DNA of 64,000 nucleotides from Membranipora membranacea. Taxonomy: Eukaryota; Bryozoa; Gymnolaemata; Cheilostomatida; Membraniporidae. Location of the stretch: positions 1,736,001-1,800,000 of the forward strand of contig OU612068.1 in assembly GCA_914767715.1 (NCBI GenBank). The letters run 5' to 3'. Below, in pieces: positions 1 to 64,000 of this stretch. How positions within the stretch are numbered: the stretch's first letter is position 1; each line of letters starts with the position of its first letter. The translations under genes and the position numbers were made by a program. The notes below the pieces were generated by a model that worked only from the letters and a program-made list of their open reading frames with translations, was not told the origin of the DNA and did not search any database.

Positions 1-815
1 TATTTTATAATTATTAGGCCCCTTAGGATGTATGAAGCATCAATAGGGGAAACTGACGTCAAATTTAGTATCTAAAATCTGGTCCCAACTCGCATGTAGG
101 GAAGCTTACTGCAACTTGCAGGCCGAAGCCTGCAGGAGTTTTGTTATATGATTCTTGGTCCAGATCTGAGGACGTTTACAAGGACATTCAGGGGAGATAA
201 CTACCCTAGAAATGATCGTTTTTACCTTTGTCAAAATGAGAGCAGGGAGGGTGAGATGATGATGAGAGGAAAGGAGGAAAGCAGTACACTAAAGTGATGC
301 ATATATATCCTTACTCTGTAATACTATCCTGATTGACTCAGGGATGGAGAGAGGATTTTTTGAATTGAGAATTGTAAAATATTTTATACCCTAAAACTTT
401 TTGTCCAGACATGGAAAAATCTGATGTCCAATGGCCATGTACTGATACAAATTGTAATCGCAGTCAAAACCTTGCTGTGGTTAAGCCTTAGGATTGGACT
501 TGAACTTAGGGTTGAAGTTGGAGGAGTTTGGCGGTCTTTGAAAAGTAAAATTACGGCGTATGCTATATGAGAGGAACGCCCCTTCCAATAATGTTTACAT
601 GGATAAATATTGGGACGTATACCAGTTTTTGCACACTGTCAATTTTGTATAAAAATATGATTACAGATTGAAATCCCCAAAATGCTGATCTCTCTTTTCT
701 AGAAGATTGACTGAAAGACCATGATCCTAGCAGTTGAAGTATGAACTTCATTCTTTGTTTTCTAAAAACAGCCAAAATTTATATAAGATTCCAATAAGTG
801 TAATATACCTAATTA
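1..815. repeat. Young direct repeat, copy 1 (A1)
   Basis: Nearly identical, in the same orientation, to 14,434-15,155. The first ~560 bases differ by only scattered single bases and small indels; after ~560 the copies differ by larger indels. No coding potential is visible. The high identity, compared with the older duplication next to it, suggests a recent duplication, gene conversion or a mobile element. The left edge is cut by the window. Confidence 0.85.
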
Positions 816-844
816 AATTGAAATTGAAGACATTGGTATGAGCA

Positions 845-3390
845 TGATATGAACACAGGTTCAAGTACACATGTTGGTAATCCCTCCTATTATTTGCCTG
901 TGTTCTTTACGAAAAAGAAAGCCCCACCTGCCCGCCCCCTACGCACTCTTTAATTTTTTGCATAATTCAACTGGTATGACACCTATTTTTCACCTAATGT
1001 TTTGTACAGGCCAAGAATAAAGCCTATCATTTTCATAATAATATATATTATCTGTTGTTATGGACCATATACTATGGCAACCAAACAGGGGCTTATATCT
1101 TTTAAATTCTGGTATTAACTCTGACATGAAAGCGACACCAGCTCTTTACATAATGTAATAATATTGCTGGTGAGGGATGGAGCCATCTGAGAGTGAATGG
1201 CGTCAAACATCAATGACCTCCCAGGATGACAGTAATAATCCAAACAACACATTAAACGCAGTCTCGTGTAATAGCATGTTTTTGACTGAGCCTTGGATCT
1301 CATGTCGTCACTGTGGGCGGGTATTATCACCGAGTATTTATTTTTAATACTTTATTGGCATAATTTTCATTCTCAAGAATGTTTTGCAATGTTAGCCATC
1401 AAAAGAAAAAGAAAAAATATATATTAATACTAGATTGATAGGAAAACTATTATCATGTTATCTGAGAAAAATAATGTTTGGAAGAATGAATTTTGAATAA
1501 ACTGACGGCCGTAATGGCACGCAAAATTGAAGGTAAGTTGAGTATGATGACAATGATGAGGGCACAGTGATGAACATACCCTTACACGGCGGTAAGTGTC
1601 ACAAAACAAATTTATTACGGATAGATCAAACTTGATCAAGTTTGCCTGCATTTCAGTTGCTCCCCTTCCACTGGACATACCGCAGCATGAACAGTGAAGG
1701 AGAAACAACTCCAAATGCTAGCAAGTGGACCAAACTTGGTCTCTACTCTATATTATGACAGAATGGCTGTAAGCCCTGAAATATGTCTGCCTCATTTAGC
1801 CGGATATTTAAAGATACAAATCAACTCTGATTCACCGATACATATAAATATAGCCCAAATTGTATCGCAAAAAAGGTTTCAGCATAAAAACCAAAATTTT
1901 ATAAACTTTAAGTTTGGTGTTTTGTTTTTACAAAAAGTCAGAAGTCGATCTCAACTGCAGCCAAAACCACCACCTTTTTAATCCCTCCTCTATCCAGGTT
2001 GACTGTTGAATGCATACCTGACAAGTCTCCCTTTTTGGTAGGGAGGCTCCCAGTTTTTAGGGGTAATTCCCATCCCCTCCCTATCTCCCTTTCTCCTCCC
2101 TTTTTCAGCTACCTTTACTCAGAAAGTTTTTGAAGCTACCCTTTGCAAGAGTTACTGTGTTCTCCTACCATCACAGTACACATACCTATGTATTTGCTTA
2201 TTAACATTACGTATTGTAAGTGGCTATTCAATATTCGAGCCTTACCTACCAGTGTTGTTAAGGCTGCTCCTCCCAAGTTGGTTAAATCAAGACAATTTCA
2301 TCCACATATTGAGGTAAAATTATGCAATTAACAAAATTTACAGTCAAGTTTTGGCTTGGAAATATTATACACTAGGCCTAAATTGCATCCACACTCTTGG
2401 ACGCAGAGTGGTAGTCCGGGTTTATAGTTCGTCCTTGGAGACCTCCTGATTTCTGGGTCTGCCAACTTGTCATGTATGGTTGAATGGTACTGTTACTGGT
2501 ACTGTACTTACAAAGGGCATGTTTCCTTGTATTTATATTGATAACATACTAAGGACATTGCTATCTCTGCTAGTGCTGGCATTATGTTGCGTGCCTGAGG
2601 ATGTGTTGATATAAGTTGCATATTTTGTGGGACTCTACCAAGATCTAAATTATGTTCAGGTGTTGCCCAGATGATTAAAAGAAAAACTATCTACATTAGG
2701 TACAGGTCATGAACGGACTTTAACTCTGATCATCCTTGATTACATTTAGTGCAATGTGATATTTTTGGAATCGCCAGCTTCTCATCCTTTGAAGTTACAG
2801 AGTGAATTGGCAAACACACACATAATACACAGATTATAAAAAGGCACATGATTAATGATCAGTGCCATTTTGTCGGTTTGTGAGTTGGTGAAACCAGGCA
2901 CTGTATTTCCTCCTCGTTGCTTGCAGAGCTTTCCTGTGCCAATATATCCTACTTTTACTACCCGATTACTCCATCACAGAAGAGTCAGGAAGCCTATCTG
3001 CGAAATTTTATTTAAAACATAAAAGACAAGACTTGGTGGGAAAATTTTTAAATCATATTTTTAACCTAAATATTGGCAATTTGCACTTGTTTTCTTGGCA
3101 GCCTGGACATGCCCAACCTTTCCTGTAAGTAAATCCCATTGACAGTTTGAATGCTTTGTATTATTGCGTCAAGAAATAGAGTCAGGTTTTATAGCTTGCC
3201 ATGCAGATTAATATTTTGATATTCTATAAACCTAGCTGAGTTCTACCTGAAGTACTGGAGCCTCCTAATATCATCTTGGCAGCATCATCAAGCTTTCAAG
3301 ATGAAATTATTTATCAGATATCCAGTACAACCTGTGAAGCAGGAGCGGTTACCATGATCGCAATCAGTATTATAATATATATATATATAC
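845..3390. repeat. Old direct duplication, copy 1 (A2), no gene
   Basis: Collinear but diverged similarity to about 11,835-14,120. Shared anchors include ATGTTGGTAATCC (870 versus 11,861), TTTTGTACAGGCCAA (1,001 versus 12,021), GTCACTGTGGG (1,307 versus 12,403) and CATACCCTTACAC (1,575 versus 12,487). The partner lies immediately upstream of the xylanase gene, so A2 looks like the upstream flank of a duplicated paralogue that would lie further left. No exon is recognised here. Confidence 0.8.
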
Positions 3391-3399
3391 TATATATGT

Positions 3400-4836
3400 T
3401 ATAATAATGTATGAGCTACAGGACTAACTAAAATCCACTGAGTCTAAATCAGGGTTTCGCTTCAAATCATAATAGATAAAATATGCACCTCTCAGAATGC
3501 CCAATTTTTGAATTATTGTGATGATTTTATAGAGGTAGAACAACTGCTTGTTATTCACTGCTTGTTACTGCTTGTTATTCACAAACTCACCGATATGTTA
3601 TATAATTTCTTTGCAACTTTGACTTTCCAAGAATTGATTGAACTTCATTTTCACGACTAGAGAAAATACCGTTGCACCTTACTGTAATATGTAATTTATA
3701 TGGAACTTTGACTTTTCTAGTACCGATTGGCTCTACTTTCAGAACCAGAGTAAATACCGTTGCACCTTATTATTATGTTACTTTCGTTAGTAACCAACAG
3801 CCCTAGAAGTCATGCGATTTTGACTGCGGTCTGAAAGAGCATGCCAAGCCGTCCATAAACTGTTTCACCTTATGTATGTTTTGCCTCTATGCCATTTATG
3901 ACTATGACATGTTCTGTTTCCGTATCGTATGCCTGTCTGACTGATGAATCACCCTAAGCCTTAGCTATGATATTAATTTTGTTCATTTTTTCTATATGAA
4001 CTATCTTGTATATAAATTGATGTATGGACTTATTTTCAGCACTCTGGAGTCCGCTGGTTATTATTATTAGACTAAATAGACCGTTGTATTAATTTCCTTT
4101 TACATATTTTTATTTGTATTACTAGATTAAATACTTTTTGTTGGGCACATCTTTATGTGTTAGAACTCTGTCTCTTTTTTATACAGATAATTATACTGGA
4201 GTAATCGCTGCAACCAACTTGTGTATTCAGATTAAGTTAGGAACATGAATAACACAATCAACTTTGTAATTGGTGCGTCCTGCTCTGGCTCTTGGCGACC
4301 AACTACAATTTTACAGGGAAAAATTAGGAAACGGTCATCACTACTGCAGTGGAAAGATTAGATTCTGCAAAATTTCCTGGTGACGGTGTACATTTATTCG
4401 TCAATTTTGCACCAGATTTACAATATCTAATTCATGGCAGGTACCCTGTCTTCCAAATAACATATTACGGTGGCATTGATCGTCACTTTTGGAATAAATG
4501 CGTGAAGTGCACCCATCGTTTTTCCCGTTCTTAGGGTCATAAGAAATCAAAAGTTGTTTTGATAAGGAGAAATGTTATTAGTCATTGTTAGTATTAAAAA
4601 GCGTTTATATTGAAATGTAACTTATTACTTATTTGTACTAATATAAGGGGAAAGGTAAATAATTTCAAACCTCCCCTGTCGTTCTAAGCTTGGATAAAAT
4701 TGAAAACTGCTAAAGATTATTAAGAAAAATGCTGGATGGATGGGAAGTCGAAAGTATAAAAATACTTATACAAGAAAACATAGCAGCAAGCATGTGGGAT
4801 GTAGAAGAGAAACATCCTAGAGTTTATATCAGAATA
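3400..4836. other. Non-coding 3' flank of the xylanase gene
   Basis: No gene is recognised. It holds a short TA-rich stretch near 3,375-3,410, a CTGCTTGTTATTCA duplication near 3,545-3,590, and a diverged tandem duplication of about 92 bp (3,610-3,690 and 3,700-3,775) in which each copy ends with ATACCGTTGCACCTTA. Confidence 0.5.
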
Positions 4837-7800
4837 TTATATAGCAAGAGAGACAGACACAGAACCGGTGGACTTTGCCATAGAGACGGTTTGTTGAGTG
4901 AGTACTGTTCCTGTGCCGCTCAGTGCTGTTATTTTGTAATCACCGTAGAAGACTCGCTCGCTCAGCGTCTCACTTGTACCAGAAGATACCGCACCAATGT
5001 TCACATCTAGATTACTTCTCCAGTCAGTGTGAAACAGGCGCTCCCACATCAGTCCAGCAGCATTAGGCTAAAATGAGAAAGAAAATAAGGATTGGCTCTG
5101 GAACAGGCGGAAGGTGTGATTATTCCAGGCCGCGACATGAGCTGTGATATGATCTGTTCATACTGGAGATGAACTAAAAATAACTGTAACTAGCTCGTAA
5201 TCATAAAAAGCAGCTTTTGTAACTCTAAAGCAGGAGCCTAAATTGACATTTATAAACCTAACGGAGGTTTCACTAAAATTAAAGATCTCGTGTGGTTACT
5301 TTCTCTTTTCTGCTAGCAGATAGGATTAGGATATCATGCTCACTTTCCTAGAAAGCCTCATTACATTTACCAAGCAGAAATTCTCTTTCAGAGACACAAG
5401 GTATATGTACTAACTTACCGTCATGTTTGGACCATTAACTAAAGCGGCGTGTTGTCCTCTGGAATGCCTACCATCCCAGTATCCCCAGAACAAGACTCCC
5501 TCTACGCTTTCGTGGCTAAAATATTAAAATACAGACAATAAGTAATAATAAAATTATCTGTTCACTTGAAGCAGCTAATTGTCAAAATGATTGTGCGGTT
5601 GTGTTGAACCATAATGGCAGTATGGGATGTATGCACATGTGGCTTAATATTAAAATAATATACAAATGACACAATTTCTTTCCTTGTTGGCTCACCTGAA
5701 ATAAGCTAGCAGGGCATCCTCCAGTACCTGGGCTCTGACATTATGATCAGGGTTAACATAGTCTAGCTCGGTGACAAATATAGGGAGACCAGCAGTGGCT
5801 ATCCTATCAAGCCTGTTCAGTAATATACCTCCCTGAGGATTACCATCGTCAGACAGATGGCTCTGTACACCCATACCATCAACAGGTGCTCCGGCAGCCA
5901 GAAACTCCAGAGCTTGCTTTGCATACAACTGAGGAATAAATGATTTGTGTGTCTGGAGCTTCAAATTTCAAACAGTAAATTATTCATTGTAATAACCATA
6001 TGAATATTTCCAGTCTGATTACAAATATATTTATAGCACCTACCATAGACCTACTAATAATAGTTATTATTTATTATTATTGTTATTACTATTATTATTA
6101 GTAGGTCTATGGCACCTACACATACAGTGTTTAGTGTTGGAAATTACAAGCCATTGGCTTGTCTTCTAAGGGAGAGGACAACCTACATTTGTTCTCGTCC
6201 CTTTGTTGACGACTGCGAAGTCATTGAGGAAGAGTTTAGCGTTAGGATCCTGCTGTCTCGCTCTTGTGAACATATCATATCTAATCTGGACGCTGCCGTA
6301 AACTGAACTGTATAGATTGTTATTCACAGGCAGCATCTCGTTATTAACATCCCAATGTTCCACTCTAAAAGATTTTTAAAAGAAGATAAAGTATATCCTG
6401 AGGATAAAAAAATCTCATGAGCCTACAACAAGTCTGAGATTGTAGACCATACAATAGGTTCATTAACTTTCTGTTAGACTGAGCCCCCCCCCCCCCCCCC
6501 CCAGACTCTTGCTCCCGTCCGACGGCCCTCGGCTTTCTGTATGATCATTAACTGCTGTATGTACACATACCTTTAACAAATTCACTTTTCATTTATTTTT
6601 GTGAGTGAGTCAATTGACGAATAAAGTAGATAAATACTATTTGTATACCCATAACATGCAAAGTGTGGTCAGGAACAAGAAACATCATTATTTACTACTG
6701 CAAACGTGGTTCAGGTCAAATATCATGAACTATTTAAAAGAGTTTATCTAGCATTGCTCTTACCGCCCGCTAAATTTCCCGAGAAGATCATCGACTCTCT
6801 TCATACACTTGTTATACATCTCTGTTGGGTTTGTGATGCTCTGTACCCAATTTGGATTACTGCTCGCCTTACCCCAAAGTATGGTGTGCCCTCTTGTTTT
6901 CTTCCTAAAACATGCGGAATGAAAATATTTTACTAGTAATTGTGTTAAAAACAATATCTCTCAGCAAGTAAGTAGATTAATTCTAGAAGGCTAGAGTGAC
7001 GTCGGCAGTGAGAAAGCCTCGCTGTAGGACTCAGAAGTTTTGTAGTTTAAGCGCCTGGAGGCCAACCAATCCCCAGTAGAAGATGGACTGCAGTCGGATT
7101 CGTACCACGACCTTCAACATTTGCATGCTAAAGGTACGGCGCTCTAACCAACTGAGCCACCTCCTACTCCTTCTATGAGATATTACAATAAGACATAATA
7201 TACGAGACTTACATATTGGCTTCTAGGATATCCAGTGCGTTTTCAGCTTTTTCCCAGGTCAGAACTCCCTGATTCCATTCTGTTTGTTTCCATTTCATAT
7301 CATTCTCTAAGACAGCCCACTACATCATAAAAAAAACCCTCTTTGTGCTAACTTCTACTTACACGCAGATTGTACGTGACAAACACAGAGCTCTAATCAT
7401 TTGTCTCATCGATATGACCATCACATATAAGATAATAGCTTTGATGCGTGGTTAGGTCTGTGGGAGCCATCCTTTTATGTATACTGTAGGTCTAAATTTT
7501 TGTTACAAAAATGAAACAAATATACCTCATGGTTCCCTATAGCTGGAATTTACTTCTGAAAGAATTTATGCTTCATTTGAGTAATATGTGAACGGGAATG
7601 GTAATTCTGTTAAATCTATTAACTCTGGGGAAGGGGACGGGAGTTCCGTTGTAGAATGTATCATCTGATTGATTTGTGACATGTCTTACCTCAAAGTTAT
7701 CCATGTACCACTGTCTATAGGCAGCATTATCCTGTAGAAATTGTGAATTCAATGCTGACCCAAAGGCAAACTCGTGTTTCAGTTGTTCTATCTGTAAACA

Positions 7801-10800
7801 AAGAAGAGTCCATGGTTGAGTATGGAGCGACACCGAATATAAGTTTATATATGATATCATATTTGAAATATTAGTGAGCAGGACCTTGGAACTTGCAATA
7901 TTTTGTTTTGCAGTCAATTATTAATTCAATATTCAAGATTGATTAGGTTTGCTTTGAGGTTTAATGTATTCAATTTTATATAGATCTTGCTGAACACAGT
8001 TTAAAAAAGATCAACATAACATACTGAGCTTACATTTTAGATGTTTAACATAGAAATAATGTCAAAAGACAGTAGATCTAGCCTGGGTAGGCTGTTGGGA
8101 GTGGGTGGGCTACAGTAAATCCCCAAAAGATACTCAATTTTCAAGAGAAGACAACTCATTACTTACCTTGATTGTAACATCGCTGTGGGCTGCAGATGAG
8201 GCTACATTGATATTTAAGTTTCCTTTTCTGATAAGCTCAACTCTTGCCTGGGCTTGATCTCTCCATGATGGATCTATCTTAATCTCAGTCATTGTGAAGG
8301 AGTCAGTGAGAAAATCTACGCCAGCGGCAGGGCCCTGGATGTAAGCCTTAATCTCTGTTACTGGCAGACCAAAATCTACATCAATAGTAAAAATACTGAA
8401 ATGGAAAATTTGTAAGTTCTATCGCTACGCTCAGATCATCATTCAGAATTCCATATTAACAAGCATAAAATGTGATGCGCCCATAGACCAAAGTCTATGG
8501 GCGCGCCTCATCATGACAGCTTCCCTAGATACATCAGGAATAAGAGATATATCTTACCTTCGATCATGTAGTCAGCAGCAAGCTCAACCCACCCATCAGC
8601 AGGTACCACATTGGTAATCTGGACTGGCAACTTAAATTTCCTTGAACCACCTGTAATGGAAGGTTCACTTAGTATTAAATTAACAAAGAGACAGATTGGT
8701 TGCATCTTCTCACATTTTATTGTAACAAATTATTGTTGTCATACTGCTTGTGTTGAATCATTTTAAACAGTTACAAAGAAACTTTTGGTCAAAACAAATG
8801 AGAGAATTGTCGCAGCAACAGCACAGGCAACGGTTAATCAACCAAATAAAATGAATAAAATAAAACTAGTGCACTTTTTAAACTGAATTTGGTGCTTCGA
8901 TCGTCAAATTTTGGTTCTAATGTTGAAACCAATATTACTTTTGTACAACTCCACCTTTACAGTTGGGGTCAACTTTGGATTGTCAAAATTTGATACTCTC
9001 ACTTTGATAAAATTAATGATCTTGAATGTGTACTTACCTTGTAAAGTATATCTGAGAGTAAGTGAGAACTTCTGTCCCTGCTGGTTAGGGATGCTATTGA
9101 ATACTTTAACATGGGCTGAAAAGTAGTACGCTTTACCCACAAGGACGTTTGGATCTGTGACCTGCAGATACTGATTCGGTCCTTGCCATGTTGCTGACCT
9201 GTGATTGCCACAAGAAGCGGATTATAATTTTAATTTTTTGAAGCGCAACATATAATACATCATGCTGCTGCAGATTGCGTACATCAAAAGCTGTTGTGAT
9301 CAAATATACAGGTAATCAAGCCATGGCTCTACGTATCGATGCTGGTTACCTTGTGGAGGCCAGCATAGCGTAGGTTCCATTGAAGCTATCTGTGCTGAGG
9401 CTTCCAGTACACGCCCCTGGACAAAACCAATCACTGGCCGAGTTAAGAGGCTTCTCAAACTCTGGATTATTGAGAAGTTGTGCTCTCGTCACTGACATGG
9501 TGTCGACTAAGAAATCAACTCCTATATCAGGTCCCTCAACGTACAGATCCAGTCGGGCAATCGGCTTGTTAAAATCTACAGGTATAAGACAATGTTTTCC
9601 ATGCTTTCCTGTTTTAATAATGAAAATTCCTTTTTTACATCTCGAACTAGTGGTGCCAACCTAATAAACTACTACTTCAAAATACTTAATCCCCATTCTT
9701 TTCACATAGGTTCAAAATAATTATTGTTCCATTGTCAGGAGACATTTTACAACAGTAGATAACTTCATTTATGAATTAATACAGTTCTCTCAGGTAGATA
9801 CAAGTGATAGTTTATTGGGCTGGTTCAGCACTAGGCTTCGCAAATACCTCATATATGAGAAGGGAGGACAATTTCTAACACTATACGTAATTTTTACCCA
9901 GGAGTGCTCTGAATTTTCAAAGTGTGAAAATATTGCGTAACTACTGCAGAACTAGCTGCCAGACTATGTATTGCTGTGGTCCTTCTGAAGTCTTTAAACT
10001 ACAAATTACTAATACCACTGTTTTTGACAACACTATAGCTACCACTTTTAAAACTTAACCAGCTCAGATTCATTCAATGTCCATCCATTTCACATTTTAA
10101 GAGCTCTTCCAAATTACATTTCTCATCAAATTTTGTATCTTTATTTTTTTCTGTTCAACTTTTTGGGTATTCTGTGAAACATTTTTAACGTAACGAATGA
10201 GTAACATCAAAAATAAAGTTCATACTATATATAATTATGTATTATATATAAGTAGTTGCTGAATCAAGTCTACACTTTCTAACAACACAGAACATAACAA
10301 TCGCAAGAATGTATATAGTAACTTGATGGAAGATGCTAAGATCTAACCTACTCAGACAGATTAATTTTAGCTGAAGACATCTACTAACTGTGGTGGCTGA
10401 GGGGTCACGGTAGAGGAAAGTTACTGACATACAAAATTAGTATACTATCTCGTGATCACATGACACGATTCCTTACCATTAGACAATAAGGCAAGTAAAA
10501 GCAACATTTGTCTCTGTCATTTTGATGTTTGCCCCATATGCAGCAATCAGATCTCTCCCACCAGCCACCATCAAGTTCATTGACAACCTATGGATATAAC
10601 AATGAGCTAACTTACCTACAAATGAATATTCAGCAGCCAGATTAACCCAGCCATTGTTTGGTTTGATATTGTTGAGAACCATAGGCTGGCGGTACTGTTT
10701 GGTTCCATCTGCAATTTTAATAAACTATAATCATGTCAGCAACAGCTAGGCGCTCCCATATTACTGGCAGTGGCATTATATTTAATCAATATTTATAAAT

Positions 10801-11634
10801 TTCATGCTGCAATCACAGGTCCAAAATTTATGGATATAAACTTTTCTGTCACTGTTGGGTTGATGAATGACATGAATCAGTCAAATTGAGTTAGCATTAC
10901 CTTGAAACTCATAGACAATGGTGATCATGATCCTTTGTCCTTGCTGAATTGGCGGGTTGCTTTGCACAATTTTTGCAAATCCACTTATATGATAAGCTAT
11001 CCCGACGACAGCATCAACATCTAAGTTTAGCTGTTGCTTAGGGCCATTCCACTTTTTAGTTCTAGAAAAAATAAAATAAAATAATTCATAATGCCATTTC
11101 GGTACTGCACATACGTTGAAAGTATTTTTACATTTGTTTATGCTTTTGGAGCCAAAATTTTTATCGACCTTATAACGCAGATAGCGAGGAGGCAGAAGCA
11201 TTAACCATTCACAGACAAACACCATTTTCACAGATTTATCAATAAAATGTTATTAAACAATTATTTAATTTCTCTCTTACCTTGGAATAGTAATTTATCA
11301 TTTGGCTAGATTTTTTTCAAATATTTGACTGCCGTAATCATTTCGAAGAAAACATATTTTAAATGTAGAATATATTAGATGATGCAATATAAGTATTTAT
11401 AATATTAAGTATGTAAAATATCAAAATTATGATTTACCTGTCTCTGATGAGGATAGAAAAGGCTCCAGCATGGCTATCTCCATCTAGTACAGCGGTACAG
11501 GGTCCATTACATCCCCAGCCAGATGATGTGATCGGTACATCAAAACCAGGATCGTCCAGTATTTCTGTCTGGGAATAAGCGAGGGAGATTATTCCCATAA
11601 GAAGAATGAGCTGAGTGCATCTTAGACTGAACAT
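4837..11634 (-). CDS. Secreted GH10 endo-1,4-beta-xylanase with two N-terminal CBM4/9-type modules
   Basis: The protein is predicted to cleave xylan outside the cell. There are 14 coding exons with GT-AG introns and consistent phases: 11,634-11,438; 11,061-10,901; 10,708-10,616; 9,575-9,350; 9,198-9,038; 8,650-8,558; 8,375-8,167; 7,791-7,690; 7,319-7,213; 6,904-6,764; 6,364-6,187; 5,928-5,696; 5,515-5,419; 5,067-4,837. They sum to 2,229 nt, or 742 residues. Residues 1-22 form a signal peptide (hydrophobic LILLMGIISLAYS). CBM modules lie at about 23-178 and 180-340 and share an exon pattern (161-nt and 93-nt exons in both). The GH10 barrel follows from about 385. The acid/base is E506 in HWDVNNEML, the nucleophile is E610 in FVTELDY (104 residues apart, normal for GH10), and the late motif WGYWDGRHSRGQHAALVN is present. 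The enzyme looks intact. The exon 12 acceptor (5,928) was chosen because it fits the family better than an upstream one. Confidence 0.93.
6044..6111. mobile_element. Micro-palindromic insertion, class B, 68 bp
   Basis: The termini are CATAGACCTACTAATAATAG and its reverse complement. It is flanked by a perfect 8-bp direct repeat GCACCTAC (6,036-6,043 and 6,112-6,119). It lies in a xylanase intron between exons 12 and 11. The interior is a (TTA)n-like spacer with no coding capacity. Confidence 0.8.
6486..6502. repeat. Poly-C run in a xylanase intron
   Basis: An uninterrupted C run between exons 11 and 10. Similar homopolymer runs occur near 15,661-15,675 (C), 38,258-38,270 (G) and 51,800-51,812 (C). 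Lengths in such runs are prone to assembly error. Confidence 0.8.
7040..7170 (-). mobile_element. tRNA-derived SINE, copy 1
   Basis: On the minus strand it shows a polymerase III A box (TGGCTCAGTTGG, 7,159-7,148) and B box (GGTACGAATCC, 7,106-7,096), with an alanine-tRNA-like TTAGCATGC anticodon region between them. The 5' GGAGGTG has no complementary 3' acceptor strand, so this is a tRNA-like SINE head and not a working tRNA. A second, damaged copy lies at 39,855-39,915. It sits between xylanase exons 10 and 9. Confidence 0.7.
8482..8499. mobile_element. Micro-palindromic insertion, class B, 18 bp
   Basis: CATAGACCAAAGTCTATG is two 7-bp inverted ends plus a 4-base centre. The flanks are GATGCGCC (8,474-8,481) and GGCGCGCC (8,500-8,507), which match at 6 of 8 positions with two transitions. 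It lies in a xylanase intron. As a single case it is weak; the shared termini with 6,044-6,111 raise its credibility. Confidence 0.5.
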
Positions 11635-11685
11635 CACTCCAGCGTTTTTGGCTCTGATGTGTTTTGATACAGAAGTTCAGCGCTG

Positions 11686-11693
11686 TTATATAT
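11686..11693 (-). promoter_or_regulatory. Candidate TATA box of the xylanase gene
   Basis: Read on the minus strand, ATATATAA lies about 52-59 bases before the ATG at 11,634, which fits a short 5' leader. The paralogue at 22,342 has a similar AT-rich box (CATAAAAAC, 22,285-22,293) at the same distance. This is inference from position only. Confidence 0.4.
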
Positions 11694-12559
11694 GAGACGA
11701 GGCCGGTTGTTGACGCAAAGCATCACTCTACTTTATGCCTTCAGCTTCGGCGCCTCAATCACATTTTACGTTGCCTTGATGTTGTCTGGTGTCGCAGTTT
11801 AAGGTCAGAGACCAGCGTATTAGGAGCTAATTCGTTGAAATCGAAGCCACAGGTGCAAGTCATGTTGGTAATCCTTCTTCTTAATTGCCTAAGTTCTTGA
11901 TGACAATTTGATTGAAAAGCTACTCAATTGCATAAAGTAGATAGTCAGCCCTTCCCACCACTATGCCATTTTCAGGATCTTGTGCATTATCCAATGGATA
12001 AAGCCAGTTTTTTCCTCTAATGTTTTGTACAGGCCAAAAATATGATTGCCTAAAACCTGTCATTTTCATAACTATATATAATTATTATCTGCTGTTATTA
12101 GCTATTTACTATGGCAACCAAATAGGGGTTTATACCAAAAAAGTGCAGGTAATCTTTTTACTTCTGGCATTAACTCCGACATGAAAGCTACACCTGCTCT
12201 TTACATATGTGAGAATATTGTTGTTGAGGTTGGAGCCAACTAACGTTTATCTGGGAAATTTTCCTTTGCTTCATCATCAATGAGTCATTTCCTGTTTGAG
12301 CATGACCTCCCCAGCTGATATCAATATAATCCAAACAACACATAAAATAGAGTCTCATATAATAACATGTTTTTGACTGACCATCAAATGTAAGGTTTCA
12401 TGACGTCACTGTGGGTCGGTATATACCCAGGTATTTTCACAATAATGTAGAACTGTTGATTACAATGATGAGGTCACAATGAAGAGCATACCCTTACACT
12501 GTGGTAAGGTGTCGCAAAACAAATATGTTATGCCTCGATGAAGTTTGATCCAGTATGCC

Positions 12560-12589
12560 CAGAGACTATAGATATATCTATAGTCTCTG
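12560..12589. mobile_element. Micro-palindromic insertion, class A, 30 bp
   Basis: A perfect 30-bp palindrome that starts CAGAGACTATAG and ends CTATAGTCTCTG. It is flanked by a perfect 7-bp direct repeat GTATGCC (12,553-12,559 and 12,590-12,596). The paralogous segment near 1,630-1,650 lacks both the palindrome and the second flank, so it is an empty site. Confidence 0.85.
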
Positions 12590-12609
12590 GTATGCCTGCA
12601 ATCAAATCT

Positions 12610-12669
12610 TTCCCCTCCATTGGTCACGCCACAGGCAAAAAGGCCGGCGGCGTGACCAATGGAGGGGAA
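12610..12669. repeat. Short foldback: 21-bp perfect inverted repeat
   Basis: The arms at 12,610-12,630 and 12,649-12,669 are exact reverse complements (the outer end reads TTCCCCTCC) around an 18-base GC-rich loop. The corresponding part of copy 1 (1,660-1,715) is not a clean inverted repeat. No target-site duplication was found. Confidence 0.75.
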
Positions 12670-13357
12670 GCAACTCCGAATGATGGTAAATGGACCAAAC
12701 TTGGTCTTTAGTATGACTGACTGGCTGTAAGCCCTGACATACATGTTTCTGAGTTAGCTCGCTCATCTTACCATAATATATATAAATATAGTTTTAATTG
12801 TATCCCGAAGCAATTTTCAGTGTAAAATCCAAAATTGTATAAACTCATGTAAGGCTATTTTGCAAAACAAAAATCCAGATGAGCGTTATCAACTGCACGG
12901 CCACGGCCATCGCCTTTTTGTTCCTGCCTTTATCCAGGTTCATTATATGAATGGTACTGTAACAAAGAAATACCAAGGATATTGTATTCTTTTTTATGCG
13001 TTTTTTGGTGTTTTGGCACTAAATGTAAGACATTTTCCCCAAAATGATTTAGATTGCCAAATAAAGTATTAAAAAAAAATCTCTGCTGGTATTATGGTGT
13101 GGTGCTTCGAGATATGTCGATTGAAGGCTCATATTTGTCGGACTCGTATCAAGATCCTAATTATGTTCAGGAGTTGGCCAGCTGATTGAAGGAGAAATGA
13201 TCTACATCAGGTACGGTCATGAAAGGAATTTAATTCTGTCCATCATCCCTGATTACTTTAGTGCAATGTGATATTTTTGGAACCACTAGATTCTAATCTT
13301 TCAAAGTAACAGAGTTAATTGGCAAACAAACACATAATACGCAGATTGTGATAAGAC

Positions 13358-13392
13358 CATAAAGATATTAATATTATTTATTTATGTTTATG
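13358..13392. mobile_element. Micro-palindromic insertion, class B, 35 bp
   Basis: Ends are CATAAA and TTTATG, flanked by a perfect 8-bp repeat GATAAGAC (13,350-13,357 and 13,393-13,400). Copy 1 of the old duplication (about 2,830-2,850) runs straight through without the insert, so the empty site is visible. Confidence 0.85.
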
Positions 13393-13590
13393 GATAAGAC
13401 ACATAAACAATGATCAGTGCCATTTTGTTAGATTATGTCAAGGTGTAACCAGGCACTCCGTGTCCTCCTCGTTGCTTGCAGAGATTTCCTGTACCCATAT
13501 TTCCTGCACTGGACCTGCAGAGGGTGCTTCTTCTCCCGGTAACTCAACCACAGAAGAGTTAGCGAGTCTATCTGTCAAATTTAATTTAAC

Positions 13591-13624
13591 CATAAACATA
13601 TAAATGCTTTTTTATATGCTTATG
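13591..13624. mobile_element. Micro-palindromic insertion, class B, 34 bp
   Basis: Starts CATAAACATATAAAT and ends with the near-complement ATATGCTTATG. The flanks AATTTAAC and GATTAAAC match at 6 of 8 positions. Copy 1 near 3,005-3,025 lacks the insert and reads directly into ACATAAAAGAC. Confidence 0.7.
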
Positions 13625-14433
13625 GATTAAACATAAAAGACATGAATTGATGGGAAACTATTTAAATCATATTTTATACCTACATATTGGCCATTGGGAC
13701 TTGATTTGTTGGCAGCCTTGACATTTAAACAATCCAAACGATACATGAAAGTAAACTACAGTGCGGACTCGATCAGATTGTAATATATAACAGTCCTAGT
13801 GCGGGAAGGAATAGAGTCAGGTGATGTTAGCCTTATCTCAAAGCACCCCTTTTTGGTAAATAAGGGATCCTCCGATAGAAGGCTAAGGTTTTTATAGCTG
13901 TTCATGAAGAATAATATTTTGACATTCTATAAATCTAGCTGAGTTCTACCTGCAGTACTGGCTATTCCTTATATCATCACAAGCTAGTCCGGGCAGGCTG
14001 TCGGCGGTGGGTGCCCAGGCTAATCACATGCTTACAGGATGTAAATCGTTATTAATTACCTAGCGATATATGTTTAGGACAGCAGTTACCTTGATCGCAA
14101 TCGGTATTATAACAATATACGAAGGATGGGTGTGAGACATTCGAGCCAAACTTAATACATATAGTATAGTAAGTATATGGGTATATCAGATAGGAAAAAT
14201 CTCTCCAAACCTCAAGCAGTGAACACTATTGGTAGGAGATTTGTGATAGGACTCGACCATCCCATGAAGCCTATGAAAGATTGTCCTAAAAAATTTGCCT
14301 AAAAATATGTATATGTATACTGGCCATTAGCGGCTATCACCAGATTTTTTACAAGAAAACCCAATTTTGCAACATACCTCCCAAAAAGCCATAATTTATT
14401 TGAATTTCCGGAATCCTCACTGAAGGAAATGAT

Positions 14434-15155
14434 ATATAATTATTAGGCCCCTTAGGATGTATGCAGCATCAATAGGGGAAACTGAAGTCAAATTTAGTAT
14501 CTAAAATCTGGTCCCAACTCGCATGTAGGGAAGCTTACTGCAACTTGCAGGCCGAAGCCTGCAGGAGTTTTGTTATATGATTCTTGGTCCAGATCTGAGG
14601 ACGTTTACAAGGACATTCAGGGGAGATAACTACCCTAGAATGATCATTTTACCTTTGTCAAAATGAGAGCAGGGAGGGTGAGATGATGATGAGAGGAAAG
14701 TTGGAAAGCAGTACACTAAAGTGATGCATATATATCCTTACTCTGTAATACTATCCTGATTGACTCAGGGATGGAGAGAGGATTATTTGAATTAGGAATT
14801 GTAAAATATTTTATACCCTAAAACTTTTTGTCCAGACATGGAAAAATCTGATGTCCAATGGCCATGTACTGATACAAATTGTAATCGCAGTCAAAACCTT
14901 GCTGTGGTTAAGCCTTAGGATCGGACTTGAACTTAGGGTTGAAGTTGGAGAATTTTGGCGGTCTTTGAAAAATAAAATTACGGCGTATGCTACATGAGAG
15001 GAACGTATTTGACTTTCAAAGAAACATCATTGCCTCTTACAATAATGCTTACATGGTTAAATATAGGGACGTATACCAGTTTTTGCACGTTGTCAATTTG
15101 GTATAAAAATATGATTACAGATTGAAATTTATATATGATTCCAATAAGTGTAAAT
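14434..15155. repeat. Young direct repeat, copy 2 (B1)
   Basis: Partner of 1-815. In copy 1 the young repeat precedes the old duplicated block, and here it follows it about 310 bases later, so the two blocks are not one simple tandem unit. No coding capacity is recognised. Confidence 0.85.
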
Positions 15156-15478
15156 ATACCTTAAACTATTCTTTCGAGTTTGTTCTAGAATATTACTTCT
15201 TCATCAATCAGCATGTTTCGTCACAACAGGGTAAATCTTTCATGAATTGGTTTTTAAAAGCCGGATTGATTTATCAAATCCTGGCACCAGATGAGAGCAA
15301 AATCATAAAAGATTTGTGGTGTTCTGAATTAAGCCAAATAGGTAAAGGTAAACAGATCCATGAAAGATCCAGGTGACATGAAAGTACCACCTGCAGCTTG
15401 TTGTCTGTCGAGTTTAGAGCCACCTGGACAGAAAGTAACTTGGCCTTGCTACGTGGTGCTTTGTTGATAAGGTTTAAC

Positions 15479-15500
15479 CAATGAACCAATAAGTTCATTG
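15479..15500. mobile_element. Micro-palindromic insertion, class C, 22 bp (weak)
   Basis: CAATGAAC and GTTCATTG ends around a 6-base centre. The flanks GTTTAAC and GCTAAAC match at 5 of 7. It is listed because the same termini occur with better duplications at 19,400 and 61,527. Confidence 0.4.
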
Positions 15501-15794
15501 GCTAAACTGAGTTGGAAAAATCTTTATTCCATGAATTCTATTTTTAATTCGACCCTTTGATTTCAGGTGACACAATGTAGGCTGAACAAGAAAAAAGATA
15601 AAATTATAATATGGTATCAATGAATTCTCAAAATACCAAACATTATCATTTTTCTCATTCCCCCCCCCCCCCCCCTACTTTCGCCTTGATTTTGTTTGGC
15701 GCGTTATGGAAAATAGGCCAGCAGCGGCTATACATAAAAGGCTCTAAAAATAACATCTGCGTAAGTGTCTTGAACAGAGAAAATTGAAGACTGT

Positions 15795-16258
15795 ACCTGG
15801 TGTAGTTTTTTATGGCCGTTCTGATGACGCATATGTACCATTTCACAAATGGGGCAAAAAGGGGCGAATCCAAGTAAGAAACACGAAAAAGGGGGTTAAA
15901 AGGGCGTTTTTTGCAATTTAACTTCTCTTGGCAAAGTTCATAGAATGAAGCAGTGTCATTGAATTTTTTTTATCAATATCATGCATATCTGGAGTAGTTT
16001 TTGGGAAAATATCATACAGCTAAACCCAATGATTGACATTTTACAGACAAATTGTAGTCACCCCTCGAACACAGTTGCGGCATAATAATAGGTTTTGTGC
16101 AAGCGTGCAAGAATAACATTGATAAATGTACTTCTCATGTCATTTTTCATAATTGTTTATAAAAAGACCCCATCATAAAGTATCTGGTTGTGTAATAATA
16201 AATTGAGAATATATGAGAAAGGGGTGGATCCAGTTGGGATGTGAAAAACAGGTAAACG
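15795..16258. repeat. 0.46-kb direct repeat, copy 1
   Basis: About 85% similar by eye to 16,528-16,990, with the same orientation and a ~733-base period. Both contain TTTTTTATGGCCGTTCTGAT and TATCAATATCATGCATATCT. On the minus strand each copy can read CPIC..VHMRHQNGHKKL, but the rest of the frame is poorly conserved. Confidence 0.85.
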
Positions 16259-16382
16259 TTTATGAAGTTTTATTCTGGTAAAGCGTGTAATCTGATTATG
16301 TATTTTGAATTTAATAGCTATTTTAAAGAGCACATAAGTATCACTGCTAAAACAAAACAAAGAAAGGATGCAAATTCATACT

Positions 16383-16512
16383 AGTTTAAAGGTCAAGTTC
16401 TTCATCATCGGTAATTTGGTCATACTCATCTTGCTGAGTGTCGTCCCTGCCATTGTCGCATTGAAGGTATCCACACAATTGCGTACAATGCAAACCGGCC
16501 TTCAAACATGAG
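16383..16512 (-). pseudogene. Remnant of a cysteine-rich (CXC/tesmin-like?) coding exon
   Basis: On the minus strand the frame reads GGCSCLKAGLHCTQLC and then an acidic tail ending DDEELDL plus stop. The Cys spacing recalls tesmin/TSO1-type CXC domains, in which short CxC and CxxxxC blocks bind zinc. A CPICKIVHMRHQNGH stretch from the 0.46-kb repeat lies just upstream in a different frame, so the two parts are separated by a frameshift and an in-frame stop. There is no start codon or complete gene, and such tails also occur in proteins of multicopy elements. The call rests on motif shape only. Confidence 0.4.
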
Positions 16513-16527
16513 CATCCACCGCTTTTG

Positions 16528-16990
16528 TCTGGGGCAGTTTTTTATGGCCGTTCTGATGGCGCATATGTACTATTTTACAAATGGGGCAAAAGGGGGCGGA
16601 TCCAAGTAAGAAACGTGGAAAAGGGGGGTATATAGAGCGTTTTTTACCATTTAACTTCTTTCGGCAAAGATCATAGAATGAATTGGCGTCATTGAAGTTT
16701 TTTATCAATATCATGCATATCTTGAGTGGTTTTTGAGAAAATATCATACTGCTAAATCCATCTATTGACGTTTTACAGACAGATTGTAGACACCCCTCAA
16801 ACACAGTTGTGGCATAAAAATAGGTTTTGCGCAACCTTTCCAGAATAACAGCGATAAACAAATTTCATATGTGATTTTCATTATCTTTTTATAAGAAGAC
16901 CCTATTATAAAATAAATGGTAGCAGTCTAATTATAAATTGGGAATATATTGAGACAGGGTGGATCCAGTTAAGATGTGAAAAACTGTTAA
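16528..16990. repeat. 0.46-kb direct repeat, copy 2
   Basis: Partner of 15,795-16,258. On the minus strand it has a 119-codon open frame with a possible zinc-binding CPICKIVHMRHQNGH. The open frame is not preserved in copy 1, so it is probably not a gene. Confidence 0.8.
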
Positions 16991-17239
16991 GATGCGAAAA
17001 ACAGGTTGAGTCCAGAAACTTCTTGCTAATGAGTGATCAAAAAATTGCATTTAATAATAATTATCTCACTGGGGTCACCTAGAATTGAGTGAAACTAGAC
17101 CCGAATTTCGCTGCGAATCCAATTATGTAAAGTTCATAACTCTCCGAGTGCATATTCTTTCTACAGAGGCTAAGAAAAGACAAAAAAGTTGCAAAATTTC
17201 GTTTTTTAATGAGCATTCTGTTGTGTATTATCTACCAAG

Positions 17240-17765
17240 GCACAAACAGATCCTCTTTATTGACTTATTGAGAGGTGCAATACAAGTACACACCAGTATA
17301 AACAAAGATATATCCACAATGTGACCAGTGTCAACGTGAAGGAAAGCAAAGAAAGACGAACTAATGTGCTTATCAAATGCATCGAAAACCTGTATTGATA
17401 TAATACATTCTTTATCAAGGTAAAAATCCAGTCAATGGCTAATTGGAAGGTGAGATATATGTACAAACATATATAAAATTGTTACATAAAAATACAATAA
17501 GTGAATACCAACAATAATATGACCTGGGTAAAAAAGAAGGAAAGCAAAAAAAAGGAGTATTTCCTGCTGTGAAAACCAGTATTGATAAATACATTCAAGG
17601 TACAAATCCTCTTCATTGACCAATTGGAAAGTAGATATTGGTACAAGCCTGTATCAAATGAATATATACAGCAGTAAAACACATACCTGCAATGTGACCT
17701 ATGTCAACGTGTGGGCATGCAACAAAGGACATCAAGAATATAAAATTCATGTGAAAACATGCATT
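17240..17765. repeat. Degenerate tandem repeat, ~175-195 bp period, three units
   Basis: Anchors recur near 17,322, 17,519 and 17,694 (GTGACC.GTGTCAACG-like), each followed after a similar distance by AAAAC..GTATTGATA and then a TTGACTTATTGAGAGG or TTGACCAATTGG block. Many small overlapping ORFs here arise from the repeat structure. No protein was recognised. Confidence 0.55.
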
Positions 17766-18824
17766 GACACAAATGCATGCAGAGTATTTTTGTACTTGGT
17801 CATCATGTTAAATTTGGTGCTTCTTAGTCTTGGACTTTGGCAATGATCTATGATCGGAATAGTTATTTTAAGCCTTTTTGCGTGGTTCTTCCTCCTTCGC
17901 TGTATCACTGAAAGAATGATAAAACTCAAGATTAAGGAGAGGAAATATAATCGCATAACTGGATCTCAACTCAAGTTAACAGCAGGAGGTAGAACAACCT
18001 TTGAGCAAAAAATGATTCTATCTCACATCACATCTAGCAGCTAAGTTAAAAAGCTTGCAAAACAAATCTGTTGGAGGAATATGTTATTCGTATTACAAGC
18101 AAGTAGATATATAAACACGGGGGGAGGAAGGGGGGTTATGGCTTTCTTGTAATGGATGTCAACTGCTTAGACCTATGACATCACCCTACACATATTTTAC
18201 AAGCAGACTCTTCTTTAAATAAAACATAGATGCTGACATAGATATAACACTACAGAAATAACCTATAGTTACCCTAGAGGAGTAATATTTGGCTTAGTTT
18301 AGCTAGTTTATGGGTGACTTAATGTTAGCTAACACTAACTTTTGGCAAGCAGTACTGAGGTGAGAGTCTAAATGAAGTAAGCCTTGGATGTCACCTGTCT
18401 TAGGAGTGTGTGAAATGGTGAACATCTCCTCCAGCAAACTATTTACTCCTCTAGAGTTTTCAAGGTTTTGAACTATCCTTCACCTTTCATAAGTCTTCCT
18501 GGAATAGTATTTGATGGCAGCGTGCTTCTCTTGCCACATCTTCAGAGTTTTCAAATATATAATAGAAAGCTCTCTATTTCATTAGCTTGAGCCGCTTGGT
18601 ACAAGCCAGCTGAAAAAAAAAACGAATCGAGCATCTGTAATTCATAAACACTGAACAGTAAAGAGTAACCAAGCTGTCGCCTTGTTTCCGTTGTCATCAT
18701 CACTACTAGATGTATCTTCATTCTAAATACATAAATGATAGTTTGATAACACTGCTATCACAACACATTAACACTACTGATAATGCTAACAGAAGTGTTT
18801 TGCCTTGCTAGTAGTAACAGCAAT

Positions 18825-18970
18825 CCAGTCCCACAGTCCTTCTGTAGTTGGTGCAAGTCCAGTGGTCGAGTGCCCCAGTGGTCGAGGCCTTTTCTCTCTT
18901 AGGCCTTGACCACTGGGGCACTCGACCACTGGACTTGCACCAACTACAGAAGGCCTGTGATTTGGACTGG
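18825..18970. repeat. Long near-perfect foldback (about 53-58-bp stem)
   Basis: 18,838-18,890 and 18,901-18,953 are reverse complements with about one mismatch, around a 10-base pyrimidine loop (TTTCTCTCTT). Imperfect pairing extends outward through CCAGTCC (18,825) and GGACTGG (18,964) with a 4-base bulge. A transcript from either strand would form a long hairpin. No target-site duplication is visible. Confidence 0.85.
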
Positions 18971-19399
18971 CGTAAGCTGTAATAGCGAAGTTACTCCTTG
19001 CTGAAAGTAAGGTCAACAATTCCATAGACCTATTTTTTTTACATAAACCCAATCCTTTTAAATTATTGATTTTCTAATAATATTGATAACCTACCATCAC
19101 ATTGAAACACCTGGGATGAGGATAGGCTACTAGTACTAGAAGAGACACTAGTATGTTCATGAAATAAACAAATAAATGTACTTGTAGTAAACAAAAACAT
19201 TGAAACCTGAAAGTGATGTAAACTATCACAATCATTCATCTTAACACTCACATTTTTCCTGGTGTGGGCTTTCTGTGCAGCTACTAGTTTTGTTATGTAA
19301 ATCTCAGATAGCAGATTTTGTGAGCATAGAAAGAATGTTCATTTCTATTGTCATCATTCTCCATTCTATCACAATATATATCCCATGATCATATCTTAT

Positions 19400-19428
19400 C
19401 AATGAACTAACTAAGGTTAAGTTCATTG
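19400..19428. mobile_element. Micro-palindromic insertion, class C, 29 bp
   Basis: Ends CAATGAACT and AGTTCATTG. The flanks ATCTTAT (19,393-19,399) and ATCATAT (19,429-19,435) match at 6 of 7. The termini match 15,479 and 61,527. Confidence 0.6.
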
Positions 19429-20537
19429 ATCATATGCATTATGATGGTAGCTTATCTCTCTGATCCAGAGTATATCAGTAGCTTCCTGCAGCTCAGGCTG
19501 TTTGTCTAGCAAAACCCAATCCTCAGCTTTGCTCAGAGCATTGTCCAGTTGCTGTTGTGACAATTTAATCAGTGGGTTTTATCATATGCTCTGTGTTGTG
19601 GGAATTGATGCAGCAAGCCTCATGGTTGGCGGCCATCTTTTATAAACAAAAATGCTCTGCACTGTCATTGGCTAATCTTCAAAATTATCCATTTTGATTG
19701 GCTAAATGTTGCCAAGTAACTTTTGCAAGTTAGTTCTGCAGAAATATTGTAGAATCTGCATCAGAAAAGAATTTTAGCAAAATATTATTTATTGCCCCAC
19801 TTATGGAATAGTACCCCATCAAAAATCCAAACAATAATGAATATCATTTGATTATTTGCTATTAATTTTCTCTGTTCATCATCCTTACACACAATGAAAC
19901 AATAGTGAGGTGCTGCTGCTGGCCTAAAAGATCTGTCCAGGATGATTTATTGTCTGCCAAATAAAAAAATGTGTATAATAATAGGTTTTCAAGGTGTTTT
20001 AGCATTGTGCACCGATTGGATACTTGAGCATAGAAATAACCCATGGTATCATGAAAAAACAGTCACTGGTTTGGCACATAGACTTAATATCATTGTTAGT
20101 ATGGCATCTACCGTTAGCAATCTGTAACCACGCTTTCAGCCAGTAAGGAGTTGTCTTCTCTCAATATATGAGTAGAAACCTCGAATGAAAAATCAACATT
20201 AATCCCAAAAAATCAGCAATAGGAACGAGCTAAGAACATCGCCTTATGGCACTCGACATGATATCGGCAGACAGCAGCACAATGCGTTTTTCAGCGCAAA
20301 CTCTTGGTGGACTTCGAAAGAAATGACTTAGAATATCAACTGTGCGTGTGTGGGGTTAACCAGGCTCTTTTGACTGTTTTAGTGAAAAACTGAAGACTGT
20401 GCTGTAACTTAAGAGAGTTGAAAGGTGCCCTAAATCTTGATACTGAGGGTGGGATACATCCTAGAAGTTTGAATCTGTAGAAGACATCCTGAACTGTGAG
20501 TGCAGCAAGCAACTGGTATATACAGCCATTGGTGGTG

Positions 20538-20621
20538 AAACTTTGATCTTAGCCCATAGGCAGTGACACTTTGATCGTAACCCATAGACAGTGAGACTTT
20601 GATCATATCCCATAGGCAGAC
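20538..20621. repeat. Minisatellite, 28-bp unit x 3
   Basis: Three imperfect tandem units, each containing ACTTTGATC and CCCATAGRCAG. The apparent ORFs across it on the minus strand (repeated MGYDQS-like peptides) follow from the repeat and are not taken as genes. Confidence 0.8.
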
Positions 20622-20960
20622 AGTCATGGAATACAGATTCTGTGTAGCATAAGTTGATAATCAGAGTTGGGGATAGCATGTCAAGACAGGCTAAGTTAGG
20701 AGAAGGTTTAATATGTCTGCGGTAGGCCTATTGTGATTAAGCGAACTCAGTGATAATATGCCCTTCCCTTATTCAGTTTGAGGGAATGAACCCACTCTAT
20801 TTCAAAGCATGACCTGATGTTGCGTGGATCATTTTTTATCTCAGATAAAGAGTTTAAGAAAAGCATCAGAAGTTATATATATATATCACCTTCACCATGA
20901 AAATAACTCATGATAGGAATAATAATGCATACCATAAATATTCCTAACATGACACCCAAC

Positions 20961-21000
20961 CATAGATATAAGAACAGTATAGATAGAACATATATCTATG
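20961..21000. mobile_element. Micro-palindromic insertion, class B, 40 bp
   Basis: Ends CATAGATATA and TATATCTATG. The flanks CACCCAAC (20,953-20,960) and CACTCAAC (21,001-21,008) match at 7 of 8, differing by one transition. Confidence 0.7.
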
Positions 21001-22341
21001 CACTCAACCCTTTCATGCTCCAAAATATGCCATGATCTGAGATATCATCAATAATAGTAATGGATTCTGAGCATTCCGAATAAATTTAATACTCACTAAG
21101 GTGGACAGCAGTCTGTAAAATAGTTGAAAACATCCTGACAGGACGATTGTAGGCAGAACTCAAAAGTGTGTAATAATAATAAAAAACAAACCTGGATTAG
21201 TTTTGATGTGTGCGGTTAAGCTTTATATTGTAAGACAAGCAAATATCTCAGCAGTTGCTTGTCGTGCAGCTTTTTCAAAGGAGCTTTCAGATTCGATTTT
21301 ATATGCTGCAGAAAAAATCTAACGTTTTACTATGAGATGATCCTCACTGGCAATAAATTATTTTGAGTCTTGTCTTGTCTTCAATGGGTCACAACACAAC
21401 CAGAATTGTATTGTTAGAATACAGGTATATGTATGCATAGTTCTCAAAGGCCCTGGGAAGCAAGTTTGCTTTTGCATCTATTGGTTCTCAAACTTGCGTG
21501 ACTGACAAGATGCGTATTTTGGTTTACTGGATAACACTTGGTTTATCCAGAATGTTTTTGTAATGGGGATTTCCTAATGGCAAACTGCTACCAGTGTGGC
21601 CCTGGTGGTTTATTGTTATTGATCACTAATTTTGAATCTGTGCATGATATTAAACCACAATCAGCAAAACTGCCATAATTTTTTTGCATTTTTTATTCTC
21701 ACCTCACAATGAAGAGGTACGTTGACACACCAGGTAAACAGTTGCATTACTAATTTGTAGATCCATGTTCGGTTTACTTGTTCCCTTATAATATGAGGCC
21801 TCATAATATATGAGCTGCCAGTGATTAGGCCTATTTTTGACATGATAGTAATAGGAGTGACAGCTTATACAGAGGAGATTTACTGGATTGGGCGCCAGGT
21901 GGCTCCCACCTAGACATCAATTTTTTTTATCTGATAAAAGAAGAAAAAACTCCCCTGCCAGAGATACCGCCATCAAATGGTAAACCTGTATATCGGCCCT
22001 CTGCACACAGAGTATGGTGGCTGGTGAGACAAATGGTATTTATTATGCAGTGGATTAGACTCTAATATGGTATTCTTTGGCCAATCAAATCATTATTATG
22101 AAAAAAAACCTCTTATACATCCCTTATGATTGGTCAGTGATAAAAATAAATTATATACAAAAAAGATTTTTTAAATGATTGCGGGGCGATAAACTGCTCC
22201 CCAAACTCATCTGACTGAAACTTGTTACAAGAAGCCAGTAATTCTATTATCAGCATAATATTGTGAGGTCACTGACTCCTGCTCACATAAAAACAAAGCT
22301 GACCTTCAGCAATAAAACATAGCGGTGCGACAGAAGCTAGA

Positions 22342-25300
22342 ATGATGTTGAACCTAAGATGCTCACAGTTTATCTTTGTTATGGGAATAATCTCCCTTGC
22401 TTATTCGCAGTCTGAAATACTAGATGATCCTGGTTTCGATGTACCGATTGGATCATCTGACTGGACTTGCCACGGATCTTGTACAGCTGTACTGGATGGA
22501 GACAGCCACGCTGGAAGTAACTCAGTCCTCATTACAGACAGGTAAGTTATAATTCAGAGTATATGTAAGGGCTACTTCAGTAATAAGATAATGGTTAATT
22601 TCATTAGATAAAAGTGCTCTAGAAAAAAAATTAAAATTTTGGACATTTTGGACTTCTTATTTTCGATGGATCATTTACCTCTATCTATTTTTCATCCCTT
22701 TCCATTCAACTTGACCTTCATAGCCATGTGTCTGTTTTTTTTTACTTTTCGGCATAATTTTCATTCGATGAGAATGTTTTACAAAATCAGCCATCGAGAA
22801 AAAACAATAAAATGGAAAAAATAATTTCAATCAAGAAGATGAAAAAGATAATCAGAAAAATTACATTTGAATGATTTATAATTGGTTTGTGTAATAACAT
22901 TAATGAAAAAAAACCTCTGAAACTCTAAGAATCTCTGCCTAACCATTCCTATATATTGAGTTAGTCGTGATGGTGCTGAATGAGAATAACTGTCTGTTAT
23001 TTAGGAAATTGATAAGCACAATAATCGAAAAATTGGAAGATTGTTGGAGTAAAAAGATTAAAACTTATCAATTTTTTTAGAACGGCGATATACAATGGAC
23101 CCAAACAACAACTAGTCTTAGATGAGAATGCAGTAGTCGGAAGATCTTATCACATCAGTGGGTTTGCAAAGATTCGGCAAACCCAAACAAACCAGCAAGG
23201 ACAAACACTATTTATTATGATAAGGTTTACTCTTCAAGGTACATTCTAATACATTACAACACAATTTCTTCCTTGTGAAGTAGTTGATGATTACTTACAC
23301 TTCGTAACCATAATCACTGCTCAACAGGGCAATGGTGAAAATTTAGTGTGCCTTGAAAATCTATTATTTAGGCTCTAGCTGTGACCTCAAGCCATTTTTA
23401 TGATTAATTATTAATATTGACTAGAGATCAGAAGTAATCTTGAAGACCTGCGAGTAGGAGAGCGTTCTCTAGTATCAAAAATTTATTTTCCTTTGATTTT
23501 TGCTTTGCTTGTTGTTTAGTAGAATGGTATTTGAACTCTTTCTGAATTTGTTGAGGTTCTGAACAAATTTGCATGAATTTGTTTACTTCTGACTATCAAC
23601 ATATGTATCAAACTGTTAATCGATGAGAACACAAAACATCTTTTCCAGCTACATGCGAATATTCACTTGTTCTCTATATAGTCAATTTGGGTACAATACT
23701 TTGCTGTTAGAGACAATACTTTGCTGTTAGAGACAATACTTTGCTGTTAGAGACAATACTTTGCTGTTAGAGACAATACTTTGCTGTTAGAGACAATACT
23801 TTGCTGTTAGAGACAATACTTTGCTGTTAGAGACAATACTTTGCTGTTAGAGACAATACTTTGCTGTTAGAGACAATACTTTGCTGTTAGAGACAATACT
23901 TTGCTGTTAGAGACAATACTTTGCTGTTAGAGACAATACTTTGCTGTTAGAGACAATACTTTGCTGTTAGAGACAATACTTTGCTGTTAGAGACAATACT
24001 TTGCTGTTAGAGACAATACTTTGCTGTTAGAGACAATACTTTGCTGTTAGAGACAATACTTTGCTGTTAGAGACAATACTTTGCTGTTAGAGACAATACT
24101 TTGCTGTTAGAGACAATACTTTGCTGTTAGAGACAATACTTTGCTGTTAGAGACAATACTTTGCTGTTAGAGACAATACTTTGCTGTTAGAGACAATACT
24201 TTGCTGTTAGAGACAATACTTTGCTGTTAGAGACAATACTTTGCTGTTAGAGACAATACTTTGCTGTTAGAGACAATACTTTGCTGTTAGAGACAATACT
24301 TTGCTGTTAGAGACAATTTTGCTGACTTAATTATGTAATCACTCAAAACATATACTGTAGATGAAACCAAAAGGTACCGAAAGACAAAGACTCGCAACAA
24401 TGTCCAGCCGAGTGATGGTTGGGTTGATCTGTCGGCAGATTATACATTCCACGGTGAGGTATTTTCCAACAATGTCTATCTATCTATTATAAATATTCCT
24501 GCTAAAGTATGAACTATCTGATTTAACCATAAACATATAAATACTATTTATATGTTTGTGGATCTAACTGTTGTAATTTTGTCTCATCATGTATAAATAG
24601 TTGCAGTAATAAATTTCTTCTGCTGTATTCCTACAGATTTTGGCCAGCCGCTCACTAGACTGGATTTGTACGTAGCTGGACCCGAACCAGGAATCGAATT
24701 CCAAGTCGACACAATGTCTGTGAAAATGGTAAGCTTCAAAAGTTTAAGATAAGGTAGGAGGTGTGCTTCAGGGAAAATCAGGGTAATATAAATACTTATA
24801 TCCTCATCTCAGTCTCTTATACAGGCCGAGAAGTGAAGGAATGACCTTACAATAGGAATCTGTTCTCTATAGGTCATTACGTGCAGACAGCTATTAGGTA
24901 GGTAATCGCGTCTTCACTCAACATTGCTGTTTTATCTACCAAGTGGGGAACAACTATATCATGCAGACTTATTAATAGCTCCTGTTCTGAATTCTGTGCC
25001 TCTTCAATGCCAAAACAAAGCATTTTATCAAAATCCATTTTGGTTTTGTAGCATAAAAATCTTAATAATAATCTTAAATCTTATTAATAGTCCAGGGCAA
25101 GGCCGAGCTGGATCACATGTCCTGTCTAGGGAGATCCCTTTCCACTCCTTGATACAGTAAGGACAGGTACTCCATACCCGAGCCCCGATCGGAATCCTGG
25201 TTTTAGGTTTACAATCTAAGATTATCTTGCCTGAGATCAGACCATCAGGACCTGGCCGTCCTGTCAAGAGTCCTGACTGGCTTTGACCTTTTTGACATAA

Positions 25301-26908
25301 GCTGTAATCCTCATCAAACCTTGAATGATCTCCATTCTTGTAGGGAGAAGTATTGGATGATCCTGGTTTTGATGTACCGATAGCATCATCTGCCTGGGAA
25401 TGCCATGGAGCCTGTACAGCTACACTCAGTGATGACAGCCATGCTGGGAGCCATTCTGTTCTCATAACCAACACGTAAGTTGTCATTTAGAATCAAATCC
25501 ACAATTTCTGCTCAAGTTGAGCTGCTGCCTTAACTCTTATCCTTCAAAGAGTACTTTGCCATGGAAAATGGATTAGTCAATCACACTTCATACCATTACC
25601 ATAACATTACCATACCATTCATATTGTTCCATAGATTGAAGATATGGAATGGACCGAAACAGCAACTGGACATGGATGAGAATGCAGCAGTCGGAAAAGC
25701 TTATCATATCAGCGGACATGCAAAGATTTTAACAAGCATAGGAAACCAGCAAGGACAGACGATTTCTATTACCATCGTGTTTACTTTTCAAGGTACGTGC
25801 TGACTCATCTGTTTCTTTTTCCTGCCAGACACCCGTAGATGATCTGGCCAAGCAAAAAATGATGTCAAAATTAATAACTACATTTCATCTCATTTGATTC
25901 ATTCATATATTACCTTTATCTATCGATCATTAAAATACCCTAGATTATTTAAGATCTCAGCCAGCTGCAATGCGAATTAGTGACTGGCTGAGGTGGGTTT
26001 CTCTATCAAGTAAATGCTGCAGCGTCAATGTAAATGTTAAATGGTAAATGTTAGCTTGCGTAAAGCTTAGCTATTTCAGGCATGTGTGAACTGTGTGATG
26101 CCGAACTTTTCCTGCAAATACGTTATTACTCTAGGATATCACACAATACATATATTGTAGATGGAACTAAGAGGTACAGAAAGACAAAGACTCTCAACAG
26201 TGCGAGGTTGGGTTGATCTGTCAGCAGATTATACTTTTCATGGTGAGGTATTTTAAAACAATTCGTAAATCAGATGTTTTGTTCAAATTGTGAAATGTTA
26301 AAGATATCAAAACATCAAATAGTAAGTAATGATTAAAATATTGATGTAAATAGTATCTATCATCTTCTTTATGAGATTTCAAAATGGCATTCTTTGATAA
26401 ATTTGATCTCAGCATGAAAATAGTTTCATTCTTTATTTTTCTGTAGATTTTGGCGAGCCCCTAACCAGACTGGAGTTGTACGTAGCCGGACCCGAAGCTG
26501 GAGTTAATTTTCTGGTTGACACTATGTCTGTCAAATTGGTAAGTACATAAACTTATCGTTGAGATTTTTGTAGAGATTCGCCTCTGGGCTGGTTTAAGTG
26601 GTCAGGTCCAACCTGGATTTGTAAAACTGATCTATCTATATCAATTCTTCAGTGGACAGGAAATTGGTGTTTGGTTGGTGTAGCTGTAGGTATATATAAA
26701 CCCCGTTAGGTTGTATATAAACCGTTTTCTAAGACTATTCAATATAAAGTGACATTGCTTCAGTTTTTATTTCAGGCTTACATAGCGTTCACAATTTCAC
26801 GTAGCATATTCAAAGAATTGTTATTCAGCTACTGTACCGATAAAACTTACTAGCCAGTGAGAAATTCAATCTGTATCACCATTTTTTCTAATTTTGCAGA
26901 TAATATAA
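22342..26908 (+). CDS. Secreted carbohydrate-binding protein: two CBM4/9-type modules, no GH10 domain; second module damaged
   Basis: Paralogue of the xylanase gene, head to head with it. Exons: 22,342-22,541; 23,081-23,238; 24,361-24,453; 24,637-24,728; 25,344-25,474; 25,635-25,792; 26,161-26,242; 26,447-26,538; 26,900-26,908. The signal peptide and the ILDDPGFDVP start of module 1 are almost the same as in the xylanase. Module 1 is intact. Exon 7 is 82 nt where its module-1 counterpart is 93 nt; the 11-nt loss shifts the frame into a stop at 26,214-26,216 (about 295 residues). Use of an internal CAG acceptor at 26,199-26,200 restores the frame: the exons then sum to 975 nt, or 324 residues, ending SVKLII. 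No catalytic exon is found before 28.5 kb. It may be a lectin-like xylan binder, a truncated paralogue or an early pseudogene. Confidence 0.75.
23690..24317. repeat. Homogeneous 20-bp minisatellite, about 31 copies
   Basis: Thirty consecutive identical units of TTGCTGTTAGAGACAATACT fill 23,701-24,300, with partial units at both ends. No variation is visible between units. It lies in intron 2 of the CBM paralogue, 44 bases before the exon 3 acceptor. There are no spacers, so it is not CRISPR-like. Confidence 0.97.
24528..24560. mobile_element. Micro-palindromic insertion, class B, 33 bp
   Basis: Ends CATAAACATATAAATA and the near-complement TATTTATATGTTTGTG. The flanks GATTTAAC (24,520-24,527) and GATCTAAC (24,561-24,568) match at 7 of 8. 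It lies in intron 3 of the CBM paralogue. Its termini are almost the same as those of 13,591. Confidence 0.75.
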
Positions 26909-27783
26909 TATTGTTGTCTGAAGACCCTATCTGGTTAGATACCACTACCACGACACCTAGAAGACAAGAAAACTGAAAACACCAGCGTACACAAAATTAT
27001 TATTATATATCGATATATTAATACTATGTGTTTCAGTATTTTATGTGTGTGTGTGTTCTGTCCATTGAAAACCTTTCTTCATTGGTCATCATACCATCAG
27101 ATAAGTAAAAGGTCTAAATTTGTCAATCAAAGCATCTATCTATGACACATAAGCCAGCATATAGTAAGTTATGTAGCATTGTCTGTAGCCTTGTAGGCAG
27201 CCTGTTTATCCCCTGACAGTTTAAAAGTTGGGCTGGATATTACCAGATAAACTGCGTCATAACATACACGTCAAAACTATGATAGTAAGAACAGGATAAA
27301 AACTAAATCACATTGCCGTTGGTCAATATTTTACCTTCTCCCACGAACAAAACATTGTTTTTTGGACAGTTTTATATATTTCCTGTTGTTTTCTGTATGT
27401 GTCATGAGTATACTGTCGACAGTTCCATTCTGTACTGGAACCACTGTTGCACATCACAGTGGATTGCCGCATGCTTAAAATGCACACCAAAGTTAGGGTC
27501 GGCATCTCTTTCTCATGTTTCATCCCTGGAGTTCGAATTAGGAATTTAGTAGAATACTGTGGTAAAACACACAAGGGCAGAAGACTTCCTACTATTATAA
27601 TACGCTTAATTCGACAGTGCAGGCAGCGCAGGATACGGTACAGGCCTACAATATGGTTGATTTCCATTTTAATTCACTGAGTTCTGATTTACACAGCCAT
27701 TTTTCTATCATATAATACTATGGCCATATATAAAGCCATGTATGGAATAAGTGGCATTGTAACATAGAGAGGACAGCAAGTTG
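26909..27783. other. 3' flank of the CBM paralogue, nothing recognised
   Basis: AT-rich, with a short (GT)n run near 27,044. ORFs of 78-114 codons on both strands overlap each other and resemble nothing known. No GH10 motif (no WDVxNE or TELD equivalent) was found on either strand. Confidence 0.5.
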
Positions 27784-28488
27784 TAGTCCGGTGGCAGCCC
27801 CCTCCTATCTTATCACTTCCATTTTCACTTTTGGATGGATAAGGTTTGTCAGTTGTTTCTCGTACAGTTTTTCATGCTGATCGCAATGGTAATATTGTAC
27901 CTTACACCAAGTTGCACAATCGGCCGCTAATTGCCAAAAACACTGCCGGTAAGATGATAGTTATATACAGGTGACATAAGGGGGTATTGCAACCGTTGTT
28001 GGCCACATCTCGGCTTTTTATAATAGCAGACCCATGTAAAGTTGTAGATCCACTAATTATGACATGCTCTTTCTGATTTTGGATGTTTTGAAACCATATC
28101 ATATTTTTTTGATCACTATCCCTTTTTTTGCGGGGTTGTCACTTTTTATAAGGTTGGTCATTCACTCAATATTTGAGATATCATGCTGATATTATACCAA
28201 AAACTGACCAAGGTATGTATAAATCTGATTGCAGAGTTTGAGTAGCCCAACTTATAAGGTGAGCACAGGACAGACCTTTGAAATCTAAAAAAAAACAGCA
28301 ATTCTGGCCATTTTCGGCAGCGTTTTTGGCAATTTGCTGCCTAATGTGCAACTTTGTGTAAGGTACATCATCACCATTGCGACCGCCTCAAAAAACTACC
28401 CTAGAATCCACACTTAGAATTTATCCATCCACTTTTGTAAATGAAGTTGCATTTCTAGCCACATTTTTGGTAGGCTGCCACTGGACTA
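27784..28488. mobile_element. Non-autonomous DNA element with long degenerate inverted ends, 0.7 kb
   Basis: The left end TAGTCCGGTGGCAGCC (27,784) pairs with the right end GGCTGCCACTGGACTA (28,473-28,488). Further in, 27,886-27,955 pairs imperfectly with 28,318-28,387, including GTACCTTACACC versus GTGTAAGGTAC and TTGCCAAAAACACTGCCG versus CGGCAGCGTTTTTGGCAA. The flanking TTG on both sides could be a 3-bp target duplication, which is weak evidence. No transposase is encoded. Confidence 0.75.
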
Positions 28489-28559
28489 TTGGCAGCATTG
28501 AGGAATTTAAATGCAACGAAGAATTCATTCCAACTACAAAAAAACATTAACCAACTTAC

Positions 28560-29705
28560 AAGTCACAAATAGATTTTGCATAATAAAACAGAACTAATAT
28601 ATATCAAGGCGTTCGACCGTTTGCAGCCTGCCATTCTCATTGAAAAGATGGAGAGATACAACTTCAATCCTCGTATCATCTCTCTAATATCAAACTTTCT
28701 AGATATGAGAATGCAATGTGTCAGGTATGGAGATCGGCAATCAAGCTATATATGCAGCAGTGTAGGCGCCCCTCAGGGAACCAAGCTGGGCCCGTGTTAT
28801 GGCTCATATACTCCAATGATCTTTCTGCTGAAGGGTTCAATCATATTAAATACGCTGATGACACCACCTTCTATACGTCAGTCACCAACTATAACAATAC
28901 ATCAGCAGTTTCACCAGCAGTTATATCCACTCTAAGATGGGCAGCAGATAATAGCATGCAGCTGAACCCAGAAAAGACCGAGGTGATGAACTCTAGTTTG
29001 AGCCATAAGCATCATTACAAACAAGATGTTGTGGTTGATGATTTATCTTTTTCTCCAAATTCATTTACAAATTTTTTAGGGGTTTTTATTGATAATAAGT
29101 TGTCTTTTAACAAACATGTAGACTCTTTAGTATCAGCTTGTAGCTCAAGATTATTTTTAATGAGGAAACTAAAGACAATTGGACTAAACAGTGATGGCTT
29201 AAAAGCTTTTTATTTGAGCAACATACGCTCAAAGCTTAGCTATGCTGCTCCGGCCTGGTATTCCTTGCTGGGCGAACATAACCGCGACAGACTTGAGAAA
29301 ATACAAAGAGCAGCTCTGAAGATAAATTTTCCAGATTTAGAATACGATCATAGATTATCAGTCTTAGGCATCCCAAAACTCTGTGATTTTCTTTTTGATA
29401 TCTCTTATTCACATTTTCTGCGTATAGTGAATAATGAATCACATCCTCTTTTTAGTGAACTACTTTTCAACAAGAATTCCAGAACATCCTCTCGAGCTAT
29501 ACAAATTTTTCGGCCAAAACTCTGCAGGACTGAAAGGCGGAGAAAAGGCTTTTTTAGTTTTTTCATGACCTATCATGACAACGGTCTCGTATATAAATAA
29601 TTTTTAGTGTGCTGTTTTTACTATGCCATACCATTGCTCGCATTCTGTACCATCTGTCATGATGATTGAATGAATACAAATCAAATCAAAAATCAAATCA
29701 AATCA
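28560..29705 (+). pseudogene. 5'-truncated LINE reverse transcriptase with one frameshift
   Basis: The sequence begins inside the RT domain (KAFDRLQPAILIEKM), so it lacks the endonuclease and the first catalytic Asp. It continues through [11 protein letters not shown], shifts frame by one lost base near 28,794, then reads LWLIYSNDL, KYADDTTFY (catalytic DD), [16 protein letters not shown] and IRSKLSYAAPAWY to a stop at 29,600. A 3' tail of AATCA-type repeats (29,678-29,705) fits a non-LTR element of the jockey/CR1 type. It is related to the fragment at 44,083-45,128. Confidence 0.9.
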
Positions 29706-30081
29706 AATATGTCAGATATATCTGATTATCTCTGTGCCATGACCAAGGAGTACTACTTGCATAGACAGTCTCTGTCTCTTGTAGTCAGCGGGTAATGGCG
29801 AGCACTGTGGCAGTGGCAACAGTGATGTCAGGGTCACAAAGTTTTCTAATGATGTACCGTATCAGCATATTGCAACAAAAGGTGACAATATCTGAGTACA
29901 CATCCAGAAATAGCTGGTGTTTATTTTGACGAATATAAATAGGGAGAGAAAAGAGAAATTTACAAAAAAAATTATCAATGTAATAAATAAATTCTGCAAA
30001 CATGTATTGTAATAATTTAGCTACCATAGTCAACACAACAATGTGACTAAGAGATGAATAATGCGAGCTGTAGATTTTCCA
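29706..30081. other. 3' flank of the methyltransferase gene
   Basis: No gene. On the minus strand an AATAAA (29,920-29,925) lies about 160 bases past the METTL25-like stop and is the best polyadenylation signal candidate. Confidence 0.4.
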
Positions 30082-33000
30082 TTACTCTTTCACTGCCACG
30101 ATGGCCATATTCCTTGGTGATATAGCCGGGTCAAATACTGGTATGAGGCGGCTAGAAATACCTGAAACAGAATAACAACATGTAGTGTAGAGTCTACCTA
30201 CTTCTAACACAAATTAAACTTGAGGAGCACAATCATTTTCCGGCTGTAACAAACGGAGTTTGGGAAATATAATAAAATTGTTTTCAGATCTAGATAAAAA
30301 GTTGTCTTCACTATTGGATAGACAAGACAACTCATTGATTGAATTGATTATGAGTAGGCCTTGTTCCATGAAACATTGACGTTCTACTTGTTCGATGGTG
30401 GTTGATGAATATTATATGGAGCATAGAAAGTATGAATCTGACAACTTTTATGCTCTTAGTTCATTCCTTGGCTAAAAACTCAGGACAAAAGACTCCCAAT
30501 TAGGTGCATCTTACTGGCCAGAAGGGTGTATATTTACCAAGAGACAATATTACTATAAATGAAACATAGAAGAACTGACCGTTTTCTGAAAGGTAAAGCA
30601 TTCTATCAAGTAAAATGTAAGCTTCAACAAGAGGAGCCAAGGCTAGCCTCACAGTGTATGCCCCGACCACAGCCCGCCAATGTGTCTCAATCATAGTCTC
30701 AGCTTCACTGATTTCTTCGTCAGATAGATCATAGGGAACACCCAGGCGCTGGAACGCTTTCTCACAATACCTGAATAATCAAGCGGATACAGAACCAAAT
30801 AAATATAACCATAAAGCTTTTATCCATCGTATTGAATTTATTTTCATTTTTCAATTGCAGTACTGTGTATGAAGGACAATATCTAGATGGGCCGAATATT
30901 TCACCAACACCAATGGTAGGGAGTATAACCTTGTAAGGAGTACAACTCATAAATTGGTTTGGCTTCAGTTTCAGCAGTTGGATGTTGTACACACATTTGA
31001 CGACAACAACAATAGCTGTTTATTACTGCTAACTGGGTATGAAAAACTTTGAAGATGAAAATAACATGTACAAATGTTCAAAAGAGTCAATGTATTTGGA
31101 CACATGAAGACCGAAGCTGTCGGCTAAATGAACTCAGTAAGTATTCACAGCGTGAGATAGTACTTACTCCTTGAAAGGTATTTTTTCAGAATTCTTTATT
31201 TTCAGCCTCTTGAACTGAATCTCGGATTTGTCTTTTCTTCTGTACAGTAAAACTTGTAACACTGATCTCACTACATGCCTCTTCAAACTCGACTCTTCAT
31301 CTTCAAATACAAAGGGGATATATAAACAATAGTAAGCATATTCTACACATCAGTTTACTTACATGTATGTGAATCCGATAAACACACAGACATAAATGTT
31401 CAATCTACTTGACTTAACGCCTGCCCTGGGAATTATAAATTTTTCAAGTTAGAATTACTGTTTTTGATGTCGATTATTGATTACAAAGTTAGACTGTAAA
31501 AACTAAACTTGCACTTATGTGTGTTTGTATAACTCTCAGGATTTCAGATTATTGTCTACGGTTATCAAAGAGCTAAAGATTTATTATAAGTCATCACTTT
31601 CTCGTTCCGAGTTTTTAGATCTATGTCTGTTTGTAAAAATAACAATCGCGTTTAGACGCTAGCCTCCCTACTCTGCTACAGTCTCTGGTCCGTCTGTTTA
31701 CATTACAATAATCTTTTGTACGCAAGTCAACACACAAACTCTCACCTCCATAGCAACCTATGCTGAGATATTCGTGATTTTTTTAGCACAGGAAACTGTT
31801 TCTACCTGGTATTAACTGGTATTCCTTTTGTGTAAATTTAGTAAAAATTTCCAACCTCAAAAACAAGCTGTGAAAAAAAACCATTGTAAGCTGATATTGG
31901 TGACCAAGAAAGGAGAATTTCTTCACCTTCATACATACCCAACAACCTCTGTCTATATTGTGACAAAAAGTGACATCCCATCTCCAGAGATTCATAAGTA
32001 CACAGGTTCTTATGATGAGGTAAAGTTTTCACGAATGCGCTCATTGGGAATCCTGCAGTCTGCTTACTACAACATAAAGTTTACAGAAATCAGGTGCCCT
32101 GGCAACAAACCGTCTAATGTTAATCAACGAAACTAATTATGAAGATTCACTATACCATACAGATCGAAGCAGCAATGACTTCAGATCTGATCTATGTAAC
32201 ATATAAAAGCAATGTGATATAGAAGATGAATTGCTCTGTAGATTTGACGTATTAATTCATGAAAATCATAATCATGCACTCTGTTCATCCAGTCATTTGG
32301 GAATAATAGTCGGTAATTACTCAGCATACTCTAAAACTGATCAATGACTTCCTGAGGAGTGGAAGTCGACTCAATCAGTGGGCAGATTGAACTTTTGATA
32401 GATAGAGAACACAAAATGTTGTATTGAGCACCTAACACAGTTTCAAGACAAGATGCTTTATTGTGTTCTTAACTTCTTAGAATAGCCTACCTTGATGTTT
32501 CTGCTTCACATGATAGTTTCATGTAGCAGCAGCCTACTGATGAGAGAGTTTTAGCACAGTCCAGATTTACGAAGACTTTAATCATAGTAGCAGATAAATC
32601 TCCGCAGGCGTGTAGCCCACTCAGGCATACCCGATCATCTACAATAATAGTCAAAAATATCTTACAATAATATTGTATCATTATCGTAGTTCTCTCTTCT
32701 TTGTATGTGTCATTACAGGTTTTTATGTCATTGGGACTGTCTGATTTTCTCCATGTCATAATTTAGAGAAGATCTACAATCCTACGTGTTAAACGAGAAT
32801 GTATGTCAAAAAAGCGAAGGTGTTCACTTCACACAATGAAATGTGGTGTAGAATTAGAAGTGGTCGCTGTGAAAAGGGAAGATGGAAAAAACACAATCAG
32901 ACAGATCAATACTTGAAAGAGAGGTCACACTTAGGGACACACTCAAACAGGCTCACACACTTACCCCTCTTAGACTTGCTCATTATTTCTAGCCGTTTTC

Positions 33001-36000
33001 TATTCACACCAGCACACACCACGTGCTTTAGAGAGCGAGCATTATATCTAGTTAGCGTAGAGTGACCGTTAAGGGATAAAGGTACGTCTAAATTAGGGTC
33101 ATAATAATCCACCACCATAGCAGAGCGACATTTATTTTCATTAGCCCAAGGCAAATCAAACCTCGGTAGGTCAGATGTAACACCCGTACCGCTAAGGCTA
33201 TCGTCGCCTGGTTCTGAGTCTAGTAGTAATCCTGACATTTTTGATGAGATATCTGTGAGAATATTAGAAGCTGTAGGTGCTGACTTCGCCTTATTCTGAT
33301 CTTGTTTTATGAGATCGATGAATTCCTGAGTTGTTATGTTTGAGTCTATCCAGTGAGATATGTGATTAGGTTTTGCTGTCGGCTCATGGCCTTTAACCTG
33401 CACAAGACACGGGGATATAGTATTAAACAGCAATACTAAAGCAGAGTTTTAGAGATTTTAGTAGAACTGAGATGAGGCTTATATAGCAATCCTGGACTGT
33501 TTTCATGCATATTTGGAGCAACAATCTTGTTGATGAGAACTTTTTTTTTATAATCAGCAATATTGCAGGGACTCGTGGAACTACATCATAAAAGGCTTTA
33601 TTGTGTTTTACCTGCTGTTTTGTTAGTAAGGATTCAGTTTGCCTGCAAATAGATGAAAAATCAATATTGTTAAAAGTACAATAAAATAGAAAGCTCTGAA
33701 ATGACATCTCAAATAGATAGACGGGTAGAATAAATCGGCTTGTTGCATAATCCAGAACAAAGGGCTGGCATACAATCAATAAGAGATCAATAATGCCTAG
33801 AGATTTAACAAATAAAGTGATAATTTAATCAGAGCATTATGCAACTAATTATCGGTCACTGCGCACTTAATGGTGGCTAATTCTACAATCTGATAATTGT
33901 CAAACGAAAGATAATAGGTTTATAGTAAAATATCTGTTTGATCAGGTTGTGAATGGAATAAATTGTGTGTTGGAGTCCTCAGAGAGAAGTAAAAAGGCTT
34001 GGTATAACAATACTCAACAAAATAGGCCTGATCTTTCGATATGATCATTGGTATTCAGTTGCATGTCGTATCATCGACACACTCCCAACCCCCTCAACCC
34101 GCACAGAGCATTCCATTAGTACCATCAAACAAGTATAGCTTGATCATAGTGTTATGGTATTCCGTGCATATTGAAACATAACTAAGTATTGTTTCTTTAA
34201 TATAAGTAATGTAACCTTACTTGTCGAGGCGTTGAGCTTTGGGAGAATGAGAGTCTGAGGCTTCTATAGTTGTCACTCGGAGATGTTTGTTAAAAGTGAG
34301 TAATCGAGAGAGATGTCCTAGACCAGCACCGATATCAACAACATGATCACATCCATTCTGCTTACACAGCGATGATAACATCTGGTAAAATCAATCACAT
34401 AGTATTATAATCATGACAATAAAAATATGAAAACTAAAAAATATATGTACAGTGACATTACCATAAATCTTGAGAACAGCAGGCATCAATAAAATAACCT
34501 TCCTAAATTCAGTAAATACATTCTTTAAATAAAAACTCACATGAGCCAGCAGGTCCACTTCGTGTCTCTTCTTAGCCTTGACACAGACACGGAAGTACTT
34601 CTCTAGTGCTGTGCCAAACACCCCATTATTATCGTTACCTCCATGTGACATACCGTCATTCTCCAAAGAATTAATATCCTGATTCAGGGCTAAGTCTAGA
34701 CACAGCTTACGGAAGCACAGCATTGACAGAGGTGGGATGGCTGTGGTTCTAAAATGATGGCAATCATGATTGGAAACTGATTGGATATTGTCGTATTTCT
34801 CACATACTGATTATTTCTGCATAAGTTAATCTGGTCTGTCAAAAACGCACAATTTTTGCTGGGGAATCTCGTTGCAAAGAATGAGTTACACATTCAAAAA
34901 CTATACACATCATCAAGTCAGACGAGGCATAATTACCCACCAAACTTTAGTAAAGAGCATAATACTTGTTCACAATGCAATACACAGTAGACCGAACATT
35001 CGACTGACGAGAAAGCATATCACTTAAAATGGAAAAGACATTATACAGCCTTCTCACCTCTGGGGCGGCGACCCTGGTTTTGCTGTTTCTTGATTTGTTT
35101 TGCTTCCCGGAGACCAATCTGGTAACAGCAGAGAAAGATCAGCAAGGCTACATTCGTCTAATAAATATTTGCTGAATGTTGATGGAAATTTGCCAGCGAT
35201 ATCTAAAGTGAAGTAATCCTGTGAAGAAAAATTGTTATCAGTATAATTTGATGTTATGAGTAGCACTAATGTTTCTGCTAGGTCTATGTTGTAAAGTTTA
35301 TCTATCAAACAGGTGATCATCGAGGAAAAATGATTATTCAACATTGGTGTGGTATAATAGCCCTTCCTTCATTGTTACATAGAGTTGGATAGGCGTTGGA
35401 TAGCTGAGCAGAATTGATGTCCTTTATAAGCAGGAATGTCGCATCAAGAAGCTTGTTTTACTACACTGTTTAAACCAACTCACAAGCAAGACGAAGATAC
35501 TGCTCGTGTCACACATGACAATGACAGTAATAAATTCAAAACTGTCCAGCATGCCTCTCCAAACAACATGACCGCAGCATATGATAATGGGCTCCATGAG
35601 CTTGTAAGCCTGTATTATTTGGTGGTTGGCACTAGACAAGAGCAAACTACTGAGGCAGTGGAAGTGCCAGCAGAACAGGGTGCCAGCCATGGGCACATGT
35701 GACATGTGGCACATAGATAGTGCAGTATCCATCCCATTGTGACACACTGGATGCCACTTCATAAACAATGAATTAAGCAATTTGAGAGCCTACATTCATG
35801 AATGAACCGAGTTTCTATGTAGATAGAAACGTTAGACAAACCAAGGAGTTAGCTCATTGGACAAACATGCCTGTAAGTAGTGTTCTGCAGTGGTCAATGA
35901 TGTGATGATGAATCACCCATGTATTTACAGTTAGGTTACTAAGTTTTCAAGATAATCTTCATCTTGGTACTCTACTCACAGTAGTGTAGGAGTTCATGAG

Positions 36001-36087
36001 CCAGTCATATTGTGAGAGTAGAAGATCTAGAGCCTTCAGTTGTGTCTTCAGCTGCAGTATTTGGCTATATGTAGTCGCTTGAGCCAT
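30082..36087 (-). CDS. METTL25/RRNAD1-family putative methyltransferase
   Basis: Exons found: 36,087-35,980; 35,218-35,058; 34,748-34,541; 34,381-34,221; 33,642-33,612 (31 nt); 33,397-32,965; 32,638-32,491; about 31,310-31,168; 30,770-30,580; 30,161-30,082. Family signatures are KKRHEVDLLAH, the SAM-binding motif VVDIGAGLGHLSR (about residues 173-185) with the acidic TIEAS strand after it, VCLSGLHACGDLS, SSVGCCYMKLS, LALAPLVEAYILLDRMLYL and the C-terminus IPVFDPAISPRNMAIVAVKE. Phases agree across all joins except between 32,491 and ~31,310. There one short exon (entering in phase 2, leaving in phase 1) is expected but was not found. An upstream in-frame Met at 36,153 could add 22 residues. 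The substrate is unknown; assignment to METTL25 rather than RRNAD1 (METTL25B) is not decided. Confidence 0.88.
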
Positions 36088-36569
36088 CTTTCTCCACAAT
36101 TGTTGACCAGCCAAGTTCCCACTGGAGAAATAAGTAGTGGGCAAATTTCTCATGTGGGATTTTTACATCTGTCTCTCTGTACACTCTATATTTCCATCGT
36201 GTCAATTTGAGTCTCACACTTATATACAAACTAGAGCTAACAGACTGACTTTCATGTTATATTTTTACATCGGGCTATCTCTTCAAACCCCACAAATACA
36301 AGAAAATACATTTGGAAACATGGGCTATCTACAAATTTAGAGGGCACAACTCCAAAACAGCAAGCACAATAAGAGGCCTAAAGCAGAATCTACTATGAAA
36401 ATAAATTATACATATACTATCACTGATATGGCTTTCCGCCTCACTGCATGTTGGTTTGAAATATATGCTGGTCACTAGTCTGGCCAATGTGCTGGAAATG
36501 TTTGGCGGGACAACACCTTCCTACCTAATTATGTACATTCGATATAGTCAAGACGCAATCACACTTTTT

Positions 36570-37030
36570 TTTTTTCCTGATGATTCTTAGCTCCTAGCGC
36601 CGACTTCAGCGTCGTGACTTCAGGAACGTTAAAAACTCATGAATCGTTTTACGTTTCCAGGTCATTTACCGGTAACCCAATAAGGAACAGCTTTACATCT
36701 AACCGGGGTTCAGGGCAGGGGCTGTTAACAGTGGGCAACCAGGCAGTAGACAGTTCCAGTCTTTGGCAGTTCTAACAAAAAAGAACCGGCGATAGTGCAG
36801 AGTGTTGGTAGATGGAATGAAATACTGCTGTGCATGGCGTCTGCAGGAGTGGTGTGTTGATCTAGACACATGTTCATTGATGATGTGAGGAGCATTAAAG
36901 TGGTATACTCGTTTTATTGTGTATCGGCTGTATGAAGAAATAGCGCATCAGCAGTACGAATTGATGTTATTGAATTTCTTGAATCTGATCAAACCAGACT
37001 GTGAACAAATTCCGTGCCCGTCTCTGCCAT
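36570..37030 (-). pseudogene. Remnant of a LINE ORF2 C-terminus
   Basis: On the minus strand 36,900-36,735 reads open as HFNAPHIINEHVSRSTHHS followed by a RTAKDWNCLLPG block. This is the typical end of non-LTR reverse transcriptase proteins (…FFxRTxxDWNxLP). The flanks in other frames have stops. No start, endonuclease or tail was seen. Confidence 0.65.
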
Positions 37031-37500
37031 ATATCCAGGTTACCATACAGGTCAGCTGTGGGTAATTAGCAGAACCAACAATTCGACCATTCAATCAATT
37101 TGTGATCGCCTGACGTCAGTTGGATAAGTTTTTCAAATGAATGAATCAATTGCCTATGAGTGCCTGTACATACATTACAACCCAGTGCATAGTTTTTCGA
37201 TGTCTGACCCAACTCTGCCTGAATTATGGGTAGTGGCATTCCCTTATCTGACCGCGCAGCCTACCCACAGTTGGTTTGGTTGTGGTTGATAATTAAACCT
37301 GGACTTAAAGTAACCAAGCACAGGCCAATGACCTCCCTCTAGTTCATTGAAAAGGTTTTGTGTATTTTAATCGTTACTTACACAAAACTAATGTCTCTGC
37401 TAAAAAACTGTCAGCAGTTTCAACAGTACCTGTCGTGAGTATTGATGATACCTTCACAGAGCGAATTGTTTCTGTATAGAAATAAATCTATCCATGTATC

Positions 37501-37539
37501 CAGATTATGAAGATAGATATTATAGAATATTAGTCTCTG
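37501..37539. mobile_element. Micro-palindromic insertion, class A, 39 bp
   Basis: Starts CAGATTATGAAGATA and ends TAGTCTCTG. It is flanked by a perfect 7-bp repeat ATGTATC (37,494-37,500 and 37,540-37,546). The inverted pairing is imperfect, as expected for an older copy. Confidence 0.7.
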
Positions 37540-38352
37540 ATGTATCTATACTCTTATATGAGAGGGGAGATATAGCCTATAGGACATAAGGCTAATATAT
37601 TATTCAAGAGCTCCAAATTATAAAAATATTGCATCCATGTTCTCGCAGTATAACTCAATTTGATGCGGAGAGAAAATATCGGTGAACTGTGTTAAGTTCC
37701 TGAAAGTCATCACTAATTAACCTACTTGTTTAACAGGGCGACAGGGAATAGATAAAAAAAGTCGGTCAACTCTAGGTAAGGGAGTTGCTCTCTCTAACAA
37801 CAGAGCTCCCAAGGTTATAATAAGTGCTGTACTAGATATGAAAGCGGAGTTAGCCAGCAGCAATGCCTGGAATAGAGTACAATAAAATTAGAAAGAAAGA
37901 AAGAAGCCTTGAACCTGTAAATCGGTCAGAATTACTCACAGTGCTCAGATTTTGTGGTGTTACGCTATCAAAGATTTCTTTTAAAGAATTTAACAAAAAT
38001 CCCAATGACATTTAAAATTTAACTCATTGTTTTGAATACTGGATGTTACCGCTATTGCTGGTGTGGCCCAACCATTCATTTGTCATCTATTGGCTTGTGG
38101 TTTGTATCTACCTCCATAAACACAATTGCATCATATACATAGAAAATATCGTTTTAAACAATGAAGTAGGGTTTTTCATTGCAAAGTTAGAAGGGCCTAC
38201 AATGATAATTGCGATAGAAATGTGTCGCTATCGCAGATTTACAATGTGACACATGGCGGGGGGGGGGGGGGATTCGATGAGTGCTGAATGCAAGAGAAAC
38301 ACTACGGTTGACACATCGATAGTTGTTAGTTATGTCCACAGGTCCCAAGTCG

Positions 38353-38420
38353 GTACAGAGGTGGTATAGAGGTAGTATAGAGGTGGTATAGAGGTAGTAT
38401 AGAGGTGGTATAGAGGTATG
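38353..38420. repeat. Minisatellite of alternating 11-mers
   Basis: GTGGTATAGAG and GTAGTATAGAG alternate for about six units. A looser TATAG-rich tail continues to 38,465. Confidence 0.85.
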
Positions 38421-39854
38421 TAACTATGTTTAGCCATAGTATAGCGGTATAGTCATAGTATAGTTTATTTACTACATTCAAGTTCGAGGTAAAGGCACAT
38501 CACCGCAAAATTCTTAGGCAATCTTTGTTATGAGTTTTTCAGGAAAAACATCCGGGAAGGATGAGGTTTGCTCGAAAGATGACACCAGCATTGCAGAACA
38601 CATTCCCAAACTGGGGACGATGTACAGACTAATGGGAACGAGTGCCATATTATTGGCTCGCCATTCCTAGCTGCACAGACTAATGTTGCTAATTGTATCA
38701 CAATAAAAAACTGACTTAATTGAGTCTATCTTTTCTCTCAATGTAAACCAAATTAATTCCCTAGGTGAATATTTCTGTGCCAAATAAACAAATAGAGCAA
38801 TTAAATGCTAATAAAAAACATGCAAACAACAATTTTACAACACAATAATTTAATGAGCAGCGCATCAAAAGATTTTTATATTAGCATTCTTTCACAAATT
38901 TTGGCATATTGATCAAATTAGCATTATCAGAGGACAGTCACCTCTGTCTCATGGGAAAAACTGTGACAGCGAAATTAGCATATGTTTTCCTGCTGTTTAT
39001 ATTTGAGTGAAGTGGTATCTTTGTGCGGAAATATGTTGAATTGATCTGCTAACTTGGAGTCCAATGAAAGCTTGTCAACTGTCCGCAAAGCTATGTCAGC
39101 GACAGCTTGTTCGGAGGTAATTGATTAATTTTGTACAACCGGCAATTGAATAGAAAATGAAAAGCATTTTCTCTACCTACAATCTTTTAGAATAATATCT
39201 TGCGTATTCTATTTTGTGTTGGCAGGAAATAGACCTGATGGCGACATGTTGAAGTGAATAAGATTAATATTTGAATAAGCAACCCACTTGAGTTTTGAGG
39301 AAATCAAAATCCTAGCATTGCAAATAAATTCTAAAGATGATTATCTGAATTTATGAGCGCTGATCATGAGTGGGCTGTTTTAAATTCCTTTCATTAATGG
39401 ATCACCCCAATAAATTGTTTGCGGCTGGCTCTACATTATACATGTCATGTGGTTTGTCTTTTAAAAGACACATACCTCAGTCATATGGGATGAGTTTATA
39501 TTTTAACTTGGCAACATCTGCATTTATTTACAGGGTGTGCTCGTGCTGGTAAACCAGACCCTCTTCCCTCACCCACAAATATACAGAGTCATTTCTTTAA
39601 TGTTGTTTGTGGTCTGGCCTGTATTGGTCATCGTCATTAAATTAATTATTGGTACCGCTGACTGTTTAATTAATCAAATTAAGCCTCAATATTCAACAAA
39701 TATTGCATATAATCACAAAGTCTGTTCTGTGCAAAATAGTGAGAAACAAATATGGCTTTTACTCAGAGAGAGGTTGAGTTATTTAGCACCAAGTTTCTCT
39801 CAGTATGGGAGCTGATCAGAGCACACCTGGGGCATCAACAGAGCCCAGTTGTCA

Positions 39855-39915
39855 ACAGACTGCAGTCGGATACAACCATCGGTCAAGCAAACCAACTGAG
39901 CTACCTCCTACTCAT
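39855..39915 (-). mobile_element. tRNA-derived SINE, copy 2 (damaged)
   Basis: Shares GACTGCAGTCGGAT and AACCAACTGAGC.ACCTCC with the copy at 7,040-7,170, but the middle is deleted, so the A and B boxes are too close to work. Confidence 0.6.
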
Positions 39916-40353
39916 TCACTTAATGATACAGGAACTGTATATCAATATCAGAGTAAATTAATTTAGAGAGTGGGCGACAGACTCGGGTGTCACTCGCCAC
40001 CCAGATGACCCGCTGTCGGACTGAAAAGCCACGAAACACTTTTTTTTATGAATGCTCTAATTTTTAACATAATTTTTAGTAACCATTTTTATCATTTTAT
40101 ATTTTACTGCTGTGTATTTTACTGACTAAATTTTTTTTCTAGTGGAATTCACTCCGGTACATCGCACTGTTGATTTTAGGAGGAACAAAAATACAAACAT
40201 ACATACATATTTTGTTCATCAGTACACAAAACTGAAGAGTGAAATGAGGCAAGTTACTGATATAAAGGTCAAGAAAATAACAAATTTATGAAGAGCACAA
40301 GATAGCGACCCAACCATAAAACTCGGTTATAAGTGTGAAAAACAGCTGTTAAA

Positions 40354-40359
40354 TTTATT
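40354..40359 (-). terminator. Polyadenylation signal candidate for P2X
   Basis: AATAAA on the minus strand, about 190 bases past the P2X stop codon. Confidence 0.45.
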
Positions 40360-40549
40360 CAGAAACAGATGTGGTGATATACGTTACTGACCAAACTTGT
40401 TGTGTAATGAATGTATAACAAAAATACCAACTGTAAGTACTAGAAGATGTGAGGTAATAATAAAGAACTAAATAAAGGCTTATGTACAGACTTGTTGACC
40501 AGTCCAGTTTTGAGATGAATACATTTAACTAGCAAGGGTCAGTGATTCT

Positions 40550-41878
40550 CTATACCTTACCACTCATCTTTTCATTGTCCAGTGACTCTTTATCATTGTC
40601 TGTGCTATCCTCTCGACATTCCAACTCCTGCTCAGTGTCCACTACATTGTAAACTTGGCTCCGTTTGTCAAAACCGGTTGTCTTTCGTGTTTTAGCTCTG
40701 GGTTGACGGTCTGCTTTTATTTTTTGGAACATTTTCCTATTTCGATGTAACTGCAATAGAGCAATCTCGGCAAGGACTTCAGCGATACCGAGCAAAGCTA
40801 AACCAGAACCAATGTTAAGCATGAATGTCGTCAGATCAAAGGCCCGAGCTTTAGCCTCAGTTTTCAAAAGGAAGAGTATTCCGTAAGCTTTGATCAGGGA
40901 TCTTTTATGGACGCCATCTTCATAATAATTGAGAGGATAACGGAAGTTGTATCCACTTGAGAAAGAGTTTCCCTTATAATTATCTAACCTTGTAAAGTCA
41001 TACTCTGGTTTACAGTCGCTCTCTGGATAATCAAAATTGCAGTCCCATTTCACGGAAATAGACACCACACCGCCTTTAATGGCCATATCATGAAACCAAG
41101 AGTCATCTGTCTTAAAGTCGTCTGACATGCCTTTGGTTTTGGCAATCCCTACAACATCACCCAATCTGAAAATTGGACAGTACGGTGAATGTTTGGGGTG
41201 ATATCTACATCCTCTCAAGTAAGTTTTGTTGATCATCTCTATAAAGTTACTCCTGGTTCTATTGTAATGGGGAAAGTAGACATGGTTCTTGATTAGGACG
41301 GTAAAATCTGCAGTATGTTGGAGTTGCGCCTCCTCTTCCCCTTCTTCATAGTAATCATTTTCGATAGGACACCAGGCTTCTACCATGCACATATTGGACT
41401 CTTGATCACATTTTCCGTTACTAACACCGTGTCCGAGGTGGAAAGGTTTGCCCACAGGAAGGCAATCGTCATCTGTTGAGCAGTTTGCTCCCCATGTGCC
41501 TTTCTGTGATTGACAGATACCTTGTGTCTGGTTTTTAGTCAGGATGATATTAGTTGTCAAAAAGAACGCGCCATCATCCTGTGGTGGGACGTGGAGATCT
41601 GCAGAATCCCAGATACGCCTGCCAACTCTGGGATCTGTGGAGTTGCTGTAAGCTATTCCTTTAATCTTATTAGTTGTGCCGCCTATGGCACCATTGTCAA
41701 TAAATTGGTAACCATTATTTAGAATGAATACCCAAACGATCACCAAAGCGAATAAAATAAGCTGTAAGATTTTGTGAGAGACTCCTACGAATCGAGATTC
41801 GATTTCTATAACTTTAGGTGTCTCATACGAGAAGAAGTATGAGCTTATTCGTTTCTTTATATTTTCTCCTGCTCCCAT
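40550..41878 (-). CDS. P2X: P2X ATP-gated cation channel, coding sequence in a single exon
   Basis: Predicted trimeric, ATP-opened cation channel of the plasma membrane, 442 residues. Visible features are the N-terminal TPK phosphorylation site (20-22), TM1 (about 37-53), ATP-contact lysines in NKIKG (71, 73), all ten ectodomain cysteines of the family (six in the head region, then GCRY…PYC and WDC…SDC), the NFR motif (311-313) with HKRSLIKAYG (the ATP-contact Lys near 330), and TM2 (about 352-372, LNIGSGLALLG). The C-tail is short and basic then acidic. The usual YxxxK trafficking motif just after TM2 is not evident. The ORF has no introns. A strong acceptor (pyrimidine tract plus CAG) ends 3 bases before the ATG, so a 5' UTR intron is likely. 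The matching donor (AAAAG|GTGAGC) is at 42,098/42,097. Confidence 0.95.
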   Translation of the reverse strand: MGAGENIKKRISSYFFSYETPKVIEIESRFVGVSHKILQLILFALVIVWVFILNNGYQFIDNGAIGGTTNKIKGIAYSNSTDPRVGRRIWDSADLHVPPQDDGAFFLTTNIILTKNQTQGICQSQKGTWGANCSTDDDCLPVGKPFHLGHGVSNGKCDQESNMCMVEAWCPIENDYYEEGEEEAQLQHTADFTVLIKNHVYFPHYNRTRSNFIEMINKTYLRGCRYHPKHSPYCPIFRLGDVVGIAKTKGMSDDFKTDDSWFHDMAIKGGVVSISVKWDCNFDYPESDCKPEYDFTRLDNYKGNSFSSGYNFRYPLNYYEDGVHKRSLIKAYGILFLLKTEAKARAFDLTTFMLNIGSGLALLGIAEVLAEIALLQLHRNRKMFQKIKADRQPRAKTRKTTGFDKRSQVYNVVDTEQELECREDSTDNDKESLDNEKMSGKV

Positions 41879-42172
41879 TTTCTGTAAAGAAACACAACAA
41901 CAGAAAATCAGTTATTAAATTCTCAAAGAAGTAATATAATCACTTTTAACTACGACCCTCCCAATCCATCTCAGATAAAAGAAGGATTTTAGATTCTTAA
42001 TAAATTTATCCAAGGTTCGAAATTAACTAAACAGCCTACAAATTATTAATATTACACCCTACAAACATGGCAAGTCAGAGTTTTTTCCTTGCTCACCTTT
42101 TTGAGAGATGTATCCTATGGAGTATGAAGCTTAGTGAATGATGAAAACCTTGACAGATAATTTGTCGCCAGG

Positions 42173-43133
42173 TCAGAACAGCTTCAACAGAGCCGAGTAG
42201 AATTTCCTGAAATCCTTTGGGTTCCCTCTATCTGTCTTGAACGATAGGTTACTGAGTGCTAAGATAATGGTCCTACTTCAGGACACTTAGACGATACATG
42301 TATTATTCAGTGGTATGAATCTACTACTTGTCTGTTGTAGGCTGCTTTGGAATTTATATCTGAGGGTACCTGTATTCTTTCTGTATTCCTATAATTCTCT
42401 TGATGAAATGTACTAAGTTAGAGTCTTAACCCCAGATTCAGTGTGTCACCTTCCTAAGCGAAGCTCAAACTGAATGCACAGCTCCCTTTTCACTAAAAGT
42501 AGTTAGCGCAAAATTAAGCACTTTTAAATTTATTGGCATGAAAGTAACATACTGATGATTTTCATTGGCTTATTCCTGCCTTTACATTACTTATATCAAA
42601 GATTGTAGGAGACAAGTTTTTTAGAGCTATTAACTCACCGTCTTTTATGCGAAGGAAGCATGCAGTGCATTGGTTGGACATCAGTACCAGAGACCATAGA
42701 TAATATTCTACGTCAGAGCAGGTCAGAGTATGAGGGTAAAAGGAGATTGGTTGAGGGCAGTACTGATAAATGTGCAGTGAAGTAAAAAAAAAGGTGTATC
42801 TATGAATTGGCAACAAAAAAGTGATAAGTTAACATCAGACAGCGACCAAACTCACTCTGCTGGTAATAGCAGTGGCCTGGTGCCAGAACATGATCCTTTA
42901 GAGAATTCTGTAGCAGCCCTCACAATGCTCGATAAGTAAATATAGTCATCATCTGCAAGTACCATGATTTCATCTGCTGTGTAGTGTGTATATAGTGGTA
43001 CTCTATGATAACATTGATACATACAGGGGTCTAATTTTATATTGAGGCCTTTGCATTTGGTGGGGAGGGATGTGGGATCTTGCGAGTCAAAATCTGATGG
43101 AGTCGGCCCCTTTTCATTTTCAGAGTTTGACAT
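42173..43133 (-). CDS. Small spliced ORF of unknown family upstream of P2X
   Basis: Exon A (43,133-42,856) opens with ATG and reads MSNSENEK through DPCMYQCYHRVPLYTHYTA and ADDDYIYLSSIVRAATEF to a GTGAGT donor. Exon B (42,707-42,639) joins in phase (ILSMVSGTDVQPMHCMLP) and ends with another GTGAGT donor. A possible exon C (acceptor at 42,207, coding 42,206-42,173, KFYSALLKLF then stop) gives 126 residues. Exon C would continue as 5' UTR to the donor at 42,098 and then splice to the P2X exon. Exons A and B are supported by matching phases and good splice sites; exon C is uncertain. I do not recognise the protein. It has no signal peptide or membrane segment. Confidence 0.5.
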
Positions 43134-43901
43134 GACTGTGTTCACAGATTAAGGATAATGTGCTCTGTGAGTGTTTTGTCGTAGGTGTTACCAGTAATAT
43201 AATGATGTAATAAATCATTATTGTTATTATACATCATGATTATCTCACTATGTCATACATAGGCCAATAATTATTTAGTGTAATAATCCACACAGTATAG
43301 TCGGATTAAAAGAAAAATGAGGTTTTCAGAATTGTGTATTTATTACATCCTATAAGATATGATAAACGTATAATAATAATATAATGATCAACAAGAAAGA
43401 CAATGGTTACTAGTGTTCAAGTCAATCAATCGTATCGTTTATTTCCGCTGACTGTGGCTCATCAAAATCAGTCCACTGATTGACATGGCTGCTTTTTGAG
43501 TGTTTTTGATATCCTGACTATCAGCCACCATGCGGTTTCTGCAACTTGTTGTAGATTATCATTAATGTGAAACGTGGGCAGAAATATATGTATGTAAGCA
43601 GGATAAGATCTACATTGTTGATTTTTATCCGTCGGAAATATCATAAATCAGGGTTAAAAATCAATCTCTCTCTTAGGCTCCACCCTGGATTGTATTATTC
43701 TTGAATCAAATGTGGAAATCATGTTTTAGATTAATATACATGTATGATGATCGTATTCTAAGAAGACTTATAAGTATCCTAATAGCACCATATCATGACA
43801 ACCTTGGCTAGCTCATTCATGACCTGTTATAAGACTACCGAGAGCTACCACATTCACGATTAAACGTCCTCTCGCTGGGGCAGCAATCTGTCAAAGCTGA
43901 C

Positions 43902-46900
43902 TCAGAATATATCAGGGCAGCGAGCGAAGTCCTGCTTTTCCTTAGCTTCCCAATATTCTCCGGTATATAAATGTATGAGGTTACCTGTCGTCGGGTCCTT
44001 CGATTTTTTGAACCAAGCAGGTTGGTATTCTGGAAAGTTTTTACCTGCAAAATATAATTGAACGTTAGTAATTATATCCAAAATGAAATCTCACCTAGCA
44101 GAAGCCCTTAACGCTAATCAATATGCCTACCAACAGAAACTCAGTACCACCGATGCAATACTGCAGTTGATAGATGACTGGACATCCGTTCTTGACTCAA
44201 ATACTAATGTGAAACTAATACAAAATGCATGCCTTGATTTTTCCAAAGCCTTCAATAGGATGCAGCACCCCATACTGATATATAAAATGAATCATCTTGG
44301 TTTTAACGCTAATGTCATTGCCTTAGTAGAAAGTTTTTTGGAGTCAAGTCAGCTGTGTAAAATACTGTGATAATTTTTCTGACTACAAACCCATTCAAGT
44401 CGGTGCCCCTCAAGGAACCAAACCGGGCCCCATCCTTTGGCTAATTTATGTCGATGACTTAAAATCTTTTGATTATGACAGAGACTATAGTCTCTAGTCT
44501 ATAGTCTCTGATTATGATACAAAATGTATCAAATATGCTGATGATACAACCCTTTATAGGCCTATCGTTGATCCATCCACTGAGAACATATCTGATGCAA
44601 TACTGTTGGCAAACACCTGGTCTGAGCAAAACAACATGATTTTGAATTCCAGCAAAACTGTGATACTGAATGTAGCTTTTACAAACAAACCTGCTATGCA
44701 CCTTGGTATAACCTATGGAGATGATAACCTCTTTATCTCTCCCTCTGAGCATACCAAGTTTTTAGGCGTATTCATAGACAACACACTAACTTACAGCAAT
44801 CATGTTGACTATATTATAACTAAATGCTCTCAACGATTATACTTGATGAGACTGCTGAAACGCATGGGCATGGATAGTGATGGCCTCAGAACCTTCTATA
44901 TAGCTAACATTAAGTCGTAGAGCAAAAATAGATAAATATTGGCCATCCAAGTGTTGAACAACCAAAAGACAAAATACCTTTTTTGAATTTTATATGCGAT
45001 TTTTTAACTAATGCAGCTCAGACTCCTTTTATATTTTTTTCCATATATGTGCTGTACATTGGATGCTATCAACCTATCACGGGATGGATATTAGAATTTA
45101 GGCAATAAACAAACTTCAACTTCAACTTGTCTATAATATAAACATATTACGCCGAGTTTCAGACATCCTAATACAACAAATATAACCAGGTCCCCCCCCC
45201 TCATCAGTAACAGCAGACACAGATCATGTTAGATCCGCTCAGCCTGCACTCTCCTCTACCAATAAGCTGCCGTACATGTCAGCTTTATATGAGTGGAGTC
45301 AAAATGGCGGCAAACTGCATCAACAGCAGACCTAGTCTGTACAGCTCATTAAATCTTACAGTAAGTGGCTAAACGAACAAGCTTTTAATTTCACAAGCTG
45401 TTAGCTTTCTCTTAATCATATTGTACGCCTGTGTTTATTGCTGTATAAATTCTCAGAAAAGCAGGTGGTTTTCGATTTCTTGGGAGGCTTTCACTATCTT
45501 ATCGATCAGCACTAACAATAATGGCTCACCAGAGAAATCAACTGCTTACAGTGAGAACATCCAATTATCTGTTAAACCGAGAGTGGGATGGAATTTTGTT
45601 TCCCTAGTGTCTGGTGCGATTGAAAATTAGCTGCACTAAGGCTGGTCACTTTTTATTAATTTCCGTGAGGAAGTGGCATTCCATTAGAGATGCATGAATA
45701 AAAAAAGGCAGTTACACTTCCTATCAAATCTATATATCGATCACCCGTCTATTACCTTCAGCAGTAGCCAGCTCTGCCTCCCTCTCTCTCAGTCTCCTAG
45801 CAGCTCTCTGTTTGTCCTCTAGCCTCTGTTTCTCTTTAGTAGCTGCGTCCCAGTCTGTGTTCTCCATTTGTCTCTGATCCGGCCTGTGACGTGAGTCTGT
45901 AGGAGCGATATTCTCCTCCATCTCATTCAGCTCTATACCCAGCTGTGTCATGTTATAACATTTCTCTAGGTATGATCTGAAACAAACATGGGAAAGTGTG
46001 AAAGTATGATCTGAAACAAACACGGAGAAAGCGTGAAAGGTAAGATCTGAAACAAACATGCAGAAAGTGTGAAAGGACAACAATATCAGCGAAACTCTTT
46101 CTCTTTGCGCAGTTTGCAATTATTTAGTCATTTTAGTCATTGCCACTCTAAACCAATTTAATCTGGTTAAAAGCAGAGGGTCTGATTTCCGTCCCCCCTC
46201 CCCGGAAGTTTTGCGGCATTTATTGTTGCGGCATTTCTAGTTATTATGCCAGAGCGCTTTAAATTATTCAAGAAATTCTGAAGTCAGCCCATGAACTGAG
46301 CAGCCCTAAGAAACGATATGATAGGATCAGTGTTTGATTTGAACTCAAGCACAGGGTTTTTTGACACTGGGTTGTTTGACCCATACTAGAGGCCTAGAGC
46401 CATCATTAACCCAGGCATAAGACCTCTGCTACATCTTGTTACAAACACTTCAAGTTGTGATTGTACTGCTGGTAAAATGTAAATTGAGGTGATGATGATT
46501 TAACAACATTCATACTGCTAAAACCCATTATCCACAGACCAAAACAAGAAAGTACATTCAGTTGATGTCACAAACAAGTGATGCCTGATCTCACATACCA
46601 CAAGTAATGTATACACGTGATATCGTCTGCGTCAGGGCTGAAGAGGGTAGTGACGTTAGATCTGACGTTACAAGGCAACATGGGTGAAAAACAAGTGATG
46701 ATATATTGAAACAAGTGATGATTTAAAAACAATCTTCGACTGATATCAATGACTATTTAGTATCTTTGACTGATATGGAGATCTTTTTAGAATTCTGATG
46801 AGGGCAGACTGAGGGTTTACAGTTTCTCACAGTATCTTCAGGATCACTAGGTACTTACCAAACCACAAAAATAATATTCATGGCAATTTTATTTTATAGA

Positions 46901-49900
46901 CGCCCATTAAAAAATGGAAACAATGGAACACCAGTAACTCCCAACCTCGCCAACCTACCAGAAAGATAGACATTTAACCAGCTTACAGCCACCAAAACCC
47001 ATCAAAATAGAAATTTCGATGATAATCTATATCCTTGATCATACCGTAGGACATCGGATGAAACACCTGTCATGGAAATAGGACATTAAAGAGTACTACT
47101 CATCCCCCTTCTATCTTCAATAAATGTGATGCTTGCTACTTGCTGACCTACATAATTGAAAGTAATGAAATGGTAATACATACGGAGGGAATCTTCTTTT
47201 CCATATGAGTTTGTATTCTCCAGTTTGGAATATTGGCTTGCTGCCTGGCTGTGTGGTACTGAGTACTTTAGCTGCCTCCATTTGATCGTCCCATGTACCT
47301 CTGAGTACCCAGTGAGCTGTGCCTGCTTTATCTGTAACTACTCCTGTCACCTGGCGGAGAGATAGGTTAGTTCAATAATAAGGATCACAACAAAAGCTAG
47401 TTACTTCAATCCTCTACCAACTACCGTTATATAATACATCTAGCTGTATCTGCATAGGCAGCCTGGAGACTCGCAATGCTTTATCCAGTTACAGTATATG
47501 AGATACAATGATACAATTATAAACATAGGCATGTTGGATAGCATGTGACAGGTACTGGGATAGCATGTGACAGGTACTGGGATAGCATGTGACAGGTACT
47601 GGGATAGCATGTGACAGGTACTGACAGATACTGGGTCTGCAAGAGGAATTTTTAATTACATATACAGAACCGAAACAATTCCCGGCACCGGCAGTCATTT
47701 TTGATTTGGTACTGGCGCGCCATGCATCCTAGCCAGGTCCTTGCGGAACGGGACTAAAAATACCAGAGTTCCACTGTGTGTTTGCACACCCCAGATGCAG
47801 TAAAATCTCCCCCTCTGCCTCTTCGATGAAAAGAGTAGCCGGAATTCCGGCGGGCAAGGGTATGGGGTGCGGCTTGAGTACTACGGGTCCTTGTACCTGT
47901 ACTCCAGAGGGGTGACCCTCTCCGCAACGACAACTTAGACTTAGAACCCGATTCTCGTAAATTTATGGCTTATCAATAGAGAGGGGACATTCTCCAAATC
48001 TTTCAAAGATGGTCAAAATGACTAATGTTTTTCAATTAAGTTTGAAATGATGTCTTGTAAAGTGGTGTCAGGCAGGTTGTGACACAAAGTAAAAGATACA
48101 AACAACAGAACCCGATGATTTGATTCAGGAAAAATGTCCAACACATTTGTTTTCCAGAAGATTAATGGTTAATCTATCTCTCAGTACGGTAAAAGTGCAC
48201 CAGTGGAAAATAAATAACACCATTTTGAAACGAAATTCAGAATTCTTGGCATTAAAAAATCCTCAACCTATAAACATCAGTCATAACTTGGCTGACACTC
48301 GATTCTAGCACACATTTATGTTTTGAAATTATTTCAGGCAATGGTGATAACCCATTGCGAGGAGTATGTTGACATCCCAACATCTATGTCTTGTGACATA
48401 CATACAGTCATAATTATTATGTATGTGCGAATATAACACTGGACAAACTCAAACCACCTCCACTACGAAACTTTAGTGTCATCATTCAAAAACATGAGGG
48501 TACCAGGCATTTAATACTTTAGTATTTAAAGTTTCATTCTTCAAACTTTTCCGGAAAAGGCAGAATTCAGTTTCCAACTCGTTTCACATTAAACTCACTT
48601 ATTTACAACATTAATAATTTTGAAATGATATGCCACGTGTATATCACTTACTTTTCTGGGAACATCCTTTGAGAAGTAGCTATAGGCTGAAAACTTGAGA
48701 TGGCATTTATCGCCAGTAAGATGATTTATAATGTCCATTTCGCCGTGATTATCCACCCACAGTTTACCAACTATAATGTTATGTACTGTAGTGGTGACTT
48801 TTCTCCATGTGTAGTGATTTCCAGACTGTGCAAACTTACAGTGGGCTATTCCTGCAACATGTAACCATCAATCATGTTAATATAGTAAGGCATACATAGG
48901 AAGCCTCACTCATTTCATTAAATTGACAATCTTCTCTCCAGGTTCTGGCCATTGTGTTGCAATGTAGTGTGTTTGAAATATATGGCTCCATCTGCCAGCA
49001 GAGTGTTCATAAACAGACATTTGCTTCAAAACATCCTTGACAAGGTAAAACTGGATCACACATTACTCAATGTTTCCCCTTACCCCCCTGTAGCCATCTA
49101 TAAACACAATCTGTATCAATCTACCATTAGTATACATCCAGCAGCTGATGACATACATCTGTTACATGAGTGTCTGACTATCAAAGCATTACTGTGGTAG
49201 GAGACCATGATGAGGGTCTGATGTCAGCCTGTCATATCATACATCAAGTAGACATTTCACCTTCCGACGAGGTCAGAGAGGTGTTATAAGCTATCTGGAT
49301 GGTGATTTTCCTGACAGCGTATGACCAAGCTCAGAGCACACACAAACACGTTGTCGCCTGCTCCCTGTTCATGACTTACCTAATGGTATGATCTGTAGGT
49401 ATTTTCCTCTGAATTTACTAGACATTGTAAACTCTTGTTCCAGAGTCCATCCAGTATTACTAGCAGCGTGCATAGCCAGTGTTGGGGGATGATGGCTGAC
49501 CTAAAAAATTCAAGATATATCATAGGTGAGTAGGGCATCATACACACTTAATAGTAAAGCTGAAAAAGGTCCTTTGCAAAATCTGGGACAATGTTTGATA
49601 CTCAACCTCATTAGATTTACATCACTGCAGTAATAGGCAAATAGTCAAGAGTCATCTAAAGCAGAGATAATTTATTATTTTAGTTTGACTCGGTGGTAAC
49701 GGTGGTAATGGGAATATCGATGTAGGAGTTTTGATGCTTTGGAGGCTGTAGGAAAATTGGCCTCATTCCAAATCACATCTGTCTGGGTAAATAGCTTAAT
49801 ATTGATGTTTTCCTCTCCTTGAACAAATAGTACAAGGAGAAGATAACTGCTAGTTTAGAGTTCATTTTCGTACACAAGTTTAGATCGATCAGACCTGTTC

Positions 49901-52900
49901 AGTGATGGCTCTCCATCCTAAGTCATCCCTTCTGTCACATTCATATGTCTCTCCGAGTAGAGGGTTGAATGGTTTGCCCGTCCTCCCTGTAGTTGTAGAG
50001 TAGGATGATATAGTAAATGCAGCGACATAGCACATCTGCTCCCATTGGTCGACTCGAGAAGCGTTGTCCAGGCAATCTGAGTACTCGAAATCTTCAGTCA
50101 ATCGCTGCAGCATCGATGTTGGTTCATTGAAGTTGACCTGAAAGAGGAAAGAGGGTGAACATGGAAAAGTGCCCATGTATGTCATACATCATAAGCACCC
50201 CTATTATAGGCTAAGATGTGTCCCACGTAATATAGGGGTCTGTGTTACTTGGTTCAAAGGCTTTCCTGACAATCATGCTGGTTTTAATCCTCTTCAAAGA
50301 CTTTGTAGTTACATGAAAGCAGGCACCCTTCAGTCCCCACACCCATATGGGTTGAATATTCCAAAATGCAGCTTGATGTGAACAACATAATGCTAACCTA
50401 AGTCAGATCAACGAAACCTTAGTCAGATAAAGGTAGATTCTAGATGTTATTGTCTCTACAAACAATCTGATTTTACACACATACAAATTATTAAGCTACA
50501 ACTCTTATGATGGCTTACTTTGCAAAAACAGCCTGTTTGTTCCAGACTTAAAGTAATGAATGATATTTACTCACTGGCATTGGAATTTTGGAGAGGTCTC
50601 TGCCTACACAGTTCTTCATGATGCTCCATAAGTTGACAGAGTAGTTTGGTTTTTCAGGTATAGTTTTCCTGCGCATTCGTTTTGGAGCACCATTAGCTAG
50701 AGCACCCGATGGGCCGGCAGCGCCTACACCAGCAGCACTTAGTGCTGTCTTACCAGCAGATCCGGGCCGACTGTCTGTCTTTGTCTTCTATAAAAGTGAA
50801 TGAAAAAATTGAGCAAATTATCTCCCATCTCAAATGTTAGATGATTACAGAGCAGTCAGATCCAGAGTGTGGGTAGTGTAAGTTAAGATATATTGGGGTG
50901 GGTCACTGCTTGTCCCGCTAACACAACACTCAGCCATCGAGTAAACTCAATAATTATAAGCTCAATGTATAGATATTTATTAGAATTGTCCCCTCATGTA
51001 AATACGCAGGGACAACAACTCTCAATTATTCTAAGGCAAATGAAACATAATATAGATACAGACAAAGCAGATATTTAGTATTTTATGGGATCATAAATAT
51101 GATCTAATAATAAATATGTATAGATAGACAATACATTCCTGCCTACCAAGAATAAGATCACTGTATTATCAAAGATACTAAATACTTAGTCATTGGTATT
51201 ATGATAACTTGTTTATTATGTTCTCAAGTATAACACTAGCTAGATCACATCATTACCTGTATGTATGTATGTATGTATGTTTGTATGTATTTACCTGTAT
51301 CATTTCCCTAACTAAGGTCAGCTCAAGTTCAACCTACAGTGAAGCCGCCGGATGATGACTAACATCCCTCACTGGGTTTGGCACAAAATGAATATATCTG
51401 GTTACCATGGATGAAAAACAGTTTACAGGGCACAGCTGTTAGCTGATAGCTGTGCAACCAGTTTCTACCCTTAGCAATCCTAGTTATGCTCAGTTGAGAA
51501 CCTGCCAGCAAAATCTTGCATACCATCAAACTTACATTTGAAGGTAGTCATTATAAGAACAGGATATTGTTGAGCGGTTTGTCAGGAAGACACTTACTGT
51601 TTTAGAGCAGACCACCATAGCTGTATTATCTCTATCGTCTCCGCTCTCACTGCTAGAATCGCTGCCTTGTCTCTGAAATCCTAAACTATCTCCACTTATT
51701 CCACTCGGTGATCGCCTGTAAATAGAGAAAATATGTGTGAGCTGCAGGAATTCAGTGGTAGTACTTTAAGGAAATTTATCAGCTACAGGCTACCAGTCAC
51801 TCCCCCCCCCCCCCAACCCTTCCTGATCTCATACAAGAGAAACTCTATTATGTTCACAATCCTAGTAACATATTTTCAATTCAATTACTGCATTAAACAG
51901 AGTTTACAAGTCTAGCCATACATCTATGCAAATTTACTCGAATCCCTAAGCGGAAAGAGCTACACAAGACCACTGTTCACTTCTCAGGAAAGAAAACCGA
52001 GCTGCCTGAGAAAAACTGATGGCGACATAATGTACGACCATGGTGACCAACACTAAAACGGTATCAGAATGAGAGTTTGGCATCTACTATGGATAGTCAG
52101 CGGTGAGGTTCTGACACCTAGTGAAAAAAAGAAGTAGAAATACACCACAGAGTATGTAATGTATGTCCGATTTGGTGTCAGGCTGGATGGAGATGGGTGT
52201 ATTAATTTATGACAGAAGTGTGATTTCTCAACGCACTTGTATACATCATGTAGCATTGTGAAAGTGTGAAACACATACAGGAAGGGTAAAAATAGGCATA
52301 CTTAGTACTGGTAACACCCAGGACGTGACCAAGATGGTTGTCAGGAAGCGGTAAAACATTTTATCTTCTCTTTGATTCAGCAACTGTAGGAAATTCGAAG
52401 CAAACTGAGGCTACCTGATGTTTTTTTTGGTGAAACCTGACATTTTGAGTATGAGAAAATTACGCCTCTGTTGTATCCATACTTACACCATGTTTTATTG
52501 ATTAGATAAGTCAAGGCTCACACTTACTCCAACTACCCAATATATCGAGAACAATCACAAGTATCCTCTGACTAACATTTACAAACATCCTCTGAAGGCA
52601 GCACTAATTGGCCTGCAGGCATCCAAATCGCGGAATAAGATATCTAAAATCACTTTACACAATTACACAATCACATATTTCTCACTACTGCAAAATCACT
52701 AATACTCATGGTGTATTGATCGAACAACACCTCAGAGTAATTGGCACAATTTTCACTTTCGGGTAATACTACTGAGTATCTAGGGACCCATTTGAACTCA
52801 AGGACACCGGTATGATTGAGACCTAAGTTCAATACAAAGATTGATTGAAGAACATCAACTCCGAGTATCAACAGGAAGCCAATAGATTGTTGTGAGCATC

Positions 52901-55900
52901 ACTGACAAGCAGCCCATAAGAAACATCCAGGAACACATGATGGATAGGCTGAAATGCCTGTTGACACAATCATTGCTTGCTATGAGCACTCCTTGCTAAA
53001 AAAAGAGTAGACAACCAACATCATTTTCCAGTCACCTCCCTTGAAACAAAGCTAGAACATGATAGCTTATGAATCATCTACGACTCGCCAAAGAATCATC
53101 AAACCAGTACCTGGTTCTCGTCTGAATATCTCTTATCTGTTTGGGAGTCGTACCCACATAAGTGCTTGTCGGAGGCGTTGCATCATCAGCAAAAGTTTCT
53201 AGAACTTCTCGATTTTGAGGCGTCAACTTTTTGTAACTTTTTTCGCTAGGCCCGACCATGTATTCTGTACTCCAATACAGCGACTCATTAGCGCCTTGGG
53301 AGACAGAAGGGGCTAATACAGTACTGGTGGCTGAAGCAAGCTGCTGAGATGTGTCACTGTTTGTCACCCCTTGAGTTTGCTGATGTGAGATGTCTTTGTT
53401 TGAGTATATCTGATTTGGAGGACTGACATTACTCCCTCTGCTATGTACCTGCTCAGGTTTATTACTGCTTACGACATGACTAAAGTTACCCCTGATACTA
53501 GGCCCCCCACTGTCAATCCTACTTAATGACCTCTTCTCATGTTTTCTCACAGAGTCAGCAGTAACTCCTGAATATCCATTGTGTTCAGTCCTCGTTTTGT
53601 CCACTATTTGTCGGCTTTCTTCTTTTTCAGAGCCGGCAATATTTTGTACCTCTGGAGTAACTTTTCTATTCAGTCCCAGAGAATTTCCCCTAAATGATTT
53701 TTTGACAGGGGTTGCACTTTTCACCTTCTCACACAGAGAATGATTGCTGCCCTTCGCTCTGTTTGCTGACCTACACATACCCAGCTGGTTGCTGAGGCTC
53801 CTCATTCTAGTCATCAAATTATTTTCTGACTTTGAGAAAATCTTTGATTTTTTGTTGCCAGCATCATCTGCTCCGGTAGGATCTTCTAACTTAAACCACT
53901 CTTTGCGAGTTCCCTGAGTTGACGCAGTTTTCCTCTTGCCAGGATCATCAGCGGTAGATATACACAGGCCACAGTATTGCATTTTGATAACACTAGTAAT
54001 ACTCATGTTAAACTCTAACCAGCATAATACCAACAGACCTAATAAATGTCCTTTATAGTCTAGCTAGTAGAACCACATCACTGACAGTACGCATGGCGTT
54101 GCACAGAACTAAGCAAGACAAAAACTCGAGCGCATCGCCACAACATCTCAACAATAGACTGGTCGAGGCTTATCCTGATCGACTCATACAACAACAAGAA
54201 TTTATAGAACTCACTCACATGAGGCCTTGTAGTAGTAGAGCTGCCATTCTTTCTCACCCATCCCTAAGTGAGAACAATACAAGAGACACTCTTAGCTCTC
54301 ATAGGCTGACCTGTCACTTTGATGCCTCTCCCATTCAAAGCTATTTTTTGCTTACACAATCAGATTATTTGCAACACCTATCAATAGGACAGCAGCTCAC
54401 TATTGTCGAGAGTTGTACCAGCGTTCAACGGAAGAGCATAGTACCTTATTATGATGAACATTACTAACATATTTCCTTACGAAATATGTATCAATGCTCA
54501 AATCATATACCAGGTGGATAAAAATCAGATCTGATTGGGCGAGCAGCTGTGTATTCACGATCATACAATATATATTATATACCACAGTCGGTTCACAGCA
54601 TTTTTCTATTCTTGCCTATGGGTGTCAAGTATAAGCAAAACCCTGTTTGCACAAATTATGAATATACTATAAAAGCTTGGGAAGATACTTTGAGGGCTGT
54701 GAGGGCTGGCCAAATCTAATTACTGCAAGGTCATCAAGCTGCCAAATTAAACTGTTCTAATTAACGATGAGATTGGGAAGGATGATACATGGAACTTAAT
54801 TACATCACGATATCATACAATCAAATGTCTCCATATCCAGAGTCACACAGACTAGATCGATACCCAACAAATCGTCCATCATTTGGGGCCAACAAAGTAA
54901 CAAGGATAAGGTCAAGAGAGAAATAGGGAAAACGACTAAGAAATGAAATAATTTCCCCACAACGCAGATCACATGTCATGGGAAAGAAAGGTAAGTTTAG
55001 ATTTTGTAGGAAAACACTCATGATTATAAAGAAAGATGAGGAAATATTAAACGATTATCAAAAGTCGGCAACAGCCAACAATAGAATCAGAAATATTTCT
55101 CAAAGTAGACAGCATAACAACATTGATGATATAATCCAAGTCTCCAGCTGCCGCTGCTCACATTTCTCTATTAGGAAAACTATCACATACACTAGCTACT
55201 GATCTGTTACTGGGATGGAAATTATGTACCAACAATCACATGCTGAACAATCAAGAATTGACCGTCCAATCGAATACATGGCGTATTGAGGTTTGATAAA
55301 TTGTGAGCTGTAGGGGAATGCAACTCCAAACATAATGGAAATGGGATAACTGATATTGAGAAAATTAATCAATTTTTTTTGAGCCGAACAAGGTGATTGG
55401 TTGGTTAAAAGCCTGTGGATCACCTGATTGTCTGATTAGGCAAATGGGACAGGACAATGATAACAACATTCTACTACTGACCTTAGGCCCCTAATGATAA
55501 GAAAATAATAAAAAAATCTCTAGAACAAGTTAAATGACACAGACAAAAAGACACAGCTCCTATAAAACGGAATGAATGAAAACTTGAGCAATTTATTGTA
55601 GCAGTCCAACCTGACCCTCAACAGAGTTTATGAAGATTATCATGTGTTAAGGGGGGATGGGCTGTTGAGCAATATTGTAGTGTAACTATCAAAGGGAAAA
55701 CAACATAGGGCCATAATAAACACAACCAATACATGTGACTGACGTCAACCAGGTTAATTTCCCTAACCACGTAATATACCTTGACCTAATTACGCATATA
55801 CCATGACCTAATTACGTGAATGGAAATGGTTTCCCTTCAAGTGGCTGATTCCATAACCAGTTAGAGCAGAAATTATGATTACCCCTTGGTTCAACCAGTC

Positions 55901-58900
55901 CGATGCGTGACTATCTGCTACTGAATATTCTCGTCAGCATAGCAAGTGTGTGAAGGCTTGGCATGACGTACTTGACAGGATAACATACTCTAAACTATTA
56001 AGGGGCTCATGTTTGGAGCTTAGCTTGAGTTCAGTTTATAAATCGTCACAGTATGTCCAAGATCCTAGTACCAGCACTATAGCCGTGACAAGGCTACCAG
56101 CACTAGGTTAGGGTCTTGAGCTTGAAGTCTGCGGGTAAAACAACTCCAAAATAGCAAAATTTATGCACACATATTTTTCATGTAAGGCTCAATTCTGTTA
56201 TATATTTCCTATTTACCTGCATGAGTCTTACTGACAGGCTTGTGCAGACAGACAGACAGACAGAGTCTAACCAGATACTATAGAATATCTATATATGTAT
56301 CCATAGCCTCTGGTCTAACCTTATAAGCCTATCAGCATTACTTAATCAGTATAGGCTTGCATTGACCTATTTGCTTATTGCCGACCATCGGACTGATAGG
56401 AGTCGTTTTCCCTGAATGATTCCTGAGCATACTTACATGTGTCCTTTGTGGTGAGTTTGAGCAGGAGATATGACAACTGTAAACTGCTCTGTCTGCTCCT
56501 CAACAGCATCCTCAAAATCATCCTCGTCATCGCTTGATACAACTGCAATCAAATCCGTGGAGCTCATTGTTCTTTGAGATTTAGTCATAATAGCTACTAG
56601 ATTTCGTCTAGCATACGAAACTACTGTCACCAGCAGTGCAAGCATCAGTCAAAGATAAGTTATTAATCCAACTTTTTCTCAGTTTACTGGACTATAAAGC
56701 ATTACAGAACCAAAGCATTGCGCACAGATCTACGGTGTAACCCTTAATGCGACAAAAACATGAGTATTTGCAAAATATTTATACAGCAAATGTCACCGTA
56801 GGACAAACAGCTATGTCATGATGTATCAAGCTGAGCTGGAAAAGAACCCTAGCAGTGACTGGTATTTCAGGTCGGGGTAATCTTAACTCGGATAAACCTT
56901 TCCCTCCCTGAATCAGCGCCACATTACTGCTGTTATTGTTATGGTAGCTGAGTTTGCGATATCCTGCTAAGTGTGAGATTAAAACAGAGTTCATGAAAAG
57001 CTCTGCACTGTTGACACTGAGCAAGAGAGGACATTGACAACCTTCAAATGTCCGGAATAATAAGAGTAAGTTCTCAACTAATCAAACATGATTAGCTTGT
57101 TAAATCATTTCGAATCTGTGCTCTGCTCTGAAGGTTGCAATCAATATAATAGTACAATCATGATTCTTGCACACACACCAATGTCCTGATCAGAAGGTGG
57201 GCAAATGGGTTATATCATTACATTGAGGATGGATGGTTTGATTGAATCACTAAGCGTGTTCTACTTGATGTTTTGCTATGGAAGGGGGAGGGGGGCTTGA
57301 ATGGTTTTATGCTACTATCATAGGAGAAAATTTAGCAAAGCCTATATTGTTAATACTGGGAACATAAAAGAAAGCATAAACAAACTATATAATGTCACAT
57401 TCAAAGAAAATCTTAATGCTGGAATCTTTTTTTTGGGCAAAAAGCTGTCTCTGCCCATGCACCTCTGTATTTTATTAATATGCAGAATATGGTGAATACA
57501 TATCTGTTGAGTTTGCATAGCGACCAATAGTATTTGAATTTAGCAAAGCAGAGCACTCTCTCATATTTAGTAACACAGAGATGATCGCTGACTTACCAGA
57601 GATGCTGTGTTTTTGAGCTGATGCCGATGTGTTACCCGCCCCGTCGGGCTGATTAACCATCGATCGAGCCTGGTGCTCCAGCGAGCTGTGCTGTTTAGCC
57701 AGATGTTCCACCATTGATTGAAGCGCTAGTCTCTCATCGTGTTCCCTCTTGAGTGTATTTTGCCACCTCCGCCCCTGTGCTATCACCAAATCTAAGTAGT
57801 CTTTGCTCGCCTGCAATCAGGATCAGAAACAATAATGAAAACTAATGTGTGTTAATACTGCGAGTACCGCACAGCAGCTCTCCTAGTCAGCTGTCTACTG
57901 AAATGCCGATCTAAATAACCTAGCTCGTGTCTAGGGAGTAAATCATAGCATGAATACTTAGATTAGTCTATGCATTCGTTACAAGATAAGAAAGGAGCGT
58001 TGAGACTGTAAGACATCTTTATTTTTAGTACTGCTTTATAAAAAATATAAAGGTTGCTTTCGAGGCCTATCTTGTTGTTGAGTGATGCCCAATTAGAAAC
58101 CAAACAAGGACTTTGATCAAATCTAATCAATGGCACTGCTCGTTACAAAGTTTGAAATCTAGCGGTTCTAACGAGAAAAGAATACTTTGATATGGGTGGA
58201 GAATGAATAATATATGATTTTCTGCAAACATCAACCTGTCAAAACTGAAGCCAATGGCAACATGCCAATTATTTCTAGCAATGTTATTTGCTTTAAACAG
58301 TCTGAAACATTGAAACATGATTTTTCTCCTGGCAAATCTTAGATGAGTGAATTTCAGATACGTGGCTAGATTCGATTCAAGGGTGCAGTTGAGTAATACA
58401 GTAGTTTCCTCATGTTACAAATGATGACTCAATAATATGTATAACAAAATGAGATTGTGTGCTCACAGCCCACAGTTTAATCTGAAGACCTTCTACTGCC
58501 ACATCACAGTCTAATATCTCCTTTGGGACCTGTTTAACCTTTCCAAGCCAAGATAAGACCGTCAAAGGACTTCAGATTGGATTAAAACTTAAGCGAGGAG
58601 ATAGGGCAGCCCTAGGCCGGAAACTGGATTAGGATCAACAGGTTACTCCTTCCATGAAAATGTTAAAGCTTGTGGCCTACCAGCCTGAGGATCATCTCAA
58701 ATCAAATTTAAATTAGACATGGAATCACTGCTGATCGTCTGTCTTCAACTTCAAAACAACTCCCCCACACAATGATGTAGAGTGTGAGATACAGGGCTTT
58801 CTTACATTGATCATAGCGTTAGTAGTGATCCTGAAGAGAGTGGCTCTCTCGTTGATGGCTTTCATCTTAGTAGAGGTATCTCCCTCTCCTGACTGTATAT

Positions 58901-61769
58901 GATCGAGCTCAGCTAGTGATCTCTGTAGGGTTGTGCCGTGGTTGACTATCAGGTTATTACATGTGGTCAGGTCTTCTATCTTACTGGAGAGGATTTTTAT
59001 AGTATTAGCGATCTCGGTGGGATCAAAAGACTTATCTGCAGTCTGTACTGTCACCTCTTCTTCTTCATCATCTGAGGAAAAAATCAAATAAAACTCTCAG
59101 CACAAAGTCATGATTAGATTCGACCAAGTACCACACAGGCAACACTTTCCTACATTGGTTCAAGGATTTCATCAGGATAATTCTAATGCAGGAAAATATA
59201 CTGAAAAGTATGGTAACGTCCTGTCATTGAGGGGAGTGTCAACTTGTAGGTATTGTGGCAACCTTGTTATAGGTGTCTTTTTACATGAAAACCTCATTGG
59301 CCTGGTCAACATGGGCCTCTTTGTTCCAACTGGACAATAAAATCTCATAATCTCATGACCCACTATCCAAACCTTACAGCTTACATCAGATTTGGTGGAT
59401 AGTCATGACCTGGTAAGGGTAGGGCCTAGCAGCTAAAAATGTGTAAAAAGCTTAGTCCATTTATTAACAAATTTTGAGACTGTGCTTTGACTGCCAATAA
59501 ACAATTTTTATATGTAAGTGTGTTCTTGTTTAATTCAAACGACCTTTGAAGCTATTGACAAAAAGTTCATTTATTTTTCTCTAATTGCATGCTACTTGGT
59601 GTTAATAAAAAAGGCATAGACATTTTCAGTATTTAATTGGTAGTGTTTGACATTTAATCTAGTGGTCCCTATATAGCTGAACCCAGTATGGGAGCGCACT
59701 TGTCATGTACTTGTTTACCAGACTGTAAACAACATTACCACCCTCTGCATTGTAAGCTAATGGTGACTTCTACACAATATCTAATGTGTCCGGCTCATTA
59801 GGTTGCTGATAGCATTGAAAGATTTAATTCTAGGTTTTGTGCTGGCTGTTCTGATGACACGCTAAGTCAATATACAAGCGCAGGCTTTGTTTGTTATTGA
59901 ACAAAATAATTTCTTGCCCTGGTACCTAGCACAGCAGACTAATAAGTATAGCCATTAACTCAGACCAGTACTGCTGAAAGATGAGATCTGTTATCATTGT
60001 ATGTCTGATTGGCAGGTTACTGACGTGCTCACTGCCCTCAGCTCAACCTGACTGGTTAAATAGTGCTATAATATACCTGACTCAGACAGACAGACTTTGC
60101 TAGGCTGTCAGATTGAAGTCAACAAGATGAGAACTACAGCTGCTGTCAGATGACAGTATGAAGGCAAACATCAACCAAGTCCTAGTGCGCAGGATTTACT
60201 TTCAAGAGTCCTGTGACTACAGCCACTTGCACTTGGATATGGTATATGATATATATTAGAGTTGGGTATTTTACCTTCCATTTCTCTGATGGAGTGAGCT
60301 TTTGCCAGCTCCAGAGCAGTGACCCACTTCTGGCGCTCAACCTCTGAGCTTGCCTTGAGATGGAATGTGTGGGTGCCGCCATTAGCGATGACAAAGCAGC
60401 ATGAGTCCTCTGTGTGTACTATAGCGTTAATCAGATTGATTGTACCTCGGCAAGTATGACCCATCTCTGTCTGATTTCTGTAATAAAAATAAAGTGAATG
60501 TTAATCAACTATTTGCGATGTTGCACACAGTAGTATTATAAAACTAATTTGTAGAGTAAATAATTTTCTTACAAAGATGACAAAATACAACCAAACCCAA
60601 CAACTACCCAGATAGCGCTTTAGTTATTTGGTTTAGTTACAATATACAGATCAAGTCATACATTTTCTCTGAGAACCGAAGTTGCACATTTTACGTTTTC
60701 ATCCATGTCGCCATAAGAGGCAAGAACATTGTTTATTCTACCATGATGCACTTTACAATACCTGAATATGCCTACATCATAGATAAATTATTTTTATACT
60801 GTCTTTAGCACTAAGGAAATAATTGTGGCATGTTTGAAATCTCACAATAATTTCTATAGACAAGAGATCAGCTTATGGAGGGTGGAAAACAGCCAACAAG
60901 GAAATCAACAATAAACATATGGAAACCGAAATTGCGCCTAAGACCAATTATATGGACAGCAGGTAGGCCCGGGGGTTCTGGCAACTTAAAAGTGTTTTGA
61001 AAAGGATTTCTCGTTCCAAATATGTGGTCGATTAATTGTAAGATAACGATGTAGCAGGTTGAATTATGAAATTTGATTAAAAGAAAAGCATTCTACTGCG
61101 TTTTGTGTGGTGACATTATCTTGCAATCCTCAAGATGTCGATGATGTAATATATATAAATATCATGTGAACGCATTATCCCGATAGCGTTGCTGTGCAGT
61201 ATTATCATCAGTGAATAATACGGCAAAACAATCGGCAGCATACGCATCAATTGAGATCCCTCATCTATTCATAAGTTACAAAACTTAACTGTCAAATCGA
61301 TCAATTTAATTAATTGTTTGTAATGTTTATCAAAACATTGCTGCAAATAAATATAGTAAGGTGGCAACAGGAGTTACAGGTTGCAAGGACTGCTATGTCT
61401 TTGACTTTTCATCTGCAAAGAATACACTGACAATTAACAGCAACCTAGTTACGAATTTACAAAATTTAATTTAACTGAACAATTATGAGCCCAGAACAGA
61501 AGCTTCGGCAAAGACCTACATTTGAACAATGAACAATGGGGTTTAGTTCATTGATTTGAACACCAACTCGTTGGACCAACTAACATGAATTCATTATCAC
61601 CTTCCAACTCTTCCACCAATAAAATATTCACTCATTCAATCATTACTCACCGGTAGTAAGATAGCATTCCATTCTGAAGAACAAACCATCTCTTTTGATA
61701 GCCTTTTATGTAGTTTGTCCATTTATAGACCCATCCCTTATACTCAGCCTTAGGTTTAGGCTCAGCCAT
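43902..61769 (-). CDS. OSBP: Oxysterol-binding protein (OSBP/ORP4 class): PH, FFAT-like, ORD
   Basis: Predicted lipid-transfer protein that exchanges sterol and PI4P at ER-Golgi contacts. Thirteen coding exons: 61,769-61,651; 60,477-60,275; 59,071-58,806; 57,810-57,597; 56,542-56,437; 51,715-51,598; 50,787-50,575; 50,137-49,895; 49,500-49,380; 48,851-48,652; 47,350-47,184; 45,976-45,756; 44,044-43,902. They sum to 2,334 nt, or 777 residues, with all phases consistent. The PH domain (about 7-105) has [20 protein letters not shown] helical region with [17 protein letters not shown] follows. The FFAT-like DFEDAVE is at 276-282. The ORD runs from [15 protein letters not shown] through the family signature EQVSHHPP (493-500), IIVGKLWVD and [12 protein letters not shown] to a C-terminus ending RCPDIF. 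The exon at 49,895 uses a weaker GTCTGA donor. It is divergent from MZT2. Confidence 0.95.
44083..45128 (+). pseudogene. LINE reverse transcriptase fragment, antisense in the last OSBP intron
   Basis: RT blocks in several frames: [35 protein letters not shown], then [45 protein letters not shown] and IANIKS followed by stop. At least one frameshift lies near 44,360, and a 32-bp palindrome with its target duplication interrupts the frame at 44,479. The 3' end has ACTTCA-type repeats (about 45,113-45,128). It is related to the LINE at 28,560. Confidence 0.85.
44479..44510. mobile_element. Micro-palindromic insertion, class A, 32 bp, nested in a LINE
   Basis: Ends CAGAGACTATAG and CTATAGTCTCTG. 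It is flanked by a 7-bp repeat ATTATGA (44,472-44,478 and 44,511-44,517; 8 bp if the shared G is counted). Outside the insert the reverse transcriptase reading (DLKSFDYD into TKCIKYADD) is continuous, which shows the LINE was there first. Confidence 0.85.
45971..46076. repeat. Triplicated splice-acceptor repeat in OSBP, 34-36-bp unit x 3
   Basis: Three tandem copies of a unit with GATCTGAAACAAACA and a GAAAGYGTGAAAG tail. On the OSBP (minus) strand each is a pyrimidine tract followed by TGTTTGTTTCAG|AT. The copy nearest the exon is the acceptor that gives the family-consistent joint at 45,976. Confidence 0.85.
47537..47622. repeat. Minisatellite, 22-bp unit x ~4
   Basis: Near-identical units containing AGCATGTGACAGGTACTGG, in the OSBP intron between the exons at 48,652 and 47,350. 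Confidence 0.9.
47690..47945. other. GC-rich intronic block of unknown origin
   Basis: Clearly richer in G and C than the surrounding AT-rich intron, with many CpG sites and short inverted pieces (for example CCGGAATTCCGG near 47,840, and GTCCTTGTACCTG next to CTCC). No ORF, tRNA or 5S match could be made by eye. It may be the body of an unrecognised retroelement. Confidence 0.4.
51259..51292. repeat. GTAT tetranucleotide microsatellite
   Basis: Short run of TGTA units with one interruption, in an OSBP intron. Confidence 0.85.
53074..54006 (-). CDS. 310-codon ORF inside the OSBP locus: candidate alternative first exon
   Basis: Open from ATG at 54,006 (second Met at 53,982) to a stop at 53,074, far longer than any other non-homologous ORF in the window. 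The product is hydrophilic, basic and rich in Ser, Thr, Asn and Gln, without recognised domains, and looks disordered. Near its end CCAG|GTACTG (53,111/53,110) is a possible donor. Using it leaves phase 2, exactly what the next OSBP exon (51,715) needs. The result would be a PH-less isoform: 298 novel residues joined to RSPSGISG and the sterol-binding domain. PH-less short isoforms are known for mammalian ORP4. It could instead be a nested gene or a chance ORF. Confidence 0.45.
   Translation of the reverse strand: MSITSVIKMQYCGLCISTADDPGKRKTASTQGTRKEWFKLEDPTGADDAGNKKSKIFSKSENNLMTRMRSLSNQLGMCRSANRAKGSNHSLCEKVKSATPVKKSFRGNSLGLNRKVTPEVQNIAGSEKEESRQIVDKTRTEHNGYSGVTADSVRKHEKRSLSRIDSGGPSIRGNFSHVVSSNKPEQVHSRGSNVSPPNQIYSNKDISHQQTQGVTNSDTSQQLASATSTVLAPSVSQGANESLYWSTEYMVGPSEKSYKKLTPQNREVLETFADDATPPTSTYVGTTPKQIRDIQTRTRYWFDDSLASRR
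56272..56312. mobile_element. Micro-palindromic insertion, class A, 41 bp
   Basis: Starts CAGATACTATAG and ends CCATAGCCTCTG. It is flanked by a perfect 7-bp repeat GTCTAAC (56,265-56,271 and 56,313-56,319). It lies in the OSBP intron after the exon ending 56,437. Confidence 0.8.
61527..61553. mobile_element. Micro-palindromic insertion, class C, 27 bp
   Basis: Ends CAATGAAC and GTTCATTG. It is flanked by a perfect 7-bp repeat ATTTGAA (61,520-61,526 and 61,554-61,560). It lies in OSBP intron 1. Confidence 0.75.
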
Positions 61770-62294
61770 TGTAAGAAGGAAGAGACAGAGATTTTAATCA
61801 GCAAACCACATCACAAGATTTGTTGATAATTAACCAAAACTTTAATTTTTCCAACTAGTTGCTTAAACCGGAAGCAATATGGCATAATTTTAGCATAGGA
61901 TTCTTCAGATTATTGGAACAACGTTACGGGTCCATCATCCAACCCCCAAAAAATTGTAGGAGATTTCCTTTGAAAGTAATCTGCAGCAAGATATTGCAGA
62001 TTTTTGCTGCTTTGTTTTCATACAATCAGAATTTATATTTTCAAGTACCTAATAATAAACAAATTTACAAATATTTCCAAATAAATTGTGAAATAGTAAA
62101 GAAAATTAGGCGCGTCTTGAATATTTGCTGCATATTGTTATTGAGAGACAATGACATCTTAACTTTTTATAAATGATCTTTTAATTGATTGACAGGAAAA
62201 TTTCTATGCACTTCAATGAAAAAAAGAGAAGCAAAGAAAATTTTGAAAAAGCAAAATTAAATACAATTTTTTAAAAAAGGAGCTTGTCAGAACC
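61770..62294. promoter_or_regulatory. Probable bidirectional OSBP/MZT2 promoter region
   Basis: The two ATGs point away from each other and are only 525 bases apart, so the 5' ends and promoters must lie in this interval. No clear TATA box or CpG island is visible. The 105-codon ORF inside it resembles nothing and is ignored. Confidence 0.55.
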
Positions 62295-63259
62295 ATGCCT
62301 GTAGAAGCAAGTTCCTTCCTTTTAACAAGCAGAGTGCCATTCAGTGTAGAGGAAACAGAGCTATATGAGCTCACTGAGTTGGCAGGAGTTACCATTGATC
62401 CAAAAGTGTTCAAGTGAGTTGAGTTAAGCTCAAAGTCAAGTCAAGGAGTAAAAAACTCCTTGGTGGTTGAGTGTTTGTTTACCAAGTCCAACTCCAAGGC
62501 AAGGAGAGGTGTAAAAAGTAACACAAAATCTAACCTACAACAGGCCCAGGGCATTGGCCCCTGGGACTAACACGCATTTAGCAAAGTAAAGGCATGTTCC
62601 CTACAAAGTACAATATATTGTAAATGAATAGTAGGTTGTAGAATAGATTCCTTACCTCAGATGAGGTAGCACATCCTAATGATTTGTCGAAGAAATCGGT
62701 TTAGATTAGATAGTCCTACAGCTGAACTACCTAAATAAAGCACAAACCATTATTTTAATTTATACCTATGAATTGAATTGTCAATGCTTGAAACAAATAT
62801 ACAGGTTGCTAGGAAAATGATAATATAGAAGCACACTTTTCTTCCTGAGGGGTGTAGGTAGCTCTCTCACTGTTTCTCCTTTTACTCGAGTCCTCTCCGA
62901 TGTAAACATGTCTTCTTTGCCGTAGTTGTCTACATCTCTTCTATTTGTTGCCTAGCTAATTGCTTCATTTAGGCGCACACTCCAACATCCTAGATTTTGG
63001 CGACAATACATCTACATTGTTAGTTAACCAACCAATGAAAATTTTCAAAAAGAACAGGTTTGAGGATTGTAATACCTACAAACTGGTATCTATAATGTAG
63101 ATCAATATGCTTGATATACTTACCTCATTTTACAGAATAATCCTGAACCTGCTGAAGTTAAATGTACAGCCGAAGGCCATCGTGGATATGCTGAAGAAAA
63201 TGTGTCATGAGTCACTCAAAGCCCAGAAAAGCAGAGCTAGTTCATCAAAACCAGCTTAA
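62295..63259 (+). CDS. MZT2: Mitotic-spindle organizing protein 2 (MOZART2)
   Basis: Small subunit of the gamma-tubulin complex family that helps place microtubule-nucleating complexes at centrosomes and spindles. Two exons: 62,295-62,413 and 63,136-63,259, joined in phase 2. They total 243 nt, or 80 residues. The core matches the MZT2 family: EETELYELTELAGVTIDPKV then KIILNLLKLNVQPKAIV and DMLKKMCHES. Vertebrate MZT2 proteins are about 158 residues because of a long disordered tail. Here the protein ends soon after the helical core (SSSKPA then stop), so it is the short, MOZART1-like size. The upstream stretch has no earlier in-frame ATG with family similarity. Confidence 0.9.
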
Positions 63260-64000
63260 CGAAAACTGGACGACGGTGATTTTGGTAATGCAGCTCATAT
63301 AATTCGAAGCTCAGCGTTTGCGAAATTGTGGATAATCTGTTGATTTGATACCTCAACCCTCGTTATTGTCGGACAAACAGATGTTAAGTCTGACCAAAGT
63401 AGGTTTAAGTTTTTAATGACTATTGAGTCATTTTATGACACATCATTTTGTACATTTAACAAAATGTAACTATTTTCAAGTGTTTTTTTTTCTTTTTCCT
63501 ATGATAAGGAATAAGTTACTAAATTTTATTACATAGCTTCTTATGTATGTCTATATTTAAGTTATATACATAGACATCCTGTCGCAATCCATTTTTACTA
63601 CACACACAGCTGCTTATGTAGGCTTAGCCGCCTACGTCTCATTTTTTTTCATTGTTGTAGATATTGGTCACAATCAATTTTCTTTCATTCTTTTGCAGAT
63701 AAAACCATTTATCTGTTCTTTTCAATTCAATTCAATTCATCCTCTATTTATCAGTTTTTTAGGTAATCTTTTATACCTATTTGTTTATTTTTATCAACAA
63801 AAATAACTTATATACAAAATAAATATGTATGGCATTTAAGATGATATCAACTGTATAGCAAGATTAATGCTCAGTAGTGCTCTAGCCTGTTTGATAAACT
63901 ATAAGGCGACATATTTGCTTGTACAGTTTGAGTTGAAATTACCTGGATTCAGAGCTTTAACATCTTGGTTTGCAGTTGTCTGCTCACAATAAGTAATTAG
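63260..64000. other. 3' flank of MZT2
   Basis: No gene. An AATAAA at 63,818-63,823 is a possible polyadenylation signal. An ATTCA run (about 63,720-63,740) and a short hairpin near 63,548-63,580 (ATGTCTATA versus TACATAGACAT) are the only structures seen. Confidence 0.4.

Follow-up and report, generated by a model that had tools for sequence, protein, structure and literature searches.

According to published accounts, target site duplications in the P superfamily measure 7 and 8 bp (PMC3276498). Element 1360 was described with a 7-bp duplication and the target motif GTTNAAC (PMC3276498), and Galileo with a 7-bp duplication and the target motif GTAGTAC (PMC2775673). The initial annotation of the DNA studied here judged a duplication of this length unusual, which is right in general but not for these two elements, where it is the published value (PMC3276498, PMC2775673). 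P-element transposase is reported to cut 17 nt inside the terminal repeat (PMC7776569). As to the sequence needed for movement, Drosophila P elements are said to require no less than 138 and 216 bp at their ends, and mosquito P-derived MITEs to retain under 100 bp at each, the authors suggesting that ~100 bp are required (PMC1562414). Excision by zebrafish THAP9 was reported to produce larger flanking deletions (PMC10983969).

The window, a stretch of 64,000 nucleotides from Membranipora membranacea, displayed four short inserts, here called family A, each enclosed by two copies of a 7-bp repeat. With high confidence we regard these micro-palindromes as scars left by the excision of cut-and-paste DNA transposons of the P superfamily. 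The first (12553..12596) has a 30-bp insert at 12560-12589 between GTATGCC at 12553-12559 and at 12590-12596. The second (37494..37546) is rich in filler, with an insert of 39 bp (37501-37539) and ATGTATC on both flanks; the third (44472..44517) lies within a reverse-transcriptase frame, with an insert of 32 bp (44479-44510) and ATTATGA on both flanks; and the fourth (56265..56319), again filler-rich, has an insert of 41 bp (56272-56312) between two copies of GTCTAAC. All four sites with their perfect and mutually distinct repeats, as initially annotated, were recovered by an exact scan of the window for CAG...CTG inserts of 10-150 bp with an exact flanking duplication, and the insert at 12,560 was indeed the perfect palindrome it had been called. 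Duplications were perfect at 4/4 sites. Unrelated extra matches of the scan were limited to one insert of 129 bp (7 bp duplicated) and one of 114 bp (8 bp); among other duplication sizes, 6 bp and 9 bp yielded none and 5 bp eight. A further site at 8482-8499 (CATAGACC...GTCTATG) was excluded for its poor duplication. The window also encodes a P2X protein, among whose best named relatives are those of the bryozoans Bugula neritina and Watersipora subatra, with 48% and 52% identity, respectively.

The first site has a diverged paralogue at 1640..1646, where a single 7-mer, GTTTGCC (one mismatch to GTATGCC), stands without insert in flanks aligning at ~68% identity. As only the 12560 site has a paralogue within the window, it was the sole place where membership of the flanking repeats in a larger repeat unit, named beforehand as one possible refutation, could be tested, and there the flanking repeat was not part of one. 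At the third site as observed, a stop codon lies within the insert; once the insert and one 7-mer had been deleted in silico, the reverse-transcriptase frame was open across the site. The empty paralogue and the restored frame argue for real insertion at 12560 and 44479, and the duplications indicate that insertion very probably took place at all four window sites. The earlier view of a real class of independent insertion events with a genuine 7-bp duplication was upheld.

In the assembly as a whole (339 Mb in 18 contigs, including the window), the 12-bp end CAGAGACTATAG occurred 1025 + 1055 = 2080 times, against 27 + 52 = 79 occurrences of the reversed control, and two perfect 12-bp ends spaced by 0-30 bp defined 510 sites, while the reversed pattern yielded 0. 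Among the sites picked by their ends alone in the initial 14.02 Mb of contig C1, a choice that avoids circularity with the duplication test, a 7-bp duplication was present in 27/27, perfect in 23 and with one mismatch in four. Of the checks proposed at the outset, the genome-wide search found the ends over-represented, with duplications at the ends-only sites of this C1 stretch, and the claim that the sites are not due to chance was borne out. Chance, or an artefact of tandem or low-complexity sequence, might be invoked on account of the AT-rich middles and the long TA runs seen in many scars of another family, C. Against it stand the duplications at all the ends-only sites, with at most one mismatch, and reversed controls of 0 not only for family A but also for families C (58 sites) and E2 (120 sites), both described below; its probability is negligible.

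The loci fetched for closer inspection were the 100 matches listed for the 12-bp end, all from the first 14.02 Mb of C1, and they resulted in 68 rows. Short inserts (18-52 bp) between 7-bp duplications whose copies differed at no more than one position accounted for 46 rows, the duplication being perfect in 42. Four rows were long, three of them real copies of 1248-1262 bp; the fourth, of 1353 bp in L005, has one end in common with the 1248-bp copy, so that it is no separate copy. In the remaining 18/68 rows a matching duplication was not found at the threshold used. Ten of these 18 (L016, L019, L022, L025, L035, L036, L038, L046, L059 and L061) looked scar-like by eye, with eroded duplications or one-sided loss, the inserts of L035 and L059 lying between plainly unlike flanks; all ten were kept out of every scar count. 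Insert lengths in the duplication-matched rows fell into two classes, 18-52 bp and at least 1248 bp, with none between. The duplications shared a motif, with T at position 2 in 86% and A at position 6 in 84%.

Long family A copies were sought through a 23-bp extended end, which occurred 78 + 80 times in the genome (control 0). Among the 100 long-end places listed, 68 formed 34 pairs and the other 32 were single ends; 32 of these listed paired copies measured 928-1299 bp, one 2220 bp and one 4523 bp. Terminal inverted repeats were perfect and 32-33 bp long in all four long copies that were read. The largest, L080 (C2:17676189-17680711), displayed terminal repeats that were perfect over 32 bp, GTTAGAC on both flanks and pieces of a transposase on the minus strand, namely a THAP match (E 9.6e-10), two matches to the RNase H N-terminal part (E 7.6e-22 and 4.6e-11) and one to its C-terminal part (E 1.7e-9). 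These matches belong to P-transposase families; the frames were broken, and the domain scan of this copy detected neither a GTP-binding nor an HTH domain. The initial idea of an element combining the same ends with transposase sequence was borne out by L080, where the P-type pieces are present, but not as an intact gene with the full domain set. The 7-bp duplication was perfect at L080 and at two of the 1.2-kb copies; the third of those read displayed one mismatch. Two of the 1.2-kb copies, L006 and L007, aligned to the ends of L080 (82-87% identity in the end regions, 66-67% in one inner stretch) and for this reason look like internally deleted relatives of it.

As L080 carries the same ends together with P-type domains, family A is, as far as sequence can tell, best placed in the P superfamily. 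The hAT superfamily, suggested by the CAG...CTG ends, was set aside because its duplications have 8 bp and those of family A 7, and because the long copy has P-type domains. The P-type RNase H family had 134 matches in the genome and none in any of 14 control genomes, a weak control; family A ends were absent from 8/8 fetched transposase loci of 5.5 kb each. The 30-41 bp objects had originally been taken for the inserted elements themselves. This had to be given up: what was inserted would be a P-superfamily transposon, whose surviving paired copies measure 0.9-4.5 kb, and each scar would once have held a full element at the same place. Among the loci inspected, no homologous pair showed an element in one copy and a scar in the other.

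The anatomy of the scars was studied in a set of 50, made up of the 46 short C1 rows and the four window sites. It comprised 31 distinct sequences, or 30 up to strand, with no common interior beyond the tails. At the junctions the two sides overlapped in 24 scars, met bluntly in two and were separated by filler in 24, and in many scars the filler consisted of pieces of the tail. Sequence retained from the ends was measured in 69 scars, namely the 46 and 23 further genomic sequences defined by their ends (at least 12 nt per end), with the four window scars excluded. Among the 138 ends, retention was exactly 17 nt in 51, 18 nt in eight and 19 nt in one, with none beyond. In filler-bearing scars, where the two sides cannot overlap, 17/54 ends stopped at 17 nt and 2/54 at 18 nt. 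This limit is indirect evidence and fits a second-strand cut 17 nt inside family A.

Self-annealing of the corresponding 17-nt tail, CAGAGACTATAGATATA, predicts a small set of products: pairing through TATA gives 30 bp, through TA 32 bp, through ATAT 28 bp and through CTATAG 18 bp. The forms that recurred among the 50 scars were those of 30 bp (nine), 28 bp (five), 24 bp (four), 32 bp (three) and 18 bp (two), the 24-bp form fitting TATA paired with an internal TATA. In the window, the palindrome at 12560-12589 equals two 17-nt tails sharing a TATA overlap, and within the 44479-44510 insert, which carries filler, CTATAGTCTCT of the end occurs once more. The inserts at 37501 and 56272 matched the tail perfectly at their ends over 4 and 9 nt and over 4 and 5 nt only, respectively; with such imperfect ends both escape the perfect 12-mer search.

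The proposed course of events is the following. A P-type element would have inserted with duplication of 7 bp of target, preferentially at RTNWWAY, a step for which the duplications and the empty paralogue speak. Its transposase would later have made a staggered cut at either end, at the boundary of the element on one strand and 17 nt within it on the other, as the scar anatomy suggests, and on departure of the element each chromosome end would have kept a 17-nt 3' tail. End joining of the polymerase-theta type probably closed the breaks, in agreement with published Drosophila junctions, either by annealing self-complementary stretches of the tails or by copying pieces of them as filler before the break was sealed. 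Both target duplications would remain, together with a palindromic stub of at most ~17 nt per end. The palindrome without interior would then result from two identical 17-nt tails annealed by their last four bases.

The same short objects could be read as ultra-short MITEs, 30-bp palindromes mobilised in trans by a P-type transposase, whose arrival the duplication would mark. The recurrence of the 30-bp form is what such elements would produce, and besides the nine family A cases, family C has a recurrent 30-bp form of its own, found in 18/26 of the paired sites among those listed. The recurrent forms are, on the other hand, precisely those predicted by self-annealing of a 17-nt tail, and a mobile palindrome accounts poorly for 30 sequences up to strand among 50 scars, for filler often made of tail pieces and for the absence of intermediate lengths among the duplication-matched rows. 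At most ~17 bp are kept per end, against the ~100 bp suggested for P-MITEs (PMC1562414). By this measure the objects would have too little end sequence for mobilisation, and they share nothing between their tails that would make them a MITE class; this reading is very improbable.

Excision followed by end joining, the reading preferred here, has also to be weighed against repair by copying. Aborted gap repair can yield internally deleted copies. On this account, the break would have been copied from the sister copy and the copying halted after a few nt, the scars being extreme internal deletions. The 1.2-kb family A copies resemble internally deleted relatives of L080, and in family E2 the retained ends reach 20-24 nt, past 17, both of which speak for it. 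Copying would, however, be expected to push family A ends past 17 nt as well, and only 9/138 go further, by one or two bases. We therefore assign a small probability to this account.

Family E2 differs from family A by its 8-bp duplications and is a further family, at least one, that left a scar in the window. This scar (6036..6119) has an insert of 68 bp (6044-6111) with the 8-bp sequence GCACCTAC on both sides, and its ends match the terminal ends of the P-type element L072/L075. Two E2 elements of 4.9 kb were found on C1, at 14435732-14440653 and 26749000-26753932, each with a perfect 8-bp duplication; they are 98.9% identical over 4734 aligned bases. In L075, a single frame covered the THAP, Tnp_P_element, RNase H N-terminal and GTP-binding domains, and the next one the RNase H C-terminal domain; its first protein resembled in sequence the P transposase of Drosophila whose structure is solved (6p5a, E 7.7e-14). 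With a complete P-type domain set, an 8-bp duplication and matching terminal repeats, E2 belongs to the P superfamily. The 120 short two-ended E2 sites of the genome were defined by their ends alone. In the 50 sites listed, again defined by ends, retention peaked at 19-20 nt with a maximum of 24, and in filler scars 16/36 ends stopped at 20 nt and 7/36 went further. Since retention peaks at 19-20 nt and reaches 24, stagger or repair in E2 would differ from the 17-nt scheme: either its stagger exceeds 17 nt, or some copying took place before the ends were joined.

Other short inserts pointed to additional families. A scan of 264.6 kb (the window and the fetched loci) for perfect duplications with matching ends yielded 48 inserts with 7-bp and seven with 8-bp duplications, against one and none, respectively, in one Markov-generated control, and no short inserts with 6-, 9- or 10-bp duplications. 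Family A makes up most of the 48, as the loci had been chosen for that family; one of the seven was a composite over two adjoining scars in L062. Recurrent ends other than those of family A were CAATGAACTAAA and CACAGAGTAAGG, both with 7-bp duplications, and CATAAACATAT, with 8 bp. The 17-mer of CACAGAGTAAGG occurred 1094 + 1089 times in the genome (control 0); the pattern behind the 58 two-ended family C sites was itself preset to the 17-mer. A looser scan of 314 kb gave 61 inserts with 7-bp duplications against four in the control, 12 against none for 8 bp, one against none for 9 bp and two against two for 5 bp, several of its non-A rows being chance-like.

The window itself contains four probable scars of families B and D, each weak alone, the single-site chance level in the window scan being 0-2 per window. 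Family D was represented at 13350..13400 (35-bp insert at 13358-13392, 8-bp duplication GATAAGAC) and at 24520..24568 (33-bp insert at 24528-24560, 8-bp duplication with one mismatch). Family B was represented at 61520..61560 (27-bp insert at 61527-61553, 7-bp duplication ATTTGAA), with ends that recur twice in L043 and once in L055, and at 19393..19435 (29-bp insert at 19400-19428, 7-bp duplication with one mismatch). By analogy, families B, C and D, whose duplications have the two sizes published for the P superfamily, may be P-type as well.

Scars were far more numerous than resident copies. The C1 stretch held 46 scars and three long copies, and the genome 510 scars with two perfect ends as against ~54 long copies, extrapolated from 34 pairs among 100 of the 158 long-end places. 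From these figures the ratio of scars to residents is estimated at ~9-15:1, an estimate that overlooks degraded scars, to which two of the window's four belong, and also long copies whose ends are imperfect or of which one end alone is left. The genome may accordingly be a ledger of departures, an idea to which we give even chances. It would record several P-type families with about a thousand or more scars and few remaining copies; the abundance of scars and scarcity of copies would imply that in this lineage most excisions were closed by end joining and few by renewed copying of the element into the gap, and the stagger would vary within the P superfamily, from 17 nt in family A to ~20 nt or more in E2. 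If true, the scars report the cut geometry of each family.

Departed transposons often leave scant trace. The stub left by a P-type cut is long enough for the family to be identified, and it is this length that makes scars recognisable within a single genome. One assembly could then yield past insertion sites, numbers of excisions, repair outcomes and an estimated cut position without experiments, and scars within other repeats or adjoining each other can order events relatively. For annotation there is a warning, as palindromes of this kind, 18-60 bp long and flanked by duplications, may pass for tiny transposons.

Among known systems, the P-derived MITEs of Anopheles, as described in PMC1562414, resemble the 1.2-kb copies in being non-autonomous, with P ends and flanking duplications; they differ in having less than 100 bp of P sequence per end around a central region and 8-bp duplications. 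The window objects, by contrast, keep at most 17 bp per end and have no common interior. The rice two-species footprint catalogue (PMC4423477) likewise presents excision repair on a genome scale, with deletions and filler, but it reports 94 putative events from several plant superfamilies, obtained by comparing two genomes. Excision products of zebrafish THAP9, according to PMC10983969, lose more flank than the present scars. Titles and abstract openings in the open-licence literature, a weak basis for a negative, mentioned no genome-wide natural archive of P-element scars.

Like 1360 and Galileo, as these are described in PMC3276498 and PMC2775673, family A is a P-superfamily group with 7-bp duplications and a palindromic GTNNNAC-like target motif. 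Its host, unlike theirs, is not Drosophila, and its terminal repeats are 32-33 bp long and start with CAGAGACTATAG, whereas those of Galileo are reported as long and internally repetitive (PMC2775673). The scar mechanism is already known: it is the Drosophila P-element footprint. Repair junctions of P{wa} in Drosophila, as reported in PMC2895639, likewise keep both duplications and at most 17 nt per end and display short and long microhomologies as well as templated insertions. Those junctions arose in laboratory experiments at a single locus whose duplication has 8 bp (PMC2895639), whereas hundreds of scars are found here in one assembly, and family A is set apart by its 7-bp duplications and by a self-complementary tail favouring one palindromic product. 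The archive itself, large, natural and outside Drosophila, seems to be new, as does the possibility of reading from it the cut position of each family.

In one fetched genomic locus (L062), a CATAGACTTAATATA-type scar with an 8-bp duplication, ATATAACC, occupied positions 1497-1554 of that locus and was placed precisely where the duplication of a scar from family A, a probable P-superfamily transposon family, meets its first base. The CATAGACTTAATATA-type scar was therefore probably the later arrival and the family A insertion the earlier one; the temporal order of scars thus becomes readable.

Long family A copies of almost equal length were found at three positions on contig C3 of the assembly that contains the window (G000; C3:21769903, 21901103 and 22061284). 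Their spacings resembled those of three nearby PF21787 matches which, together with the near-equal lengths, suggested that a segmental duplication carried these copies. On contig C5 of this assembly, palindromes of the further scar family C were stacked back-to-back and overlapping within 69 bp (C5:17751982-17752050), possibly reflecting either repeated excision at the same site or reiterated templated filler.

The window itself displayed nearly identical (92-99 %) direct repeats at 6-674 and 14435-15128, 14.4 kb apart and enclosing more, diverged duplicates. They are possibly a recent segmental duplication or the terminal repeats of a large element. A long tandem array with a 20-bp unit, TAGAGACAATACTTTGCTGT, many copies of which were identical, extended over 23533-24412. 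A long open frame on the minus strand (40550-41911) corresponded to a P2X purinoceptor, whose closest named relatives were bryozoan.
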